A DNA stretch of 64,000 bases from an uncultured Clostridium sp. (GTDB lineage Bacteria > Bacillota > Clostridia > Lachnospirales > Lachnospiraceae): the NCBI GenBank assembly GCA_945915475.1, contig CAMEFI010000010.1:1-64000 (forward strand), written 5' to 3'. Position numbers and translations under genes: made by a program. Positions 1 to 64,000 of this stretch are shown piece after piece. Each line of letters opens with the position of its first letter. Position 1 is the stretch's first letter. The notes below the pieces were generated by a model. That model was not told where the DNA came from. It was given only the letters and a program-made list of their open reading frames with translations, and did not search any database.

Positions 1-896
1 ATAAGGTGGTTTATCATAATCTTGCATTGGTCATTACAGATGAGCAGCACCGGTTTGGAGTACGACAGAGAGAAAAATTATCGGAAAAAGGGGAGGAACC
101 TCATGTGCTTGTCATGAGTGCAACACCGATTCCACGAACAATTGCCATTATTATGTATGGAGACCTGGATATCTCTGTCATGAGAGATATGCCGGCAAGT
201 AGAAAACCGATTAAAAACTGTGTGGTTGGACCGAAATATCGTCCCACTGCATACAAATTCATGTTTGATCAGATCAAAGAAGGACATCAGATTTATATCA
301 TCTGTCCTATGGTGGAGGCAAGTGAGAATGTAGAGGCAGAAAATGTCATCGAGTATAAAGAAAGTCTTATGGATTATTTTCCGAAGGAGGTGAAGATATC
401 TTATCTTCACGGTAAAATGACTCCGGATGAAAAGAATCAGATTATGAAAGACTTTGCGGAACAAAAGATTGATATATTAGTATCCACCACCGTCATTGAG
501 GTTGGAATCAATAATCCAAATGCCACAGTGATGATGATTGAAAATGCAGAAAAATTTGGCTTGGCCCAGTTACACCAGTTAAGAGGCCGTGTGGGACGTG
601 GAAATGCTCAATCTTATTGCATTATGCTTTGTGCATCGGATAAACAGGAGGCAATGGATCGTCTTAATATCCTGAATCAGTCAAATGATGGATTCTATAT
701 TGCCAATGAAGACCTTAAAATGAGAGGACCCGGCGATTTCTTTGGGGTAAGACAAAGTGGGGATATGTTATTTCATTTAGGGGATATTTATGCGAATGCA
801 GATATTTTGAAGAAAGCAAATGATGCCGTTTCTCTGCTTTCAAAAGAACAGTATCCCTTTGATGCGGAGCATGAAGAGAAACATATAGTATTATAG
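1..896 (+). CDS. recG: ATP-dependent DNA helicase RecG, C-terminal part (5' truncated by window edge)
   Basis: DEQHRFGVRQREKL, VMSATPIPRTIAI, STTVIEVGINNPNATVMMIENAEKFGLAQLHQLRGRVGRG helicase motifs typical of RecG. Confidence 0.95.
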   Translation, partial: KVVYHNLALVITDEQHRFGVRQREKLSEKGEEPHVLVMSATPIPRTIAIIMYGDLDISVMRDMPASRKPIKNCVVGPKYRPTAYKFMFDQIKEGHQIYIICPMVEASENVEAENVIEYKESLMDYFPKEVKISYLHGKMTPDEKNQIMKDFAEQKIDILVSTTVIEVGINNPNATVMMIENAEKFGLAQLHQLRGRVGRGNAQSYCIMLCASDKQEAMDRLNILNQSNDGFYIANEDLKMRGPGDFFGVRQSGDMLFHLGDIYANADILKKANDAVSLLSKEQYPFDAEHEEKHIVL

Positions 897-1090
897 ATAC
901 GAATTGGGAGAAAGCTACATTAGAAAACAGCTGGATTATTTAAGGACGATTTTTCAGAGACAGGAAGCTGGTTTATGGAACAATATGGGAAGTAAAAGGA
1001 ATTCGTCTCGACAAAATGTACATTTTTTGTTATATTAATGTTGTAATTTTATGTAAACTATGAAAATATAACAAGAAATGACGTAAAGTA

Positions 1091-1118
1091 TTGACAATTC
1101 GTACTTTTTTTATAAAAT
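1091..1118 (+). promoter_or_regulatory. Putative sigma-A promoter upstream of rsmD
   Basis: TTGACA (1091-1096), 16-nt spacer, TAAAAT (1113-1118). Confidence 0.5.
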
Positions 1119-1136
1119 AAAGTAGGAGTATTTCAA

Positions 1137-1688
1137 ATGAGAGTAATTGCAGGAAAAGCGAAACGCTTACAACTAAAAGCACCGAAAGGAATGGATACAA
1201 GACCGACCACTGACCGGATTAAAGAGACTCTGTTTAATATGATTCAGGATGAGTTATATGATATTCATTTTTTAGATCTATTCAGTGGCAGTGGAGGTAT
1301 TGGCATTGAGGCCTTAAGCCGGGGGGCAAAAAAGGCAGTTTTTGTGGAGCAGAATCGTGAGGCATGTGCTGTTATCAAGGAGAATCTTGCATTTACCCAT
1401 TTAGATGGACAGGGTGAGATATTCGAACAGAATGTGTTGCCTGCACTTGGAAAGCTTCGGTCTGGTGAAACCTTTGAAGTGGCATTTATGGATCCGCCTT
1501 ACGGTAAGGGGCTTGAAATACAGGTGCTTCAGAGTAAGGATTTCTATTCAATTCTTGCGGAGAAGGCATTGGTGATCGTGGAAGCCGATATAGAGACGGT
1601 TATATTAGAAGAGGAGATACCGGGTTTTCGTATTTTGAAAGAAAAGCGATATAAGACAAATAAACACATTTTTCTGGAGAAGATGTGA
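1137..1688 (+). CDS. rsmD: 16S rRNA (guanine(966)-N(2))-methyltransferase RsmD
   Basis: [60 protein letters not shown] motifs; adjacent to coaD. Confidence 0.93.
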
Positions 1689-2194
1689 GAAAGAACGAGG
1701 ACAGAAATTTGAGCAGGGCAATTTATCCTGGAAGTTTTGATCCGGTTACTTATGGTCATCTGGATATTATTAAAAGAAGTGCTGCGATGTTTGATGAGGT
1801 CATTGTGGGTGTACTGAATAATAGTGCAAAGAATCCATTGTTTTCCATTGCAGAGAGAACACAGATGTTAGAGGAAGCGGTAAGGGAATTTGATAATGTT
1901 TCTGTAATCTGTTTTGACGGATTGCTGATTAATTATATGAAAGAACATGATATCTCTGTAATTGTCAGAGGGCTCCGGGCAATTACTGATTTTGATTATG
2001 AGTTACAGATTGCACAGAGTAACCGTAAAGTAAGTAACGAGACGATTGATACTGTCTTTTTGACAACCAGTATCGATTATGCATATTTAAGTTCCAGTAT
2101 TGTAAGGGAGTATGCAAGTTATGGTACCGATGTAACGGATTTTGTGCCGGAGTTTGTTGCAAAGAAACTACAAGAGCGTTTTCAGGATAAATAG
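1685..2194 (+). CDS. coaD: Phosphopantetheine adenylyltransferase
   Basis: [21 protein letters not shown] and [19 protein letters not shown] motifs; overlaps rsmD stop by 4 nt. Confidence 0.95.
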
Positions 2195-2205
2195 AATATG
2201 AATTT

Positions 2206-3519
2206 ATGGAGGAAAAGGACATGGGAAGAAAAAGTATTGAAGATGTAATGAATGAGATTGAAGATTTTATGAACAGCTGTAAGACAACAGCGTTATCATC
2301 GAATAAAGTGGTTGTACCTCGTGATGAATTTGACGAGTTGTTTGGAGATTTGAAAGTGAAGATTCCGGCAGAGATTGACCGTTGCAAGAAAATTATGCGG
2401 AATAAAGAAGCTATTTTAATGGATGCAAGAAAAAATGCAGATGGCATTCTTGCTGAGGCAACTGCAAAAGCGGATCAGATGGTATCTGAGACTGAGATTA
2501 TGAATCAGGCCAATCAGAAGGCTTATGAGACGGTTGAAATGGCAAGAGTTCAGGCAAACGATATTTTAGCACAGGCAGTTGCAGAAGCAAACGAGGTCCG
2601 TTTAGGAGCAATGCAGTATACCAATGATATTATGACGGGTATCAGAGATTATGTAGAAGCAACAATGCAGGCAGAGCGTGCCAATTATGAGAATTTACTG
2701 GCAACCCTTAACAATGATTATATGGTTGCAAATGCCAATCTGTCAGAAATTCAGAATCAGATTGTGGAATTTACAGGAGATCCATCCAGTGTGACAAAGG
2801 CACCTCAGATCAAGACAGCTGCAAATGGTAAGGCAGTTCCAACTCCTCCAAAAGCAAAGCAGAGTGTTGTTGATAAAGTGAAACAGGCAGTTGGTGTAAA
2901 GGAAGAAAAAGCAGAAGAACCAAAGCAGGAAGCAAAGCCGGCAGTGAATATTCCGGATTTTATTACAAGCGGTGAGAAGGTTGTTCCAAATGAGACACCA
3001 TTAGAGCCCAATGTGAATGTGAAACCGGCTGCTGAGGCTCCTGTTACATCACAGACAGAGATCATGAATACTGCGGCAGAGACAATAGCTACAAAGGAAC
3101 CAGAGAATTCCCAACCGGTGGTAGCACAACCGTCAGAGAATGTTTCCCAGCCGTCTGCATCACAGACAAATTCTGCACCTACTAAGAAGATGAAGAAGAA
3201 AATTGTGAAGAAGAGAAATCCGGTGCTTCATACACCACAGACTGCACAGGAAACCGTTGCAAAGACATTAGAGGCTGCTGCCGCTGCAAAAGTAGATAAG
3301 ACGGTTTATAAGGCAAATGGGGAACAGGCAAGAGAAGTTCCACCGATGGAAGGACGTGTAGTCAGAGGACCAAGAGTAGGACGAGGAATGGTTGAAAATC
3401 AGGTGGATGCTGCCGATGAAAATGGTTTTGAAGTGGAGACAACAGCATTTCATGATGAGAGTGTTCCAACCAAGTCGTTGGGTGTGGTAGATGATTTTTC
3501 GATGGAAGAGAAGTTCTAG
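2206..3519 (+). CDS. Coiled-coil DivIVA/ATP-synthase-b-like protein with low-complexity C-terminal half
   Basis: Ala/Glu/Lys-rich coiled coil (KNADGILAEATAKADQMVSE), then a Pro/Ala/Lys-rich tail; good RBS. Confidence 0.55.
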   Translation: MEEKDMGRKSIEDVMNEIEDFMNSCKTTALSSNKVVVPRDEFDELFGDLKVKIPAEIDRCKKIMRNKEAILMDARKNADGILAEATAKADQMVSETEIMNQANQKAYETVEMARVQANDILAQAVAEANEVRLGAMQYTNDIMTGIRDYVEATMQAERANYENLLATLNNDYMVANANLSEIQNQIVEFTGDPSSVTKAPQIKTAANGKAVPTPPKAKQSVVDKVKQAVGVKEEKAEEPKQEAKPAVNIPDFITSGEKVVPNETPLEPNVNVKPAAEAPVTSQTEIMNTAAETIATKEPENSQPVVAQPSENVSQPSASQTNSAPTKKMKKKIVKKRNPVLHTPQTAQETVAKTLEAAAAAKVDKTVYKANGEQAREVPPMEGRVVRGPRVGRGMVENQVDAADENGFEVETTAFHDESVPTKSLGVVDDFSMEEKF

Positions 3520-3527
3520 AGAACATA

Positions 3528-4421
3528 TTATCTTGTGTTGATATAGAACAGGTAACCATATGTAAGCAAGAAAGTACCTGCGGATAGTAAGCATTTATCC
3601 AGCAGGTATTTTTTTATGGAGGCTTTTTCATAGGAGAGGACACTTCTTATTTGAAATGCACTGCATAATCCACCAAAGGATGCTAAGGAACAGATGAGAG
3701 GAATACGAATAAAGGAAAGAGATGCCTGGGCTTTTAATAGTTGTAATCCTGTTGTAATCTCTAAACCTGACAATGGAATTGTAAAATAGGGAGAACGACA
3801 GAGTGGATGTAGAATCTCAAGCAGAATGGAAAATGCCATCACATATATGCCGATTACGATTATAATGTTAGAGGAGTGTAAGAAGGTATCAGTGATACGG
3901 AATTTATGGCTGGGTAATGGGGAGAAAGACATTCGGCTGTGAAGAGAGGATTGTCTGTTACGGACGAATGCCAGCACAAAGGTTGGAAAATAAATGCTTC
4001 CTAAAAAGACGCTCAGGGGAAGAGAACGATCCAAAACGTGGGTATATACGTATCCCACAAGGAACATAGGACTTGCCTGACTGGATACAGATAGTATGCT
4101 ATTGGCTTGTTTCCAGGAGACATACTGATTATTGACAAAATCATTTAATATTTTCCCCCCGATAGGATATCCGCAAAGATTACCTAAAAGAATTGCTATT
4201 TTTTCATATAGATTGTATGGAATATATCTATGAAAAGAACGGGCGGCTGCCTGATAGGCATTGGTTTCAGCAAGTGCATTTGTGACAAGAATAAATGGTA
4301 AAAGAGAGGGAATAAGAGTCTGATACCACAAAAGAAGACCGTTTCTGGCACCGGTAATGGTTTCTTCATGGAAGAACAATAGAATGAATAGAAGACAAAT
4401 CATTAAGAAGAATTGTTTCAT
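3528..4421 (-). CDS. YlbJ-like sporulation/nucleoside-recognition (gate) integral membrane protein
   Basis: Multi-TM protein with LIPSLLPFILVTNAL and GNLCGYPIGGKIL; sits next to the ylbM homologue. Confidence 0.65.
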   Translation of the reverse strand: MKQFFLMICLLFILLFFHEETITGARNGLLLWYQTLIPSLLPFILVTNALAETNAYQAAARSFHRYIPYNLYEKIAILLGNLCGYPIGGKILNDFVNNQYVSWKQANSILSVSSQASPMFLVGYVYTHVLDRSLPLSVFLGSIYFPTFVLAFVRNRQSSLHSRMSFSPLPSHKFRITDTFLHSSNIIIVIGIYVMAFSILLEILHPLCRSPYFTIPLSGLEITTGLQLLKAQASLSFIRIPLICSLASFGGLCSAFQIRSVLSYEKASIKKYLLDKCLLSAGTFLLTYGYLFYINTR

Positions 4422-4459
4422 TGCAAGTACCCGAATCGGTCTTGTTTTATCATATGATA

Positions 4460-5695
4460 TTATTTATAAATTATGACGCTGTGTTCATATTCTGTGGCCA
4501 GGGCAATGTGATAACGATTATAAAATGCCTGATGATACAAGTGGCTTTTATGGATATCTGATTCAAAGAAAGAGAGTGTGTCCGGAGAAAGAAGTCTTCC
4601 GGCATCTGCAACCTTATTGATAACAGGGATGGAACCGTTATTTTTGATATCTTTTAATATAGGAGCAGCATGCTCTCTAAAACCCAACAGACGGACATAA
4701 GAAATATAATTGCAACTCTTTGCTGAATCCATTTGTTCCTGTGTCTGTTGTAATAAAATGTTAAGAAGGCAACGTCTGATGCGGGATTGAGAGAGATGTT
4801 TGCCGGATAGCTTTTGTGTCAATTGCGCAAAATCATCAGGAATGAGAGTGCAGGAAGACAGAGTATTGTGAAAATTGGTGGAGATGTCACAATATTGGTC
4901 AAAGGATTGAGTATGAGCGGATAATGCATACTGTAAAAAAGGCATAAAATCATTCCAGAATAATGGCAGAGCATCCGGTTCGGATACAAGAATAGAATAT
5001 ACCTCCTCCGGCATATAAGGGCGAAGGGAATCATATGGTTTTGTGAGACCTTGGATCATTGCTGTGCGCAAAGCAGTAGCCGAGCAATAAGTCGTAGATA
5101 ATGTGGAATCATGATAACCGGCACCCTGACGCAGGATTGCTTCCGGGTGAATGGCAAGATGATGCTTTTCCATTGCTTTCAGATATTCAATGGCAAGGAT
5201 ATTGTTTGGTTGTGTCAGAATATCCTGATAACGGGAATCCTTAAAATGTTCTGATAAGGCGGCGGCACGTGCTTTTGCAAAAGACAGACCATTTGCCTGC
5301 TTCTGACGCAATGTATTTCGATAAGAATCCGGTTCTGCAACAAGAAATGATGCAATAGTCTGTAATGCTTTGAAATCCTCTGTCTCGATTCCGAAGCAAA
5401 GGGTATCGATCATATTGGTGGCGGCAAGAGCAAGAACAGCGGCACTGGCAAAATGTTCAGCGCTGGCACTGGCAAACAAAGAGGGTAATTCTAATACAAT
5501 GTCGGCACCGGCTGCAAGCGCACATTTTGTTCGGATATATTTATTAAATATGGCAGGTTCCCCGCGTTGTACATAATCACCACTCATAATGATAACAATT
5601 TGTTTATCCGGATGCATTTGTTTTGCCTGCTGGATCAGATAGGCATGTCCGTTGTGAAAAGGATTCAGTTCTGCGATAATTCCAATATGTTTCAT
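4460..5695 (-). CDS. tmcAL: tRNA(Met) cytidine acetate ligase (YlbM family nucleotidyltransferase)
   Basis: MKHIGIIAELNPFHNGHAYLI, IIMSGDYVQRGEPAIFNKYIRTKCALAAGADIVLELP. Confidence 0.9.
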   Translation of the reverse strand: MKHIGIIAELNPFHNGHAYLIQQAKQMHPDKQIVIIMSGDYVQRGEPAIFNKYIRTKCALAAGADIVLELPSLFASASAEHFASAAVLALAATNMIDTLCFGIETEDFKALQTIASFLVAEPDSYRNTLRQKQANGLSFAKARAAALSEHFKDSRYQDILTQPNNILAIEYLKAMEKHHLAIHPEAILRQGAGYHDSTLSTTYCSATALRTAMIQGLTKPYDSLRPYMPEEVYSILVSEPDALPLFWNDFMPFLQYALSAHTQSFDQYCDISTNFHNTLSSCTLIPDDFAQLTQKLSGKHLSQSRIRRCLLNILLQQTQEQMDSAKSCNYISYVRLLGFREHAAPILKDIKNNGSIPVINKVADAGRLLSPDTLSFFESDIHKSHLYHQAFYNRYHIALATEYEHSVIIYK

Positions 5696-5877
5696 GGTTC
5701 ACTCCGTTTATGTCATTTCTATTTCATAGTATACTACATTTATCATAAAAATACATTCTTTTCTTTACAAGAATAAAGGAGAATGTTATAGTATTCATAT
5801 CTTTTTATTTCTATCGTTTCGTGGTGATTTTCCCTTTTATGAATAAGAAAGAATCGAAAATACATTCGATTTTGTTA

Positions 5878-5906
5878 TTGACAAGTTGCACAGAATATAT
5901 TAAGAT
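5878..5906 (+). promoter_or_regulatory. recA sigma-A promoter
   Basis: TTGACA (5878-5883), 17-nt spacer, TAAGAT (5901-5906). Confidence 0.7.
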
Positions 5907-5914
5907 TAAGAAAA

Positions 5915-5928
5915 CGAACAAATGTTCA
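5915..5928 (+). promoter_or_regulatory. LexA/DinR SOS box upstream of recA
   Basis: CGAACAAATGTTCA, a one-mismatch match to the Firmicutes consensus CGAAC-N4-GTTCG, just downstream of the -10. Confidence 0.85.
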
Positions 5929-5942
5929 TGGAGGATTTAAGA

Positions 5943-6989
5943 ATGGCTAATGAAGATAAGATGAAAGCATTGGATGCAGCACTTGCGAATATTGAGAAGC
6001 AGTTTGGTAAAGGAACCGTTATGAAGTTAGGGGATTCCGCAGCGGATATGAATGTAGAAGCAATTCCTACCGGTTCCCTAAGTCTGGATTTGGCACTGGG
6101 AATTGGTGGTGTTCCGAAGGGAAGAATTATTGAGATATATGGTCCGGAATCCAGTGGTAAGACAACAGTTGCTTTGCATGTTGTTGCAGAGGTACAAAAA
6201 AGTGGCGGAATTGCCGGATTTATTGATGCAGAGCATGCATTAGATCCTATATATGCAGGGAATATAGGCGTGGATATTAATAATTTGTATATTTCCCAGC
6301 CGGATAATGGAGAACAGGCATTAGAGATTACGGAAACAATGGTACGTTCCGGTGCGGTGGATGTTATTATTGTGGATTCTGTTGCAGCACTTGTGCCAAA
6401 AGCAGAGATTGAAGGAGAGATGGGGGATTCCCATGTTGGCTTGCAGGCTCGCCTGATGTCACAGGCATTACGAAAATTAACGGCAGTTATTAGTAAGTCT
6501 AATTGTGTTGTTATTTTTATTAACCAGTTACGTGAGAAAGTTGGTGTTATGTTTGGAAATCCGGAGACAACTACAGGTGGACGTGCATTGAAGTTCTATT
6601 CATCCGTTCGATTGGATGTTAGAAGAATTGAGACTTTGAAGCAGAATGGTGAAGTGATTGGTAACCGTGTCCGGGTGAAAGTTGTTAAGAATAAGGTTGC
6701 GCCACCATTTAAAGAAGCAGAATTTGATATTATGTTTGGAAAGGGTATTTCCAAAGAAGGCGACATTTTAGATTTGGCGGTTAAAGAGAACATTGTGAAT
6801 AAGTCTGGGGCATGGTTCTCATATAATGGGGAGAAGATTGGACAGGGAAGAGAGAATGCTAAGATTTTTCTTCAGGATAATCCGGAGATTGCATTACAGA
6901 TTGAGAATCAGGTTCGGGAAAGTGCTGGTTTAGTTGATGTACCGGTAGTGAATATGACACCGGATGCAGAGACATTAGAGGACGAGTAA
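5943..6989 (+). CDS. recA: Recombinase RecA (start chosen at ATG 5943 with GGAGG upstream; ORF track starts at 5922)
   Basis: [65 protein letters not shown]. Confidence 0.98.
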
Positions 6990-7600
6990 TGATGCATATT
7001 TGTAAAGTAGAGTCAAATGGTCGGCAGTATCAGATATATAATGAGGATGGATATGCATTTTCTTTATATCGCTCTGAGGTGAAGAAGTATCATATAGAGG
7101 AAGATCGTGAATTAGAGGATGCATTGGTAGATGAGATTTATCAGACGATTCTTTACAAGCGGGCAAAAGAACGGGCGCTGTTTTTGTTAGAACGGCGTCC
7201 TTATTCGATTGCCGATCTGACTATGAAACTGAAAAGGAATCGGTATCCGGTTACCGTGATTGATCAAGTGATTGCATTCTTAAAAAAATATCATTATTTA
7301 GATGATGCGTCATATGCGGAGATGTATGTGAATTCTTATGCATCGAATAAGAGTCGGAAACAGATGACCTATGATCTGCTCAAAAAAGGAATTGATATAG
7401 ATATCATTAGGAATTGCTTAGAACAGCAAAAGGATGATGAACTTCGATGTTTTCAATCCAAGTTTGAACGATATATTTCCGGAAAAGATTTAGATGATTA
7501 TGTTATAAGACAAAAGATATACCGATATTTTTATTCCAAAGGCTTTCCTTCTTATATGATTGAAAATGCATTGAATCAATATGCAAATATGGACAAGTGA
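6989..7600 (+). CDS. recX: Regulatory protein RecX
   Basis: Position directly after recA; RAKERALFLLERRPYSIADLTMKLKRNRYP and DDASYAEMYVNSYASNKSRKQMTYDLLKKGI. Confidence 0.88.
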   Translation: MMHICKVESNGRQYQIYNEDGYAFSLYRSEVKKYHIEEDRELEDALVDEIYQTILYKRAKERALFLLERRPYSIADLTMKLKRNRYPVTVIDQVIAFLKKYHYLDDASYAEMYVNSYASNKSRKQMTYDLLKKGIDIDIIRNCLEQQKDDELRCFQSKFERYISGKDLDDYVIRQKIYRYFYSKGFPSYMIENALNQYANMDK

Positions 7601-7636
7601 TTTTGAATGATTATTTCATAAAATTCTTTCTTTTAC

Positions 7637-7665
7637 TTGACAGATTGCACAAAAAAAGATAAAAT
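7637..7665 (+). promoter_or_regulatory. Putative rny promoter
   Basis: TTGACA (7637-7642), 17-nt spacer, TAAAAT (7660-7665). Confidence 0.6.
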
Positions 7666-7719
7666 TTAACTGTTGTACTTATGTTAAGTGCAATGATAAC
7701 TTAATAAGGAGGTGCTCCT

Positions 7720-9270
7720 GTGGAACCAGGCTATATTATCGTTTTTGCTATTATTTTAATCGTAGCTGTTATTGTTTCATGGTTCTTATCCCTTACATAT
7801 CGTAAGAATGTAGTTGAGAAGAAGAATTCAGATGCAGAAGACAGAGCGAGAGAGATTATAGATGAAGCTGTAAAGAATGCTGAGGCTAAGAAAAAGGAAA
7901 TTCTCCTAGAGGCAAAGGAAGAGTCAATTAAGACAAAGAATGATCTTGATAAAGAGATTAAAGATCGCCGTAATGAAATTCAGAGAATGGAGAAGCGTGT
8001 TCTTTCGAGAGAAGAGAATCTGGATCGAAAGACAGAAGCCATTGAGAAGAAGGAATCGGCCCTTGTATCTAGAGAACAGTCCTTAGAGAAGCAGAAAGCG
8101 AAAGTAGAAGAGCTTGAGTCGAAGAAACTACAGGAACTAGAGAGAATCTCTGGATTAACCTCTGAACAAGCAAAAGAATATTTGTTAAAGACTGTTGAAG
8201 ATGAAGTAAAACATGAAACCGCAGTTCTAGTAAAAGAACTAGAAACTAGAGCAAAAGAAGAGGCTGGTAAGAAAGCGAAGGAATATGTTGTGACAGCAAT
8301 ACAGAAATGTGCTGTTGATCATGTTGCTGAGACGACGATTTCGTTGGTTCAATTACCGAATGATGAGATGAAAGGCAGAATCATTGGTCGTGAAGGCCGG
8401 AATATACGGACTTTAGAGACCATGACAGGTGTTGATTTAATTATTGATGATACACCGGAAGCTGTTGTATTATCAAGTTTTGATCCTGTTAGAAGGGAAG
8501 TGGCAAGAATTGCCCTTGAGAAACTGATATTAGATGGTAGAATTCATCCGGCAAGAATTGAAGAAATGGTTGAAAAAGCACAGAAAGAAGTCGAGCAGAT
8601 GATGCGGGAAGAGGGCGAGAATGCAGCTTTAGAGGTCGGCGTTCAAGGTCTTCATCCGGAACTGATCCGTTTACTTGGTAAGATGAAATTCCGTACCAGT
8701 TACGGACAGAACGCATTGAAGCATTCTATGGAAGTGGCACAATTATGTGGTTTATTGGCGGCTGAAGTAGGTGTGGATGTCCGCATGGCAAAGCGTGCAG
8801 GTCTTTTACATGATATTGGTAAATCTGTGGATCATGAGATGGAGGGTTCTCATATTCAAATCGGTGTGGATCTTTGTAGAAAGTACAAAGAATCATCGCT
8901 TATTATTAATGCGGTAGAGGCACATCATGGAGATGTTGAACCAGAATCATTAATTGCATGTATTGTACAGGCAGCAGATGCGATTTCTGCAGCTCGTCCA
9001 GGTGCAAGACGTGAGACATTGGAGACATACACCACCCGTTTGAAGCAATTAGAGGATATTGCGAACGGATTCAAAGGTGTTGATAAAACTTTTGCTATTC
9101 AGGCAGGTAGAGAGATTCGTATTATGGTAGTTCCAGAGCAGATAAGTGATTCTGACATGGTGCTCTTAGCCCGTGATATTTCAAAACAGATTGAAGATGA
9201 GTTGAAGTATCCAGGACAGATTAAGGTGAATGTAATTCGAGAGTCCCGTGTAACGGATTATGCGAAATAG
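7720..9270 (+). CDS. rny: Ribonuclease Y
   Basis: N-terminal TM and coiled coil, KH motif [17 protein letters not shown] motif [15 protein letters not shown]. Confidence 0.96.
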
Positions 9271-9300
9271 AGATTTTTGCTTTGATACGAGAATGAAATG

Positions 9301-9345
9301 AACTGTCGTGATTATGATGATGAATCATAGTCACGACAGTTTTTT
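9301..9345 (+). terminator. Rho-independent terminator after rny
   Basis: AACTGTCGTGA...TCACGACAGTTTTTT. Confidence 0.85.
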
Positions 9346-9354
9346 GCTTTATAG

Positions 9355-9592
9355 GATTAGGGTGTCAAAAGCCCATTTCAAATTTGAAATTTGGCACCTT
9401 GCACAAAAATAGATTGTTTGCATTCCATTGCGCTAACCGTTCCAATGAGCCTCTAAGCGCAAAAATCGTGTTCAGCAAAGGCTTCCACGATTTTCAGAGT
9501 CTCATTTACACAGCGCAAAAGTCATTTAAATAATCTATTTTTGTGCAATATGCCATCCAAGTTTTTGAAAATGGGCTTTTGACATCCTAATC
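9355..9592. mobile_element. MITE-like palindromic element (~238 bp)
   Basis: Ends GATTAGGGTGTCAAAAGCCCATTT / AAAATGGGCTTTTGACATCCTAATC are inverted repeats; nested inner IRs TTGCACAAAAATAGATT/AATCTATTTTTGTGCAA, AATGAGCCTCT/AGAGTCTCATT and AAAATCGTG/CACGATTTT; flanked by direct repeat TTTATAG (9348-9354 and 9593-9599). Confidence 0.7.
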
Positions 9593-9637
9593 TTTATAGG
9601 CATATTTATATCATTACATGCATATAGTTTCTATGGG

Positions 9638-10234
9638 GTGTTATGCGTGTATCCGGAAAAGAAAAATCCCAAGCTGATTTTTTGTACATATGGTTCATTG
9701 ACTGCAGGCAGCATAGTCGGAAGTTGCCTGTTTTTTGCCTGTATTTTATGGTTACATAAACCGATATTAGAGTATGGGTTAGAGGATTTTGATGTGGTGC
9801 AAATGATGAATCTGCCATTTTTGTCATATGCCCTTTATATAAGCAGGAGACGTGTGCTGCAGTGGGCTATATTTTTTGCACTTTGGATTGCAACTTCGTA
9901 TTATGTAGCGGCATTTGGTTTTACACTTGTTGTAGGTGGCTACTTTGGATTTTTGTTATGCGATTTATTTGTTAAATTTGGAGGAAAAGGCTTGCTCTAT
10001 ACGTTGGCACTTTTTATTCCACATTATATACTTACTTTTTGTGCGGTTTACTATATGGGAAAATGGTTTGGAAGCCATTCATCGGAAAAGACAATTTTTT
10101 ACAACAACGTCAATAAAATGCAATATTTTGTTAAAATTTTTGCAATTTTTTTGTTAATCGTTGCTTCCGTATTTATCGAAATAAAATTTCAAAAAAATAT
10201 TTTAAAATATTTTTACCAACATCTAGTAGGGTAG
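9638..10234 (+). CDS. spoIIM: SpoIIM-like integral membrane protein (DUF95 family)
   Basis: ~200 aa multi-TM protein with GGYFGFLLCDLFVKFGGKGLLYTLALFIPHYIL, immediately upstream of xerD. Confidence 0.6.
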   Translation: MLCVYPEKKNPKLIFCTYGSLTAGSIVGSCLFFACILWLHKPILEYGLEDFDVVQMMNLPFLSYALYISRRRVLQWAIFFALWIATSYYVAAFGFTLVVGGYFGFLLCDLFVKFGGKGLLYTLALFIPHYILTFCAVYYMGKWFGSHSSEKTIFYNNVNKMQYFVKIFAIFLLIVASVFIEIKFQKNILKYFYQHLVG

Positions 10235-10374
10235 TATTATGTTAATACCCCATTTGGTAGAAAAGTGGCAAAACATAAGGAAATATAAGAATTTTACGAA
10301 AAAATAATGTTTGATTTTATGTAAATTAAACATTATAATAGAGGTATTCATTATAGAAAATAAGGGGTTAGAGA

Positions 10375-11268
10375 ATGCAACAAAAGATTAATGAGTTCGT
10401 GGATTATTTAACGAATGTGAAGCGTGCAAGTAAAAATACAATTGCATCATATAGAAGGGATCTTATGAAACTTAACAAATTCTTAACAGATTCGGGATGT
10501 AATTCCATCGAGGCAGTGACAGGAACGAATTTGAATTCTTATATTCTGATGATTGAGAAACAGGGCATGTCTACTGCAACGGTATCTAGGAATATTGCAT
10601 CCATTAAGGCATTCTTTTTATATATGTTAAGACAGGGTGAGATATCTGAGGATCCCAGCGAATCTTTGAAACCTCCAAAGATTGAGAAGAAAGCACCAGT
10701 TATATTAACGATTGATGAGATTAATCTTTTGTTAGAGCAACCATCTGGTAATTCACCAAAGGAGATTCGGGATAAAGCCATGCTTGAGGTTTTGTATGCA
10801 ACGGGAATCCGGGTATCCGAGTTGATTAGTTTAAAAGTAAAAGATGTGAATCTAGCAATGAATTTTTTGCAATGTCATGATGACAACAAAGAAAGGGTGA
10901 TTCCCTTTACAAATGAGACAAAGATTGCTTTAGAGAATTATTTACAGAATGCTCGAGACACAATGTGTAAAGACAATCAGGAGTATCTTTTTACAAATTG
11001 TCAGGGTGCTCCGATGACTCGACAGGGTTTTTGGAAGATTATTAAGTATTATTCTGCAAAAGCAGGAATCAAGAAGGATATTACGCCACATACCATAAGA
11101 CATTCTTTTGCGATGCATTTGGTGAATAATGGAGCAGATCTGAAATCTGTCCAGGAGATGTTAGGCCATTCCGATATTTCAACTACCCAGATTTATCTTA
11201 AGAATAATGCGAATGTCAAACTGAAAGAAGTATATGACAAAGCACATCCAAGAGCGCATGTTTCTTAA
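10375..11268 (+). CDS. xerD: Site-specific tyrosine recombinase XerD
   Basis: ATGIRVSELISLKVKDVN, HTIRHSFAMHLVNNGADLKSVQEMLGHSDISTTQIY catalytic R-HxxR-H-Y. Confidence 0.9.
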   Translation: MQQKINEFVDYLTNVKRASKNTIASYRRDLMKLNKFLTDSGCNSIEAVTGTNLNSYILMIEKQGMSTATVSRNIASIKAFFLYMLRQGEISEDPSESLKPPKIEKKAPVILTIDEINLLLEQPSGNSPKEIRDKAMLEVLYATGIRVSELISLKVKDVNLAMNFLQCHDDNKERVIPFTNETKIALENYLQNARDTMCKDNQEYLFTNCQGAPMTRQGFWKIIKYYSAKAGIKKDITPHTIRHSFAMHLVNNGADLKSVQEMLGHSDISTTQIYLKNNANVKLKEVYDKAHPRAHVS

Positions 11269-11300
11269 AGGTGTCAATTTATGAAAAAAATATGAAATAA

Positions 11301-11329
11301 TTGTATCTTATATGGTTTTATTGTATAAT
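11301..11329 (+). promoter_or_regulatory. Putative promoter for the ABC transporter operon
   Basis: TTGTAT (11301-11306), 17-nt spacer, TATAAT (11324-11329). Confidence 0.55.
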
Positions 11330-11344
11330 CATATGAGTGTGAAT

Positions 11345-11389
11345 AAAAGGCTGTCACACATTAAGAAGCATTGTGTGAGGCCTTTTTCT
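11345..11389 (+). terminator. Terminator-like hairpin with T tract, in the 5' leader of the ABC operon (possible attenuator)
   Basis: AAAAGGCTGTCACACA..TGTGTGAGGCCTTTTTCT, downstream of the predicted -10. Confidence 0.6.
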
Positions 11390-11410
11390 ATATGGATTAC
11401 GGAGGGTATT

Positions 11411-12343
11411 ATGGTCGAAGTTACAGATTTAAGAATGGCATATGGTTCCAAAGAAATTTTGAAAGGGTTGACCTTTACAATAAAAGAGGGAACGACAATA
11501 GGATTGTTAGGGGTTAATGGTGCAGGTAAGTCAACGACTATGAATCTGTTAACAGGATATTTGACACCTACACATGGAACTATCCGTATCGATGGGGTGG
11601 ATATGACGAAAAATCCTAAGAGTGCAAAGAAAAAGATAGGATATTTACCGGAAATTCCTCCAGTCTATAAGGATCTGAAAGTTCGAGAATATCTGGAATT
11701 TGTGGCACATCTCAAAGGTATCAAAAAAGAAAAGACAGAGGTGGACCGGGTACTGGAACAGATGGATTTGCAGGAAAAGGAATATGAATTTATAAAGCAT
11801 CTATCCAAGGGATATGGTCAGCGAATTGGGTTTGCACAGGCGTTACTGGGTGATCCGGCTGTTTTGATTCTGGATGAACCATTGGTTGGGTTAGATCCTG
11901 CAGAGGCTAAGAAGATTCGCCAGTTAATTAAGAGTATACAAAAGGATCATGCTATATTAATAAGTTCACATGATCTAACGGAAATTGATGAGCTTTGTAA
12001 TGAGGTGCTGATCTTGAAGGATGGTGTATTTGTCATGGATAATAATTCCATCCGGGCAAAACGTAGAAAAGGTAATAACCGCTATCAGTTTGTAGTGAAA
12101 GGAAAACGCAATAAGGTTCAGGAAGCTTTAATGCAACATACACGATTGAAAGATGTTGTGTTTGTGAAAGAGGAGGAACCGGGTGTTTATGTTTATCAGG
12201 CAGTTGCCAGGGATTCTAAGGATATTCGCGACAGCATTTTCTCTTATTTAGTAGGTAAGAGGTTTCAGGTATATGGAATTACAAGATTAGAAAGTACTTT
12301 AGAGGATGTATTTGTGGAAGCAACAAGCAAGGAGGAGAAGTAG
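11411..12343 (+). CDS. ABC transporter ATP-binding protein (GldA-like); ORF track start 11312 is upstream of the likely ATG
   Basis: GVNGAGKSTTMNLLTGYL, LSKGYGQRIGFAQALLGDPAVLILDEPLVGLDPAE; GGAGG before ATG 11411. Confidence 0.9.
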   Translation: MVEVTDLRMAYGSKEILKGLTFTIKEGTTIGLLGVNGAGKSTTMNLLTGYLTPTHGTIRIDGVDMTKNPKSAKKKIGYLPEIPPVYKDLKVREYLEFVAHLKGIKKEKTEVDRVLEQMDLQEKEYEFIKHLSKGYGQRIGFAQALLGDPAVLILDEPLVGLDPAEAKKIRQLIKSIQKDHAILISSHDLTEIDELCNEVLILKDGVFVMDNNSIRAKRRKGNNRYQFVVKGKRNKVQEALMQHTRLKDVVFVKEEEPGVYVYQAVARDSKDIRDSIFSYLVGKRFQVYGITRLESTLEDVFVEATSKEEK

Positions 12344-14503
12344 ATGACTGCAATTTTAAGAAAAGAATTAAAGGGATATTATACTTCTTTATTCACATAT
12401 GTGTATTATGCACTGTATCTTTTGATGCTTGGTGTATATTTTGTAAAAAATTGTCTCACATCCTACAGTACAGAATTTGGATACTATGTGCTTAGCAAAT
12501 CATTTGTTGTGATTCTGATTATGGTACCCTTATTTACGATGCATTTGCTCGCTCAGGAAAAGAAAAGCCGTACAGACCAGTTGCTGCTTACAGCTCCTGT
12601 TTCTGTATTTGAGGTATTGTTTGGCAAATTTCTTGCTACAGCTATTGTGCTTTTAGTACCGGTAATTGTATCCATTGGTTATCCGGTCTATATTGCAGGA
12701 CGGGGAGAGATGAGTACTCAATTCCTGATTGGAAGCTATCTTGCTGTCATACTGGTATGCATGGTACTGCTTGCAATTGGCATGCTGGTATCTTCTCTGA
12801 CATCTAACATGGTACTTGCGGTTGTGCTTGCATTTGGTGTGTATATGATTGTGATCCTAAGCAGGATTATTGAGAACTACGTTCCTTTTGAATGGCTGTA
12901 TAAGATGTTTCATTCGTTGTCTGTCTATAATATTTTTTATGCAATGATTTCTGGCATTGTGAGAAGTGGAGATATTATATATCTTTTCATGCTGGTTATT
13001 CTCTTTTTTAGTCTTACCTGGCTGATCGTAGAGAAAAAAAGATTGGGTAATACACAATTTGGAATCCGGCTAATTGTGTGCCTGGCAGTTTTTGGTTGTG
13101 TGACAGGACTTGGTATGCATTTTACAAAAGTGTTTGATTTTACGGCAGAACAGTTATTGACATTGTCACAGGATACAAAAGATACCGTGTCTTCCATATC
13201 AAAAAAAACAGATATCTATTATCTGGGAGAACGAAGCAGAATTAATGCAACTTATGAGGAATTTTTTGAACAATATGAAAAAATAAATGATAACATTCAT
13301 GTAAATTATAAGAATGTGCAGTCGGATGCCGATTTCCGCAATCAATATCTTGCAACGGTTGGTGATGTCAGTGAGACAAGCCTTGTTGTGATCTCTGGAG
13401 ATAAATACGTATACTTAGATGCTAATGAATATGTTTCTACCGTGCAGACATCCCAATATTCATATAAGAGTACATTGGAATTAGAAAATCAGTTAACCAG
13501 TGCAATATATTATGTTAATTCGGAGGATAGCCAGAATATATATTATTTGACCAATCATGGAGAGTCGCAATTAGAGACCGGCTTTTCTAATATGATGCGG
13601 ATGAATAATTACGAATTGCGGGAATTGAATTTAGAAGTAAAGTTGAATTCAGTGGAACAGACGATTCCGGAATCTTGTAAAGCTTTGTTGATCATTGCGC
13701 CACAGACTGATTTTTCTAATGAAGAGATTACGGCGTTAGAGGATTACATGAGGGATGATGGAAGAATATTTGTTGCCATTGATCCATTGAATGAAGATTT
13801 GACGAATTTCTATCAGTTTTTGGAAAAATATGGTTTGAAGACAGAATCCGGTGTGATGGTGGAAACAGTGGAAGATAATTATGTATATGATACAGAGTAT
13901 TATCTGAGTCCCAAGATTCAATCCCATGAAATTACAAAAGAGATTGAAAAGAATCATTTAGCAGTTCTTACCATGACCAGCAAAGGAATCTATAAGAATG
14001 GAAGTGCCAACGGATATCAATGTACTGATTTATTGACAACGTCAGCAAAGGCATATGCAAAAGTATTCGATTTTGATAATATTACAACAAAAGGTGAAAA
14101 TGATATAAGTGGTTCCTTCAGTGTTGCATCTCTTACGGAGAAGGAGAATGCAGGTAAAATGATTCTTCTTACATCTGATATTTTCTTTCAGGATGATGTG
14201 GATAGTGACTGTGTAGGTGGAAATCGGCAATTTTTCCTGTCCTCAATGAATTATCTGACAGGAACAGAGGGAACGGGAATTCTGATTCCAGGGAAAGAAG
14301 TCGGTAATCAGGTAGCTTTATATCCAAATCAGACACAGGGATTGGTGAAGATTATGGCACTGGTTGTATTGCCGGTTACTGTTTTATTATTAGGAATTAT
14401 TATTTTTGTTGGATATCGTAAGAATGTAATACCAAACATGAAGAACAGAAGGAAACAGAAACATGAGGAAAATAAAGAACAGGAAGAACAGAAAGAGCAG
14501 TAG
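12344..14503 (+). CDS. ABC transporter permease fused to GldG-like auxiliary domain
   Basis: N-terminal six-TM ABC-2 permease (GYYTSLFTYVYYALYLLMLG), extracellular GldG-type domain (IYYLTNHGESQLETGFSNMM), C-terminal TM. Confidence 0.8.
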   Translation: MTAILRKELKGYYTSLFTYVYYALYLLMLGVYFVKNCLTSYSTEFGYYVLSKSFVVILIMVPLFTMHLLAQEKKSRTDQLLLTAPVSVFEVLFGKFLATAIVLLVPVIVSIGYPVYIAGRGEMSTQFLIGSYLAVILVCMVLLAIGMLVSSLTSNMVLAVVLAFGVYMIVILSRIIENYVPFEWLYKMFHSLSVYNIFYAMISGIVRSGDIIYLFMLVILFFSLTWLIVEKKRLGNTQFGIRLIVCLAVFGCVTGLGMHFTKVFDFTAEQLLTLSQDTKDTVSSISKKTDIYYLGERSRINATYEEFFEQYEKINDNIHVNYKNVQSDADFRNQYLATVGDVSETSLVVISGDKYVYLDANEYVSTVQTSQYSYKSTLELENQLTSAIYYVNSEDSQNIYYLTNHGESQLETGFSNMMRMNNYELRELNLEVKLNSVEQTIPESCKALLIIAPQTDFSNEEITALEDYMRDDGRIFVAIDPLNEDLTNFYQFLEKYGLKTESGVMVETVEDNYVYDTEYYLSPKIQSHEITKEIEKNHLAVLTMTSKGIYKNGSANGYQCTDLLTTSAKAYAKVFDFDNITTKGENDISGSFSVASLTEKENAGKMILLTSDIFFQDDVDSDCVGGNRQFFLSSMNYLTGTEGTGILIPGKEVGNQVALYPNQTQGLVKIMALVVLPVTVLLLGIIIFVGYRKNVIPNMKNRRKQKHEENKEQEEQKEQ

Positions 14504-15452
14504 GATTGTCATATTCGGACTTGTCTTTACAGGTCTGTTGGTACTTGGAATGACATGGAGTAATCAGTCCGTTTATGCTGCATGGATTCAGACGGAGGAT
14601 GGGAAAACAGCATATCAGGATGAAAACGGTCAATTTGCAATAGGATTTCAGGTAATCGATGGAAATCGGTATTACTTTGATGAGCAGGGAATTCTGCAGA
14701 CCGGAAAATTCTATGTAAAGTCCGAGGATGCTTATTATTTCAGTGATGAAAAAGGCATTGTATCAATGGGAGGTGTCATACCAACGAAAGACGGTTTCTA
14801 TCAGGTGGATGAGAACGGCAAGATACAAAAAGGATTTGTGGATTATAATCAGGCCAGATATTATTTTAACGAAAAGGCAGAAATCGTTACAGGATGGTAT
14901 AAAGTGGATGGTAACTGGTACTATGCAGATGATGCTGGAAGAATGGTTACCGGTTTGGCCACCATTGATGGTTACCGGTTCTATTTTGACACAAATGGAA
15001 TCCGGGTTAGTAATACTGTAATGGATATTGATGGAGTGACCTATGTGTTCAATGCGGATGGAAGTGTAGATGAGAATGCAACAGCACTTTATTCTGTATA
15101 TCAGAATGTAGCAGCCATACGTCAGTCATTTTCCCTCGGTGAACTTAGACAGGATTCCAAAGTACAGGCATGTGCAATTCTACGGGCAGGAGGATTGAAG
15201 GATGGTTACTCTAATACAGTGGAAGGTGAGATGGAAACACTGTTGAAAAACCGTGGAGTGAAATGTAACAACGGTTATGAATTCGCTTATGGAGGAATCG
15301 AGGGTTATGACGTGGGTCGTCTGATTCAGGACATGGGGAAAGACGCGAATCTGATTCATGCATTGCAGGATGGAACCGTGACTGCAGTGGGCATTGGAAT
15401 GAGTACAGTGGATACACTGTCATATTATGATATTATTTTAATCTGTGAATGA
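14463..15452 (+). CDS. Secreted cell-wall-binding-repeat protein with possible C-terminal CAP-like domain
   Basis: Signal peptide; repeated W/Y-rich choline-binding-type units (GFQVIDGNRYYFDEQGILQTGKF, GWYKVDGNWYYADDAGRMVTG, GLATIDGYRFYFDTNG). Confidence 0.75.
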   Translation: MRKIKNRKNRKSSRIVIFGLVFTGLLVLGMTWSNQSVYAAWIQTEDGKTAYQDENGQFAIGFQVIDGNRYYFDEQGILQTGKFYVKSEDAYYFSDEKGIVSMGGVIPTKDGFYQVDENGKIQKGFVDYNQARYYFNEKAEIVTGWYKVDGNWYYADDAGRMVTGLATIDGYRFYFDTNGIRVSNTVMDIDGVTYVFNADGSVDENATALYSVYQNVAAIRQSFSLGELRQDSKVQACAILRAGGLKDGYSNTVEGEMETLLKNRGVKCNNGYEFAYGGIEGYDVGRLIQDMGKDANLIHALQDGTVTAVGIGMSTVDTLSYYDIILICE

Positions 15453-15455
15453 TGC

Positions 15456-15524
15456 AAAAGAGCTGTCACATGGAGCATTGGCAGGTAGGCAATCTGTCAA
15501 TGTCATACATAACAGCTCTTTTTC
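15456..15524. terminator. Bidirectional terminator between cell-wall protein and aroC
   Basis: AAAAGAGCTGTCACATG...ACAGCTCTTTTTC hairpin between convergent genes. Confidence 0.75.
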
Positions 15525-16631
15525 TTATTGTTTATTGTAGAAACGGCAGATACCATCCATTGTGGCGGACATATTCAGTAATAAAGCATCTAATATGGTA
15601 ATGGCAGACATGGCTTCCACTACGACAACTGCCCGTGGAACAATAACCGGATCATGACGGCCTTTGATGGATACTTCAATGGCTTCTCCATTTTGTTTTA
15701 CCGTGTGTTGTTCTTTGAGAATGGATGGTGTTGCTTTGAAGGAAGCACGTAAAATGATATCTGCACCATCGCTCATACCTCCTAAGATACCACCTGCATG
15801 ATTGGTAAGAGGAAGGATATGTCCTTCAGAATCTGTTGTAAATCCATCATTATCCTCGGAACCAAGGGCAGTGGCAGCTTTGATGCCATCGCCAACCTCA
15901 ATGCATTTTACTGCCCCGATGGACATTAGGGCTTTGGAAAGGTTGGCATCTAATTTCTCAAATACGGTATCCCCAAGACCGGCAGGAACACCATGAATGA
16001 CGGTTTCCACACAACCGCCAACGGAATCGTGGGCTTTGGTCATTTCAATGATATATTCACCGGCTTTTTCTGCTGCTTCGGCATCCGGCATATAGATTTT
16101 GTTACGGAAGATTTCTTCCGGATCAAATTTGTCATAATCAATTGTGATGTTGCCGATGGAACGGGTATAGGTTGTGAATGTAATTCCAAGCTGATTCAGG
16201 ATCTTGATGGCAACGGCTCCGGCGGCAACCCGTGCGGTTGTCTCTCTGCCGGACGAGCGACCACCACCTCGGTAATCACGGAATCCGTATTTTGCATCGA
16301 AGGTATAATCGGCATGACCCGGACGATAGTAGGAGGCAATCTCACTATAATCTCTAGACTGCTGGGTTTTATTATATACGATCATGGATATTGGTGTGCC
16401 GGTGGTACGGCCTTCAAATACACCGGAAAGGATCTCTACTGCATCATCCTCGCTGCGGGGAGTGGAGTAAATGGATTGTCCCGGTTTTCTTCTGTTTAAG
16501 AAAGGCTGAATGTCGGATTCGGATAGCTCCAAACCTGCCGGACAACCATCGATTACAACGCCCAATGCCTTGCCATGGGATTCGCCCCATGTTGATATTT
16601 TGAATATTGTTCCAAATGATGAACCTGCCAT
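15525..16631 (-). CDS. aroC: Chorismate synthase
   Basis: MAGSSFGTIFKISTWGESHGKALGVVIDGCPAGL, YRPGHADYTFDAKYGFRDYRGGGRSSGRETTARVAAGAVA. Confidence 0.97.
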   Translation of the reverse strand: MAGSSFGTIFKISTWGESHGKALGVVIDGCPAGLELSESDIQPFLNRRKPGQSIYSTPRSEDDAVEILSGVFEGRTTGTPISMIVYNKTQQSRDYSEIASYYRPGHADYTFDAKYGFRDYRGGGRSSGRETTARVAAGAVAIKILNQLGITFTTYTRSIGNITIDYDKFDPEEIFRNKIYMPDAEAAEKAGEYIIEMTKAHDSVGGCVETVIHGVPAGLGDTVFEKLDANLSKALMSIGAVKCIEVGDGIKAATALGSEDNDGFTTDSEGHILPLTNHAGGILGGMSDGADIILRASFKATPSILKEQHTVKQNGEAIEVSIKGRHDPVIVPRAVVVVEAMSAITILDALLLNMSATMDGICRFYNKQ

Positions 16632-16727
16632 AGTATATAACTCCTTATCATATTATGTTGTCTTGCTTCTTATAATGCTTTTTTTGTAGGAAAATGTCAA
16701 GAAATTTTAAGAAAAAGAAATTAATAC

Positions 16728-16756
16728 TTTACATTTTGCTACTCCCATGCTATTAT
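16728..16756 (+). promoter_or_regulatory. rpsO promoter
   Basis: TTTACA (16728-16733), 17-nt spacer, TATTAT (16751-16756). Confidence 0.6.
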
Positions 16757-16773
16757 GTCAAAGTATGTTAACC

Positions 16774-16814
16774 GTTACTCAGACTAAGGACACTCCGACC
16801 TTTCCCTGGGTGAC
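16774..16814 (+). promoter_or_regulatory. Structured rpsO leader, candidate S15 autoregulatory element
   Basis: GTTACTCAG ... CTGGGTGAC stem (with GU pairs) enclosing AAGG/CCTT inner pairing, between promoter and rpsO RBS. Confidence 0.55.
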
Positions 16815-16846
16815 TGGCGATTATTATTATAAAGGAGGATGTTGTT

Positions 16847-17113
16847 ATGGTAACATCAGAGCAGAAGAAAGAGATTATTGAAAAGTATGGACGTGGAGCA
16901 AATGATACTGGTTCACCAGAGGTTCAGATTGCATTATTAACAGCAAGAATCGTTGATTTACAGGACCATTTCAAAGCACATCCAAAGGATCATCATTCTA
17001 AGAGAGGTCTTCTTAAGTTAGTAGGTCAGAGACGTAACTTATTAGCTTACTTAAAGAAGATTGATATTGAACGTTACAGAACATTAATCGAGAGCTTGGG
17101 ATTGAGAAAGTAG
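16847..17113 (+). CDS. rpsO: 30S ribosomal protein S15
   Basis: [57 protein letters not shown]. Confidence 0.98.
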
Positions 17114-17130
17114 TCCCGCGTAAGCCGTGC

Positions 17131-17195
17131 GTAAGAAATGAAAAAGGCAGTAACTGTATGCTTGCATACAAGTTGCTGTCTTTTTCATTTCTTAC
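17131..17195 (+). terminator. rpsO terminator
   Basis: GTAAGAAATGAAAAAGGCAG...CTGTCTTTTTCATTTCTTAC long hairpin with T tract. Confidence 0.8.
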
Positions 17196-17200
17196 ATAGG

Positions 17201-17322
17201 GCGGAGCCCTCTAGCGAGATGAGCAAGGCGAAATCGAGCTAGGCACGGCTTACGAAAGAAAGCGGAGCCCTCTAGCGAGATGAGCAAGGCGAAATCGAGC
17301 TAGGCCCGGCTTACGAGAGAAA
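17201..17322. repeat. Two tandem copies of a 61-bp repeat
   Basis: gcggagccctctagcgagatgagcaaggcgaaatcgagctaggc(a/c)cggcttacga(a/g)agaaa at 17201 and 17262, plus a degenerate start of a third (gtgaagcc). Confidence 0.9.
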
Positions 17323-17394
17323 GTGAAGCCTACTTTACAAAAAACAAATGAATAAGTATGCCCTGGGTGCGGCACTTCGAAAACAGATGTAGTA

Positions 17395-17736
17395 TCATTT
17401 GATTCTCACACATACAGCAGTGAGATATTCCTCCGGGAAAGTGGTGTCATAAAAGTCAAAAATATGAAATTCATAATAGTCTCCCGTTGTAGCAATATTG
17501 TTTTCTTCCGCATAGGTCATTAGTTTATCTACCTGTATACCGGAAAGAAATTCCGTACCGTTGTAAGTGATATTTAAGTAATTTCCTTTGGATAGGATGA
17601 TATCCGGTTTGACCTTCATGGCATTGTTGGTTACTAACACTTCTTTGATTTCATATTGGTTTTCATTGATACGTTTTTCGGTGTCTAACCGGTACACATC
17701 ATAACGGCCAATGATATTGGGATTCCGGTGCAACAC
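17395..17736 (-). pseudogene. C-terminal fragment of a MerR-type regulator (GyrI-like effector-binding domain)
   Basis: 113-aa remnant (YDVYRLDTEKRINENQYEIKEVLVTNNAMKVKPD...YEFHIFDFYDTTFPEEYLTAVCVRI) with no DNA-binding N-terminus and no RBS-proximal start. Confidence 0.45.
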
Positions 17737-17739
17737 ATC

Positions 17740-18455
17740 TTGTAGAATTAGAGGAGATAAACAATCTGACAGAGATTACAGGAATCCATATATGGAATGA
17801 TCTTCCGGTGGGAACAGTCTGTGTTCAGCCGGGTGTACTGATGGCTTCAGCGGATACTTTTGAGCTGGTAATAAAGGGAAAAGGAGGGCATGGTGCCACT
17901 CCACAGCTTACCGTAGATCCTATTGTAATCGGGAGTCAGTATGTGAATCAGCTGCAGACTTTAGTAAGCCGCGAAAGTTCACCGTTAGAGCCGTTGGTAA
18001 TCAGTGTATGCACATTTCATGCTGGAGAAACAGAAAATGTGATTCCGAATCAGGCGATTTTAAGAGGCACAGTGCGGACTACGAATGAAACAACAAGGAT
18101 GAAGATTCCAAAACGTATGGAACAGCTTTTATAGGGAATCTGTTATGCAAACCGGGCAGAATATCAATGGAATTATCACGTGGGAACTTTGCTGGTTGAG
18201 AACGAGCAGGGTGTGACCGCAAGAGCAGAGCATATTTTTGAAAAAATTTTAGGGACGGATAACCTGCGTCAATTGCCCGTGCAGATGATTGGAGAAGATT
18301 TTTCAAAATATCAAAAAATTATTCCGGGAATATTTGTATTGTTAGGAGGAAATGACGGACAACATCATGCACCGCATCACAGCAATTGTTTTGTCCAGGC
18401 AGAGGAGGCTATGCGGTATGGTGCGGAATATTACATACAGTATGTTCTTTCGTAG
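17740..18455 (+). pseudogene. M20 family amidohydrolase remnant, 5'-truncated and frameshifted
   Basis: ITGIHIWNDLPVGTVCVQPGVLMASADTFELVIKGKGGHGATPQLTVDPIVIGSQ (frame 1), then YHVGTLLVENEQGVTARAEHIFEK...GGNDGQHHAPHHSNCFVQAEEAMRYGAEYY in another frame; no N-terminal catalytic region. Confidence 0.85.
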
Positions 18456-18481
18456 TATTCTCCGAAGGGTGAATAAATCCT

Positions 18482-18510
18482 TTGCAACTACATAAAGGTT
18501 GTGATATAAT
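18482..18510 (+). promoter_or_regulatory. pnp promoter
   Basis: TTGCAA (18482-18487), 17-nt spacer, TATAAT (18505-18510). Confidence 0.65.
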
Positions 18511-18523
18511 ATTTAAGATTGTG

Positions 18524-18609
18524 GTAAGGCAGTAACCGAGACTTCTGAAGTACTGATAGTTTTTATGTGTTAGATGACTATCATTAGTTCAGTTGTTTCG
18601 GTGGCTTAC
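18524..18609 (+). promoter_or_regulatory. Long stem-loop in pnp 5' leader
   Basis: GTAAGGCAGTAACCGAGA pairs with TTTCGGTGGCTTAC; GTACTGATAGT pairs with ACTATCATTAG(TTC). Confidence 0.6.
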
Positions 18610-18637
18610 ACAAAATATTTATTTAAGGAGAACAAAT

Positions 18638-20737
18638 ATGTACAAGACGTTTGAAATGGAACTTGCCGGCAGAACACTTCGTGTGGATGTTGGACGAGTT
18701 GCAGCACAGGCAAATGGTGCAGCATTTATGCACTATGGTGATACGGTTGTTTTATCTACAGCAACTGCATCTGAGAAACCAAGAGAGGGAATTGATTTCT
18801 TCCCGCTAAGTGTAGAGTATGAGGAAAAGTTATATTCAGTAGGTAAGATTCCCGGAGGATTTAACAAGAGAGAGGGTAAGGCAAGTGAGAATGCAATCCT
18901 TACATCCCGTGTAATTGATCGCCCAATGCGACCATTATTTCCAAAGGATTATCGGAATGATGTTACCCTTAACAACCTTGTTATGTCAGTGGATCCGGAG
19001 TGTTCACCAGAACTTACGGCAATGCTTGGTTCGGCAATTGCAACAGCAATATCAGATATTCCATTTGATGGACCATGTGCAACGACACAGGTTGGTTTGA
19101 TTGATGATGAATTTGTATTTAACCCGAATGAGGCACAGAATGCGGTATCTGATCTGAAACTTACAGTTGCTTCTACCGCAGAGAAGGTTATTATGATTGA
19201 GGCTGGTGCAAACGAAGTGCCGGAGGATAAGATGATTGAAGCAATCTACGCTGCCCATGAAATTAACCAGCAGGTAATTGCATTTATCAATCAGATTGTT
19301 GCGGAATGTGGTAAGCCAAAGCATTCTTATACAAGCTGTGCAGTTCCGGAGGAATTGTTTGCGGCAATGAAAGAGATTGTTCCACCGGAAGAAATGGAGA
19401 AAGCAGTTTTCACAGACGAGAAACAGGTTAGAGAAGAGAATATCCGTCAGATTACAGAGAAGTTAGAGGAAGCATTTGCAGATAACGAAGAGTGGCTTGC
19501 TGTATTAGGTGAGGCAATTTATCAATATCAGAAAAAGACGGTTCGTAAGATGATTCTCAAAGATCATAAGAGACCGGATGGACGTGCAATCAGCCAGATT
19601 CGTCCATTAGCTGCTGAGGTAGATATTATTCCTCGTGTGCATGGTTCTGCAATGTTTACCCGTGGACAGACACAGATCTGTAATGTAACAACATTAGCAC
19701 CATTATCAGAGGCTCAGAAGATTGATGGACTTAACTCTTTAGAGACAACAAAGCGTTACATGCATCAGTACAATTTCCCATCTTATTCTGTAGGTGAGAC
19801 AAAGCCTTCAAGAGGACCCGGACGTCGTGAGATTGGACATGGAGCATTGGCTGAGAGAGCATTGATTCCTGTACTTCCTAGTGTAGAGGAATTCCCATAT
19901 GCGATCCGTACCGTTTCAGAGACATTTGAGTCCAATGGTTCTACTTCCATGGCATCTACCTGTGCATCCTGTATGTCATTAATGGCGGCAGGTGTACCAA
20001 TCAAGAAGATGGTTGCCGGTATTTCCTGTGGCCTTGTAACAGGTGATACAGATGATGATTATATCGTTCTTACAGATATCCAGGGATTGGAAGATTTCTT
20101 CGGCGACATGGACTTCAAGGTTACCGGTACGAAGGAAGGTATCACTGCCATCCAGATGGATATTAAGATTCATGGTTTGACAAGACCAATTGTAGAGGAA
20201 GCTATCCGCAGAACAAGAGAAGCAAGACTCTATATTATGGATGAGGTAATGTCAAAGGCTATTGATAAGCCGAGAGCAACAGTTGGTGCCCTTGCACCTA
20301 AGATCAGCCAGATGAAGGTAGATCCGGAGAAGATTGGTGAGATCATTGGACAAAGGGGCAAGACAATCAACAATATTATTGAAGAAACCGGTGTCAAGAT
20401 TGATATCGATGATGACGGATTGGTTGCAATCTGTGGCATAGACCAGGCTGGTATTGATAAAGCACTTAAAATCATTCATTCCATCGTAGATCCGATTGAA
20501 GTTGGCAAGATCTATGAGGGTAAAGTCGTTCGTATCATGAATTTTGGTGCCTTTGTTGAACTTTCTCCAAATAAGGACGGTTTGATTCATATTTCTAAGC
20601 TGTCTAAGGAAAGAGTTGCCAAGGTAGAAGATGTTGTGAATATCGGAGATACGGTTAAAGTGAAAGTTCTTGAGATCGATCGTATGGGTAAGATCAGCTT
20701 AAGTCTGAAAGATGCAGTAGAAGAGACAGGAGAATAA
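18638..20737 (+). CDS. pnp: Polynucleotide phosphorylase (start chosen at ATG 18638 after AAGGAG; ORF track starts 18593)
   Basis: Two RNase PH domains, KH (GEIIGQRGKTINNIIEETGVKIDIDDDG) and S1 (GKVVRIMNFGAFVELSPNKDGLIHISKL). Confidence 0.97.
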   Translation: MYKTFEMELAGRTLRVDVGRVAAQANGAAFMHYGDTVVLSTATASEKPREGIDFFPLSVEYEEKLYSVGKIPGGFNKREGKASENAILTSRVIDRPMRPLFPKDYRNDVTLNNLVMSVDPECSPELTAMLGSAIATAISDIPFDGPCATTQVGLIDDEFVFNPNEAQNAVSDLKLTVASTAEKVIMIEAGANEVPEDKMIEAIYAAHEINQQVIAFINQIVAECGKPKHSYTSCAVPEELFAAMKEIVPPEEMEKAVFTDEKQVREENIRQITEKLEEAFADNEEWLAVLGEAIYQYQKKTVRKMILKDHKRPDGRAISQIRPLAAEVDIIPRVHGSAMFTRGQTQICNVTTLAPLSEAQKIDGLNSLETTKRYMHQYNFPSYSVGETKPSRGPGRREIGHGALAERALIPVLPSVEEFPYAIRTVSETFESNGSTSMASTCASCMSLMAAGVPIKKMVAGISCGLVTGDTDDDYIVLTDIQGLEDFFGDMDFKVTGTKEGITAIQMDIKIHGLTRPIVEEAIRRTREARLYIMDEVMSKAIDKPRATVGALAPKISQMKVDPEKIGEIIGQRGKTINNIIEETGVKIDIDDDGLVAICGIDQAGIDKALKIIHSIVDPIEVGKIYEGKVVRIMNFGAFVELSPNKDGLIHISKLSKERVAKVEDVVNIGDTVKVKVLEIDRMGKISLSLKDAVEETGE

Positions 20738-20738
20738 T

Positions 20739-23135
20739 ATGCAATACGGTTATTTTGACGAGAAAGCAAAAGAATATGTGATTACCAGACCGGATACTCC
20801 GGCACCATGGGCTAATTATCTGGGATCTCCGGCATATGGAGCCATTATCTCCAACAATGCAGGTGGTTACAGTTTTGAAAAGAGTGGTGCACACGGAAGA
20901 ATCATCCGTTATATTTTTAATCAGTTTGACCAGCCTGGCAGATATATATATTTAAGAGATGACGAGACAAAAGATTACTGGTCTGCGTCCTGGCAGCCGG
21001 TTGGAAAGCCGCTAGATGCCTATAAGAGCGAGTGTCATCATGGTACCGGATATACCAATATGGTTGCACAGTATGATGGAATTCGCTCGGAGGTATTATA
21101 TTATGTACCCCTTAATAAGACATATGAAGTGTGGCGTGTGAAGGTTACGAATGAATCTGATAAAGTACGTAAGCTTTCTGCATTTGGTTATTGTGAGTTT
21201 ACCAATGACAGCAACTACGAGCAGGATCAGGTTAATCTGCAGTACACTTTATTTATTACCAAGACATATTTTAATGGTAATCGGATTTTCCAGACCATTA
21301 ATGAGAATATTAAGAACGAGGTGGATGGCAATGAGAATACATCCCGGTTCTTTGGAATGGCAGGTGCAGATGTTGTATCTTACAATGGGGATAAAGAAAG
21401 TTTCCTTGGAAGATATCATGATTACAGTAATCCACAGGCTGTTGAGAATGGTCAGTGTGATAATACATTGAATTATAATTCCAATGCCTGTGGCGCCCTG
21501 CAGACGAAGATGGAACTGGCACCGGGAGAGAGTAAAGTATTTACCTTTGTATTGGGTATGAAGTCGGACAAAGAAGCAGATAAGATTCTTTCAGACTATA
21601 CTGATGTAGAAGCCGTGACACAAGCAGAATTAAATGAGCTGATTACTTACTGGCATGGACAGCTTTCTCATTTACAGGTTCATACACCTTCTGACAGCTT
21701 TAACAATATGGTTAATACCTGGAATGCTTATCAGTGTTTTATGACATTTATATGGTCAAGAGCAGCATCTTTTACATATTGTGGATTGAGAAATGGATAT
21801 GGTTACCGGGATACCGTACAGGACATTCAGGGTATTATTCATTTGAATCCGGAAATGGCACTGGAAAAGATTCGTTTTATGTTGTCTGCCCAGGTGGATA
21901 ATGGTGGAGGACTTCCTCTTGTAAAATTCAACCACAATGCAGGACATGAAGATACACCGGATGATCCGTCATATGTGAAAGAGACCGGACATCCGGCATA
22001 TCGTGCAGATGATGCATTATGGTTATTCCCTACTGTATATAAGTACATTGCGGAGAGCGGTAACGTGGATTTCATGGATGAGGTCATCTTGTTTGCAAAT
22101 GGCGGAGAGGCAACGGTATATGAGCATTTGAAACGTGCCATTGATTTTTCCATGAAACGTCTTGGTAATCATGGAATGCCTGCCGGTTTACATGCAGACT
22201 GGAATGACTGTCTGCGTCTTGGCAAGAAGGGCGAGTCAAGCTTTGTTGCCATGCAGCTTTATTACGCAATGACTGTGATTCGTGAATTTGCTGAAAGAAA
22301 AGAAGATACGGAATATATTGCTTATCTGGATAAGGTACAGAAAGAATTAGGTGATACCATTCAGAAGTATTGCTGGGAAGAGGATCGTTTTGTTCGTGGT
22401 TACAAGGAGGATGGCGAGATTATTGGCTCCAAACATCATCCGGAAGCCAATATGTGGCTGAATCCACAGTCATGGTCTGTTATTTCCGGTCTGGCATCCA
22501 CAGAACAGGCAGAACTTGCTTTGGAATCTGTTCATCGGGAATTAAATACACCATATGGTGTTCGTCTGATGGCACCTTCTTATGTAAATCATGCCTTTGA
22601 TGGTGCTTTGATGCTGTTATTCAATCCTTCTACGAAGGAGAATGGCGGTATCTTTTCACAGCCACAGGGCTGGATCATTTTAGCAGAGGCTCTGATGGGA
22701 CATGGTAATCGTGCATTTGAATACTTTAATGAGTCATCGCCTGCTTCCATGAATGAGAAAGCAGAGATTCGGAAATTAGAGCCGTATTGTCATGGTCAGT
22801 TTACAGAGAGTACAGAGTCTCCGTTTGAGGGTCGGGCACATGTACATTGGCTGACCGGTACAGCATCCACAGTGATGGTAGGTTGTGTTGAGGGTATATT
22901 GGGATTACGTCCGGACTTCGGCGGACTTAAGATCAGCCCATCTATCTCCTCTGACTGGAAAGAGTTTACCATGGATAAGGATTTCCGTGGTAGCAAATTA
23001 CACATTATCGTGAAGAATCCGAATGGAAAAGAGTCTGGTGTAAGCAGAATTATTCTTAACGGAACATCCATTGATGGTGATTATATTGCAGCTGATTTGT
23101 TAAAAGATAACAATGATATTGTTGTTGAAATGTAA
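20739..23135 (+). CDS. GH94 glycoside phosphorylase (cellobiose phosphorylase-like)
   Basis: PAPWANYLGSPAYGAIISNNAGGYSF, YGYRDTVQDIQGIIHLNPE, HADWNDCLRLG, FSQPQGWIILAEALMGHG, HWLTGTASTVMVGCVEGILGLRPDFGGLKI. Confidence 0.85.
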   Translation: MQYGYFDEKAKEYVITRPDTPAPWANYLGSPAYGAIISNNAGGYSFEKSGAHGRIIRYIFNQFDQPGRYIYLRDDETKDYWSASWQPVGKPLDAYKSECHHGTGYTNMVAQYDGIRSEVLYYVPLNKTYEVWRVKVTNESDKVRKLSAFGYCEFTNDSNYEQDQVNLQYTLFITKTYFNGNRIFQTINENIKNEVDGNENTSRFFGMAGADVVSYNGDKESFLGRYHDYSNPQAVENGQCDNTLNYNSNACGALQTKMELAPGESKVFTFVLGMKSDKEADKILSDYTDVEAVTQAELNELITYWHGQLSHLQVHTPSDSFNNMVNTWNAYQCFMTFIWSRAASFTYCGLRNGYGYRDTVQDIQGIIHLNPEMALEKIRFMLSAQVDNGGGLPLVKFNHNAGHEDTPDDPSYVKETGHPAYRADDALWLFPTVYKYIAESGNVDFMDEVILFANGGEATVYEHLKRAIDFSMKRLGNHGMPAGLHADWNDCLRLGKKGESSFVAMQLYYAMTVIREFAERKEDTEYIAYLDKVQKELGDTIQKYCWEEDRFVRGYKEDGEIIGSKHHPEANMWLNPQSWSVISGLASTEQAELALESVHRELNTPYGVRLMAPSYVNHAFDGALMLLFNPSTKENGGIFSQPQGWIILAEALMGHGNRAFEYFNESSPASMNEKAEIRKLEPYCHGQFTESTESPFEGRAHVHWLTGTASTVMVGCVEGILGLRPDFGGLKISPSISSDWKEFTMDKDFRGSKLHIIVKNPNGKESGVSRIILNGTSIDGDYIAADLLKDNNDIVVEM

Positions 23136-23163
23136 GTATATTTTAAAGAGAATATCCCATACT

Positions 23164-23191
23164 AAAGAGGAAGCTTTTGCTTCCTCTTTTT
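23164..23191 (+). terminator. Terminator after GH94 gene
   Basis: AAAGAGGAAGCTTTTGCTTCCTCTTTTT. Confidence 0.85.
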
Positions 23192-23230
23192 CATTTTAAT
23201 TCATTATATATAAAAGCGAGGCGTGAGGGT

Positions 23231-23977
23231 ATGAATGTTGGTGCAAATTTTCATGAAATGGAACGGGAAAAAAGGTGTGAACAGCGATTGTGTGATATGA
23301 AACTTGAAGAGCAGAGGATACAACAGATAGAAGAGATTGGACAGATGAATCTAAGGGAAAATGCATTTGGATATCATATATATCTTCTGAATATTATAGG
23401 CGAAATTGAGGGACATCAGTCGTTAGGCCCCCTTGTGAAGACCACAAAATATGAACATGTTTTGCCGGAGCTTGCCAGGGTGGAAGAAGATGTATCCATT
23501 GATGGACTGTTAGTGCTTCTCAATACCGTTGGTGGAGATGTGGAGGCAGGGCTTGCCATTGCAGAAATGATTGCTTCTCTATCGGTGCCTGTTGTTACGT
23601 TGTTGTTAGGAGGCGGTCATTCCATCGGGGTTCCCCTTAGCGTTTCCGGCGACCATTCTTTTATTGTGCCTACTGCTACAATGGTTGTACATCCTATCCG
23701 GATGAATGGACCGGTGCTGGGGGTAAAACATAATTATGAATATATTGACCGAATGCAGGAGAGAATCATATCGTTTACATGCAATCATTCAGGGATCACG
23801 GAAAAAATGCTGAAACAGATTATGTTTAACACGAAGGAACTTGCAAAAGACGTAGGAAGTGTTCTGGTAGGAAATGAGGCTGTAGAGCTTGGTTTAATTG
23901 ATGAAGTGGGAGGAATCAGGGAAGCGTTTTCTTATTTATATGACTTGATAAATGAAAGAAAAAATAGTAATATATAA
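23231..23977 (+). CDS. tepA: ClpP-like (TepA/YmfB family) serine protease (start chosen at ATG 23231)
   Basis: DGLLVLLNTVGGDVEAGLAIAEMIASLSVPVVTLLLGGGHSIGVPLSVSGDHSFIVPTATMVVHP; directly upstream of spoIIIE/ftsK as in B. subtilis. Confidence 0.8.
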   Translation: MNVGANFHEMEREKRCEQRLCDMKLEEQRIQQIEEIGQMNLRENAFGYHIYLLNIIGEIEGHQSLGPLVKTTKYEHVLPELARVEEDVSIDGLLVLLNTVGGDVEAGLAIAEMIASLSVPVVTLLLGGGHSIGVPLSVSGDHSFIVPTATMVVHPIRMNGPVLGVKHNYEYIDRMQERIISFTCNHSGITEKMLKQIMFNTKELAKDVGSVLVGNEAVELGLIDEVGGIREAFSYLYDLINERKNSNI

Positions 23978-24042
23978 ATATTGTGGTGTTTTATGCACAA
24001 TGATACAAAGTATTGAGGTTGTTTGTAAGGGAGGTTGGATGA

Positions 24043-26697
24043 TTGGCTGATCGTAAAAGCAAATCAACAAATTCAAATAGAAAAGCAAATGAGAAGACGA
24101 ACACGAATTCTAAAAATGTGAAAAAGTCCACAAAAGCACAGACTTCTTCGAAACGAAGTGTACAGGAAGAAGAGGAAGTAACGTATGCATCTGAGATCAT
24201 TATCTGGATCGTTGCAGCGGTGATGCTGATTATAGAACTTGGTAATTTTAATCTTTGTGGTGCTGTCAGTCGTGTCAGTGATGTTTTTTTTGGCATTTTT
24301 GGAAAGATTGAGTATGTGTTACCGGTTGCAGTGATGTTTGCTGCATTTTTCTTACATATTAATGAATACAAACGCAGAGCTGTGAATAAGGTCGTATTTG
24401 GCTCCTTTGTATTGATCTGTATCGGAATGTTGATACAGTTATCAATGGGAATGGAACCCTATGATTTTACAAAAATGTTTGTGGATGGCTTTGAAGGACA
24501 TGCGGGAGGAGGTATTCTGTGCGGTTCTCTTGCATATCTGCTTGAGGCAGCTGTCGGCCGTATTGGAACGTATATTATCATTGTTGCTGCCATTATTATC
24601 TGCATTGTGTTATTTGCCGAGGTTTCCGTGATTGACATGATAAAAGGTGTGGCTGGAACCATTTCGGATGTTAGATCAGATGGAAGAGCATATGAGGAAG
24701 AGGAAGAACGGCCTCACAGGGTGAAAAGAAGAAAAAGAGAACCGGATTATGATGCAATAATAAGGGAAGACTATCCGGAGGATAGGGATCCGGTGTTTGC
24801 TGACCGGAAGAAACCATCCGTATTAGAGTCCATTTCGGTACTTCCTGCGGATGCAGATAAAGGAATCCTGCCGGATAAAGAGATTGATAAATTGCCGGTG
24901 AATGAAGAGATTCATGAAATTACAATGACGTATGATGTGAATCTTCCCGGTGAGAACATGGAAGATGTCAGTTCGTCAAAGATGAATACATCAGATCATA
25001 AGTTAAGGACCAGAAAGAAGAAGACCCCGGCTCAGAAGCAGATTGTTCCGGATGTATTGCCGGTGCAGGAAGCAGAACGGGCAGGCGGTACGTTGCCAAA
25101 AAATGCAAGCACAGCAGCAAAGACCGGAAAAAAAGCAGCGGAATCGTCTCTGAATATGGAGAATAAGACAGCCGCCACTGTGGAGAATATGTCGGCAAAA
25201 GAAGTGGGAAACAGTGACCAGACATACCAATTTCCACCATTGGAATTACTTAAAAAAGGAAAAACCCAGGCGGCGGAAAAGGAAGATCTCATACGCCAGA
25301 ATGCCATTAAGCTGCAGGAAGTCCTTAAAAGCTTTGGTGTAAATGTTACTATGACCAATTATAGTTGTGGCCCGTCGGTTACCAGATATGAGATGGTGCC
25401 GGAGCAGGGTGTCAAAGTAAGCAAGATAACCGGTTTGGCAGATGATATTATGATGAATCTTGCAGCGCAGAGTATCCGGATTGAAGCGCCGATTCCTGGT
25501 AAATCAGCGGTGGGTATTGAGATACCCAATGCAAAGAGAAGTGGTGTTGGTTTCCGGGAACTCATCGATACAGAGAAATTCATCAAACATCCATCAAAGA
25601 TCGCATTTGCAGTGGGAAAAGATATTGAAGGGAATGTGGTCGTGGAAGATATTGCAAAGATGCCGCATTTGCTCATTGCAGGTGCCACGGGTTCCGGTAA
25701 ATCTGTATGTACCAATACATTGATTATGAGTATTTTATATAAAGCAAGACCGGATGAAGTGAAATTGATCCTGGTGGATCCGAAACAGGTAGAGCTTAAG
25801 GTGTATAATGGGATTCCACATTTATTAACACCGGTTGTGACGGATCCGAAAAAGGCGGCAGGAGCACTGAACTGGGCCGTTGCTGAAATGACAAAGCGTT
25901 ATCAGATGTTTTCGGAATGCAATGTTCGGAATATTCAGGGCTATAATGAGAAGGTAAAGGAGATACAGGAATCCGGAAAGGTAGACGAGGACAAACTCGA
26001 AAAGATGCCGCAGATTGTTATTATTGTAGATGAGCTTGCGGATCTGATGATGGTAGCAAAAGCGGAAGTGGAAGAAGCCATTGTTCGACTTGCACAGTTA
26101 GCGAGAGCTGCCGGTATTCATTTGGTAATCGCAACCCAGAGACCTTCCGTTGATGTGGTAACAGGACTCATCAAAGCGAATGTTCCATCCCGTATTGCGC
26201 TTTCGGTATCTTCGGGAGTGGATTCGAGAACCATCATTGACAGTGTTGGTGCAGAGAAGCTATTAGGTAATGGTGATATGTTATTCTATCCGACCATGTA
26301 TCCAAAGCCGCTTCGTGTACAGGGAGCGTATATATCGGATGATGAAGTTTTGAGCGTTGTAGAGTATCTGAAGGCACAGAATGGAGAAACAACATACAGT
26401 GAGGAAGTGACATCACAGATTACAACATCTTCGTCGACGGCAACTGCAATTGGTGGTGGATCTGCAGATAATGAACGGGATGAGTATTTTGTACAGGCCG
26501 GTAAATTTATCATCGATAAAGATAAGGCCTCCATTGGCATGTTACAGCGAATGTTCAAGATTGGTTTTAACCGGGCGGCCAGAATTATGGATCAGCTTTT
26601 CGAGGCTGGAGTGGTAGGACCGGAAGAGGGAACAAAACCAAGACAGGTTCTTATGAGTGAGGAAGAGTTTGAACAGTATGTGGATGAATATTTTTGA
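24043..26697 (+). CDS. DNA translocase FtsK/SpoIIIE (TTG start)
   Basis: Four N-terminal TMs, HLLIAGATGSGKSVCTNTLIMSILYKARPDEVKLILVDPKQVEL, C-terminal gamma winged helix (SIGMLQRMFKIGFNRAARIMDQLFEAGVVGP). Confidence 0.95.
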   Translation: MADRKSKSTNSNRKANEKTNTNSKNVKKSTKAQTSSKRSVQEEEEVTYASEIIIWIVAAVMLIIELGNFNLCGAVSRVSDVFFGIFGKIEYVLPVAVMFAAFFLHINEYKRRAVNKVVFGSFVLICIGMLIQLSMGMEPYDFTKMFVDGFEGHAGGGILCGSLAYLLEAAVGRIGTYIIIVAAIIICIVLFAEVSVIDMIKGVAGTISDVRSDGRAYEEEEERPHRVKRRKREPDYDAIIREDYPEDRDPVFADRKKPSVLESISVLPADADKGILPDKEIDKLPVNEEIHEITMTYDVNLPGENMEDVSSSKMNTSDHKLRTRKKKTPAQKQIVPDVLPVQEAERAGGTLPKNASTAAKTGKKAAESSLNMENKTAATVENMSAKEVGNSDQTYQFPPLELLKKGKTQAAEKEDLIRQNAIKLQEVLKSFGVNVTMTNYSCGPSVTRYEMVPEQGVKVSKITGLADDIMMNLAAQSIRIEAPIPGKSAVGIEIPNAKRSGVGFRELIDTEKFIKHPSKIAFAVGKDIEGNVVVEDIAKMPHLLIAGATGSGKSVCTNTLIMSILYKARPDEVKLILVDPKQVELKVYNGIPHLLTPVVTDPKKAAGALNWAVAEMTKRYQMFSECNVRNIQGYNEKVKEIQESGKVDEDKLEKMPQIVIIVDELADLMMVAKAEVEEAIVRLAQLARAAGIHLVIATQRPSVDVVTGLIKANVPSRIALSVSSGVDSRTIIDSVGAEKLLGNGDMLFYPTMYPKPLRVQGAYISDDEVLSVVEYLKAQNGETTYSEEVTSQITTSSSTATAIGGGSADNERDEYFVQAGKFIIDKDKASIGMLQRMFKIGFNRAARIMDQLFEAGVVGPEEGTKPRQVLMSEEEFEQYVDEYF

Positions 26698-26798
26698 TTT
26701 TATTTTTCTTCATCTGGTTTCGAATATTAAGAGAATGCTTATTTTCATTAAGTTCAAATGAAAAAGAAATAATTTTTTCAATCAATTGGCTTTCATTG

Positions 26799-26827
26799 TT
26801 GACGGAAATCAAATATATCGTTACAAT
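26799..26827 (+). promoter_or_regulatory. fhs promoter
   Basis: TTGACG (26799-26804), 17-nt spacer, TACAAT (26822-26827). Confidence 0.65.
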
Positions 26828-26868
26828 GTGACGAGAATAAAGGATAAAATGCAGGAGGACATACAATT

Positions 26869-28536
26869 ATGAAGACAGATATTGAAATTGCACAGGAAGC
26901 ACAAATGGTTCACGTAAAAAAGGTGGCAGCAAAGCTTGATATTGCTGAGGAAGAACTGGATTTATATGGCAAGTATAAGGCAAAACTTTCGGATGAACTG
27001 ATTCACAGAATAGAGAATAATCCGGATGGAAAGTTAGTGTTAGTTACTGCAATTAATCCCACTCCTGCCGGTGAAGGTAAGACAACCGTAACAGTAGGTT
27101 TAGGACAGGCGCTTGGCAGAATGGGCAAGAAAGCATCCATTGCTCTTCGCGAGCCGTCTTTAGGACCTTGTTTTGGTATTAAAGGTGGAGCGGCCGGTGG
27201 CGGATATTCCCAGGTCGTTCCCATGGAGGATCTGAATCTTCATTTTACAGGAGATTTTCATGCCATTACATCTGCTAATAATTTATTAGCTGCAATGCTT
27301 GATAATCATATCCAGCAGGGAAATGCGCTGAATATTGATACCAGACAGATTGTATGGAAACGCTGTATGGATATGAATGACCGTGTACTTCGGAATATAG
27401 TTGTTGGTTTGGGAAGCAAGATGGATGGGTATGTGAGAGAGGATCATTTTGTAATCTCCGTTGCATCTGAGATTATGGCAATCCTTTGTCTTGCAAATGA
27501 TATGGAAGATTTAAAAGATAAGCTTGGCAAGATCATTGTGGCATATTCTGTTGATGGCAAGCCGGTAACAGCTAAGGATCTTAAGGCTGTTGGAGCTATG
27601 GCAGCTTTATTGAAGGATGCATTGAAGCCCAATATGATTCAGACCTTGGAACACACACCTGCCTTTGTACATGGTGGACCATTTGCCAATATTGCACATG
27701 GCTGTAATTCTGTCCGCGCCACTAAGCTTGCAATGAAGTTATCGGATATCGTAGTCACAGAAGCCGGTTTTGGTGCAGACTTAGGTGCGGAGAAGTTTAT
27801 GGATATCAAATGCCGGAAGGCCGGTATTTCACCGGATGCTATTGTGTTAGTTGCTACCGTTCGTGCTCTTAAATATAATGGTGGTGTTGCTAAGGCTGAT
27901 CTCAGCATAGAGAATGTGGAAGCACTTAAGAAGGGTATCGTTAACCTTGAAAAGCATATTGAGAACCTGCAGCAGTTTGGTGTACCGGTTGTTGTGACAT
28001 TGAACCAGTTTGTGACAGATTCTGAAGCAGAACTGAATTACGTAAAAGAATTTGTTGAGAGTAAGGGATGCGATTTCGCATTAGCCCAGGTTTGGGAAAA
28101 GGGCGGCGAAGGTGGACTTGCCTTGGCGGAAAAAGTTGTAGATATTTTAGAGAATAAGAAGGCAGACTTTAAGATGCTTTACGAGGATGAGATGTCCTTA
28201 GAAGACAAGATTATGACCATTGCGACGAAGATTTACGGAGCAAAGGGTGTCAATTATACAGCGGCAGCCAAGAAGCAGTTAGACAAGATTACATCATTAG
28301 GATATGGCAATCTTCCTGTTTGTATGGCAAAGACACAGTACTCTTTGTCAGATGACCAGACGAAGCTTGGCAGACCTACAGATTTTGATATCAGTGTGAG
28401 AGATGTCTATGTCAATGCCGGTGCAGGATTCGTTGTGGCAATCACAGGTTCCATTATGACAATGCCTGGACTTCCAAAGGTTCCGGCTGCTGAGAATATA
28501 GATGTAGTGGAGGATAAGATCGTTGGATTATTCTAA
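26869..28536 (+). CDS. fhs: Formate--tetrahydrofolate ligase
   Basis: [63 protein letters not shown]. Confidence 0.97.
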
Positions 28537-28560
28537 TATACAAGACAGGAGGAATAGGAT

Positions 28561-29409
28561 ATGGCAGAATTAATTGATGGAAAAGTAATCAGTAAGCAGA
28601 TCAAAGACGAGTTAAAAGATAAGGTTGCTGTTTTAAAAGCACAGGGAAAAGAAATCGGAATGGCTGTGATTCAGGTGGGAAATGATCCGGCTTCTTCTGT
28701 ATATGTTGGCAATAAGAAAAAAGCTTGTGCATATATTGGAATCCGTTCTGAAAGTTACGAATTGCCGGAAGAGACCACACAGGATGAATTGCTGGCACTG
28801 ATTGATCGTTTGAATAAGGATGATGCCATCCATGGTATTTTAGTACAGCTTCCGGTTCCAAAGCATATTGATGAGGATACAATCATTAAAGCAATTTCTC
28901 CGAAAAAGGATGTGGATGGATTTCATCCACAAAGTGTTGGAGCACTTACCATTGGCCAGCCCGGATTTGTATCCTGTACTCCGGCAGGAATCATTCAGCT
29001 TCTGAAGAGAAGTGGAGTGGAGATTGAAGGAAAAGAATGTGTTGTGATTGGACGAAGCAATATTGTTGGTAAGCCTATGGCATTATTGCTGTTAAGAGAG
29101 AATGGTACCGTTACCGTCACACATTCTAAGACAAAAAATCTGAAAGAAGTATGTAAACGGGCAGACATTTTAGTGGTTGCCATCGGCAGACCGAAGATGA
29201 TAGATGCTTCTTATGTGAAAGAAGGAGCAGTCGTAATTGATGTAGGTATCCATAGGAATGAGAACAATAAGTTGTGTGGTGATGTGGACTTTGACAGTGT
29301 TGAGCCAATTGCGTCCAAGATCACTCCGGTTCCTGGAGGCGTTGGACCAATGACAATTGCTATGTTAATGAATAACTGTGTAGAAGCTGCTACCATGTTT
29401 GATAAGTAA
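28561..29409 (+). CDS. folD: Bifunctional methylenetetrahydrofolate dehydrogenase/cyclohydrolase
   Basis: GNDPASSVYVGNKKKACAYIGI, HGILVQLPVPKHID, PKKDVDGFHPQSVGAL, TPVPGGVGPMTIAML. Confidence 0.97.
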   Translation: MAELIDGKVISKQIKDELKDKVAVLKAQGKEIGMAVIQVGNDPASSVYVGNKKKACAYIGIRSESYELPEETTQDELLALIDRLNKDDAIHGILVQLPVPKHIDEDTIIKAISPKKDVDGFHPQSVGALTIGQPGFVSCTPAGIIQLLKRSGVEIEGKECVVIGRSNIVGKPMALLLLRENGTVTVTHSKTKNLKEVCKRADILVVAIGRPKMIDASYVKEGAVVIDVGIHRNENNKLCGDVDFDSVEPIASKITPVPGGVGPMTIAMLMNNCVEAATMFDK

Positions 29410-30753
29410 ATGAATAGGAGTCAGAAAATGATTCAGATATTATTTGTATCCCTTGGGTGTGACAAGAATCTGGTGGACAGCGAAGTAATGCTGGGTTTAC
29501 TCGAGGATAAAGGCTATGCCATTACCAATGAAGAAAAGGAAGCAGATGTAGTTGTTATCAATACCTGTTGCTTTATTGGGGATGCCAAGGAAGAAAGCAT
29601 TGAAAATATCATTGAGATGGGTAAGCTCAAAGAGACAGGTAGATTAAAAGCATTGATTGTAACAGGCTGTCTTGCACAACGTTATAAAGAGGAGATTCAA
29701 AAGGAACTTCCGGAGGTAGATGCCATTGTTGGCACAACGGCAACAGAGGCGATTGTGGAGGCCGTAGAAGAGACATTAAAGGGAAAAGGGTATACACATT
29801 TTGAAGATATCAATTATCTGCCGCCAAGCCATACGAAGAGAGTAATTACATCCGGGACTTATATGGGATATCTGAAGATTGCAGAAGGCTGTGACAAACA
29901 TTGTACCTACTGTATTATTCCAAAGGTTCGTGGCAATTACAGAAGTGTACCCATGGAAGATCTGATAGAACAGGCAAAGTATCTTGTGTCCAATGGAATT
30001 ACAGAAATCTGTCTTGTGGCACAGGAAACTACCCTTTACGGAGTGGATCTGTATGGTAAGAAAATGTTGCCGGAACTGTTGCAAAAGTTATCTGCAATAG
30101 AGGATTTGCAATGGATTCGGTTACTATATTGTTATCCGGAAGAGATAACGCAGGATTTAGTCACGGAGATTCGGGACAATCCCAAGGTATGCCACTATAT
30201 TGATATGCCACTGCAGCATTGTGAAGACAACATATTAAAGAGAATGGGGAGACGAACCACAAAGGAACACATCCAAAAGACCATTCAGATGATTCGTAAA
30301 GAGATTCCGGATATTGTGTTACGGACGTCTTTGATTGCGGGATTTCCGGGAGAGACGCAGGAAGATCATGAAGCGTTACTGTCTTTTATTGATGAAATGG
30401 AGTTTAACCGTCTGGGGGTATTTACGTACTCACCAGAGGAGGGAACCCCTGCAGCAGAATTTGAAGATCAGATATCTGAGGAGACGAAAGAACAGTGGCG
30501 GGACGAGATTATGGCATTGCAGCAGGAGATTTCTTATGATCTGAACAGTGCCATGATGGACAAGAAACTGAAAGTCATTGTGGATGGTTATCTATATAAG
30601 GATGAAATGTATATGTGTCGTTCCTATATGGATGCACCGGGAATCGATGGCTGTGTCTTTGTTGCTTCGGATGAAGAACTATTGTCCGGAGACTTTATTG
30701 ATGTGAAGATTACGGACTTCAATGAATACGATTTGATAGGAGAGAGAGTATGA
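29410..30753 (+). CDS. rimO: Ribosomal protein S12 methylthiotransferase RimO
   Basis: ILFVSLGCDKNLVDSEVMLGLL, radical SAM IAEGCDKHCTYCIIPKVRG, C-terminal TRAM. Confidence 0.95.
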   Translation: MNRSQKMIQILFVSLGCDKNLVDSEVMLGLLEDKGYAITNEEKEADVVVINTCCFIGDAKEESIENIIEMGKLKETGRLKALIVTGCLAQRYKEEIQKELPEVDAIVGTTATEAIVEAVEETLKGKGYTHFEDINYLPPSHTKRVITSGTYMGYLKIAEGCDKHCTYCIIPKVRGNYRSVPMEDLIEQAKYLVSNGITEICLVAQETTLYGVDLYGKKMLPELLQKLSAIEDLQWIRLLYCYPEEITQDLVTEIRDNPKVCHYIDMPLQHCEDNILKRMGRRTTKEHIQKTIQMIRKEIPDIVLRTSLIAGFPGETQEDHEALLSFIDEMEFNRLGVFTYSPEEGTPAAEFEDQISEETKEQWRDEIMALQQEISYDLNSAMMDKKLKVIVDGYLYKDEMYMCRSYMDAPGIDGCVFVASDEELLSGDFIDVKITDFNEYDLIGERV

Positions 30754-31310
30754 ATTTACCAAACAGATTAACGATTATGAGAACTATATTAATTCCGTTT
30801 TTTCTTGTAGCGATGTTATGGGATGTCGTTCCATATGGCAACTGGATCGCCCTTGTTATTTTTGCGATTGCATCCCTTACGGATATGTTAGATGGAAAGA
30901 TTGCCAGAAAATATAATCTGGTAACGAATTTTGGTAAATTTATGGATCCTTTAGCGGATAAATTACTGGTATCCTCTGCTATGATTGCTTTTGTGGAACT
31001 CGGAAGAATTCCATGCTGGATTGTCATTGTTATTATTGCAAGAGAATTTATCATCAGTGGATTCCGCTTAGTTGCAGCAGATAATGGGATTGTGATTGCG
31101 GCAGGTATCTGGGGGAAGATAAAGACTGCAGAACAGATGGTGATGATCTGTATTCTATTAGCAGATCTGGGAAGTATATTTCCTGGGGCTGCTGCAGGAA
31201 TTACAGTGTTTGAAAATGTACTTATTTACATTGCGTTGATTCTTACCATTGTATCTTTGATAGATTATCTGATTCACAATAAGGGTGTTCTTGCGGAAAA
31301 TAATAAATAA
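30750..31310 (+). CDS. pgsA: CDP-diacylglycerol--glycerol-3-phosphate 3-phosphatidyltransferase
   Basis: MNLPNRLTIMRTILIPFFLV, CDP-alcohol phosphatidyltransferase motif DMLDGKIARKYNLVTNFGKFMDPLADKLL. Confidence 0.95.
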   Translation: MNLPNRLTIMRTILIPFFLVAMLWDVVPYGNWIALVIFAIASLTDMLDGKIARKYNLVTNFGKFMDPLADKLLVSSAMIAFVELGRIPCWIVIVIIAREFIISGFRLVAADNGIVIAAGIWGKIKTAEQMVMICILLADLGSIFPGAAAGITVFENVLIYIALILTIVSLIDYLIHNKGVLAENNK

Positions 31311-31329
31311 GATTGAAATAAGAATGGAT

Positions 31330-31373
31330 AATGAAAAGACTGTTTTTCTAAAAGCATAGAAAGACAGTTTTTT
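31330..31373 (+). terminator. Terminator after pgsA
   Basis: AATGAAAAGACTGTTTTTCTA..TAGAAAGACAGTTTTTT. Confidence 0.7.
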
Positions 31374-31460
31374 ATATTGAAGATATTTTGAAATGAATAA
31401 AATAGTATGTCGAGTATAAATATAATAATTTTAATAATAGTTATTATTTTATAATATTTA

Positions 31461-31489
31461 TTGACCTTTTTCGACAAAAAATGTATTAT
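31461..31489 (+). promoter_or_regulatory. Strong sigma-A-like promoter ahead of the HD-GYP/surface locus
   Basis: TTGACC (31461-31466), 17-nt spacer, TATTAT (31484-31489), in very AT-rich DNA. Confidence 0.65.
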
Positions 31490-31494
31490 ACAGA

Positions 31495-32211
31495 GTGGGA
31501 GGTTTTATGATAGTTTATGATAAGGAAGAAATGAAAAAAACAAAAGAGGGATGTTATCCCACACTTTCTAGTTTGTATAGTATTATCCCAAGAGATGTAA
31601 GACTACATATGGAGAGGGTTGGTGTGTACGCTACTGTTTTTTATGATTATTTGTCAGAGTGTTATCCGGATATTGTGGAGCCCCTTCATCATGAGATGGA
31701 TGACTGTATACATGATTTGTTTACTCTGCATGATATCGGGCGGGCTTTTGTTCCAATTCGTTTTCAGAACAAAGCAGGCGGTTTGACAGAAGAAGAGTTT
31801 GAGATGATCAAACAACATACCATATTGACAGCAGACACATTAGATAGTGTATATAAGCTTCCTTTTTCTGACACGGTGAAGATGCATTTGTATAATATAT
31901 CCATGTATCATCATGAAAAATATGATGGTACCGGATATCCTTTCGGTATAAAGGGGGAGCAGATTCCCATTGAAGCCAGAATATGTTCCTTAGCAGATGC
32001 CTTTGACGGAATGACAAGTTGGAAACCTTACCGCAAAAATATGAGTATGGATACTGTTCAGAGAATCATATTAGAAGAAGCCGGTAAACAGTTCCAGCCA
32101 ATTCTTTCCGTTGCGTTTTCAGAATGCATCCATCGTATGCCTATGAATATGGGTGCGGAATGGGAAATGGAGGCAGGTCATTATTTCACAGAGAAGCAGG
32201 ATCATTTATAG
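31495..32211 (+). CDS. HD-GYP domain protein, putative c-di-GMP phosphodiesterase
   Basis: LHDIGRAFVP, HHEKYDGTGYPFGIKGEQIPIEARICSLADAFDGMTSWKPYRKN. Confidence 0.85.
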   Translation: MGGFMIVYDKEEMKKTKEGCYPTLSSLYSIIPRDVRLHMERVGVYATVFYDYLSECYPDIVEPLHHEMDDCIHDLFTLHDIGRAFVPIRFQNKAGGLTEEEFEMIKQHTILTADTLDSVYKLPFSDTVKMHLYNISMYHHEKYDGTGYPFGIKGEQIPIEARICSLADAFDGMTSWKPYRKNMSMDTVQRIILEEAGKQFQPILSVAFSECIHRMPMNMGAEWEMEAGHYFTEKQDHL

Positions 32212-32248
32212 AGATTTTGAACCTGTAAGTTAACAGGATGATAAGAAT

Positions 32249-33199
32249 ATGTCAGATGAAAAGAATGATAACAAGGAACAACTGAATAAGAAATCAGGCA
32301 GTTTAAATGCTGTGGATAAGCAGTATAGAAAACTAGAGAGAAGCTCCCGATTCTGGAATAAGATAGATCCGGCAAACCGCTTCCGACACTGGTATTTAGG
32401 AGCAGCCAGTGTTACCAGAAGTCTTTTTCGCGTGGTGGCGGCATGGCAGACTATCGTTATTTTAACAAGCATTCTCGTGATTTTATACATATTAGCTGCA
32501 TTTTATACGGGAAAAGGAGAATTTGTGATTAAGCTAGACCGTCCCATGGCCAATGAGGGATTTATTCTTTCGGAGAATCAGGATTTCAGTGATTTTCTTG
32601 TGTCACTCAGGGATGATGCGGTGAAGAATGCCACGAATATTTCCATCTACGATCTTCCAAAGGATGTGATGGATGTGGATGGTAAGCATAATGGAGCCAA
32701 TTACGTGGCGTATACGTTTTATCTGAAGAATAAGACAACAAAAGCGCATGATTATCACTATGAATTGTCTGTGCAAAGTACCGCAAAGAGTGCAGATACT
32801 GCCACATGGGTTATGGTTTTTCAGAATGGAAAACAGAATGTCTATGCCCAGGAGAACAAAGGTGGTTACCCGGAATGTCTGTACAGTAAATGGGAATTTC
32901 CTTTTATGGAGTATGCGGAAGACCCCAAGGTGCAGTCTGTGGTGGAAGATGCTGATAAAGCACATATAACGGACGAGATGATAGAGTATCATGAGTTTAC
33001 CCAGGTGGAGGGACTTTACCAGTTTGAAACGGTTCCCTGGAATGCAAAGGATCTTGTATGCATTGGAAGCCGGCAGAATATGGAACCGGACGAGGTGGAC
33101 AAATACACTGTGGTAATCTGGTTAGAAGGGGATGACCCGGATTGTAAAGATGACATATTAGGCGGACATGTGGAGATGTCCATGAAATTTATGTATTAG
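32249..33199 (+). CDS. Single-TM anchored surface protein with C-terminal IWLEG module
   Basis: TM WQTIVILTSILVILYILAAFYTG, extracellular domain ending YTVVIWLEGDDPDCKDDILGGHVEMSMKFMY. Confidence 0.6.
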   Translation: MSDEKNDNKEQLNKKSGSLNAVDKQYRKLERSSRFWNKIDPANRFRHWYLGAASVTRSLFRVVAAWQTIVILTSILVILYILAAFYTGKGEFVIKLDRPMANEGFILSENQDFSDFLVSLRDDAVKNATNISIYDLPKDVMDVDGKHNGANYVAYTFYLKNKTTKAHDYHYELSVQSTAKSADTATWVMVFQNGKQNVYAQENKGGYPECLYSKWEFPFMEYAEDPKVQSVVEDADKAHITDEMIEYHEFTQVEGLYQFETVPWNAKDLVCIGSRQNMEPDEVDKYTVVIWLEGDDPDCKDDILGGHVEMSMKFMY

Positions 33200-33276
33200 A
33201 TGATTGCGATGAAGTTATTTCTACCTGGAAGAATATTATAATTTCGCAGTTGAGATAAAGGAAAAAGACAGAAAGG

Positions 33277-34182
33277 ATGAGGATTATGAAGAAAGAAACA
33301 AAGGAAAAAAAGAAACCAACCATGACGCAGAAAGCAAAGAAAATCCGCAGTATTGTTATGATGTCACTGCTTTGCGTGTTGTTGTTGTCAGCGGCAACCT
33401 ACGCATGGTTTACACTGAGTAATACGGCGAAGATTAGTAATCTGACCATGACGGTGGGGGACGTAACGGGTTTGCAGGTGGCAGACATTGCAGATACAGA
33501 TACAGCAAACGGACCGGCTGATGAGTCTTCATGGAAGGCGGAAACAACTGCAGTAGAATTTAATGGGAAATTGTTGCCTGCTACTACAACAGATGGTATT
33601 GACATTTATGAACCGGTATATGATGAGAGTGGATCGGTTAGCGATTTGAGTGCTTCTGCTACGACTAAGAAACTTGACAGTAATTCAGTCATCAATTCGA
33701 TTGGATATTATGTGGAATATTCTTTTTGGATTCGTGCGTTAGGACCTACAGGTGCGCAAACTACTGTTAAGTTAGCACCTGGTGAAGGTCTTAATGATGG
33801 AATATATAATGCATCGGCGTCAGGAACCTATTCCTTATCATCATCAAAGAATGACGGTATATTACCTTCGGCTGCAGTTCGTGTTAGTCTGATTAATAAT
33901 ACAGCTGTAAAGGTGTATGAACCAAATGCGGATTTTAGTGCTCAAGCTCAAAAAGTTGCTACGGATTCCCGTACTGACAAAACTGCAAAATCATCTGATG
34001 TGAAACAAAAAGTTGACGGAACATATGACAGTAGTGTTGATACTACTGTTTTGACCCTTGAAAATAATAAGGCTACCAAGATTACCCTTAAAATCTGGTT
34101 AGAGGGAACAGATGCCCAATGTGGTAATGAGATTGCTGCCAATAAAATTATAACACAGTTAAAATTTGTTACAGCTGAATGA
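33277..34182 (+). CDS. TasA-like ('AWF') anchored or processed surface/fibre protein with C-terminal IWLEG module
   Basis: SIVMMSLLCVLLLSAATYAWFTLSNTAKISNLTMTVGD leader; C-term KITLKIWLEGTDAQCGNEIAANKIITQLKF. Confidence 0.6.
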   Translation: MRIMKKETKEKKKPTMTQKAKKIRSIVMMSLLCVLLLSAATYAWFTLSNTAKISNLTMTVGDVTGLQVADIADTDTANGPADESSWKAETTAVEFNGKLLPATTTDGIDIYEPVYDESGSVSDLSASATTKKLDSNSVINSIGYYVEYSFWIRALGPTGAQTTVKLAPGEGLNDGIYNASASGTYSLSSSKNDGILPSAAVRVSLINNTAVKVYEPNADFSAQAQKVATDSRTDKTAKSSDVKQKVDGTYDSSVDTTVLTLENNKATKITLKIWLEGTDAQCGNEIAANKIITQLKFVTAE

Positions 34183-34250
34183 TATATATTGGATCAGGTC
34201 ATGGTGATCAATGGAGATATGTAATGATACACACCAACGGAGTATAACAG

Positions 34251-35918
34251 ATGGATGCATTTTTTAATTATTTTTACAATTTCATGAATGACGTGTTTGG
34301 ATATCTTTGGGATATTGTGGTTGCTTTGAAGAATGCCATTGTAGGAATTCTGGATGTCAAGTTTTATATGGATTTGTTTAAGTCCTACAAAGATGATCTG
34401 TCCACCGGTGGGTGGATTGCGGCATTTCTTACACATATTATCATTCTGTTGATTTTTATCCTGTTGGTCTATCTGATCGTGCGGGGAATCCGGGTATTGT
34501 TCCGTTTTAAAGTACCGGTTGTGGAGTACGAGGCCATGAAGGATGAAGTAGTCAAATTAAAACGGGAGATCATGAAGGCCAATTATGAAAAAGACAAGAT
34601 TCTTGCCATGAAGGTCAACGAAATGGGGATGAAGGTGAATCCGGATTTGTTAGATCTTCAAGAGGATGAGGCTGCAGTGACTGCTGAGGAGACAGATCAC
34701 GAAGAAGAAGTCAGAACAGCCGCTGCAGAGAGTGAGAATAATTTAGATGACTTAACGGATGAAGAAAAGGAAGCGTTGGCTGTGGCACAGGCAGAGGGGA
34801 AGCCGGTTCAGAAAGTGAATGTGGGAGAATTACGTTTTCCAAAGTTATCTGCGGTGGATACATACTATCATTCCGAAGATTATGTGGCACCACAGTTCCC
34901 AATGAATTATACATTAGAAGAACTTTGTATGGCATTTCGTAATTTCGCAGCTTCGAAGCTGGGGCTTTATTATGAGTTGGAAGTCATCCGGGAAGTTTTT
35001 GCTTCCTTTGGAGCAGCCAAAATGCTGATTTTACAGGGTATTTCCGGTACCGGTAAAACTTCCCTTCCATATGCACTGGGACAGTTTATCAATAATCCGA
35101 GTCTGATATGCTCTGTTCAGCCGTCCTGGCGTGACCGGACAGAACTTTTTGGATATTATAATGATTTTACCAAGAAATATACGGAGACAGACTTCTTAAA
35201 GACAATATATGAATCCCATTATCAGGAGAACATTCGTGTGATTATATTAGATGAGATGAACATTGCCCGGGTAGAGTACTATTTTGCAGAAATGTTATCC
35301 ATTCTGGAACTGCCACGGGCGGAGGAACGTTATATTTCTGTGGTATCCAGCAAAGCGGAGAATGATCCGGAGAAGATGATCGATGGTAAGGTCTGGATTC
35401 CGGACAATGTGTTTTATGTAGGAACCATCAATAATGATGATTCTACTTTTGCGGTAGCAGATAAGGTATATGATCGTGCAATTCCTATTGATTTAGATGA
35501 CCGGGCTACCGTATTTGAGGCACCGGATACAGAAGGAATTCCAATTAGCATGGATTATCTCACTTCTTTATATGATAAGGCAAAGAAGGATTATCCATTA
35601 TCAGAGGAAAGCCTCATGGAACTGGACAAGTTGGATACATACCTGATTGAACATTTCCGATTGACTTTCGGTAACCGTATTTTACGTCAGATGAAAGATT
35701 TTGTACCGTGTTATGTCGCATGTGGTGGTACAGAGATGAATGGAATTGATTTTATGTTTGCTAAGAAAATCTTACGTAAATTTGAATCTCTTGGACTTGG
35801 ATTTATCCGGGACGAGATTGACGGACTGATTGATTATCTGAATCATGCCTTTGGAGAGGATAATTTCAAAGTGAGTAAAACATATTTAGCCCGGCTGAAG
35901 AAGATGAGTGGGGCATAA
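34251..35918 (+). CDS. Membrane-anchored McrB-like AAA+ ATPase
   Basis: N-terminal TM FLTHIIILLIFILLVYLIVRGI; Walker A LQGISGTGKTSLPYAL, Walker B VIILDEMNIARVEYYFAEML, sensor YVGTINNDDSTFAVADKVYDRAIPIDLD. Confidence 0.8.
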   Translation: MDAFFNYFYNFMNDVFGYLWDIVVALKNAIVGILDVKFYMDLFKSYKDDLSTGGWIAAFLTHIIILLIFILLVYLIVRGIRVLFRFKVPVVEYEAMKDEVVKLKREIMKANYEKDKILAMKVNEMGMKVNPDLLDLQEDEAAVTAEETDHEEEVRTAAAESENNLDDLTDEEKEALAVAQAEGKPVQKVNVGELRFPKLSAVDTYYHSEDYVAPQFPMNYTLEELCMAFRNFAASKLGLYYELEVIREVFASFGAAKMLILQGISGTGKTSLPYALGQFINNPSLICSVQPSWRDRTELFGYYNDFTKKYTETDFLKTIYESHYQENIRVIILDEMNIARVEYYFAEMLSILELPRAEERYISVVSSKAENDPEKMIDGKVWIPDNVFYVGTINNDDSTFAVADKVYDRAIPIDLDDRATVFEAPDTEGIPISMDYLTSLYDKAKKDYPLSEESLMELDKLDTYLIEHFRLTFGNRILRQMKDFVPCYVACGGTEMNGIDFMFAKKILRKFESLGLGFIRDEIDGLIDYLNHAFGEDNFKVSKTYLARLKKMSGA

Positions 35919-35967
35919 CACAACGTTGTATTTCTGCATGGAACGACATAAGAAGAAGGATAAGAAT

Positions 35968-37125
35968 ATGGTATACGATGAATATTCAGATGAAGTGTTA
36001 AATGCATATGCCAAGATGACCGGAAAGGCAGAAGGAGATATTGAAGAGGATCCATACTATCAGTATTTTTACAATCTCTTAGAAACGGGTCGCAACTACG
36101 TCAAGTATTCCTATGTCCGTCTGGTCAAGGAAGTAGATGAGACCTGGGTTAATGCAATTGAAGAGGCGTTGCCATCCCTGCAATATGTTGTCATGCATCC
36201 CCGTAAATATATTGAAGAGGATAGAGAAATTGTCAATATTGCAATGGCAAGAAATATTACGGCAGAATCCGTGCGGCATTTATTGTCCCATAGCAATTAT
36301 ATTGATGAATACCGGGAGGATGGAACGGTGATCCCGAATAAGATTCTCAATGTATATAAGGAAGAATCCCTGAATACTTATGAGAATCGTTTTATCTGTA
36401 CACTGATCGCTGAATTGCAGTTTTTTATCAATAAACGGTTTGATGCCATTTTTGAGGCCAGTAAAGATGAATTAGGCGTTAATTTTGAAGTAGATTCCAG
36501 TATTGATAACTATACGGAAACGGTGGACTATTCCCTGCGTATTAAGATCCGGGATAAACAGACGGATACAGAAAATGAGTTTGAAAATAAAGATACTTTT
36601 GCAAGAATCATACAATTGCATCGAAAGATCAATATGTTAGTCTCCACAGAATTTGTATCCACAATGCGGCGTTTTCCGGCGGTAAAACATCCCATTGTTC
36701 AGACCAATGCCATTGCAAAGAATCGTGATTATAAGGCCTGTCATAAATTATGGAATTTTATTCATTCCTATAATCAGGTTGGCTTTAAGGTGGATCTTGT
36801 GAAGCAGGATCCCAATATTTCCAAGTCTTTTGAACAGGATATTTATCATTCCTTTCTATGGAATTATGCCATGCTGCATAACTATATGGAGGATGTGGAT
36901 GCTTTGAATATTAACCGCGAGACAAGAAAAAAAGTACTGGATATGCAGGGAATTCGGCAGTTGTTAGAAGAGATTGTGGCAGGTACAGATATACCGGATG
37001 CCAATCTCCGTAAGATTGTAGATAACGAACTGAAAAACATCCAAAAACGAAGAAAACAGGAAAAAGCAGCGGCAGAAAGAGTAGTGAAACAGCGTGGAAA
37101 GAACAGTCTGAGAAAGCGGGGATAA
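35968..37125 (+). CDS. DUF2357/McrC-N-like partner protein (start chosen at ATG 35968; ORF track uses GTG 35908)
   Basis: VIPNKILNVYKEESLNTYENRFICTLIAELQFFINKRF signature; no PD-(D/E)xK seen; very basic C-terminus. Confidence 0.6.
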   Translation: MVYDEYSDEVLNAYAKMTGKAEGDIEEDPYYQYFYNLLETGRNYVKYSYVRLVKEVDETWVNAIEEALPSLQYVVMHPRKYIEEDREIVNIAMARNITAESVRHLLSHSNYIDEYREDGTVIPNKILNVYKEESLNTYENRFICTLIAELQFFINKRFDAIFEASKDELGVNFEVDSSIDNYTETVDYSLRIKIRDKQTDTENEFENKDTFARIIQLHRKINMLVSTEFVSTMRRFPAVKHPIVQTNAIAKNRDYKACHKLWNFIHSYNQVGFKVDLVKQDPNISKSFEQDIYHSFLWNYAMLHNYMEDVDALNINRETRKKVLDMQGIRQLLEEIVAGTDIPDANLRKIVDNELKNIQKRRKQEKAAAERVVKQRGKNSLRKRG

Positions 37126-37127
37126 CT

Positions 37128-37781
37128 ATGAAAAAAGTATTGTGCGTCATCAGGGATATTGCATTTGTACTATTTATTCTTGCTGTATGTGGAATGATTT
37201 TTCTTATGTCTTCCGGCAGACATGTCTCAGTTGCAGGATACCAGGTGTTACGGGTTCTTACCAGTAGTATGGAACCGGCAATTGCAGAGAACACCTGTAT
37301 AATCATAAAAGAATATCCGGCAGAGCAGTTGAAAATCGGGGATATTATTACATTTACATCCGATGATCCTCAGATTCAGGGATATTATAATACCCATCGG
37401 ATTTATGATATTGTGGAAGATAATGGGGAAACTCTTTATATTACAAAGGGGGATGCTTCTCCTGGCGTGGATGCATATCCGGTGCATCCACAACAGGTGG
37501 CCGGAATATTTGTGAAAGAATTACCGGGAGGAAGAATTCTCGGTAAGTGTTTTCTTGCATTATCAGATAACCGGGTCTATTTTCTGGTGATTATGCTGCC
37601 TTTGACTTTGTGTCTGTTATCCTATTTCTGGCAGATTGTGGGACTGGTAACCGGTCGATATGATGACACGGAAGAAGAGGAAGATGCAGCGGATGAAGAT
37701 GAGATTGCACAACAGGATTGCGAAGAGAGAATAGATATGGGAACAGAAGGTATGACGGAATCTACAGACCAGGATATGTGA
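37128..37781 (+). CDS. SipW/ER-type (S26B) signal peptidase I
   Basis: VLTSSMEPAIAENTCIIIKEYPAEQLKIGDIITFTSDDPQIQGYYNTHRIYDIVEDNGETLYITKGDASPGVDAYPVHPQQVAGIF: Ser/His active-site layout, TMs at both ends. Confidence 0.85.
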   Translation: MKKVLCVIRDIAFVLFILAVCGMIFLMSSGRHVSVAGYQVLRVLTSSMEPAIAENTCIIIKEYPAEQLKIGDIITFTSDDPQIQGYYNTHRIYDIVEDNGETLYITKGDASPGVDAYPVHPQQVAGIFVKELPGGRILGKCFLALSDNRVYFLVIMLPLTLCLLSYFWQIVGLVTGRYDDTEEEEDAADEDEIAQQDCEERIDMGTEGMTESTDQDM

Positions 37782-37805
37782 CACAGAAGCAGGCGGTGAT
37801 GATGT

Positions 37806-38900
37806 ATGCGAAAAGATCAACAAGAGAATACAGGAATAAAAGGGAATCCTACGCATTGCATTCATCAGGTGCATTTGTTGGGGAAGGATTGGGACCTCAA
37901 GATTATGTCTTATGTGATGCTGGTTGTACTGATGGTAGCTTTGATTGCCGCTACGGTTGCCTGGTTTTTTTATATTAAGGTGGTGGCTGTCTCTAACATG
38001 GAGTTTACCACTGCGTCAAGCGACAGCCTGAAGGTAGAGATAAAAAATGCAGAGAATCCCAATGCCACAGATGGCTTTATTGAATTAGAGGAAGGGGAAG
38101 AGGACAGTGTTTTTGTCGACCTGGATATGCCGGTATTTGAAAATGTGGAACAATATGATTTGGTGGATGAGAATTCCTCTGTCGAAAACACCAATGGTAC
38201 ATCCAAGAAGGTCAATCGGATGGCTCCCGGTGTATATGGTTCATTGACTATTCGGCTGACACCACTGAATCCGGAGATTAATCATTACCGAATCACACCG
38301 GCGGCTTTATTTACTTATGCTGATGGTAAGAAGGATACCGTTTCAGAAACCGGGAAAGTGAATGCCATCCTTGGCAAGGAGAAATTACAGGCATTGGCAA
38401 AAGGACATATTTTGTTTTTTGCAGACCGCAGAGAGATTCCATCCGATTCCGGGGGAACCATTACCATTGGAACAGATTCCAAAGCCATTACAGAATATAC
38501 CCATAATGGGAAATATGTGTTCTGTGATTCTATTGATGCGGATATCCCCATGGAGGGGGAACTTTCATGGAACGACACGGAACAGAAAGGGGAGACTCTT
38601 ACCATAACAGTATATTGGTATTGGCCCTATGAGTATTCCAATCTAAGCAGTGGTATTCAAAGTCGTATTCAGTTGCCGGCAACTGAATTTACAGAGGATG
38701 TTGTTCGGAATCCGGAAAGGTTACAGTATTTTGACAAAGATAAAATGCAGGAAATGTTGAATTCTTCCATAACATGGAATGAGATTCAGTTATATGATTT
38801 TGCAGATACACGAATTGGAACTGATGTGAAGAGTATTCGAATGCATTTGAAGGTGGATGGTTATCATGCAGTACAGACACAAAGCGAACCAAATGAATAA
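37806..38900 (+). CDS. Anchored 'AWF' surface protein, TasA-like leader
   Basis: YVMLVVLMVALIAATVAWFFYIKVVAVSNMEFTTASSDSLKVEI, then beta-rich extracellular region. Confidence 0.55.
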   Translation: MRKDQQENTGIKGNPTHCIHQVHLLGKDWDLKIMSYVMLVVLMVALIAATVAWFFYIKVVAVSNMEFTTASSDSLKVEIKNAENPNATDGFIELEEGEEDSVFVDLDMPVFENVEQYDLVDENSSVENTNGTSKKVNRMAPGVYGSLTIRLTPLNPEINHYRITPAALFTYADGKKDTVSETGKVNAILGKEKLQALAKGHILFFADRREIPSDSGGTITIGTDSKAITEYTHNGKYVFCDSIDADIPMEGELSWNDTEQKGETLTITVYWYWPYEYSNLSSGIQSRIQLPATEFTEDVVRNPERLQYFDKDKMQEMLNSSITWNEIQLYDFADTRIGTDVKSIRMHLKVDGYHAVQTQSEPNE

Positions 38901-39717
38901 GGTAGACGAGGAAATGGGTTCTTCTGCACATGACAGGATGTCAACAAAGAGAAGAAAACAGATAAGTGCCAATCAGAAATGGTTGCTGGCAGCAATGATT
39001 GAAGTCTGTATTCTTTTGATGATGGGATTTGCATGGTATACCTATCTGGCGCATCGCAAGGTACTTTCCGAGGAAAGAGAAGTGATGGCTCCTTATTATC
39101 TGTACCTGGTAGAACCAAACGGCAAGGATGAATTCCAGCTTACCGTTGGAAATCTTCACCCGGGAGAGACCAAACAGATTATGTTAGGTGTAACGAATCA
39201 GCCACCGGAGGGAGAAACGGAGACATCTTATCAAATCAGTAAGAATTCCAAATTTCATTATGAATTGGAACTGGCATACACACAGAATCTTCCGGTAGAA
39301 TATAAAGTATACGAATTAGCGGAAGCATCGGAAAATACTCCAAATGACAGTACTATAACTGTTGAATGGAAAGATACGGACAATTCAGTTATTACAAAAT
39401 CTTTTGCAAAAGATACACAATTGACGAAGAATGCAAAGTCGGACACATTGACTTTGGAGAATAATAAAGAGATGTATGGAGAAGACAATCCGGTGAATGT
39501 GGGACAGTATGATCTGTACGATAATGTGAGTGGTATTCCTTTTGATCTGACGACAAAAGTAGAGGATAATAATGTTACCTTTGATCTGGATTATTATCTG
39601 ATTGAGATTGACTGGAAAGATAATATTCAGTTTTCGGATTACCTGAAAGAGACCGATCTGGTATATGTGATTGTAAATGCAATGCAGATTGAACCGGAGA
39701 AATCTGCCGGCGAATGA
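38857..39717 (+). CDS. Anchored 'AWY' surface protein, TasA-like
   Basis: KWLLAAMIEVCILLMMGFAWYTYLAH..., APYYLYLVEPNGKDEFQLTVGNLHPGETKQIMLGVTN; start overlaps upstream gene (alternatives 38866, 38890). Confidence 0.55.
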   Translation: MVIMQYRHKANQMNKVDEEMGSSAHDRMSTKRRKQISANQKWLLAAMIEVCILLMMGFAWYTYLAHRKVLSEEREVMAPYYLYLVEPNGKDEFQLTVGNLHPGETKQIMLGVTNQPPEGETETSYQISKNSKFHYELELAYTQNLPVEYKVYELAEASENTPNDSTITVEWKDTDNSVITKSFAKDTQLTKNAKSDTLTLENNKEMYGEDNPVNVGQYDLYDNVSGIPFDLTTKVEDNNVTFDLDYYLIEIDWKDNIQFSDYLKETDLVYVIVNAMQIEPEKSAGE

Positions 39718-39744
39718 GAACAGACACCTTAAAGGAGATATAAG

Positions 39745-40719
39745 ATGAAGAAACAAAAAGAATCCGGAAGACAACTTCATAAAAAGAAATACAGAGTGGT
39801 TCTGGGATTTTTCACTTTTTTTATTTTGCTCTGTCTTGCAGGGGGAACAATGGTGGCAAAGTATTATGCCGGACGCAGGAATAAAGGTGTTGCAACGGCA
39901 TCCAGTCTCTATTTCACCAGTAACTTATTGAAAAATGTAAGTAATGTAACAGAAGATAATTATCCGGTCATTTATAATACAGATGCCTGGGATGGGGTGA
40001 ATCCTTACCAGTTTAGTCTGGAGATTCGTAATTATCAGAATCAGTTATTGTACAATGACAGGAATCTGGATATACAGTATCAGATCAACTTTCAGCTGGT
40101 GGGAACAACGGATGGCGGCTCTTACCAGGTGACATACGGCAGTGAAACAAAGACGATTACCTCAAATTCGGCTTGTTCCTTCACTGCCGGATTAGCTGGT
40201 GGACAGGCAAGAGCGGATCAGTTCTCTGTTTCTTTTGCAAGACCGGAGGGGAATACCAGTTCCACTTACAGATCCGTTGGAATTCGTGTAACAGCAACCC
40301 CTGTTTCACCGGATTATGTTGCCAATTATGAGACATTAGGAGGAATCCTGTATGCAAGTATTGTATCCTCCAAGTTTGAGTTAAAGGGGGAATTCTCTAA
40401 AATTCCGACAGGAAAAGTCGGGCAATATGCAGGATTTCCATATACAATTTCCTATAAGCCGGGAGTGGATGGTGCAACCCGTAAGATAAGAATTACATGG
40501 GATTCCTCAAAACTTCAGTTGGATCAGTTCAGTCCGTATTATGCATCAAAGCAGGAAGATTCAGGAGAGAATAACAAAGATTATATTGAAATTACCATGG
40601 AACCATATGCATCTATGGATATTTTATTTTACAGAACAGATGCATTTGATCCGAATACTACCATTGATGCATTAAATGGGCTTGTTGTGATTACAGATAA
40701 AGGAGGTGTTACTCCATGA
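39745..40719 (+). CDS. Surface protein with 'GGT-x-AKYY' leader
   Basis: VVLGFFTFFILLCLAGGTMVAKYYAGRRNKGVATASSLYFTSNLLKNVS, then beta-rich region. Confidence 0.55.
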   Translation: MKKQKESGRQLHKKKYRVVLGFFTFFILLCLAGGTMVAKYYAGRRNKGVATASSLYFTSNLLKNVSNVTEDNYPVIYNTDAWDGVNPYQFSLEIRNYQNQLLYNDRNLDIQYQINFQLVGTTDGGSYQVTYGSETKTITSNSACSFTAGLAGGQARADQFSVSFARPEGNTSSTYRSVGIRVTATPVSPDYVANYETLGGILYASIVSSKFELKGEFSKIPTGKVGQYAGFPYTISYKPGVDGATRKIRITWDSSKLQLDQFSPYYASKQEDSGENNKDYIEITMEPYASMDILFYRTDAFDPNTTIDALNGLVVITDKGGVTP

Positions 40720-43700
40720 AGAAACAGTTTGCAAAGATCTTTTTTATACTAACATGGGTACTGTTCTGTGTTTTAGGAATAGAAGAATATAAAGTTGAGG
40801 CTGCGGATGGACTAGTATATGTGGAGAACCAGCCTTTACAACCGGGGACGTATATTATTAATTCTGTTGACGGATGGATTGCATTGCAGAAATATAGTAA
40901 AGAACAGGATTTGTCCCAGTGTACATTTGAGTATTTATTAAATGATACAAGTTCTACATATGATTTGACCATTGCAAAGGGATTTACAGGAGTAGGCAGT
41001 AAAGAACATCCTTTTTCGGGAACGATTATTACGAATTATACATCTGGTAATATTGTCCTGAAAACGGAAAAACCACTGTTTCAGTATCTGTCTACCGCAG
41101 CAAAAGTGAATAAGATGAATATTCAGGTGAATGGTTCTGAGTGCTTGGGTGGTCTTGCACAATATCTGGTTGCAGACCAGTCACTAACTCCATTGGATCT
41201 GAATGGAATTACCATAACCGGAACAACGGATACATATATTACAACCAATAATGCTGAAGACGACTGCAAATATGCAGGCGGTTTCTTTGCTCATGTCATC
41301 AATGAACAGACCAATCCGGTTACCATTCAATTTTCTAATGTGTCTCTTTCGGTACCGGTAAAAGTACCGGTGGATGGATTGGGCGCTGGTGGATGGATTG
41401 GGCATATTTCAGGGAAAATGGTTCTTTCTTTTGCAAAGGATTATGAGATTACCAATACGGTCATTCCCTGTGATAATGCGGAAGGAAATGTATTAGGCGG
41501 TCTGGTAGGATGCGTGGAGAATTCAGATGTCACCTTACAGACAACCGGGACAGCTACCGTTTCCTGTTCGGCAGATATCGGAACAGATAGTAATAGAAAG
41601 CAGACCGCAGGAAGTGTTTTTGGAAAAGTTGTGGGTTCCCATATTCAGATGGATGCGGATCTTCAGGTAACCGGCGGGAAATTATATGGCAGATATGCCG
41701 GTGGCTTTGCAGGGGAGATAGACACTTCGAATATTACATGGAACCATACCTTTATTAGAAAACAGTCTATTCTGTATCCAGCAGCAAGTTCCGGTGAAGA
41801 ATCCGGTTGGTCGGCTGTAGGAATGTTTGTAGGGAAAATGACAGCTTCGAATATTATGCCGGGAGATAAACTTTCCGGCAATGTGGCTACCCTTTATGGT
41901 GGAGATGTAACGGGTTCTTACAGTGTGGTGGGAAAAGCAACCAATAGCAATAATACAGAGAAATATCATGTGGGCGGGTTCGCAGGATATGTGGAGAATT
42001 CAGATATCTTATTAACGGCAGAACACGGCTTGGATGTGGTGAATTTTACAACGGATGGAACTGCCGGTAATATATCTGCGGGGATTGGATGCTATGTTGC
42101 AAATGATGCGGCACAGACGGCACATAAGATACAGTTCATTCATGTGAAGGATCAGAATAATACACGTGTACGGCTTGTTTCCTGGAGAGGAAATTGTGGT
42201 GGACTGATTGGGAAAGCAGTTGTGAATCAGAACAGTCAGGTGGAACTGTCAGACTGCAACTTCAATGTTGTCCTCGTAGAAACCTGTTCCGGAGCGGGAG
42301 ACAATGGAACCTGGTCTATGGGAATTGGATATCTGGACAATCCGGATTGCTCGGATTCTCTGTTTGGTATCCGGAACGTAGATTGCAGAATCACGAATGC
42401 TAATAAGAGTACGAATTTCGGAAAAGGATTTGTTTTTGTGAATAAAACACTTAAATTAGAAGCTTATGGAGGAATCATCGGAATTGCGGATGCAGATGTT
42501 CAGATAGATGGAGTGGTATTAGATCATTCGGTAAGTGACATGGATGCTTCTAATGTTTCGAATTATGGTGGACTATTTGGAGTCATTAAAAATCAGGCTG
42601 CAGATACCAATACTTTGCAGGGAAGAGTGCGCAAAGTTTCAGTGTCAAATGTCAGCATCGGAAGAAATGCATTCTATAATATACGTGATAATTTCGGAGG
42701 ATTATTCGGAAAAGTTGAGAAAAAGACGGCGGTTTCTCTGACAGGAACCATGGAATTAAATGGTGGAAGTGATGGTGTTCCGAAACAATCCGTGTCTGTT
42801 TCAAAGAAATACTTAGGAAGTGTTGCAGGCTTTATCGATAATGCCTTGATTTATTTGGAGCCGGACATTGTATGGCATCCATCTGATTCTATTAAAAGTA
42901 ATGAAATCGGTAACTATGGTGCAGTAATCCGTAACCAGATAGTGGGTGATACAAAACTGATTGACAATTATCAGGTAACTGGTACCATAGGTTCCAATAT
43001 TGACTCTGTTGTGGATCTCCTTCGTCTGGCCATTGTCCTGAATACCCAGGGGGCATTTATGCCTACCGGAAATACAACGGATACATTTGATACGATTCGT
43101 GCAAAGGCATATACCCTTACTCAGAATGCGTATGATTTAACAGACAGCGGATTAACCTGTATGGGACGCAATGACAGTGAAGGATTAAAGTATCCATTTA
43201 CCGGTTCTTTGAAAGGGGTAAGTGGTGGTACCACGATTCAATATCATATCAATGGCTACGGAAAGGGACAGACAAATCTTGGACTGTTTCCGGCGGTGGG
43301 AGATGGTGCTTCTTTTGAAAATATCACCCTTAACTATGAAATTGCGTATCTGAGATTAGAATATTATACAAATAACTGGTATTATCAGGTTCCTGATGAT
43401 GAACATGCAGGCGGACTTGCCTGTTTTGCATCGGGAGATATTACACTGAAAAATGTCCGCTATATTGGAAAGATGAAAGATTATCCTCAGGAACAGTATA
43501 AAATTTCCAATAAAAAGTTCAATGGAGACTATGATTATCTCGGTGGTCTGATAGGACAATATACAGGTGCCAACGGAAAACAGCTTGTTATGGAGAGCAT
43601 CAGTGGTTCCATGACAGACTTTACCTGCCAGGATCCAACCCATATTATGGGTGGTGTCATAGGTATTGTGAATACCGATCAGGTGGCAGGTACTACATCG

Positions 43701-46700
43701 GATACCTCATGCCGGATTGAGCTTTCCGGGATGAACAGTATAGATGGGAACATTACCTTTTCGGAAACCAATGATACAAAGAATAAGACCGGATTATCCG
43801 GACTTCCGGCTATGGTCAGTTCTTTTATCACCGTGATTGGAAAGCCGGATCAGACCGGGGGCAGTTTACGCTATACAGGAAGATGCAGAATGCAGGTGAA
43901 TAATCTTACCATGACTGGAATTACCCAGAATATTACCAGCGGTAATAATGCTTCGGCAATGGGTGGTCTGCTTGGTTATCAGTGGGCAGATGTGAATGCC
44001 GGACTGGATGAGATAGCAATAGGTGACGAATCATCTCCTGTAGCACTTTCAGGAAATGCCGGTTTTGGTGGCTTGCTCCATGGGGTTTACGGACGTATAG
44101 ATGCCAGTCAGATAACCTGGAAAAAAGCTTCCATTGACGCAAAAAATACATCCGGTGTAGATAATTGTGCTCTGTTTGTAAGGGATGGTCAGTACCTGTA
44201 TCTTTCTGTAAAAGATTATGTAGTGGAATCCGGCGTTGCGCTTTCTAATTATTCCGGTACCTGTTTTGATGAACTGGTTGGCTTTAACCGGGGTGGCAGT
44301 GATGAAAATCATGGTGGAATTGTATCCATTAGCAGTAGTTCCGGTAAATATCTGGGGAAAGGTGGCAGCAGCTATCAAAGCTATGATGCAAAAGTAGGTG
44401 CAACAGATAAGAAGAATACAGAAACCCGTTATTATTATGATCTGGATACCCTGGTCTATCCGGCAGCTTCGGATGATTATGCCGTATTAGACTCACCGGA
44501 AGATATTATGATCTGGCATTTGTTGCATTATGTGAATCCGAATATCCGGAAGACGGTTTCGGATTCGGTACCGGATTCTCTGCCGACAGAATATACCATC
44601 ACTGGAAGTATTGATATGACCGGATACAGTATTTATCCCACACCGGTAGAAAAGGAATCTTATCAAGCAACCGGTGCAACCATTATACTGAATGTTCAGG
44701 ATATGATAACCGGAGAACAAAATAAGAGTGTTCCCATGTATCCGGATGACAAGAATTATCAGCATTACCGGATGCAGTCCGGTCTCTTTTATGATGTGGC
44801 CGGTCTTTCCGTGGAAGGACTTACTTTGAGTGGAACATACAGTGCCTTTTCTACGGATAGTAATGTGTCCGCCGGAGCGTTGGTGTCAGGAAAAATCTAT
44901 GGACTGGAAACAGGTAAAGACAGCAACAACAAGACATTATATGATGCAACGGTTAAGAATGCATTTCAGAATATCACATTAAGCAATCTCTGGTGTGTAA
45001 GCAGCAGTTCTATGGATTACGCGAATCCGGTGGGGTTGATGATTGCGAATATTGCATCCGGGTCAGATGTTGCGTTAGATGGAATCGCTATGACAAATTA
45101 TCAGGATGGCGATGTGACACAATCGAAGAAAGCGGCCAGTGCACTGATTGGTAATGTTGGTGGGGCAAAAGCCACCTATATCACATTGTCATTTAAAAAT
45201 ATGGATATTGCCGATGCGGCACAGGGTAAGTCTTCCGATGGTCTTCATTCTTCAACACAGGATGAGGCACTTTCCAAGGCATCCTTTATCTATTCTTATG
45301 ATTATGAAGCAAACTGTACCGGAATCTATCTCTTTGATTATGCGGATTATAGGGAAGGCAGGATTGTTAAGCCTTCCACAAAAAAGATTACCTTAGGGGA
45401 AGAATTAGGAGATAATAATGGAAGTCCCAATTATGCAGTAGAAGAGTACTTTGATAAAGATATGCCGGTGGGACAATTATTAATACATTCAGATGAGATT
45501 GCTTATGCCAGTGAGAATTATCTGCCCTATGTTTCTCAGAAGATTAATGACCGGCACATTCTGGTGAATCCGAAGGTGGGAAATATTACGAAAGGCTGTG
45601 GAACATATGAAGATCCTTATCAGATTAGTTCCACCAGACAGATGCTTTCGCTCTACCGGTATCTGTATAAAGAAGCAGATTTTGCTAATATTCTCCAGGC
45701 CGGTAACTGGTCCATCAATGCCATGGGGACAGACGAAACATTTTGTGATGGCAGTGATGTATCCCATACCTTGCAAACCTATGCAGATAAAGAAAGCGGA
45801 TTTCCAACCACGGAACAATTAAGTCAGGCATATTACCAGATTACCGGAGATCTTGATTTTAGTGCATATCCGGAATTTACGGGATTTGGATCAGAACAAT
45901 ATCCATTTATCGGTGTGTTTGTTGGAAAAGTGGAGAATTCGAAGTATCCTGTGATTACCATGTCCAAGCAGAATAGTGCAGAAATGGCCAGCTATGGTTT
46001 TATTCAGAATGCAAAGGGATGTGTAGTTAAGAATCTGTGCATTCAGTATGCTCAACCGGTTCAGATCAATGCGAAAGTAACAAAAACAGATGATAAGACG
46101 AACCAGGAAGTGACGGTTGATGAAGGTGGAACCGGCGGAGGGGTAATTGCCACAGTACTTGGTGGTGAGAATATCATTGATCATGTAATCGTGAAAGGTG
46201 CGGTTGCATCCGCCAACAGCAATGTGGAATGTTTCAACCTTAAGAATACGAAAGCTGTAGTTGGCGGTTATGTTGGTATGGTTCAACGGGGTGGTGTGAT
46301 TCTTCGAAATGTGGATGTGGAAAGTCTGCAGCAGTTTACGGTATATTATGGAGCACCAACAGATAGTAATGTTACTGCAAGTGATTATATATATACCTGC
46401 AGCATGGTTGGCAGAGTGAAGGATGGCTACGTTGTCTATGATGGAGAACAGGCCGGTAACACAAAGGAAGTCTTAAGGACAATCTCTGACTTTTCAGCAG
46501 GAAATGTCTCTGGTAATACGGAATCGAACACTGCAACGACACTTCCACTAAGCCGGTCCTATGCCGTTGTAAATGGCGCATATCTAGATAGTCAGATTAC
46601 TGCTGATGAGAAGATCGTATATAGTACAACCGGGTATTCTGTTCCGAATGCTGCGGGACTGCAGGTGCTATCCATGGCATTAGATTCCGGTGTGTTGACA

Positions 46701-49700
46701 TATAAGGGCAGTGATAACAAGGTGGCTTACAGTGTAGCTTCCAGACAGAGACATGGAAATTATGATAATGTGGGTAATAGTACAGCAGATGATGATAATA
46801 GAAAAAATGTTATTCTGTCTGATAATTTTACATTAAATGGTACCTTTACCCAACAATATGGCAGTTTCCTTTCCCAATATGTCAGTTTTTCTTCTGATAC
46901 TATCTGGGCATCCGGAAGCTATTCTGACGGAACCGGAGTACTGGCGCTGAATCAGGAGGGTAAGAATTATAATCTTACCGGTACTACCTATGATATGTCT
47001 GTATTTGGAACGGCATTCCGTGGGCTGGGTGCCCGGTATTTTGAAGAAGATAATGTGTTCCGGTGTAATCTGGCAGGTCCTGACGGAACCCCGGCGGTAA
47101 TCAAACTTCATATGATTGTGGATGGAATTCAGGATGTGACGGATGCGGCTTTGCTGAATAATGTGATAACCACGACAGCCTCCATAACCATATCCAATAT
47201 TACATTATCCGGTTCCATTGAAAACAAAAGCGAGATAGAAGAAGAGAATATTTCTGAAACGGATCAGAAACGGAATGCAGCCGGGTTTGTCAGTACATTA
47301 AAGGTGAAAAATGGAATTACTTTTCATAATGTTTCCCTGAATGACCTTACGGTAAATTCCCAGGGCTATGCCGGTGGATTGGTAGCATATGATAACAATA
47401 ATAAGACAATTACATTGACAAATTGTGGAATCAACACAGAAGCTGACATAGCAGATACGGTGTATACAATAGTTACCGGTATGTCGGATGTGGGAGGATT
47501 GATTGGATATACGAATTCGGAAGTCACCTGTACACTGAGTGCCATGAATCATTTGAAGGTTACCAGTGGAAATGTAAGTGCTTCGGAAGGACAGAAAGAT
47601 ACGGGAGGCAATGCCGGAGGTCTGGTTGCACGGATTGATGATAGAATATTAAAGGTGAATCAGAATGATGCGGCCGATATTGTGTACGGAGATTGTGTTA
47701 CCGTACAGTCAGCCGGAATCCCCTCCAAGATTGGTGGTCTGGTTGGATGGTGTAAAAGTGCCTATGTGAATCGGCTTACCCTCACCAATGTGCATATTGA
47801 AAATGTGTATGATGGTCCCGAGATTCCAGAAAAAGATATCAATAAAGATAATGACAATCTTCTGGTAGGAATAGCAGGAGTTGTAGGATATATACCTAAA
47901 AGTGGTGTTGTTACGATGCGTTCTGTAACTGTAGGAAGTGATAGGGAAAGTGATTCGGTTACCATAGGTATGCATCTTAATAAACTAAGTACCAATTTCG
48001 GTGGAATTGGGGGTCTTGTTGGAAGAACGGGCCCGGATAATACAGAATTGACTTTGACGGACTGCCATATAAAAGGCTGCAAAAAAGCGGATGGCTCCTA
48101 CACTGCGGTGATTTCCGGTGGGGTGAACGTAGGAGGTATGGTCAGTAATACCCGTACTTTTACAGGAGATAATTTATCCGTAGAAAATGTCAAACTGGAA
48201 ACATCAAGATATGTTGGAGGCATAATCGGATACCATGAAGTCGATAAAACTTGTACATTAAAGAATGTAAAAAGTACGAATGTACATATTGTATTTTTGT
48301 GTCAAGGATTTCAGGATGGCGGTGTGGCCGGCGGAATCTGTGGTCAGGCGGTAGGAAACATTTCGTTACAAAATGCATCTGTAGATGGTCTTGTGGTGGA
48401 ACCGCAATACTGTAATGCTGCAGGTGGATTTGCAGGCGTGTTTGGTTCTTCCTATAATCATAATGGCACAATGAAGGTTGATGGTGACAATAATTCCGTT
48501 AAAAATAGTAAGATATGTGGTGGCATTGTTGGCGGAGGCATTGGATATATTTATTATAATCACGAAAAGAAAACAAATATACACCAAAAGATTACAATTC
48601 ATCAGAACATGATGATTGCCTATCAAAATTCATTATGGAAAACAAATAATGTTGCAAAAGATTTTGGAACAGGGAGCGCAGGCGGGTACATCGGTGCAAA
48701 CGGAAGCAAAAGTACCAATCTGGATATGGATGATGTAACCATAGAGGGTAATCTGATTGCGGGTTATTCCGGTAACAGTACTGGAAATGTATTGTATCTT
48801 GGCGGCTTGGAAGGAAGAGCTAAGAATGCCGCTGATATATATAATCTGCGCCTTCAGGATAACTATATAGGAATGATGAAAGGGTCAGATACGAGTAATG
48901 ATAATTTGAGTAGTATAAAAGCCATGAACGTAAGTAATATTGATACATGGAAAGAACAATTATATTATGTTCAATATTCAGATGGGACTTACAAATATAA
49001 CACGACAGCGCATAGCACTGATTTAAACAAGGAGACACAATACCAGTATTCCTATCAGCAGGGAACCATGATCGGATATTATGATACGAGTGGTTCCAAT
49101 GAAGCTTTCAGCCGGATGATCAATGTCAGTGTAGCCTATACAGACCCGGCGTATCGCCCGGTTTCGGATGTGGGTATGGATCCTGGTTATAATCTTACAT
49201 CGAACCAGGATATGTATGGGAAAAGCCGGGAATTTGCTGCAATCGTATATGATGGTGAGGCGAAGAATCATAAGGAAGGTGTGAAACTGCCGGAGGGGCT
49301 TCCGGATGATATGCAGACCTTCATAGGTATAGATCATTATATTTTTGGTAATCTGGAACATATTATGACAGATTCGAACCAATGCTATTATTGGCTTAAT
49401 AAGAATTATCAGAAGAATGGATGGCTGGATGATACTGCGGAGACAAAGGATGTATTATCTATCAGCAACATTTATAAGAATACATATAAGGATAATAATG
49501 GATATAAATCCAAATTAAAGATAAATGGTACAATCATTCCTATGGTAGTATATGATTCGGCAGATAGCGGTTCTTTGGATGAGGTGATTGAGTCCTATAT
49601 TAATATATTGACAAACAATTCCGGAGCATTAAACAGTAAAGTGGCGGCAAATAATAACTCGTTAGCGGTAACAACACATAAGATTCGGATTCGCACTGTT

Positions 49701-51806
49701 GATAGCACAACAAGTATATCCATAGAAGGAGAGGAAGGAGATACCAGTGTACAATATAAAAAAGGTGATGATTTAAAGACCTATCAGTTTGAAACTGCTT
49801 CCCAGGGAGATGAATTAGATCCTGATACAGGCGAGGGAACCTTTACATTGGTTCATATTGTTTATAATGACACGAATGGTAATCCAAAATGGTCGCTGGA
49901 TATTCCCGTGTATGTGGAAAAACGTTTGAAGATATACAGTAATATGCGCATGTTGTCCGGAACCCGTTATGATTCACAGCTTGTGAAAACGGAAGGAAAA
50001 TTCATGACGGATGGGGATGATAATTCAATAGTATTACCAATGGGTACAGGTTATACAATCTATTGTGAGTATGTATATGCGGATATTTTAGAAGGTATGA
50101 CCAATATTTCCATACCTAAGACCTTTGTGATTGATGGAAGGAACGATCAGACCGGAACTACATCGGATATTTCTTTTATCAGGGGAAGTGAAATAACGTT
50201 AATCCCAATGGATAACCAGAATCATCCCGGTGTTCCGTATTATTATACCGTATCAACGGAAGGTCAGACAGAAATTAATTTTGAGGATTTTAAAGATGCT
50301 TCCGGTGCTTCATATGTTTTGGAGAATATTGTGGGTATGACAAAGAAAGAGACATATACGGATGTGTGCAATGCTTCCTATTCCAATGTTGCAGTGGAGC
50401 AGTTTATGATCTATGTCAATCCTCCTGAGATTGACAAGACAGAATATTCTCTTTATAAATTACATGTGGAACCAAAACAGCTTTCTACCGAATCGGAATA
50501 CAATAACTTAAGAACCAGAACAGATTATGCGGAACACTGTTATGAAAGAGTGAATGAACTTCCTGGTGTGAAGTATAATATTGTAGATGATGCTACAGCT
50601 CTTGCGTCGGACAGTAAATTGACAAAGAATGGAAGTGTTAAGCTGTCTTTGCAGTACAATGTGACTGCATCCTCTGCATATTGGAAGTCAACAAGGAGTG
50701 AAGATCTTTATCTGGATATCGCCTTGTATTTGAAAAAGAAGCCAAAGGGCAGTACATCCACATCTAAGGTAGCATTGCCGGCGGGAACGGTTGTTTCTTA
50801 TGGAGATGCAGATACGGCTGTGATTGGTGCAAATCAGGAGAATATTTATTATTATCAGGGAATCAATAGTGGTAAAACAGACAAAACCTATATTCAGATT
50901 AATAAACTGTCCGATGATATCAAAAAGGATATTTCCTTCCAACTGGATTTTTCAAATGCAGATATGTCAGCCTTTGAAACGGACACAGAAAGCCAGTATT
51001 CGGTTGTGGCAGAACTGATAGTGACACCGGATAAAGAAATGCCGGCTTCAGGAGATGTCAAGGATACATGGGAAGCTTACGTAACTGCGGAGGCAAAGGA
51101 TGAGATTGGTTTTGCACTGGAAGCAGAGAATATGATGACACTAGGCATGAATCAATATAAGCCGGAGGAGACTGACAGCGGTGTAGTTCCGTATACAGCA
51201 AGTATTGCTTTCCCGGAAAAGGATAATGCTTCTTTTTCTTCTAAAATGTATACAATTGTGTATCAGATAGAAAAAAAGACATCCCGGCAGGATGCCGATG
51301 GTAAACCGGTATATGAAACATATACCGGCCCGGATGTTTCTCTATATCTGGGAAATATGGATGTTTCACAGGGAAAAGCTGCAGCATCAAATGCTACAGA
51401 TTCTGTAACTTCCGGCAAAGGACTGGTTGCAGTTTCCTATCAATTTAAAGATACGGATATCACAACCGGATTGGATCTGCAGGATGGTCAGACACCTTCT
51501 TCTGAACATGCTTCGAAAAATGTAATCCGGACACATTGTACATTGGTAGCAAACTGTGATAAGCTTGCAATGACGAACTACAGAGTACGTGCTTATCTGA
51601 TTGTGTCAGATGATCTGTCATCTCTCAAAGTGGGTGGTAGTGCAATCAGCAGTGTTGATAATGGAGATAATGTGGAATGTAGGATGAAAGGACAGCTTGT
51701 GAGACAAGGCAACTGGCCGAAGGTTTTATCAGGAGAAATATCAAAGGATGCTGAGAATGATTTCTTTGTTATCACTGTTGCAAAACTGAAGACAGATATG
51801 CAGTAA
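40716..51806 (+). CDS. Giant (3696 aa) secreted GLUG-like/beta-solenoid surface protein
   Basis: Signal peptide MKKQFAKIFFILTWVLFCVLGIEEYKVEA; more than 30 GG-h-h-G units (VLGGLVGCVENSD, HVGGFAGYVENSD, NFGGLFGKVEKK, DVGGLIGYTNSE, KIGGLVGWCKSA...); no LPxTG or C-terminal TM. Confidence 0.85.
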   Translation: MKKQFAKIFFILTWVLFCVLGIEEYKVEAADGLVYVENQPLQPGTYIINSVDGWIALQKYSKEQDLSQCTFEYLLNDTSSTYDLTIAKGFTGVGSKEHPFSGTIITNYTSGNIVLKTEKPLFQYLSTAAKVNKMNIQVNGSECLGGLAQYLVADQSLTPLDLNGITITGTTDTYITTNNAEDDCKYAGGFFAHVINEQTNPVTIQFSNVSLSVPVKVPVDGLGAGGWIGHISGKMVLSFAKDYEITNTVIPCDNAEGNVLGGLVGCVENSDVTLQTTGTATVSCSADIGTDSNRKQTAGSVFGKVVGSHIQMDADLQVTGGKLYGRYAGGFAGEIDTSNITWNHTFIRKQSILYPAASSGEESGWSAVGMFVGKMTASNIMPGDKLSGNVATLYGGDVTGSYSVVGKATNSNNTEKYHVGGFAGYVENSDILLTAEHGLDVVNFTTDGTAGNISAGIGCYVANDAAQTAHKIQFIHVKDQNNTRVRLVSWRGNCGGLIGKAVVNQNSQVELSDCNFNVVLVETCSGAGDNGTWSMGIGYLDNPDCSDSLFGIRNVDCRITNANKSTNFGKGFVFVNKTLKLEAYGGIIGIADADVQIDGVVLDHSVSDMDASNVSNYGGLFGVIKNQAADTNTLQGRVRKVSVSNVSIGRNAFYNIRDNFGGLFGKVEKKTAVSLTGTMELNGGSDGVPKQSVSVSKKYLGSVAGFIDNALIYLEPDIVWHPSDSIKSNEIGNYGAVIRNQIVGDTKLIDNYQVTGTIGSNIDSVVDLLRLAIVLNTQGAFMPTGNTTDTFDTIRAKAYTLTQNAYDLTDSGLTCMGRNDSEGLKYPFTGSLKGVSGGTTIQYHINGYGKGQTNLGLFPAVGDGASFENITLNYEIAYLRLEYYTNNWYYQVPDDEHAGGLACFASGDITLKNVRYIGKMKDYPQEQYKISNKKFNGDYDYLGGLIGQYTGANGKQLVMESISGSMTDFTCQDPTHIMGGVIGIVNTDQVAGTTSDTSCRIELSGMNSIDGNITFSETNDTKNKTGLSGLPAMVSSFITVIGKPDQTGGSLRYTGRCRMQVNNLTMTGITQNITSGNNASAMGGLLGYQWADVNAGLDEIAIGDESSPVALSGNAGFGGLLHGVYGRIDASQITWKKASIDAKNTSGVDNCALFVRDGQYLYLSVKDYVVESGVALSNYSGTCFDELVGFNRGGSDENHGGIVSISSSSGKYLGKGGSSYQSYDAKVGATDKKNTETRYYYDLDTLVYPAASDDYAVLDSPEDIMIWHLLHYVNPNIRKTVSDSVPDSLPTEYTITGSIDMTGYSIYPTPVEKESYQATGATIILNVQDMITGEQNKSVPMYPDDKNYQHYRMQSGLFYDVAGLSVEGLTLSGTYSAFSTDSNVSAGALVSGKIYGLETGKDSNNKTLYDATVKNAFQNITLSNLWCVSSSSMDYANPVGLMIANIASGSDVALDGIAMTNYQDGDVTQSKKAASALIGNVGGAKATYITLSFKNMDIADAAQGKSSDGLHSSTQDEALSKASFIYSYDYEANCTGIYLFDYADYREGRIVKPSTKKITLGEELGDNNGSPNYAVEEYFDKDMPVGQLLIHSDEIAYASENYLPYVSQKINDRHILVNPKVGNITKGCGTYEDPYQISSTRQMLSLYRYLYKEADFANILQAGNWSINAMGTDETFCDGSDVSHTLQTYADKESGFPTTEQLSQAYYQITGDLDFSAYPEFTGFGSEQYPFIGVFVGKVENSKYPVITMSKQNSAEMASYGFIQNAKGCVVKNLCIQYAQPVQINAKVTKTDDKTNQEVTVDEGGTGGGVIATVLGGENIIDHVIVKGAVASANSNVECFNLKNTKAVVGGYVGMVQRGGVILRNVDVESLQQFTVYYGAPTDSNVTASDYIYTCSMVGRVKDGYVVYDGEQAGNTKEVLRTISDFSAGNVSGNTESNTATTLPLSRSYAVVNGAYLDSQITADEKIVYSTTGYSVPNAAGLQVLSMALDSGVLTYKGSDNKVAYSVASRQRHGNYDNVGNSTADDDNRKNVILSDNFTLNGTFTQQYGSFLSQYVSFSSDTIWASGSYSDGTGVLALNQEGKNYNLTGTTYDMSVFGTAFRGLGARYFEEDNVFRCNLAGPDGTPAVIKLHMIVDGIQDVTDAALLNNVITTTASITISNITLSGSIENKSEIEEENISETDQKRNAAGFVSTLKVKNGITFHNVSLNDLTVNSQGYAGGLVAYDNNNKTITLTNCGINTEADIADTVYTIVTGMSDVGGLIGYTNSEVTCTLSAMNHLKVTSGNVSASEGQKDTGGNAGGLVARIDDRILKVNQNDAADIVYGDCVTVQSAGIPSKIGGLVGWCKSAYVNRLTLTNVHIENVYDGPEIPEKDINKDNDNLLVGIAGVVGYIPKSGVVTMRSVTVGSDRESDSVTIGMHLNKLSTNFGGIGGLVGRTGPDNTELTLTDCHIKGCKKADGSYTAVISGGVNVGGMVSNTRTFTGDNLSVENVKLETSRYVGGIIGYHEVDKTCTLKNVKSTNVHIVFLCQGFQDGGVAGGICGQAVGNISLQNASVDGLVVEPQYCNAAGGFAGVFGSSYNHNGTMKVDGDNNSVKNSKICGGIVGGGIGYIYYNHEKKTNIHQKITIHQNMMIAYQNSLWKTNNVAKDFGTGSAGGYIGANGSKSTNLDMDDVTIEGNLIAGYSGNSTGNVLYLGGLEGRAKNAADIYNLRLQDNYIGMMKGSDTSNDNLSSIKAMNVSNIDTWKEQLYYVQYSDGTYKYNTTAHSTDLNKETQYQYSYQQGTMIGYYDTSGSNEAFSRMINVSVAYTDPAYRPVSDVGMDPGYNLTSNQDMYGKSREFAAIVYDGEAKNHKEGVKLPEGLPDDMQTFIGIDHYIFGNLEHIMTDSNQCYYWLNKNYQKNGWLDDTAETKDVLSISNIYKNTYKDNNGYKSKLKINGTIIPMVVYDSADSGSLDEVIESYINILTNNSGALNSKVAANNNSLAVTTHKIRIRTVDSTTSISIEGEEGDTSVQYKKGDDLKTYQFETASQGDELDPDTGEGTFTLVHIVYNDTNGNPKWSLDIPVYVEKRLKIYSNMRMLSGTRYDSQLVKTEGKFMTDGDDNSIVLPMGTGYTIYCEYVYADILEGMTNISIPKTFVIDGRNDQTGTTSDISFIRGSEITLIPMDNQNHPGVPYYYTVSTEGQTEINFEDFKDASGASYVLENIVGMTKKETYTDVCNASYSNVAVEQFMIYVNPPEIDKTEYSLYKLHVEPKQLSTESEYNNLRTRTDYAEHCYERVNELPGVKYNIVDDATALASDSKLTKNGSVKLSLQYNVTASSAYWKSTRSEDLYLDIALYLKKKPKGSTSTSKVALPAGTVVSYGDADTAVIGANQENIYYYQGINSGKTDKTYIQINKLSDDIKKDISFQLDFSNADMSAFETDTESQYSVVAELIVTPDKEMPASGDVKDTWEAYVTAEAKDEIGFALEAENMMTLGMNQYKPEETDSGVVPYTASIAFPEKDNASFSSKMYTIVYQIEKKTSRQDADGKPVYETYTGPDVSLYLGNMDVSQGKAAASNATDSVTSGKGLVAVSYQFKDTDITTGLDLQDGQTPSSEHASKNVIRTHCTLVANCDKLAMTNYRVRAYLIVSDDLSSLKVGGSAISSVDNGDNVECRMKGQLVRQGNWPKVLSGEISKDAENDFFVITVAKLKTDMQ

Positions 51807-51875
51807 AAAAATACACAAATTTACTTAAGTATCCGGGATAATTCTTTGTGGATACAAGGTAAATTTGTGTATTTT
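51807..51875. terminator. Bidirectional terminator between giant gene and EAL gene
   Basis: AAAATACACAAATTTACTT ... AAGGTAAATTTGTGTATTTT hairpin (19-20 bp stem) with internal GTATCC/GGATAC. Confidence 0.8.
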
Positions 51876-51922
51876 CATATTCTATACTATGTATGTGTTG
51901 TGTGCGCATAATTAGAAAACGA

Positions 51923-53476
51923 TTAAGATTGCCCAAGCATAAAGGAGATGAGATCCAGATCCTTCTCCAAATCTTCAAAGGTAGGATAGTATTCATCACT
52001 CTGATAGACCCGTTGTACCATGGAATGATTCAGCTCGTCAAATTCTCTTAAATCCACTGGCTTACTGAAGAAATATCCCTGTGCAATATCACTTCCAATC
52101 TCGCTGAGAAGATTCGTCTGCTCTAAAGTCTCCACACCCTCTGTGATTACTGTAAGGCCAACTTCTTTGGCCATGGCAATCAGATAACGGAGAATGGACA
52201 TACCTTCTTCGGAGTCACTGTTCTGGTTCAGGAAAGAACGGTCAATCTTAATCCGGTCAATTGGATAATCCCGTAGCAGATTCAAAGGGCTGTTCATACT
52301 TCCGAAGTTATCAATGCATAAGATATAACCATGCTCCTTTAAAGTGCTAATGATCTCTTTGATCTGGGCACCACCGTTGCTGATACCACGTTCCGGAAGC
52401 TCCAGAATCAACAGGTTCTTATCAATCAGATAATGCCCACATAATTCATCCAGATAATCAATAAATTTTGTATTCTGGAAATGAATCGGAGAGATATTCA
52501 TGGCAATGGGAGTTGGTATAATCTTATTATCAATCCAACGCCGGATGGTTTTCAGACATTCTTCCCACATGTAATAATCCAGTTTCTGTACCAGATTCGT
52601 ACTTTCAAACAGAGGAATAAATGCATAAGGGGATAGAATTCCCTTGCCGGGATAATCCCAACGTACCAAAGCTTCGGCACTGACAATTCGAAATGTCTTC
52701 AAATCTACCATTGGCTGCAGATACATAAGAAACTTATGCTGTTCCATGGCTTCTTCCATTTCATGGCTCATTTGCATGTTCTGTTTGAAATTGGACTCTA
52801 ATTCCTCAGAATAGAACATATAGTTGCATTCTTCTGGATCTTTTATAAATTTCTGTGCCAGCATACAGGCATTGACCATCTCCATGATGGGCTGTCTTGT
52901 GTTGGTAATATGAAAGATTCCAAAAGAAGACAGAACCTGGAAATTCTCACTGTAATCCTGTAACAAACCGGTAAGTTCTGCAATCTGGTTAAGGATATAT
53001 TCCTCTGATTTTCCTTTCATAATCATGCCAAACAGATTAGAATAAATCTGCGCAAACAGATGACGTTCCCGTTGACCAATCTTACGGAGAGAGCGTGCGG
53101 CATAAAGAACGACATTATCGCCTTCCGTAGGTCCAAACAACTGGTTGATCTTACCAATGTTCTGAATATTAAAGCAGACAAGACTGTAATCACCGGCCGG
53201 ATCTTCCTCAAATAATTTACCTGCTTCTTCCATAAAATAGTCAATGTTACCAAGCTTTGTGATAGGATTCGTATATGCAATGGTATTCAGTTTTTTGAGA
53301 GTGTCTTCGTTGAGTTTGTGTTCTGCATCCAGATCGGCTTCTAATTTATCAATCTCTTTTACATGATAATTATTATATGCTTTGTATAGATCAAGCTTAT
53401 AAACGCAATATCCGATACAGCCCAATAACGCAACAATAATTATAAAAATCATCATAACAATATGATATAAGTCCAC
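51923..53476 (-). CDS. Membrane-anchored degenerate GGDEF plus EAL domain protein
   Basis: AYTNPITKLGNIDYF...AQIYSNLFGMIM in place of GGDEF; SAEALVRWDYPGKGILSPYAFIPLFE, AMNISPIHF, LILELPERG, CIDNFGSMNSPLNLLRDYPIDRIKIDRSFL. Confidence 0.88.
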   Translation of the reverse strand: MDLYHIVMMIFIIIVALLGCIGYCVYKLDLYKAYNNYHVKEIDKLEADLDAEHKLNEDTLKKLNTIAYTNPITKLGNIDYFMEEAGKLFEEDPAGDYSLVCFNIQNIGKINQLFGPTEGDNVVLYAARSLRKIGQRERHLFAQIYSNLFGMIMKGKSEEYILNQIAELTGLLQDYSENFQVLSSFGIFHITNTRQPIMEMVNACMLAQKFIKDPEECNYMFYSEELESNFKQNMQMSHEMEEAMEQHKFLMYLQPMVDLKTFRIVSAEALVRWDYPGKGILSPYAFIPLFESTNLVQKLDYYMWEECLKTIRRWIDNKIIPTPIAMNISPIHFQNTKFIDYLDELCGHYLIDKNLLILELPERGISNGGAQIKEIISTLKEHGYILCIDNFGSMNSPLNLLRDYPIDRIKIDRSFLNQNSDSEEGMSILRYLIAMAKEVGLTVITEGVETLEQTNLLSEIGSDIAQGYFFSKPVDLREFDELNHSMVQRVYQSDEYYPTFEDLEKDLDLISFMLGQS

Positions 53477-53653
53477 ACAGTAAATGTCAATTAGAAATAT
53501 AAGATACAGAAAACAAAAAATTTTTATCTTTTTTAGTGATTATTTGGAATAAATTTTCCTTGAAATCTGAAGGTAAAAGTAATAAAATATAATCGGCTAA
53601 GATTTGGTTTACATTTCGTAAGCCTTATAATAAATTTTAACGGAGGGCTAAAA

Positions 53654-55066
53654 ATGAGCAATAAACTTACGTTGTCAGCAAGTGACCGAATTCATGCGTT
53701 GCTTGATGACTCAAGTTTTGTTGAAGTTGGTGCTTATGTAACTGCTAGAAATACCGACTTTAACACACAGGATCATGAAACACCGGCAGATGGTGTCGTA
53801 ACAGGTTACGGTACAATTGACGGAAGATTAGTGTATGTTTACAGCCAGGATGCTACTGTATTAGGTGGTTCCATCGGCGAGATGCACGCAGCAAAGATTG
53901 CTAAAATCTATGATATGGCACTGAAAATGGGTGCACCGGTCGTTGGTTTAGTAGACTGTGCAGGATTAAGATTGCAGGAGGCAACGGACTCTTTGAATGC
54001 CTTTGGAAGCATTTATCTGAAACAGACTCTTGCATCAGGAGTTATTCCACAGATTACCGGAGTATTCGGTGTATGTGGTGGCGGAGCAACAATCATTCCT
54101 GGATTATCGGATATTACATTTATGGTGAAGGATAATGCAAAATTATTCGTAAATAGTCCCAATGCATTGGCTAATAATTATGTTGAAAAATTGGATACTT
54201 CAGATGCAGAGTATCAGGGAAGCAACAATGCATTGGTTGATGAAGTATTAGAAGATGATTCTGCTGTACTTGGTAGAATCAGACAGGTTGTAGCAATGCT
54301 TCCTTCTAATAATGAGGATGATTCTAACTTTACAGATTGTATGGATGATCTGAATAGAGAGATCCCGAATCTGGAGGGACTTGCAGATGATGCAAGATCT
54401 GTTCTTACACATATTTCTGATAATAACGTATTTGTTGAATTGAAGAAAGATTACGCAAAGGATATGGTGATTGGTTTCATTAAGTTGAATGGTACAACCG
54501 TTGGTTGTGTTGCCAACCAGGTATCGGATGGCGGAGATGTTCTTTCTACAAGTGGAGCCTATATTGCCGCTGAATTTGTGAACTTCTTAGATGCATTTAA
54601 CATTCCGGTGCTTTCCTTAACGAATGTAAAAGGATATAAAGCAACTGTTGCAGAAGAAGCAGGAATCGCAAAAGCTGTTGCGAAACTTACATATGCATTT
54701 GCAAATGCAACGGTTCCAAAGGTGAACCTTGTAATGGGGAACGGACTTGGAAGTGCATATCTTGCAATGGATTCTAAGTCTATCGGAGCAGATATTGAGT
54801 ATGCATGGCCAAATGCCAAGATTGGAACAATGGAACCGGATATGGCTGTTAAGATTATGTATGCGGATGAGACAGACAAGGATAAGATTGCAGAAGCCAA
54901 AGCAGAGTATACAACCAGAATGTCCAGTGCGATGGCAGCCGCAAAACGTGGTTATGTGGATGATATTATTGAAGGCGCAGCAACAAGAAAGCGTCTGATT
55001 GCTGCATTTGAGATGCTTTACACCAAGAGAGAAGAAAGACCATTAAAGAAGCATGGTGCAGTATAG
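53654..55066 (+). CDS. Biotin-dependent carboxyltransferase (MmdA/acetyl-CoA carboxylase-type)
   Basis: ADGVVTGYGTIDGRLVYVYSQDATVLGGSIGEMHAAKIAKIYDMALKMGAPVVGLVDCAGLRLQE; operon with OadG/BCCP/OadB/OadA. Confidence 0.85.
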   Translation: MSNKLTLSASDRIHALLDDSSFVEVGAYVTARNTDFNTQDHETPADGVVTGYGTIDGRLVYVYSQDATVLGGSIGEMHAAKIAKIYDMALKMGAPVVGLVDCAGLRLQEATDSLNAFGSIYLKQTLASGVIPQITGVFGVCGGGATIIPGLSDITFMVKDNAKLFVNSPNALANNYVEKLDTSDAEYQGSNNALVDEVLEDDSAVLGRIRQVVAMLPSNNEDDSNFTDCMDDLNREIPNLEGLADDARSVLTHISDNNVFVELKKDYAKDMVIGFIKLNGTTVGCVANQVSDGGDVLSTSGAYIAAEFVNFLDAFNIPVLSLTNVKGYKATVAEEAGIAKAVAKLTYAFANATVPKVNLVMGNGLGSAYLAMDSKSIGADIEYAWPNAKIGTMEPDMAVKIMYADETDKDKIAEAKAEYTTRMSSAMAAAKRGYVDDIIEGAATRKRLIAAFEMLYTKREERPLKKHGAV

Positions 55067-55081
55067 AGAGGAGATAGCCAT

Positions 55082-55975
55082 ATGAAAATGAAAAAGTTTG
55101 TTTTATTGTTTTCTATGATTGCTGTTTTCTTTTCTTTGACAGCCTGCAGCAGTGGGCAGAAAGATGTAACCTTTGATTATACAAGCACTGATATCGTATC
55201 GGATACGGTATATCAGGCATACCAGATGCAGAATGTAAGTGATGCTTACCGTGCATATTTAGCAGATAGTGATGATCCGATGGCGGAAGTGCTGTTGACC
55301 GGTATTTCCAACTTTGATAATGCTAAGACGGATTGCGGAGAATTCAAAGGATACCGCTCAAAGGAAGATGGCAGCACGATCATGTATGATTTTAGCAGAC
55401 TCAATGATATGGAAGATGAATCTGCACAGGATGATTTTCTTACTTTCATTGGAATGTTGGATTATAGCATTGAAGAAAACAACGGAGATGTAATAGTTGA
55501 TGTCAAAGCTGTATATGACAAGTATGATGTAGAATACAGTTTTGTCTATGAAGAGAATTCGGCTTATGCATATTCTTATGAGTTAACAGGACAGAGTGTA
55601 TCCCCATATCAGGTAAAAGAGATTACCGCAACACCGGAGTATTCCTTTGGCGAGATTATGGGTAAGGCAGCGGCCAATACTTTGATGGGAATGGGAACTG
55701 TATTTATTGTATTGATCTTTATTTCTATCATTATTGCACAGTTCTCTAAGATTAATGCACTTTTAACCAAGATGACATCCGGGAAGAAAGATACAGAGGT
55801 TCAGACAAGTGCACCGGCACCGGTTGCAGCCGCAGCACCTGTAGTATCAGAGAATCCAATGGATGATGCACAGTTAGTAGCAGTAATTACCGCTGCAATT
55901 GCCGCAGCAAATGAAGCAGCAGGTGGAACAGATTCTTTAGTTGTACGTTCCATTCGTAAAGCAAAGAGATATTAA
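55082..55975 (+). CDS. Lipoprotein-domain-OadG fusion (Na+ pump gamma-like subunit)
   Basis: Lipobox SLTACSS; internal TM TVFIVLIFISIIIAQFSKIN; Ala/Pro-rich linker; C-term DDAQLVAVITAAIAAANEAAGG...VVRSIRKAKRY. Confidence 0.75.
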   Translation: MKMKKFVLLFSMIAVFFSLTACSSGQKDVTFDYTSTDIVSDTVYQAYQMQNVSDAYRAYLADSDDPMAEVLLTGISNFDNAKTDCGEFKGYRSKEDGSTIMYDFSRLNDMEDESAQDDFLTFIGMLDYSIEENNGDVIVDVKAVYDKYDVEYSFVYEENSAYAYSYELTGQSVSPYQVKEITATPEYSFGEIMGKAAANTLMGMGTVFIVLIFISIIIAQFSKINALLTKMTSGKKDTEVQTSAPAPVAAAAPVVSENPMDDAQLVAVITAAIAAANEAAGGTDSLVVRSIRKAKRY

Positions 55976-55991
55976 GAGGAGGAATTTCAGA

Positions 55992-56366
55992 ATGAAGAAT
56001 TATAGAATTACAGTTAATGGTACCGCTTATGATGTAGCAGTAGAAGAATTAGGAGCAGGCGCAGTTGCAGCAGCTCCAGCCCCTGTTGCAGCAGCTCCTG
56101 TTGCAGCAGCCCCAGCAGCAGCTCCGGCTCCGGCAGCAAGTGGCGCAGCAGGATCTGTCAAAGTTGCTTCTCCAATGCCTGGTAAGATCTTAGCCATTAA
56201 AGCAAATGCCGGACAGGCAGTGAAAAAGGGTGATGTTATCATGATCTTAGAGGCTATGAAGATGGAGAACGAGATTACTGCTCCGGAAGATGGAACGGTT
56301 GCATCTATCAATGTTGCTGTAGGTGATAGTGTAGAATCTGGTGATACACTGGCTTCTTTGAACTAA
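55992..56366 (+). CDS. Biotin carboxyl carrier protein of Na+-translocating decarboxylase (ATG 55992; ORF track starts 55941)
   Basis: MKNYRITVNGTAYDVAVEELG, Ala/Pro linker, biotinylation motif ILEAMKMENEI. Confidence 0.93.
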   Translation: MKNYRITVNGTAYDVAVEELGAGAVAAAPAPVAAAPVAAAPAAAPAPAASGAAGSVKVASPMPGKILAIKANAGQAVKKGDVIMILEAMKMENEITAPEDGTVASINVAVGDSVESGDTLASLN

Positions 56367-56405
56367 TTGATGCAAATGATTCATTTTTGACAGGAGGCAG
56401 TGCAG

Positions 56406-57536
56406 ATGGATTATATATGGACTACATTGCAGAACTTAGCAGGGCAGACCGCATTTGCGAATCTTTACTGGGGTAATTTTGTAATGATTGCAATTGCCTG
56501 TGTCTTTCTTGTTCTGGCAATTAAATATGGCTTTGAGCCACTTTTGTTAGTTCCGATTTCCTTCGGTATGTTATTGGCGAACATGTTCCCTGGTATCATT
56601 GCCGACGGCGGACTATTACATTATTTTTACTTGTTAGATGAGTGGAGTATACTGCCATCTTTGATTTTCTTAGGTGTTGGTGCAATGACGGACTTTGGTC
56701 CTTTGATTGCGAATCCGAAGAGCTTCTTATTGGGAGCAGCCGCTCAGTTTGGTATTTATTCCGCATATTTCTTTGCAATTATGATGGGATTTGGAGACAA
56801 GGCGGCAGCAGCCATTTCCATTATTGGTGGTGCTGACGGACCGACTTCTATCTTCCTTGCAGGTAAGCTTGGAATGGGTGGAACATTAATGGGTCCGATT
56901 GCTGTGGCAGCATATACGTATATGGCGTTGGTACCAATTATTCAGCCGCCAATCATGAAACTGTTAACCACGGAGAAGGAACGGAAGATTAAGATGGAAC
57001 AGTTAAGACCGGTTTCCAAGTTAGAGAAGATTCTGTTCCCGGTTATTGTTACCATTGTTGTTGTAATAATTCTTCCAACAACAGCACCATTGGTTGGTAT
57101 GTTGATGCTTGGTAACCTGTTCAGAGAGTGTGGCGTTGTGAAACAGTTAACCGAGACCGCTTCTAATGCATTGATGTATATTGTTGTTATCTTACTGGGT
57201 ACTTCAGTTGGTGCCACAACAACAGCACAATCATTTCTGAATCTGGATACTTTGAAGATTGTTGCATTAGGTTTGATTGCGTTCTGTATTGGTACCGCAG
57301 CAGGTGTATTATTTGGTAAGTTGATGTGTCTGGTTACACATGGTAAGGTGAATCCACTGATCGGTTCTGCCGGTGTATCTGCGGTGCCAATGGCTGCCCG
57401 TGTATCTCAGAAGGTTGGTGCAGAGGCAGATCCTACTAACTTCTTATTGATGCATGCAATGGGACCTAATGTTGCAGGTGTTATCGGTACTGCCGTAGCA
57501 GCCGGTACATTTATGGCTATTTTCGGTGTATTTTGA
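56406..57536 (+). CDS. oadB: Sodium-ion-translocating decarboxylase beta subunit
   Basis: [62 protein letters not shown]. Confidence 0.95.
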
Positions 57537-57625
57537 TAGTATAGTATTTCTTTGATTCGTTTTGAGAACGAACACAGGGAAATCATGATAGAATCGATTG
57601 AATTATGATTATGGAGGAAATTAAA

Positions 57626-59047
57626 ATGGCAAATCAAGCAGCAAAGCCGGTAGGAATTACCGAAACAGTTTTACGTGATGCACACCAGTCATTGATTGCT
57701 ACCCGTATGACTACGGAGCAGATGCTTCCGATCATCGATAAGATGGATCAGGTTGGTTATCATTCTGTAGAGTGCTGGGGTGGTGCAACATTTGATGCGT
57801 GCCTTCGTTTCTTAAAAGAAGATCCATGGGAGAGACTTAGAAAGTTAAAGGATGGATTCAAGAATACCAAGTTACAGATGTTGTTCCGTGGACAGAATAT
57901 CTTAGGTTATGCTCCATATGCGGATGACGTAGTAGAGTATTTTGTACAGAAGTCCATTGCAAATGGTATTGATATCATTCGTATTTTCGATTGTTTGAAT
58001 GATATTCGTAACCTTGAGACAGCAGTAAAGGCTGCCAACAAAGAGAAGGGTCATGCACAGGTTGCTCTTTCTTATACATTAGGGGATGCCTATACAATGG
58101 ATTATTGGAAAGACATGGCGAAGAAGATTGAAGATATGGGTGCTGACTCTATCTGTATTAAAGATATGGCGGGTCTGTTGGTTCCAACGGCCGCAACTGA
58201 ATTAGTGCAGGCATTAAAGGAAGGAACATCCCTTCCAATCCAGTTACATACACACTATACTTCCGGTGTAGCTTCTATGACTTATATGAAGGCAGTGGAG
58301 GCAGGATGTGATGTAATTGATACAGCAATGTCACCACTTTCTATGGGTACTTCACAGCCGGCTACTGAGGTTATGGCAAAAGCATTTGAGGGAACCCCAT
58401 ATGATCCGGGTCTTGATCAGAACTTATTAGCAGAGATTGCAGACTACTTCCGTCCAATGCGTGAGGAGTGGTTAGATTCCGGATTGTTGAGTCCGAAGGT
58501 AATGGGTGTTAACATCAAGACATTATTATATCAAGTACCAGGTGGTATGTTGTCTAACCTTGTTTCCCAGTTAAAAGAAATGAAGCAGGAAGACAAGTTT
58601 GACGAGGTATTAGAGGAAGTTCCGCGTGTACGAAAAGATTTCGGTGAACCACCGCTTGTTACACCATCTTCCCAGATTGTTGGTACGCAGGCAGTATTAA
58701 ATGTGGTTATGGGTGAGCGTTATAAGAACATGACGAAGGAATCCCGTGATCTGTTAGTTGGTAAGTATGGTCAGACAGTTAAGCCAGTGAATCCGGAAGT
58801 ACAGAAGAAAGCCCTGGATGCACTTGGAATGGACAAGCCGATCACCTATCGTCCGGCAGATGATCTTGAGCCACAGCTTGAGAAATTAGAGAGTGAGATG
58901 GCACAGTACAAGCAGCAGGATGAGGATGTATTGTCTTATGCGTTATTCCCTCAGGTCGCAACAGAGTTCTTCAAATACAGAGAAGCTCAGCAGACAGGGG
59001 TAGATGCAACAGTTGCAGATAAAGAAAACGGAGTATATCCGGTATAA
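57626..59047 (+). CDS. oadA: Oxaloacetate decarboxylase alpha subunit / pyruvate carboxylase subunit B (ATG 57626)
   Basis: ETVLRDAHQSLIATRMTTEQMLPI, VECWGGATFDACLRFLKEDPWERLRKLK, LHTHYTSGVASMTYMKAVEAG; lacks a fused biotin domain. Confidence 0.95.
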   Translation: MANQAAKPVGITETVLRDAHQSLIATRMTTEQMLPIIDKMDQVGYHSVECWGGATFDACLRFLKEDPWERLRKLKDGFKNTKLQMLFRGQNILGYAPYADDVVEYFVQKSIANGIDIIRIFDCLNDIRNLETAVKAANKEKGHAQVALSYTLGDAYTMDYWKDMAKKIEDMGADSICIKDMAGLLVPTAATELVQALKEGTSLPIQLHTHYTSGVASMTYMKAVEAGCDVIDTAMSPLSMGTSQPATEVMAKAFEGTPYDPGLDQNLLAEIADYFRPMREEWLDSGLLSPKVMGVNIKTLLYQVPGGMLSNLVSQLKEMKQEDKFDEVLEEVPRVRKDFGEPPLVTPSSQIVGTQAVLNVVMGERYKNMTKESRDLLVGKYGQTVKPVNPEVQKKALDALGMDKPITYRPADDLEPQLEKLESEMAQYKQQDEDVLSYALFPQVATEFFKYREAQQTGVDATVADKENGVYPV

Positions 59048-59070
59048 AATATAGATGCTCCGTTATAGAA

Positions 59071-59124
59071 ATGAAAAAATGCGACTAATTTGGATTTCAA
59101 TTCCAAATTAGTCGCATTTTTTAA
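59071..59124 (+). terminator. Terminator after oadA
   Basis: AAAAAATGCGACTAATTTGGATTTCAATTCCAAATTAGTCGCATTTTTT. Confidence 0.9.
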
Positions 59125-59186
59125 TTGACTTTCCTATTATCAAGAATTATAATTGTGGAAATCAGGATGTATTAAGGAGATTATCT

Positions 59187-60440
59187 ATGGAATATATTAC
59201 AAGAAGTGTGGAAAAGTATTTAGACAATGTAGAAAAAACGTTTAAAGCCGTTTTGGTTACAGGAGCCCGCCAGACAGGCAAGTCAACCATGTTAAAGAAA
59301 ATGTTTCCTGATAAAAAATATATTACCTTTGATGATCCGTTTGTGGAGCAACAGGCAAAGAACAGTACGGATATGTTTTTGATGCTGAACCAGCCGCCGG
59401 TTATAATGGATGAAGTACAGAGAGTGCCGGAACTGTTTCGGTATATTAAAATGATCTGTGATGAACATAACGAAAGAGGGTTGTTTTGCTTATCGGGTTC
59501 ACAACCTTTTCGGTTAATGAAAAATGTATCAGAATCTTTATCCGGAAGAGTTTGTATTGCTGAATTATCTACCCTTTCCATGCGTGAGATGTGTGGTGAT
59601 GCATTTGATATGCCTTTTCTGCCGACAATGAATTATATTTTAGAACGGCAGAAGACTGTTCAAAAACCCGACAATATATGGAATATCATCCATAGAGGAG
59701 GATATCCCGAAATGCAGAATCCGGATATGGATTGGCAGTCATTTTATGCAAGTTATGTAAAAACATATCTGGAACGGGATGTAAGAGAATTGTCTGCAGT
59801 TCAGGATCTGGATGCTTTTCGGAGATTTATGATTGCAGTTGCAGCACGAACCGGGCAGATGGTGAATTATAGTAATATTGCAGAAGAAGTAGGGAAGGAT
59901 GTTGGGACGATTAAAAGTTGGATGTCAATATTGGAGGCTTCCGGAATTATATATCTGTTAGAACCTTATACACATGCAGTTTTAAAACGTGCCATCAAAA
60001 CGCCCAAAGTTTATTTTCGTGATACCGGCTTGGCTGCATATCTTACCAGATGGCTTACTCCGGAGACTTTGGCATTTGGTGCTATGGCTGGCGCAATTTT
60101 TGAAACATTTGTCATCTCCGAAATCCTGAAATCCTATTCCAACAAGGGAATTGATTACAGGTATTGTGTTTCCTACTATCGTGGAAAAGATAAAAAGAAA
60201 GCAAATAAAAATGGTGTAGAACAGGAAAGTGAGATTGATTTTATTATAGAAGAGAATGGAATTCTTTATCCCATTGAGATAAAGAAAAATACATCGGAAA
60301 ATGCCAGTGCAACCAGTGCATTTCAGATACTGGATACGATTCCGGATAAAAAAAGAGGAATGGGTGCAGTTATAAGTCTGTGTCCGCAACCGGGAATGTT
60401 AAGAGACAATATTTTAGAAATCCCGGTTTGGTATATTTGA
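59187..60440 (+). CDS. AAA_14 / DUF4143 family ATPase
   Basis: VLVTGARQTGKSTMLKKMF, PVIMDEVQRVPELFRYIKMICDE, FCLSGSQPFRLMKNVSESLSGRV, C-terminal ESEIDFIIEENGILYPIEIKK. Confidence 0.88.
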   Translation: MEYITRSVEKYLDNVEKTFKAVLVTGARQTGKSTMLKKMFPDKKYITFDDPFVEQQAKNSTDMFLMLNQPPVIMDEVQRVPELFRYIKMICDEHNERGLFCLSGSQPFRLMKNVSESLSGRVCIAELSTLSMREMCGDAFDMPFLPTMNYILERQKTVQKPDNIWNIIHRGGYPEMQNPDMDWQSFYASYVKTYLERDVRELSAVQDLDAFRRFMIAVAARTGQMVNYSNIAEEVGKDVGTIKSWMSILEASGIIYLLEPYTHAVLKRAIKTPKVYFRDTGLAAYLTRWLTPETLAFGAMAGAIFETFVISEILKSYSNKGIDYRYCVSYYRGKDKKKANKNGVEQESEIDFIIEENGILYPIEIKKNTSENASATSAFQILDTIPDKKRGMGAVISLCPQPGMLRDNILEIPVWYI

Positions 60441-60477
60441 TGTATGGCGTATATTTTGAGAAAGGCATGTATAGACA

Positions 60478-61707
60478 ATGGCAAAGATTATAGTAATTGG
60501 TGGTGGTGCAGCCGGGATGATGGCGGCGATTACTGCAGCGAGAAATGGAAAAGAAGTCATTTTGTTAGAACAGAATGAGAAATTAGGTAAGAAACTTTTT
60601 ATTACTGGAAAAGGGAGATGTAATTTTACCAATGCCTGTGATATTGAAGATTTGTTTGGAAATGTGGTGTCCAATCCTAAGTTTTTATATAGTGCATTTT
60701 ATACTTTTTCCAATGATATGGTGATGGATTTCTTTGAGGAGCTGGGGATGCCCTATAAGGTGGAAAGAGGCAATCGGGTATTTCCGGTATCAGACCATTC
60801 ATCGGATGTCATTAAGGTATTAGAAAGAGAAATGAAACGGTTAGGGGTTACCATCCGGTTGAATACGAAGGTAAAGGGGTTGCTGTTGGAAAAGAATATC
60901 TGTAAAGGAGTAGAGCTTGCAGGATGCAAAGAAAAACTATACGCAGATAGTGTGATTATAACAACCGGTGGTGTGTCCTATCCGAGAACCGGAGCCTGTA
61001 AGGATGGATATACCTTTGCAAAACAGGCAGGACATACGGTTGTTACTCCTAAGCCTTCCCTGGTGCCGTTGGAATTGCAAGAGGACTGTTGCAGGGAGCT
61101 GATGGGAATCTCCCTGAAAAATGTATCCGCTACTATTTACGCAGATGGTAAGAAAGTGTATTCGGATTTTGGGGAAATGCTGTTTACCCATTTTGGTGTC
61201 AGCGGCCCCATCATCATTAAGGCGAGTGCCTATATCCATAAATATCTGGATAAGTACCTTTCCTTGACGATTGACTTGAAACCTGCACTCGACGAGAAAC
61301 AGTTGGATGATCGGATTCTCAAAGATTTTCAGGTGTTCCGGAATAAGCAGTTAAAGAATGCTTTAGAAAAATTGTTGTTACGGGCTTTGATTCCCGTTGT
61401 GATTGGGAAAAGCGGATTGGATGGAGAGAAAAAGATCAATGAATTGACGAAGGAAGAACGGAAGACGTTAGGGCATACCATTAAGAATCTTCCGTTTACT
61501 ATTACAGGTCTTAGAGGCTGGGATGAAGCGATTATTACAAAAGGCGGAGTGTCTGTAAAAGAAATTGATCCGGGAACCATGGAATCCAAGCTTACAAGTG
61601 GTCTTTATTTTGCCGGGGAAGTACTGGATTTGGACGCCTTGACCGGAGGATTTAATCTGCAGATTGCCTGGTCCACCGGGTATCTGGCCGGACTATCCTG
61701 TGCCTGA
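60478..61707 (+). CDS. HI0933/BaiN-family NAD(P)/FAD-dependent oxidoreductase
   Basis: IIVIGGGAAGMMAAITAARNGKEVILLEQNEKLGKKLFITGKGRCNFTN, C-term GLYFAGEVLDLDALTGGFNLQIAWSTGYLAG. Confidence 0.9.
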   Translation: MAKIIVIGGGAAGMMAAITAARNGKEVILLEQNEKLGKKLFITGKGRCNFTNACDIEDLFGNVVSNPKFLYSAFYTFSNDMVMDFFEELGMPYKVERGNRVFPVSDHSSDVIKVLEREMKRLGVTIRLNTKVKGLLLEKNICKGVELAGCKEKLYADSVIITTGGVSYPRTGACKDGYTFAKQAGHTVVTPKPSLVPLELQEDCCRELMGISLKNVSATIYADGKKVYSDFGEMLFTHFGVSGPIIIKASAYIHKYLDKYLSLTIDLKPALDEKQLDDRILKDFQVFRNKQLKNALEKLLLRALIPVVIGKSGLDGEKKINELTKEERKTLGHTIKNLPFTITGLRGWDEAIITKGGVSVKEIDPGTMESKLTSGLYFAGEVLDLDALTGGFNLQIAWSTGYLAGLSCA

Positions 61708-61723
61708 AATGTTGTGAAATGGA

Positions 61724-61752
61724 TTGACACTTGATTCTCGTCAACGTATTAT
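61724..61752 (+). promoter_or_regulatory. cmk promoter
   Basis: TTGACA (61724-61729), 17-nt spacer, TATTAT (61747-61752). Confidence 0.65.
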
Positions 61753-61819
61753 GAAAAGAGAACATAAGTGAAATAAGTTATTTTGATTTGAGAACGATAT
61801 AAGAAGAGAGGATAAGAGT

Positions 61820-62485
61820 ATGGCAGCAATTGCAATTGATGGACCGGCAGGTGCGGGAAAAAGTACCATTGCCAAAAGAGTAGCAAATGAGTTAGGATAT
61901 ATTTATGTGGATACCGGTGCAATGTACCGGGCTATGGCATATTATATGGTGACTAATAATATTGATATTGAAGATAATAATGCCTTAGAGCAGGCCTGTG
62001 CCCGGATAAAGATTGAGATTTCATATGAAAATGGTGCACAGCAGGTATATCTGAATGGAGAAAACGTAACTCCGTATCTGCGTACGGAAGAGACCGGTAA
62101 CATGGCTTCTAAATCCTCTGCAAAGGCACCGGTACGTGCCGCACTTTTAGATTTGCAACGGGATATGGCACAGGAATATAATGTGGTAATGGATGGAAGA
62201 GATATTGGAACCAATGTATTACCAAAGGCTGAGGTGAAGATCTATCTTACAGCATCTTCTCATGAGAGGGCAAATCGCCGTTATAAAGAGTTGGTTGAAA
62301 AAGGTGAAAAGCCGGATTTTGACAAGATTGAGGCGGATATTATCGAGAGAGATAACCGGGATATGAATCGTACCATTGCCCCTTTAAAACGGGCAGAGGA
62401 TGCGGTGTTGGTAGATAGCTCTGAAATGGGGATTGAGGAAGTGGTGAAAACCATCTTGAGTATTGCTGAACAAAAGACAGTATAA
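61820..62485 (+). CDS. cmk: Cytidylate kinase
   Basis: AIDGPAGAGKSTIAKRVANELGYIYVDTGAMYRA, VMDGRDIGTNVLPKAEVKIYLTAS. Confidence 0.96.
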   Translation: MAAIAIDGPAGAGKSTIAKRVANELGYIYVDTGAMYRAMAYYMVTNNIDIEDNNALEQACARIKIEISYENGAQQVYLNGENVTPYLRTEETGNMASKSSAKAPVRAALLDLQRDMAQEYNVVMDGRDIGTNVLPKAEVKIYLTASSHERANRRYKELVEKGEKPDFDKIEADIIERDNRDMNRTIAPLKRAEDAVLVDSSEMGIEEVVKTILSIAEQKTV

Positions 62486-62507
62486 GATTGAAAAAAGGAG
62501 CAATAAA

Positions 62508-64000
62508 ATGCAGGTTATATTGGCAAAAACAGCAGGCTTTTGTTTTGGTGTAAAACGTGCTGTAGATATGGTATATCAACAGGCAGAACATGGACATGTG
62601 TATACGTATGGCCCGATTATCCACAACGAAGAGGTTGTGAAGGACTTGGCAGAGAAGGGTGTACAGATTATTGAAAACGAAGAAGCATTCGATCACCTTA
62701 CACAAGGAACCATCGTGATTCGCTCCCATGGTGTGGAAAGAAGCATATACGAAAAAGCAAAAGCGCATAAATTAGAGTTAGTGGATGCCACATGCCCTTT
62801 TGTGAAAAAAATACACAATATTGTGGATAAAGATAGTGCAAAGGGAAACCAGATCATTATTATCGGAAACAAAAATCATCCCGAAGTGAGAGGCATTTGT
62901 GGGTGGTGTAATACAGAACCCATTGTAATTGAAAGTGAAGATGAGGCAGATAATTTGCCGGATTTTGGTGAAAAAGAACTAAGTCTGGTGTCACAGACGA
63001 CATTTAATCACAAGAAATTCAATAAGATGGTTGAAATTTTTGAAAGAAAAGGTTATAATATAACCGTTTATAACACCATATGCAATGCAACGGAGGAGCG
63101 ACAGAAGGAAGCTGCAACCATTGCAAAGCAGGTAGATGCGATGATTGTGATTGGTGGCAAGACCAGTTCGAATACGCAAAAGCTATATGAGATTAGCAAA
63201 AAAGAATGTGCAAATACTTACTATATACAGACACTCGTTGACTTGGATTTAGCTACTTTTGAATCCGTTGGTAGGGTAGGTATTACTGCAGGGGCATCTA
63301 CCCCTAATCAAATTATTAAGGAGGTTCATGGTAGCATGGCAGAAGATTTTGGAACAATGTTTGAAGCTAGTTTGGCAGAGGAGAGCAGAATTAGCGTAGG
63401 TAAGATCGTGAAAGGAACCGTTATTGATGTGAAAGATGACGAGATTATTTTGAACATCAATTATAAGGCCGATGGAATCATCACAAAGAATGAGTATTCA
63501 AATGATGCTAACATTTCTTTGAAGGATAAGGTTCAGGTTGGTGAGACAATCGAAGCTAAGGTTATTAAGACCAATGACGGAGATGGTCAGGTTTTATTAT
63601 CTGTTAAGCGTGTAGCAGCAGAGAAGGCCAATGAGAAGTTAGAAGAAGCTTTTAATAACGAAGAAGTATTGAAAGGTGTTGTTACCCAGGTATTAGATGG
63701 TGGTTTAAGTGTTACAGTAGAAGAGGCAAGGGTATTTATTCCTGCAAGTCTGGTATCTGATACTTATGAGAAAGATTTAACAAAGTATAAGGATCAGGAG
63801 ATTGAATTCAAGATTACAGAGTTTAATCCTCGTAAGAGAAGAATCATTGGTAACCGCAAGATGTTAATTGAAGCTGAGAAGAAAGCTGCCAAGGAAGCTT
63901 TATTTGCAAGAATTAATGTTGGTGATACAGTAGAAGGTACTGTTAAGAATGTGACAGACTTTGGTGCATTTATTGATTTAGGTGGAGCAGATGGATTACT
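62508..64000 (+). CDS. ispH: IspH-RpsA fusion: HMBPP reductase followed in frame by S1 domains (3' truncated by window; missing from ORF track)
   Basis: AKTAGFCFGVKRAVDMVY...DATCPFVKKIH...TAGASTPNQIIKEVHGSMAEDFGTMF... then S1 repeats VGKIVKGTVIDVKDDEIILNINYKADGII; my translation finds no stop between the parts. Confidence 0.9.
   Translation, partial: MQVILAKTAGFCFGVKRAVDMVYQQAEHGHVYTYGPIIHNEEVVKDLAEKGVQIIENEEAFDHLTQGTIVIRSHGVERSIYEKAKAHKLELVDATCPFVKKIHNIVDKDSAKGNQIIIIGNKNHPEVRGICGWCNTEPIVIESEDEADNLPDFGEKELSLVSQTTFNHKKFNKMVEIFERKGYNITVYNTICNATEERQKEAATIAKQVDAMIVIGGKTSSNTQKLYEISKKECANTYYIQTLVDLDLATFESVGRVGITAGASTPNQIIKEVHGSMAEDFGTMFEASLAEESRISVGKIVKGTVIDVKDDEIILNINYKADGIITKNEYSNDANISLKDKVQVGETIEAKVIKTNDGDGQVLLSVKRVAAEKANEKLEEAFNNEEVLKGVVTQVLDGGLSVTVEEARVFIPASLVSDTYEKDLTKYKDQEIEFKITEFNPRKRRIIGNRKMLIEAEKKAAKEALFARINVGDTVEGTVKNVTDFGAFIDLGGADGL

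Follow-up and report, generated by a model that had tools for sequence, protein, structure and literature searches.

What does a membrane-anchored relative of McrB do between the genes of surface proteins and the gene of a signal peptidase? The question arises from a window of 64,000 nucleotides (the whole stretch of DNA analysed, positions 1 to 64,000 of contig CAMEFI010000010.1 in assembly GCA_945915475.1) from an uncultured Clostridium sp. of the Lachnospiraceae. A first-pass annotation, made from the sequence alone, had proposed that ten of its genes form an undescribed locus for the assembly of a surface fibre or adhesin.

Layout and conservation of the ten-gene block

The ten open reading frames all run on the forward strand at the coordinates first given for them (Table 1), with intergenic gaps of -44 to +77 nt. 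The strong bidirectional terminator proposed after the giant gene was recovered as well, as a hairpin of -30.7 kcal/mol (z -8.5), and a second hairpin at about 31334-31374 (z -7.0) terminates the upstream CDP-alcohol phosphatidyltransferase gene. The promoter claimed at 31461 did not hold up. Promoter-like sites occur at chance level (38, versus 34 +/- 5.6 in shuffled sequences), and its putative -10 box ends only 18 nt 5' of the ATG at 31507, which, with GGGAGG upstream, is the likely true start of the HD-GYP gene. Weak internal terminator-like sites number 10 in the gene run, for 6.1 +/- 2.4 expected, and an Rfam search of 28-55 kb returned no match, hence no c-di-GMP riboswitch. We treat the ten genes as a unit because their order is conserved across genomes; the transcription signals are not the basis for this.

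Table 1. Features of the locus and its downstream border, with positions in the window
Feature	Position	Strand	Characteristics
HD-GYP (HD_5) c-di-GMP phosphodiesterase-like protein, first gene	31495..32211	+	PF13487 3e-23
IWLEG protein	32249..33199	+	cytosolic juxtamembrane NRFRHWYLG..RSLFR, one TM (68-86), AFYT leader motif, extracellular domain
AWF1	33277..34182	+	SipW-type leader (TM 25-43, AWFT) and beta-rich ectodomain
Membrane-anchored McrB-like AAA+	34251..35918	+	TM 59-77, Walker A GISGTGKTS, Walker B ILDEMN, NxD motif GTINNDDSTF
DUF2357 partner (McrC N-terminal-like)	35968..37125	+	PF09823 3e-10
S26B (SipW/archaeal/Sec11-type) signal peptidase, Ser-His type	37128..37781	+	TIGR02228 1.5e-21
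AWF2	37806..38900	+	SipW-type leader protein, TM 37-55, AWFF
AWY	38857..39717	+	SipW-type leader (AWYT), NLHPGETK motif
AKYY	39745..40719	+	leader protein (VAKYY); same place conserved across loci
Giant secreted protein, 3696 aa	40716..51806	+	N-terminal signal, GLUG-like GGxxG repeats
Bidirectional terminator hairpin	51808..51875	.	separates the giant gene from the convergent EAL gene
GGDEF-EAL protein	51923..53476	-	convergent with the giant gene; PF00563 6.7e-61, PF00990 2e-8

We fetched 28 Lachnospiraceae loci by their AAA+ gene alone and then searched each for every gene by profile. Gene presence was scored in six-frame profile searches, as longer antisense ORFs led a simple ORF caller to miss HD-GYP in L032, L044, L045 and L056, AWF2 in L038 and AWY in L039. 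The conserved order is HD-GYP, IWLEG, AWF1 (one or two copies), AAA+, DUF2357, S26B, AWF2, AWY, AKYY and giant. It is complete and in the same orientation in 20 of the 28 loci, seven more match as far as the end of their contig permits, and one (L053) has no recognisable S26B gene. The genes flanking the block vary between loci. Within it, loci that are more alike in AAA+ are also more alike in each other gene (correlation of pairwise identities, r 0.77-0.92, Mantel p 0.001). Co-occurrence in other genomes was a point on which the first-pass annotation had staked its reading, and the genes are found together there, in the same order and co-diversifying. AAA+ and DUF2357 are the most conserved members of the set (median identity 0.70 and 0.61) and the leader proteins the least (AWF1 0.33, AKYY 0.30, AWF2 0.26); such a pattern, conserved machinery versus variable cargo, would be expected of surface-exposed parts.

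An AAA+ of this type is held by 17 of 249 genomes of the same family, and the one genome sampled from the same genus is without it. The core IWLEG-AWF1-(S26B)-AAA+-DUF2357-S26B also occurs in other families of Clostridia and in Erysipelotrichaceae/Bacilli (L059-L067). Two S26B genes flank the AAA+-DUF2357 pair in many of the more distant loci, and IWLEG is present in nearly every S26B-linked locus. In a tree of the AAA+ proteins, the S26B-linked ones form a single clade of 63 sequences (support 0.82). We consider the unity of the gene set well supported.

The cluster is also carried by two isolates with sequenced genomes, Lachnospiraceae bacterium 28-4 (L052) and 10-1 (L055), which we take to be cultured mouse-gut strains; their giant gene extends beyond the fetched stretch. 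Its study therefore need not depend on metagenomes alone.

Signal peptidase, leader proteins and giant protein

The match of the signal peptidase to TIGR02228 exceeds the cut-off of that profile, while its match to the Bacillus-specific SipW profile NF046067 (1.2e-20) is not above cut-off; among PDB entries it matches SEC11C (1.3e-11). The residues S47-M48-x-P50 and N88-T-H90-R are invariant. Elsewhere in the genome there is a second, weaker S26B-type peptidase (G000 C35:13586-13930, L139; 2e-13, below cut-off).

Five proteins of the block (IWLEG, AWF1, AWF2, AWY and AKYY) begin with a membrane helix followed by an AWF, AWY, AFYT or AKYY motif, as in SipW substrates, and knowledge of the peptidase family makes processing of these leaders by S26B likely. 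AWF2 is in place in every Lachnospiraceae locus of L031-L058 that reaches its position, and shares with AWF1 the leader together with some 30 residues that follow (hhalign 97.7%, E 2e-12). AWY, whose true start is probably downstream of 38857, resembles AWF2 across the leader region, and in AKYY the residues K39-Y-Y are invariant. AWF1, present in one or two copies per Lachnospiraceae locus and in more elsewhere, is a candidate for the major fibre subunit. Its C-terminal 47 residues are common to IWLEG (E 4e-6), a protein with invariant cytosolic residues and no relative in Pfam or the PDB, which is a candidate base or anchor subunit. PDB sequence searches with the leader proteins gave no match, and PHROGs held no useful relative.

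An AF2 model of AWF1 is beta-rich (pLDDT 83.9). Foldseek returned no significant match for it (best E 0.016, low TM-scores); the non-significant neighbours include the donor-strand filaments 7pnb, 7ueg, 2wmp and 5iqo, with archaeal threads (7pnb), bundling pili (7ueg) and the chaperone-usher pilin domains PapG and FimG among them. The donor-strand principle of beta-sandwich subunits is possibly shared with the archaeal threads (Saci_0406) and bundling pili, the resemblance of AWF1 to them being below significance. The archaeal thread gene has no clear assembly machinery nearby (PMC9715654), and therefore no McrB-like ATPase is reported there.

The giant protein contains 20 GG[hydrophobic]xG motifs, versus 0.64 in shuffled sequences, and Pfam searches with pieces of it gave a sub-threshold Glug match (0.06) alone. 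It has no LPXTG, and its C-terminal end, ...VITVAKLKTDMQ, is conserved in the complete orthologues.

As in tapA-sipW-tasA of Bacillus subtilis, a SipW-class Ser-His peptidase lies here beside cargo with an A-[W/F]-F/Y-type leader, and donor-strand assembly of beta-sandwich subunits, as in TasA fibres, is plausible. The peptidase and leader proteins would suit a plain biofilm matrix operon of the TasA/SipW kind, with AAA+ and DUF2357 as unrelated passengers, as would the fact that TasA fibres form by donor-strand exchange with no reported ATPase (PMC9674648). We nevertheless find this very improbable. In practically all loci, of Clostridia and Bacilli alike, the pair is placed between the cargo and the peptidase, in a collection fetched through AAA+ with no use of the neighbouring genes, and it is the pair that is best conserved of the whole set. 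Moreover, PF12389, the TasA family, has no match in the entire genome, the leader proteins of the window included, and no leader protein scanned across loci scores above its threshold, an AWY member coming closest at E 0.059. Unlike TasA, the cargo falls outside the M73/TasA family, and the AAA+/DUF2357 pair, the giant protein and c-di-GMP genes belong to the set. Since no ATPase has been reported for the building of TasA fibres, the pair is the feature that sets the system of the window apart; for the same reason, fibres of this sort do not in general require AAA+. As originally noticed, SipW-type processing is indeed combined here with a membrane AAA+ protein, a combination distinct from TasA/SipW loci.

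A membrane-anchored McrB/McrC-like pair

Walker A, Walker B and sensor-1 are all intact in the AAA+ protein, which matches AAA_5 weakly, McrB PRK11331 at 2e-7, PDB entry 6hz4 at 6e-5 and PADLOC PDC-M26A at 6.7e-35. The core of its GTINNDDSTF motif is invariant in an alignment of 29 AAA+ members (with one unresolved X), I or A preceding the motif. Cytosolic relatives read GTVNIDESTY, and this comparison sets the register: N-x-D, then D/E. Complete AAA+ proteins of the S26B-linked clade have an N-terminal TM around residues 42-81, or at 75-93 in a protein whose start is extended; it is absent from the soluble relatives L020-L030 and L066. A Lys/Glu-rich segment at about residues 93-125, judged by eye, is likely a coiled coil.

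The DUF2357 partner, whose conserved start is 35968 and not 35908, matched no McrC nuclease family, and a PDB sequence search with it gave no match. In a low-confidence model (pLDDT 65), its C-terminal half is mostly helical with a long charged helix at 344-384; the model is too poor for a fold search with it to be meaningful. In one locus (L059, 11613-15539) the DUF2357 ORF, at 1308 aa, is roughly three times as long as usual.

An assembly of such parts has been given a name, CoCoPALM, in one paragraph of a paper that defers its analysis to a later one (Bell et al. 2024, eLife, PMC11090510). As characterised in that paragraph, CoCoPALM has an NxD McrB-like GTPase/AAA+ with an N-terminal TM and coiled coil, a McrC-like DUF2357 partner, usually with a coiled coil, and linked signal peptidases. 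The AAA+ of the window carries the NxD rather than the NxxD motif and the N-terminal fusion of TM and coiled coil (the latter by eye); its partner is a McrC-like DUF2357 protein (PF09823) with a charged C-terminal helix; and wherever an S26B-linked locus extends that far, L053 excepted, S26B follows DUF2357. Because every testable feature is present, the window is best filed as CoCoPALM by its features, our own tree being one of these loci only. Of the claim that the locus was undescribed, the cargo set, the gene order and the c-di-GMP link stand as new, and the core of AAA+, DUF2357 and signal peptidase had already been named. The cargo set, the giant protein, the order of the operon and the link to c-di-GMP seen here are all missing from the CoCoPALM paragraph, and the main text makes no mention of SipW or biofilm. 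We found no later CoCoPALM paper, so that as far as we found the system is unstudied, and the literature linking SipW with DUF2357, or McrBC with pili and signal peptidases, yielded nothing beyond the CoCoNuT paper and its preprint.

A McrB-like AAA+ and DUF2357, the McrC N-terminal domain, are what the pair has in common with McrBC Type IV restriction and CoCoNuTs, and McrBC systems restrict DNA (Bell et al. 2024, PMC11090510). This ancestry, together with the matches to PDC-M26A and McrB, would fit a membrane-sited anti-phage device of McrBC/CoCoNuT descent with the surface proteins as its sensors or receptors, a role that we nonetheless regard as hardly likely. Unlike McrBC and CoCoNuTs, the pair is membrane anchored, has extracytoplasmic partners and lacks a recognisable nuclease or methylcytosine-binding domain. 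Searches for nuclease, HEPN and methyltransferase families found none among the ten products, whereas CoCoNuTs, according to the paper that describes them, always carry or neighbour a nuclease (PMC11090510). In these loci it is signal peptidases, leader proteins and c-di-GMP proteins that are conserved as partners, and the gene order is stable and co-diversifying, unlike that of typical defence islands.

A sister group of the clade (L130-L134, L077 and L078; support 0.94) has the arrangement AAA+(TM)-DUF2357-AAA+(TM), after which come extracellular proteins with a TM anchor; among those scanned, two contain transglutaminase-like PF01841 (3e-21 and 8e-22). No S26B was found in this group. We read it as a second extracytoplasmic use of the McrBC-like pair, apparently unnamed.

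Cyclic di-GMP genes and a proposed mechanism for the locus

The HD-GYP motifs HDIGR and HHEKYDGTGYP are intact in the first gene of the window and likewise in 25 of the 25 Lachnospiraceae ORFs listed; they are degenerate in L118, L120, L125 and L069. The limits first drawn around the locus were right for the ten genes but missed the c-di-GMP link beyond HD-GYP, as the GGDEF-EAL gene lies just past the called end. Its product has lost the GGDEF motif, keeps EALVRW and reads DNFG for DDFG, and may be inactive. Orthologues adjoin the locus in L081 and L082, convergent on the giant gene, and in L039, upstream of the block. Bacilli versions of the locus have EAL genes inside the gene run, and in other families short EAL-like proteins are encoded upstream of IWLEG (L121, L122, L075 and L123).

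We quantified this proximity in 25 genomes, 14 of them from one family. Of the 22 EAL-bearing genomes, 18 have an EAL gene within 20 kb of AAA+ (1.96 expected, P 4e-17); for HD_5 the count is 12 of 23 (1.8 expected, P 1e-8). These P values treat genomes as independent. EAL is also near AAA+ in 7 of the 9 EAL-bearing genomes of other families, and in three genomes (G581, G261 and G323) the sole EAL of the genome sits at the locus. The c-di-GMP link of the locus is well supported.

In these same three genomes the first-gene slot (L118, L120 and L125) holds degenerate HD-GYP/EAL proteins without catalytic motifs, which may be c-di-GMP sensors rather than enzymes. The Bacilli/Erysipelotrichaceae version has a nucleoside-phosphorylase-like protein between EAL genes (L059 at 18367-19089, PF01048 7e-11; L061, L062 and L064).

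In our judgement the locus is probably, if far from certainly, a Lachnospiraceae version of CoCoPALM, a surface-fibre assembly system with a giant adhesin, a membrane McrB/McrC-like NTPase and c-di-GMP gating. From its parts we infer five steps. AWF1, AWF2, AWY, AKYY and IWLEG would be exported via Sec and stay tethered by their N-terminal membrane helix. The S26B peptidase would then cleave the leader at the AWF/AWY/AFYT-type motif and free an N-terminal strand, through which the beta-rich subunits could polymerise by donor-strand insertion, carrying the giant GLUG-like solenoid protein as adhesin or tip. On the cytosolic side, a ring of the NxD-type AAA+ protein, stimulated by the nuclease-less DUF2357 protein, would serve as an NTP-driven platform for assembly or quality control, probably with the conserved cytosolic segment of IWLEG in its grip. 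Finally, c-di-GMP enzymes or sensors, HD-GYP as first gene and the EAL protein at the border, would gate assembly. That the locus forms a fibre is plausible; the role given to AAA+ is a guess, for which the IWLEG cytosolic segment is the most likely handle.

Quality control is a frequent role of AAA+ proteins anchored in membranes. The locus might thus build no fibre at all and encode a c-di-GMP-controlled quality-control or sorting machine of the membrane that matures and releases separate surface proteins and the giant, a reading helped by the dissimilarity of the cargo proteins outside the leader and C-terminal segment and by polymerisation being a step that we infer. We think this unlikely, as several paralogous subunits that have a strand region after the cleavage site in common are reminiscent of major and minor pilins, and donor-strand pilins appear among the weak fold neighbours of AWF1. 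We favour secretion, cleavage and donor-strand assembly under an NTPase and c-di-GMP because this reading uses all the conserved parts. More tentatively, and as a serious possibility that falls short of probable, a McrBC-derived membrane NTPase may have been repurposed from cutting nucleic acids to powering or gating donor-strand surface fibres in monoderms, with c-di-GMP as the on/off signal; it would then form an energised, Sec- and S26B-dependent class of pilus unlike sortase, type IV, chaperone-usher and TasA fibres.

New here are a complete cargo set, made of five SipW-type membrane-leader proteins and a 3696-aa GLUG-like giant, a conserved gene order and a strong c-di-GMP link. For CoCoPALM, so far a name only, all the parts are now listed, with a candidate set of cargo proteins and an input from signalling, and its function therefore becomes testable by a few deletions. 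If our reading is true, the motor of a restriction system would have been reused for surface assembly, and an adhesion and biofilm system would be revealed in gut and rumen Clostridia.

Follow-up and report, generated by a model that had tools for sequence, protein, structure and literature searches.

Genetic organization of the locus

The DNA analysed here, referred to as the window, is a stretch of 64,000 nucleotides from an uncultured Clostridium sp. (Lachnospiraceae). All genes from 31495 to 51806 lie on a single strand with short gaps or overlaps, in the order HD-GYP protein, T protein, transmembrane (TM)-TYAWF protein, AAA+ protein, DUF2357 protein, SipW, three secreted proteins, and a 3696-aa surface protein (Table 1). 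The original prediction had been drawn around the AAA+ and DUF2357 genes (34251-37125). Both genes are located exactly there, but the functional unit is larger (approximately 31495-51806) and includes the SipW gene directly downstream. The pair had also been placed inside a surface-protein operon, which agrees with the presence of SipW and several SipW-type secreted proteins in the same operon.

The outer neighbours are housekeeping genes, with polynucleotide phosphorylase, FtsK, formate-tetrahydrofolate ligase, a miaB-type radical SAM protein, and pgsA on one side and a decarboxylase/carboxylase cluster on the other. The HD-GYP gene, whose product contains the motifs HDIGR and HHEKYDGTGYP, opens the operon in the clade of the window, and its position is the same in related loci. 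A homologue of the flanking GGDEF-EAL gene adjoins the operon in locus L015 as well. The bracketing of the operon by these two genes suggests c-di-GMP control of the surface proteins. Pfam assigned no domain with confidence to the giant protein at the end of the operon; its homologues, 1500-2900 aa long, close related operons.

Table 1. Features of the operon and its flank in the window. Well-flanked loci are the 65 Bacillota loci for which 5 kb or more of flanking sequence was available on both sides.
Feature	Position	Strand	Basis
HD-GYP type protein, predicted c-di-GMP phosphodiesterase-like	31495..32211	+	Pfam HD_5 3e-23; NosR c-di-GMP phosphodiesterase model 3e-16
T protein: single TM, long cytosolic N-tail, ectodomain, no AWF cleavage motif	32249..33199	+	Homologues in 53/65 well-flanked loci
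SipW-type secreted protein: TM, then TYAWF (33397-33411)	33277..34182	+	Sequence; homologues in most loci
Membrane-anchored McrB-type AAA+ protein, 555 aa	34251..35918	+	Motifs, profiles, structure model
AAA+ protein, hydrophobic membrane segment (residues 53-77)	34407..34481	+	Sequence; model helix 52-84; conserved in 80 homologues
AAA+ protein, Walker A GISGTGKTS	35037..35063	+	Identical in 80/80 homologues
AAA+ protein, Walker B VIILDEMN	35238..35261	+	D334, E335, N337 invariant in 80/80 homologues
AAA+ protein, sensor/GTPase-signature position NNDD (NxD, then D)	35430..35441	+	N394, D396, D397 invariant in 80/80 homologues
DUF2357 (McrC N-domain) protein, no nuclease, basic helical tail	35968..37125	+	Pfam PF09823; model
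SipW / ER-type signal peptidase	37128..37781	+	TIGR02228, NF046067, motifs
SipW-type secreted protein (TVAWF)	37806..38900	+	Sequence
SipW-type secreted protein (GFAWY)	38857..39717	+	Sequence
Secreted protein, AKYY-type signal	39745..40719	+	Sequence
Giant 3696-aa surface protein, N-terminal hydrophobic signal, closes operon	40716..51806	+	Homologous giants at the equivalent place in related loci
GGDEF-EAL protein flanking the operon, predicted c-di-GMP turnover	51923..53476	-	Pfam EAL 7e-61, GGDEF 2e-8

The membrane-anchored AAA+ protein

An McrB-like AAA+ protein had been proposed from Walker A, Walker B, and sensor motifs preceded by a hydrophobic TM segment and a coiled acidic linker. The motifs are present and invariant in 80 homologues, and this invariance indicates that the motor is under selection to work. 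The TM segment and the linker are likewise borne out by the sequence, the structural model, and the homologues. In the model (mean pLDDT 80), an N-terminal helix is followed by the membrane helix, a cytosolic coiled coil (conserved, at residues ~92-129), a disordered acidic linker of low confidence, and the AAA+ core. A modified-DNA-binding domain at the N-terminus was not found by Pfam or in the model, the first 250 residues being occupied by the TM segment, coil, and linker.

Three sequence comparisons assign the AAA+ protein to the McrB type: the family profile matched E. coli McrB and no other solved structure (E 5e-7), hhalign against E. coli McrB gave a probability of 96.6% (E 6e-10), and the best NCBIfam match was McrB. 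The NxD motif was considered as proof of clade membership and dropped. The NNDD of the window protein, which aligns without gaps to NTAD of E. coli McrB, satisfies both NxD and NxxD, and NxD alone is therefore not discriminating for the clade.

The DUF2357 partner

With regard to the partner, the ATG at 35968 (385 aa) is a more likely start than the GTG at 35908 (405 aa). As had been noted, the protein carries the DUF2357 signature NTYENRF and ends in a basic tail; it matches the DUF2357 model of Pfam (PF09823) at E 3e-10. In its AlphaFold model (mean pLDDT 81), a mixed DUF2357 region is followed by helices only. A relation to McrC is suggested by the Pfam model and, weakly, by Foldseek, whose best PDB match was McrC chain 6hz4_M at low significance (E 0.038, probability 0.80); hhalign of the DUF2357 alignment directly against E. 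coli McrC alone returned nothing.

The original prediction also held that the partner has no visible PD-(D/E)xK nuclease, and this stands. Neither the window protein nor any of 75 homologues and 57 long tails gave a nuclease match in Pfam; DUF2357 was found in 61 of 76 family members, together with no family that could pass for PD-(D/E)xK. As a positive control, two ordinary clostridial McrB genes were examined with the same Pfam library; their partners show PDDEXK_7 and share a D-A-K motif with E. coli McrC. A degenerate nuclease was rejected as well, given the Pfam result, the helical C-terminal part of the model, and the length of the protein, which extends only ~85 residues past the point where PDDEXK_7 starts in the ordinary partners. 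Thus, neither an intact nuclease nor a modified-DNA-binding domain was found in the pair by Pfam or modelling. The tails of DUF2357 homologues range from 51 to 678 residues beyond residue 320, and many of them form coiled coils; the window protein has a short helical basic tail only.

SipW and the secreted proteins

The gene directly downstream begins 2 bases past the end of the DUF2357 gene, the two being separate genes in the window. Its product scored 76.9 bits against TIGR02228 (cut-off 51.85) and matched NF046067 at E 1e-20, below the cut-off of that model. Judged by its motifs (Ser in SSMEP, His in THRI, and GD), it is an S26-family signal peptidase with Ser-His in place of Ser-Lys. In several Bacilli-type loci, additional SipW-like proteins without the Ser and His motifs are encoded upstream (L087:4911-5483, L089:5988-6623, L097:6044-6628, L106:6037-6645, L132:4804-5388, and L133:5089-5598), while the downstream copy retains Ser-Met, plus the HR motif except in L132. 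The upstream copies may possibly serve as pseudo-peptidase scaffolds.

Among the other products of the operon, the TYAWF protein is probably the main substrate of SipW, and the T protein is probably a membrane-anchored subunit. The cytosolic N-tail ahead of the TM segment has a median length of 47.5 residues in T proteins versus ~11 in the secreted proteins. It was also considered that the AAA+ ring pulls on such a tail in all secreted proteins, an idea that was dropped because only the T protein has a long one. One homologue of the TYAWF protein matched the TapA model weakly (1e-4). Profile searches of the PDB with the secreted proteins matched no solved fibre-subunit structure, TasA included, and the term "fibre" therefore rests on the signal type and on analogy.

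Fusion of DUF2357 to SipW

Some DUF2357 homologues reach a length of ~1000 aa. In four loci (L070, L075, L084, and L094), a single frame of 973-998 aa encodes DUF2357, a coiled coil, and SipW, in the domain order DUF2357, coiled coil, TM, peptidase, TM. The last 220 residues of these proteins represent a complete SipW with the Ser, His, and GD motifs kept, and Peptidase_S26 was found in two of the long tails by an independent Pfam scan. The junction is at the cytosolic N-terminus of SipW, which is compatible with the topology.

One of the four loci (L084) belongs to an isolate, Ruminococcus albus KH2T6. Within the genus of this species, a fused frame of near whole length was detected in 11 of 29 genomes, and the parts occur as separate frames, mostly neighbours, in another 13. 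Since the separate parts are mostly adjacent in these sister genomes, the fusion probably arose where both genes already lay side by side. Eight of the 11 fused genomes have zero counted internal stops, G403 and G395 have one each, and the frame of L094/G392 was confirmed to be open by ORF calling.

Fused proteins usually act within one complex, and the fusion is therefore the strongest evidence for the target of the motor. It is consistent with a membrane-tethered motor/activator pair that would act physically on a signal peptidase. It demonstrates a functional link, not its direction: SipW may be under the control of the motor or, conversely, one of the motor subunits may be a substrate of SipW. 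The McrBC-derived pair had been predicted to play a secretion-coupled rather than a defensive role, for which the SipW operons and the DUF2357-SipW fusions provide sequence-level support.

The fusion also bears on whether the ATPase is a MoxR-like assembly chaperone, maturing or inserting SipW or the T-protein complex once and not at each export or cleavage event. Foldseek groups the AAA+ core with helix-insert AAA+ proteins, NorQ chaperones among them, and the wide range of tail lengths is more in keeping with a tether than with a precise drive shaft. However, fold similarity cannot separate a chaperone from a motor, and the SipW fusion suggests a lasting complex over a transient contact, so that a one-time chaperone appears unlikely.

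Distribution and conserved gene neighbourhood

A profile scan of 84,980 species genomes revealed at least 547 relatives, the best 80 of which belong to Bacillota and, in a few cases, Mycoplasmatota. In a viral collection, 84 pattern matches were obtained, none of which was confirmed as a relative. DUF2357 adjoins the AAA+ gene in all 65 well-flanked loci (median gap of 37 bases), and SipW is found nearby in 61 of them, a TM-AWF protein in 59, and a T protein in 53. In Ruminococcus-type loci, a conserved protein of ~250 aa without a TM segment is encoded just before the T gene (L084:7701-8456, L098:7733-8506, and L076:7777-8541).

An independent set of 243 Clostridia genomes showed the association with SipW as well; here, 11 genomes besides that of the window were considered carriers (AAA+ at E < 1e-100). 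SipW occurs in 10 of these 11 carriers versus 53 of the 231 other genomes (Fisher p 7e-6). In G221, G277, and G295, three genomes whose sole McrB matches were weak and ordinary, no SipW was found in the genome search or at the respective loci.

Several loci deviate from this pattern. Two contain a tandem AAA-DUF2357-AAA arrangement (L026:5397-9785 and L127:7531-12103), in which two membrane-anchored AAA+ genes surround one DUF2357 gene without a local SipW. L126 has no local SipW either, and in L032 (8229-16000) an otherwise complete operon of the window type has no SipW between DUF2357 and the next secreted protein. SipW is thus not required for every member. In a local tree including four ordinary McrB proteins, these exceptions and the remaining loci split from ordinary McrB with support of 98/97, a value to be read with the long branches and a warning issued by the program. 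After the tandem, L127 encodes a membrane protein of 1383 aa that has a transglutaminase core.

These neighbourhoods are relevant to two other explanations. In the first, the pair would be a membrane-tethered anti-phage system derived from type IV restriction, with the surface fibre or envelope as sensor and an unrecognised effector. According to the main text of PMC11090510, McrB-type AAA+ and DUF2357 proteins are otherwise defence components, and the AAA+ core matches the PADLOC candidate model PDC-M26A (E 7e-35), as is expected from shared ancestry. On the other hand, the pair has no nuclease or other effector domain, the surrounding genes of the window serve housekeeping, secretion, and c-di-GMP functions, and homologous pairs occur in SipW/secreted-protein operons rather than mainly in defence islands. 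PADLOC gave few matches above 1e-10 among 140 random neighbour proteins from 59 loci, scattered over generic families, a count that comes without a background rate. The SipW linkage and the fusion are hard to place in a defence scheme. Overall, the defence reading is weak, and we consider it improbable.

In the second explanation, the pair would be a regulatory unit that senses fibre subunits or the c-di-GMP state at the membrane and, in response, activates or silences SipW or exerts feedback on expression. The HD-GYP and GGDEF-EAL genes at the two ends of the operon would fit such a role, but an HD-GYP gene is found in only 18 of the 65 well-flanked loci, and neither protein of the AAA+/DUF2357 pair showed a DNA-binding or c-di-GMP receptor domain. 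A regulatory unit of this kind is improbable.

Relationship to known systems

The pair shares with E. coli McrBC the McrB AAA+ core, an adjoining DUF2357 partner, and the same gene order. It differs in having a membrane anchor in place of the N-terminal DNA-binding domain, in the absence of a PD-(D/E)xK nuclease, and in its location outside a defence locus. CoCoNuT systems (types II and III) are similar in the NxD branch of McrB, the coiled coils, and an McrC homologue whose nuclease is inactive or missing, whereas the window operon has no recognised HEPN or other nuclease gene, its associated enzyme being a signal peptidase.

The SipW system of B. subtilis is not known to use an McrB-type motor. 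That of C. perfringens works without one (PMC7395162). The window operon resembles SipW-TasA of Bacillus and SipW-BsaA of C. perfringens (PMC7395162) in combining an ER-type signal peptidase and dedicated TM-AWF-type substrates in one operon, but its secreted proteins lack a profile match to any solved fibre-subunit structure.

The pair is not new as such: it fits the CoCoPALM group, which was named without functional study in eLife 2024 (PMC11090510). The main text of that paper devotes one paragraph to the group, stating the McrB domain, the TM/coiled coil, and the association with a signal peptidase, and defers the analysis. As characterized there, CoCoPALM proteins combine an NxD-type McrB AAA+ domain with a TM/coiled-coil N-terminus defined as FtsB-like, and the window protein has a TM segment and a coiled coil by sequence and model. 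The expected neighbour, a DUF2357 McrC homologue usually with a coiled coil, is present with a short helical basic tail in the window, and many members have coiled coils in both partners. The associated gene of the signal peptidase family corresponds to SipW, with the frequency across loci given above. In the main text of PMC11090510, no SipW-type assignment, DUF2357-SipW fusion, secreted AWF substrates, or nuclease-less CoCoPALM partners were found. Beyond the CoCoNuT paper and preprint, a literature search found nothing that links McrB to a signal peptidase. Compared with that main text, the fusion, the assignment of SipW with its substrates, and the co-occurrence statistics are new here.

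Proposed function

The explanation that we favour, and hold to be probable, is that an NTP-driven McrB-type ring is coupled via a DUF2357 stalk to SipW and controls the processing, release, or assembly of surface-fibre subunits. It draws on the family identity, the nuclease absence, the membrane segment, the operon linkage, the co-occurrence with SipW, and the DUF2357-SipW fusion.

Briefly, membrane-anchored AAA+ subunits would form a ring, presumably a hexamer, on the predicted cytosolic face. The DUF2357 protein would be seated in this ring as an McrC-type stalk and stimulate hydrolysis of whichever NTP is used. Published McrBC work, as summarised in PMC11090510, identifies DUF2357 as a binding partner and activator of the McrB subunits in the hexamer. 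In place of the McrC nuclease, the stalk would carry a helical basic tail or an extended coiled coil reaching to SipW; the two are fused in some species and presumably touch each other in that of the window. The cycle of the ring might then be passed mechanically to SipW and to the putative membrane substrates, i.e., the TM-AWF proteins and the anchored T protein. As a result, substrate cleavage, membrane release, or ordered assembly of a candidate surface fibre would be driven or gated. From the sequences, the motor may drive SipW, place SipW, or assemble the T/AWF complex.

A more far-reaching version is tentative and remains doubtful to us: a type IV restriction engine may have been turned into a membrane motor, in which the ring would hold a DUF2357 shaft ending in the peptidase, as in the single polypeptide of Ruminococcus, and NTP-driven motion in the cytosol would be transmitted across the membrane for the cleavage, release, or assembly of fibre subunits on the outside.

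A signal peptidase is normally an energy-independent enzyme; if the above holds, one that is coupled to an energy source would represent a secretion machine of a new type. It would mean that a defence ATPase has been converted to a part of a surface-export machine and that a signal peptidase has been joined to an NTPase. The existing match of the AAA+ protein to a PADLOC candidate-defence model calls for caution against scoring such McrB genes as phage defence. The DUF2357-SipW fusion makes the coupling directly testable in a cultured species, Ruminococcus albus, and the module is found in a widespread gut family of Bacillota, with at least 547 relatives.
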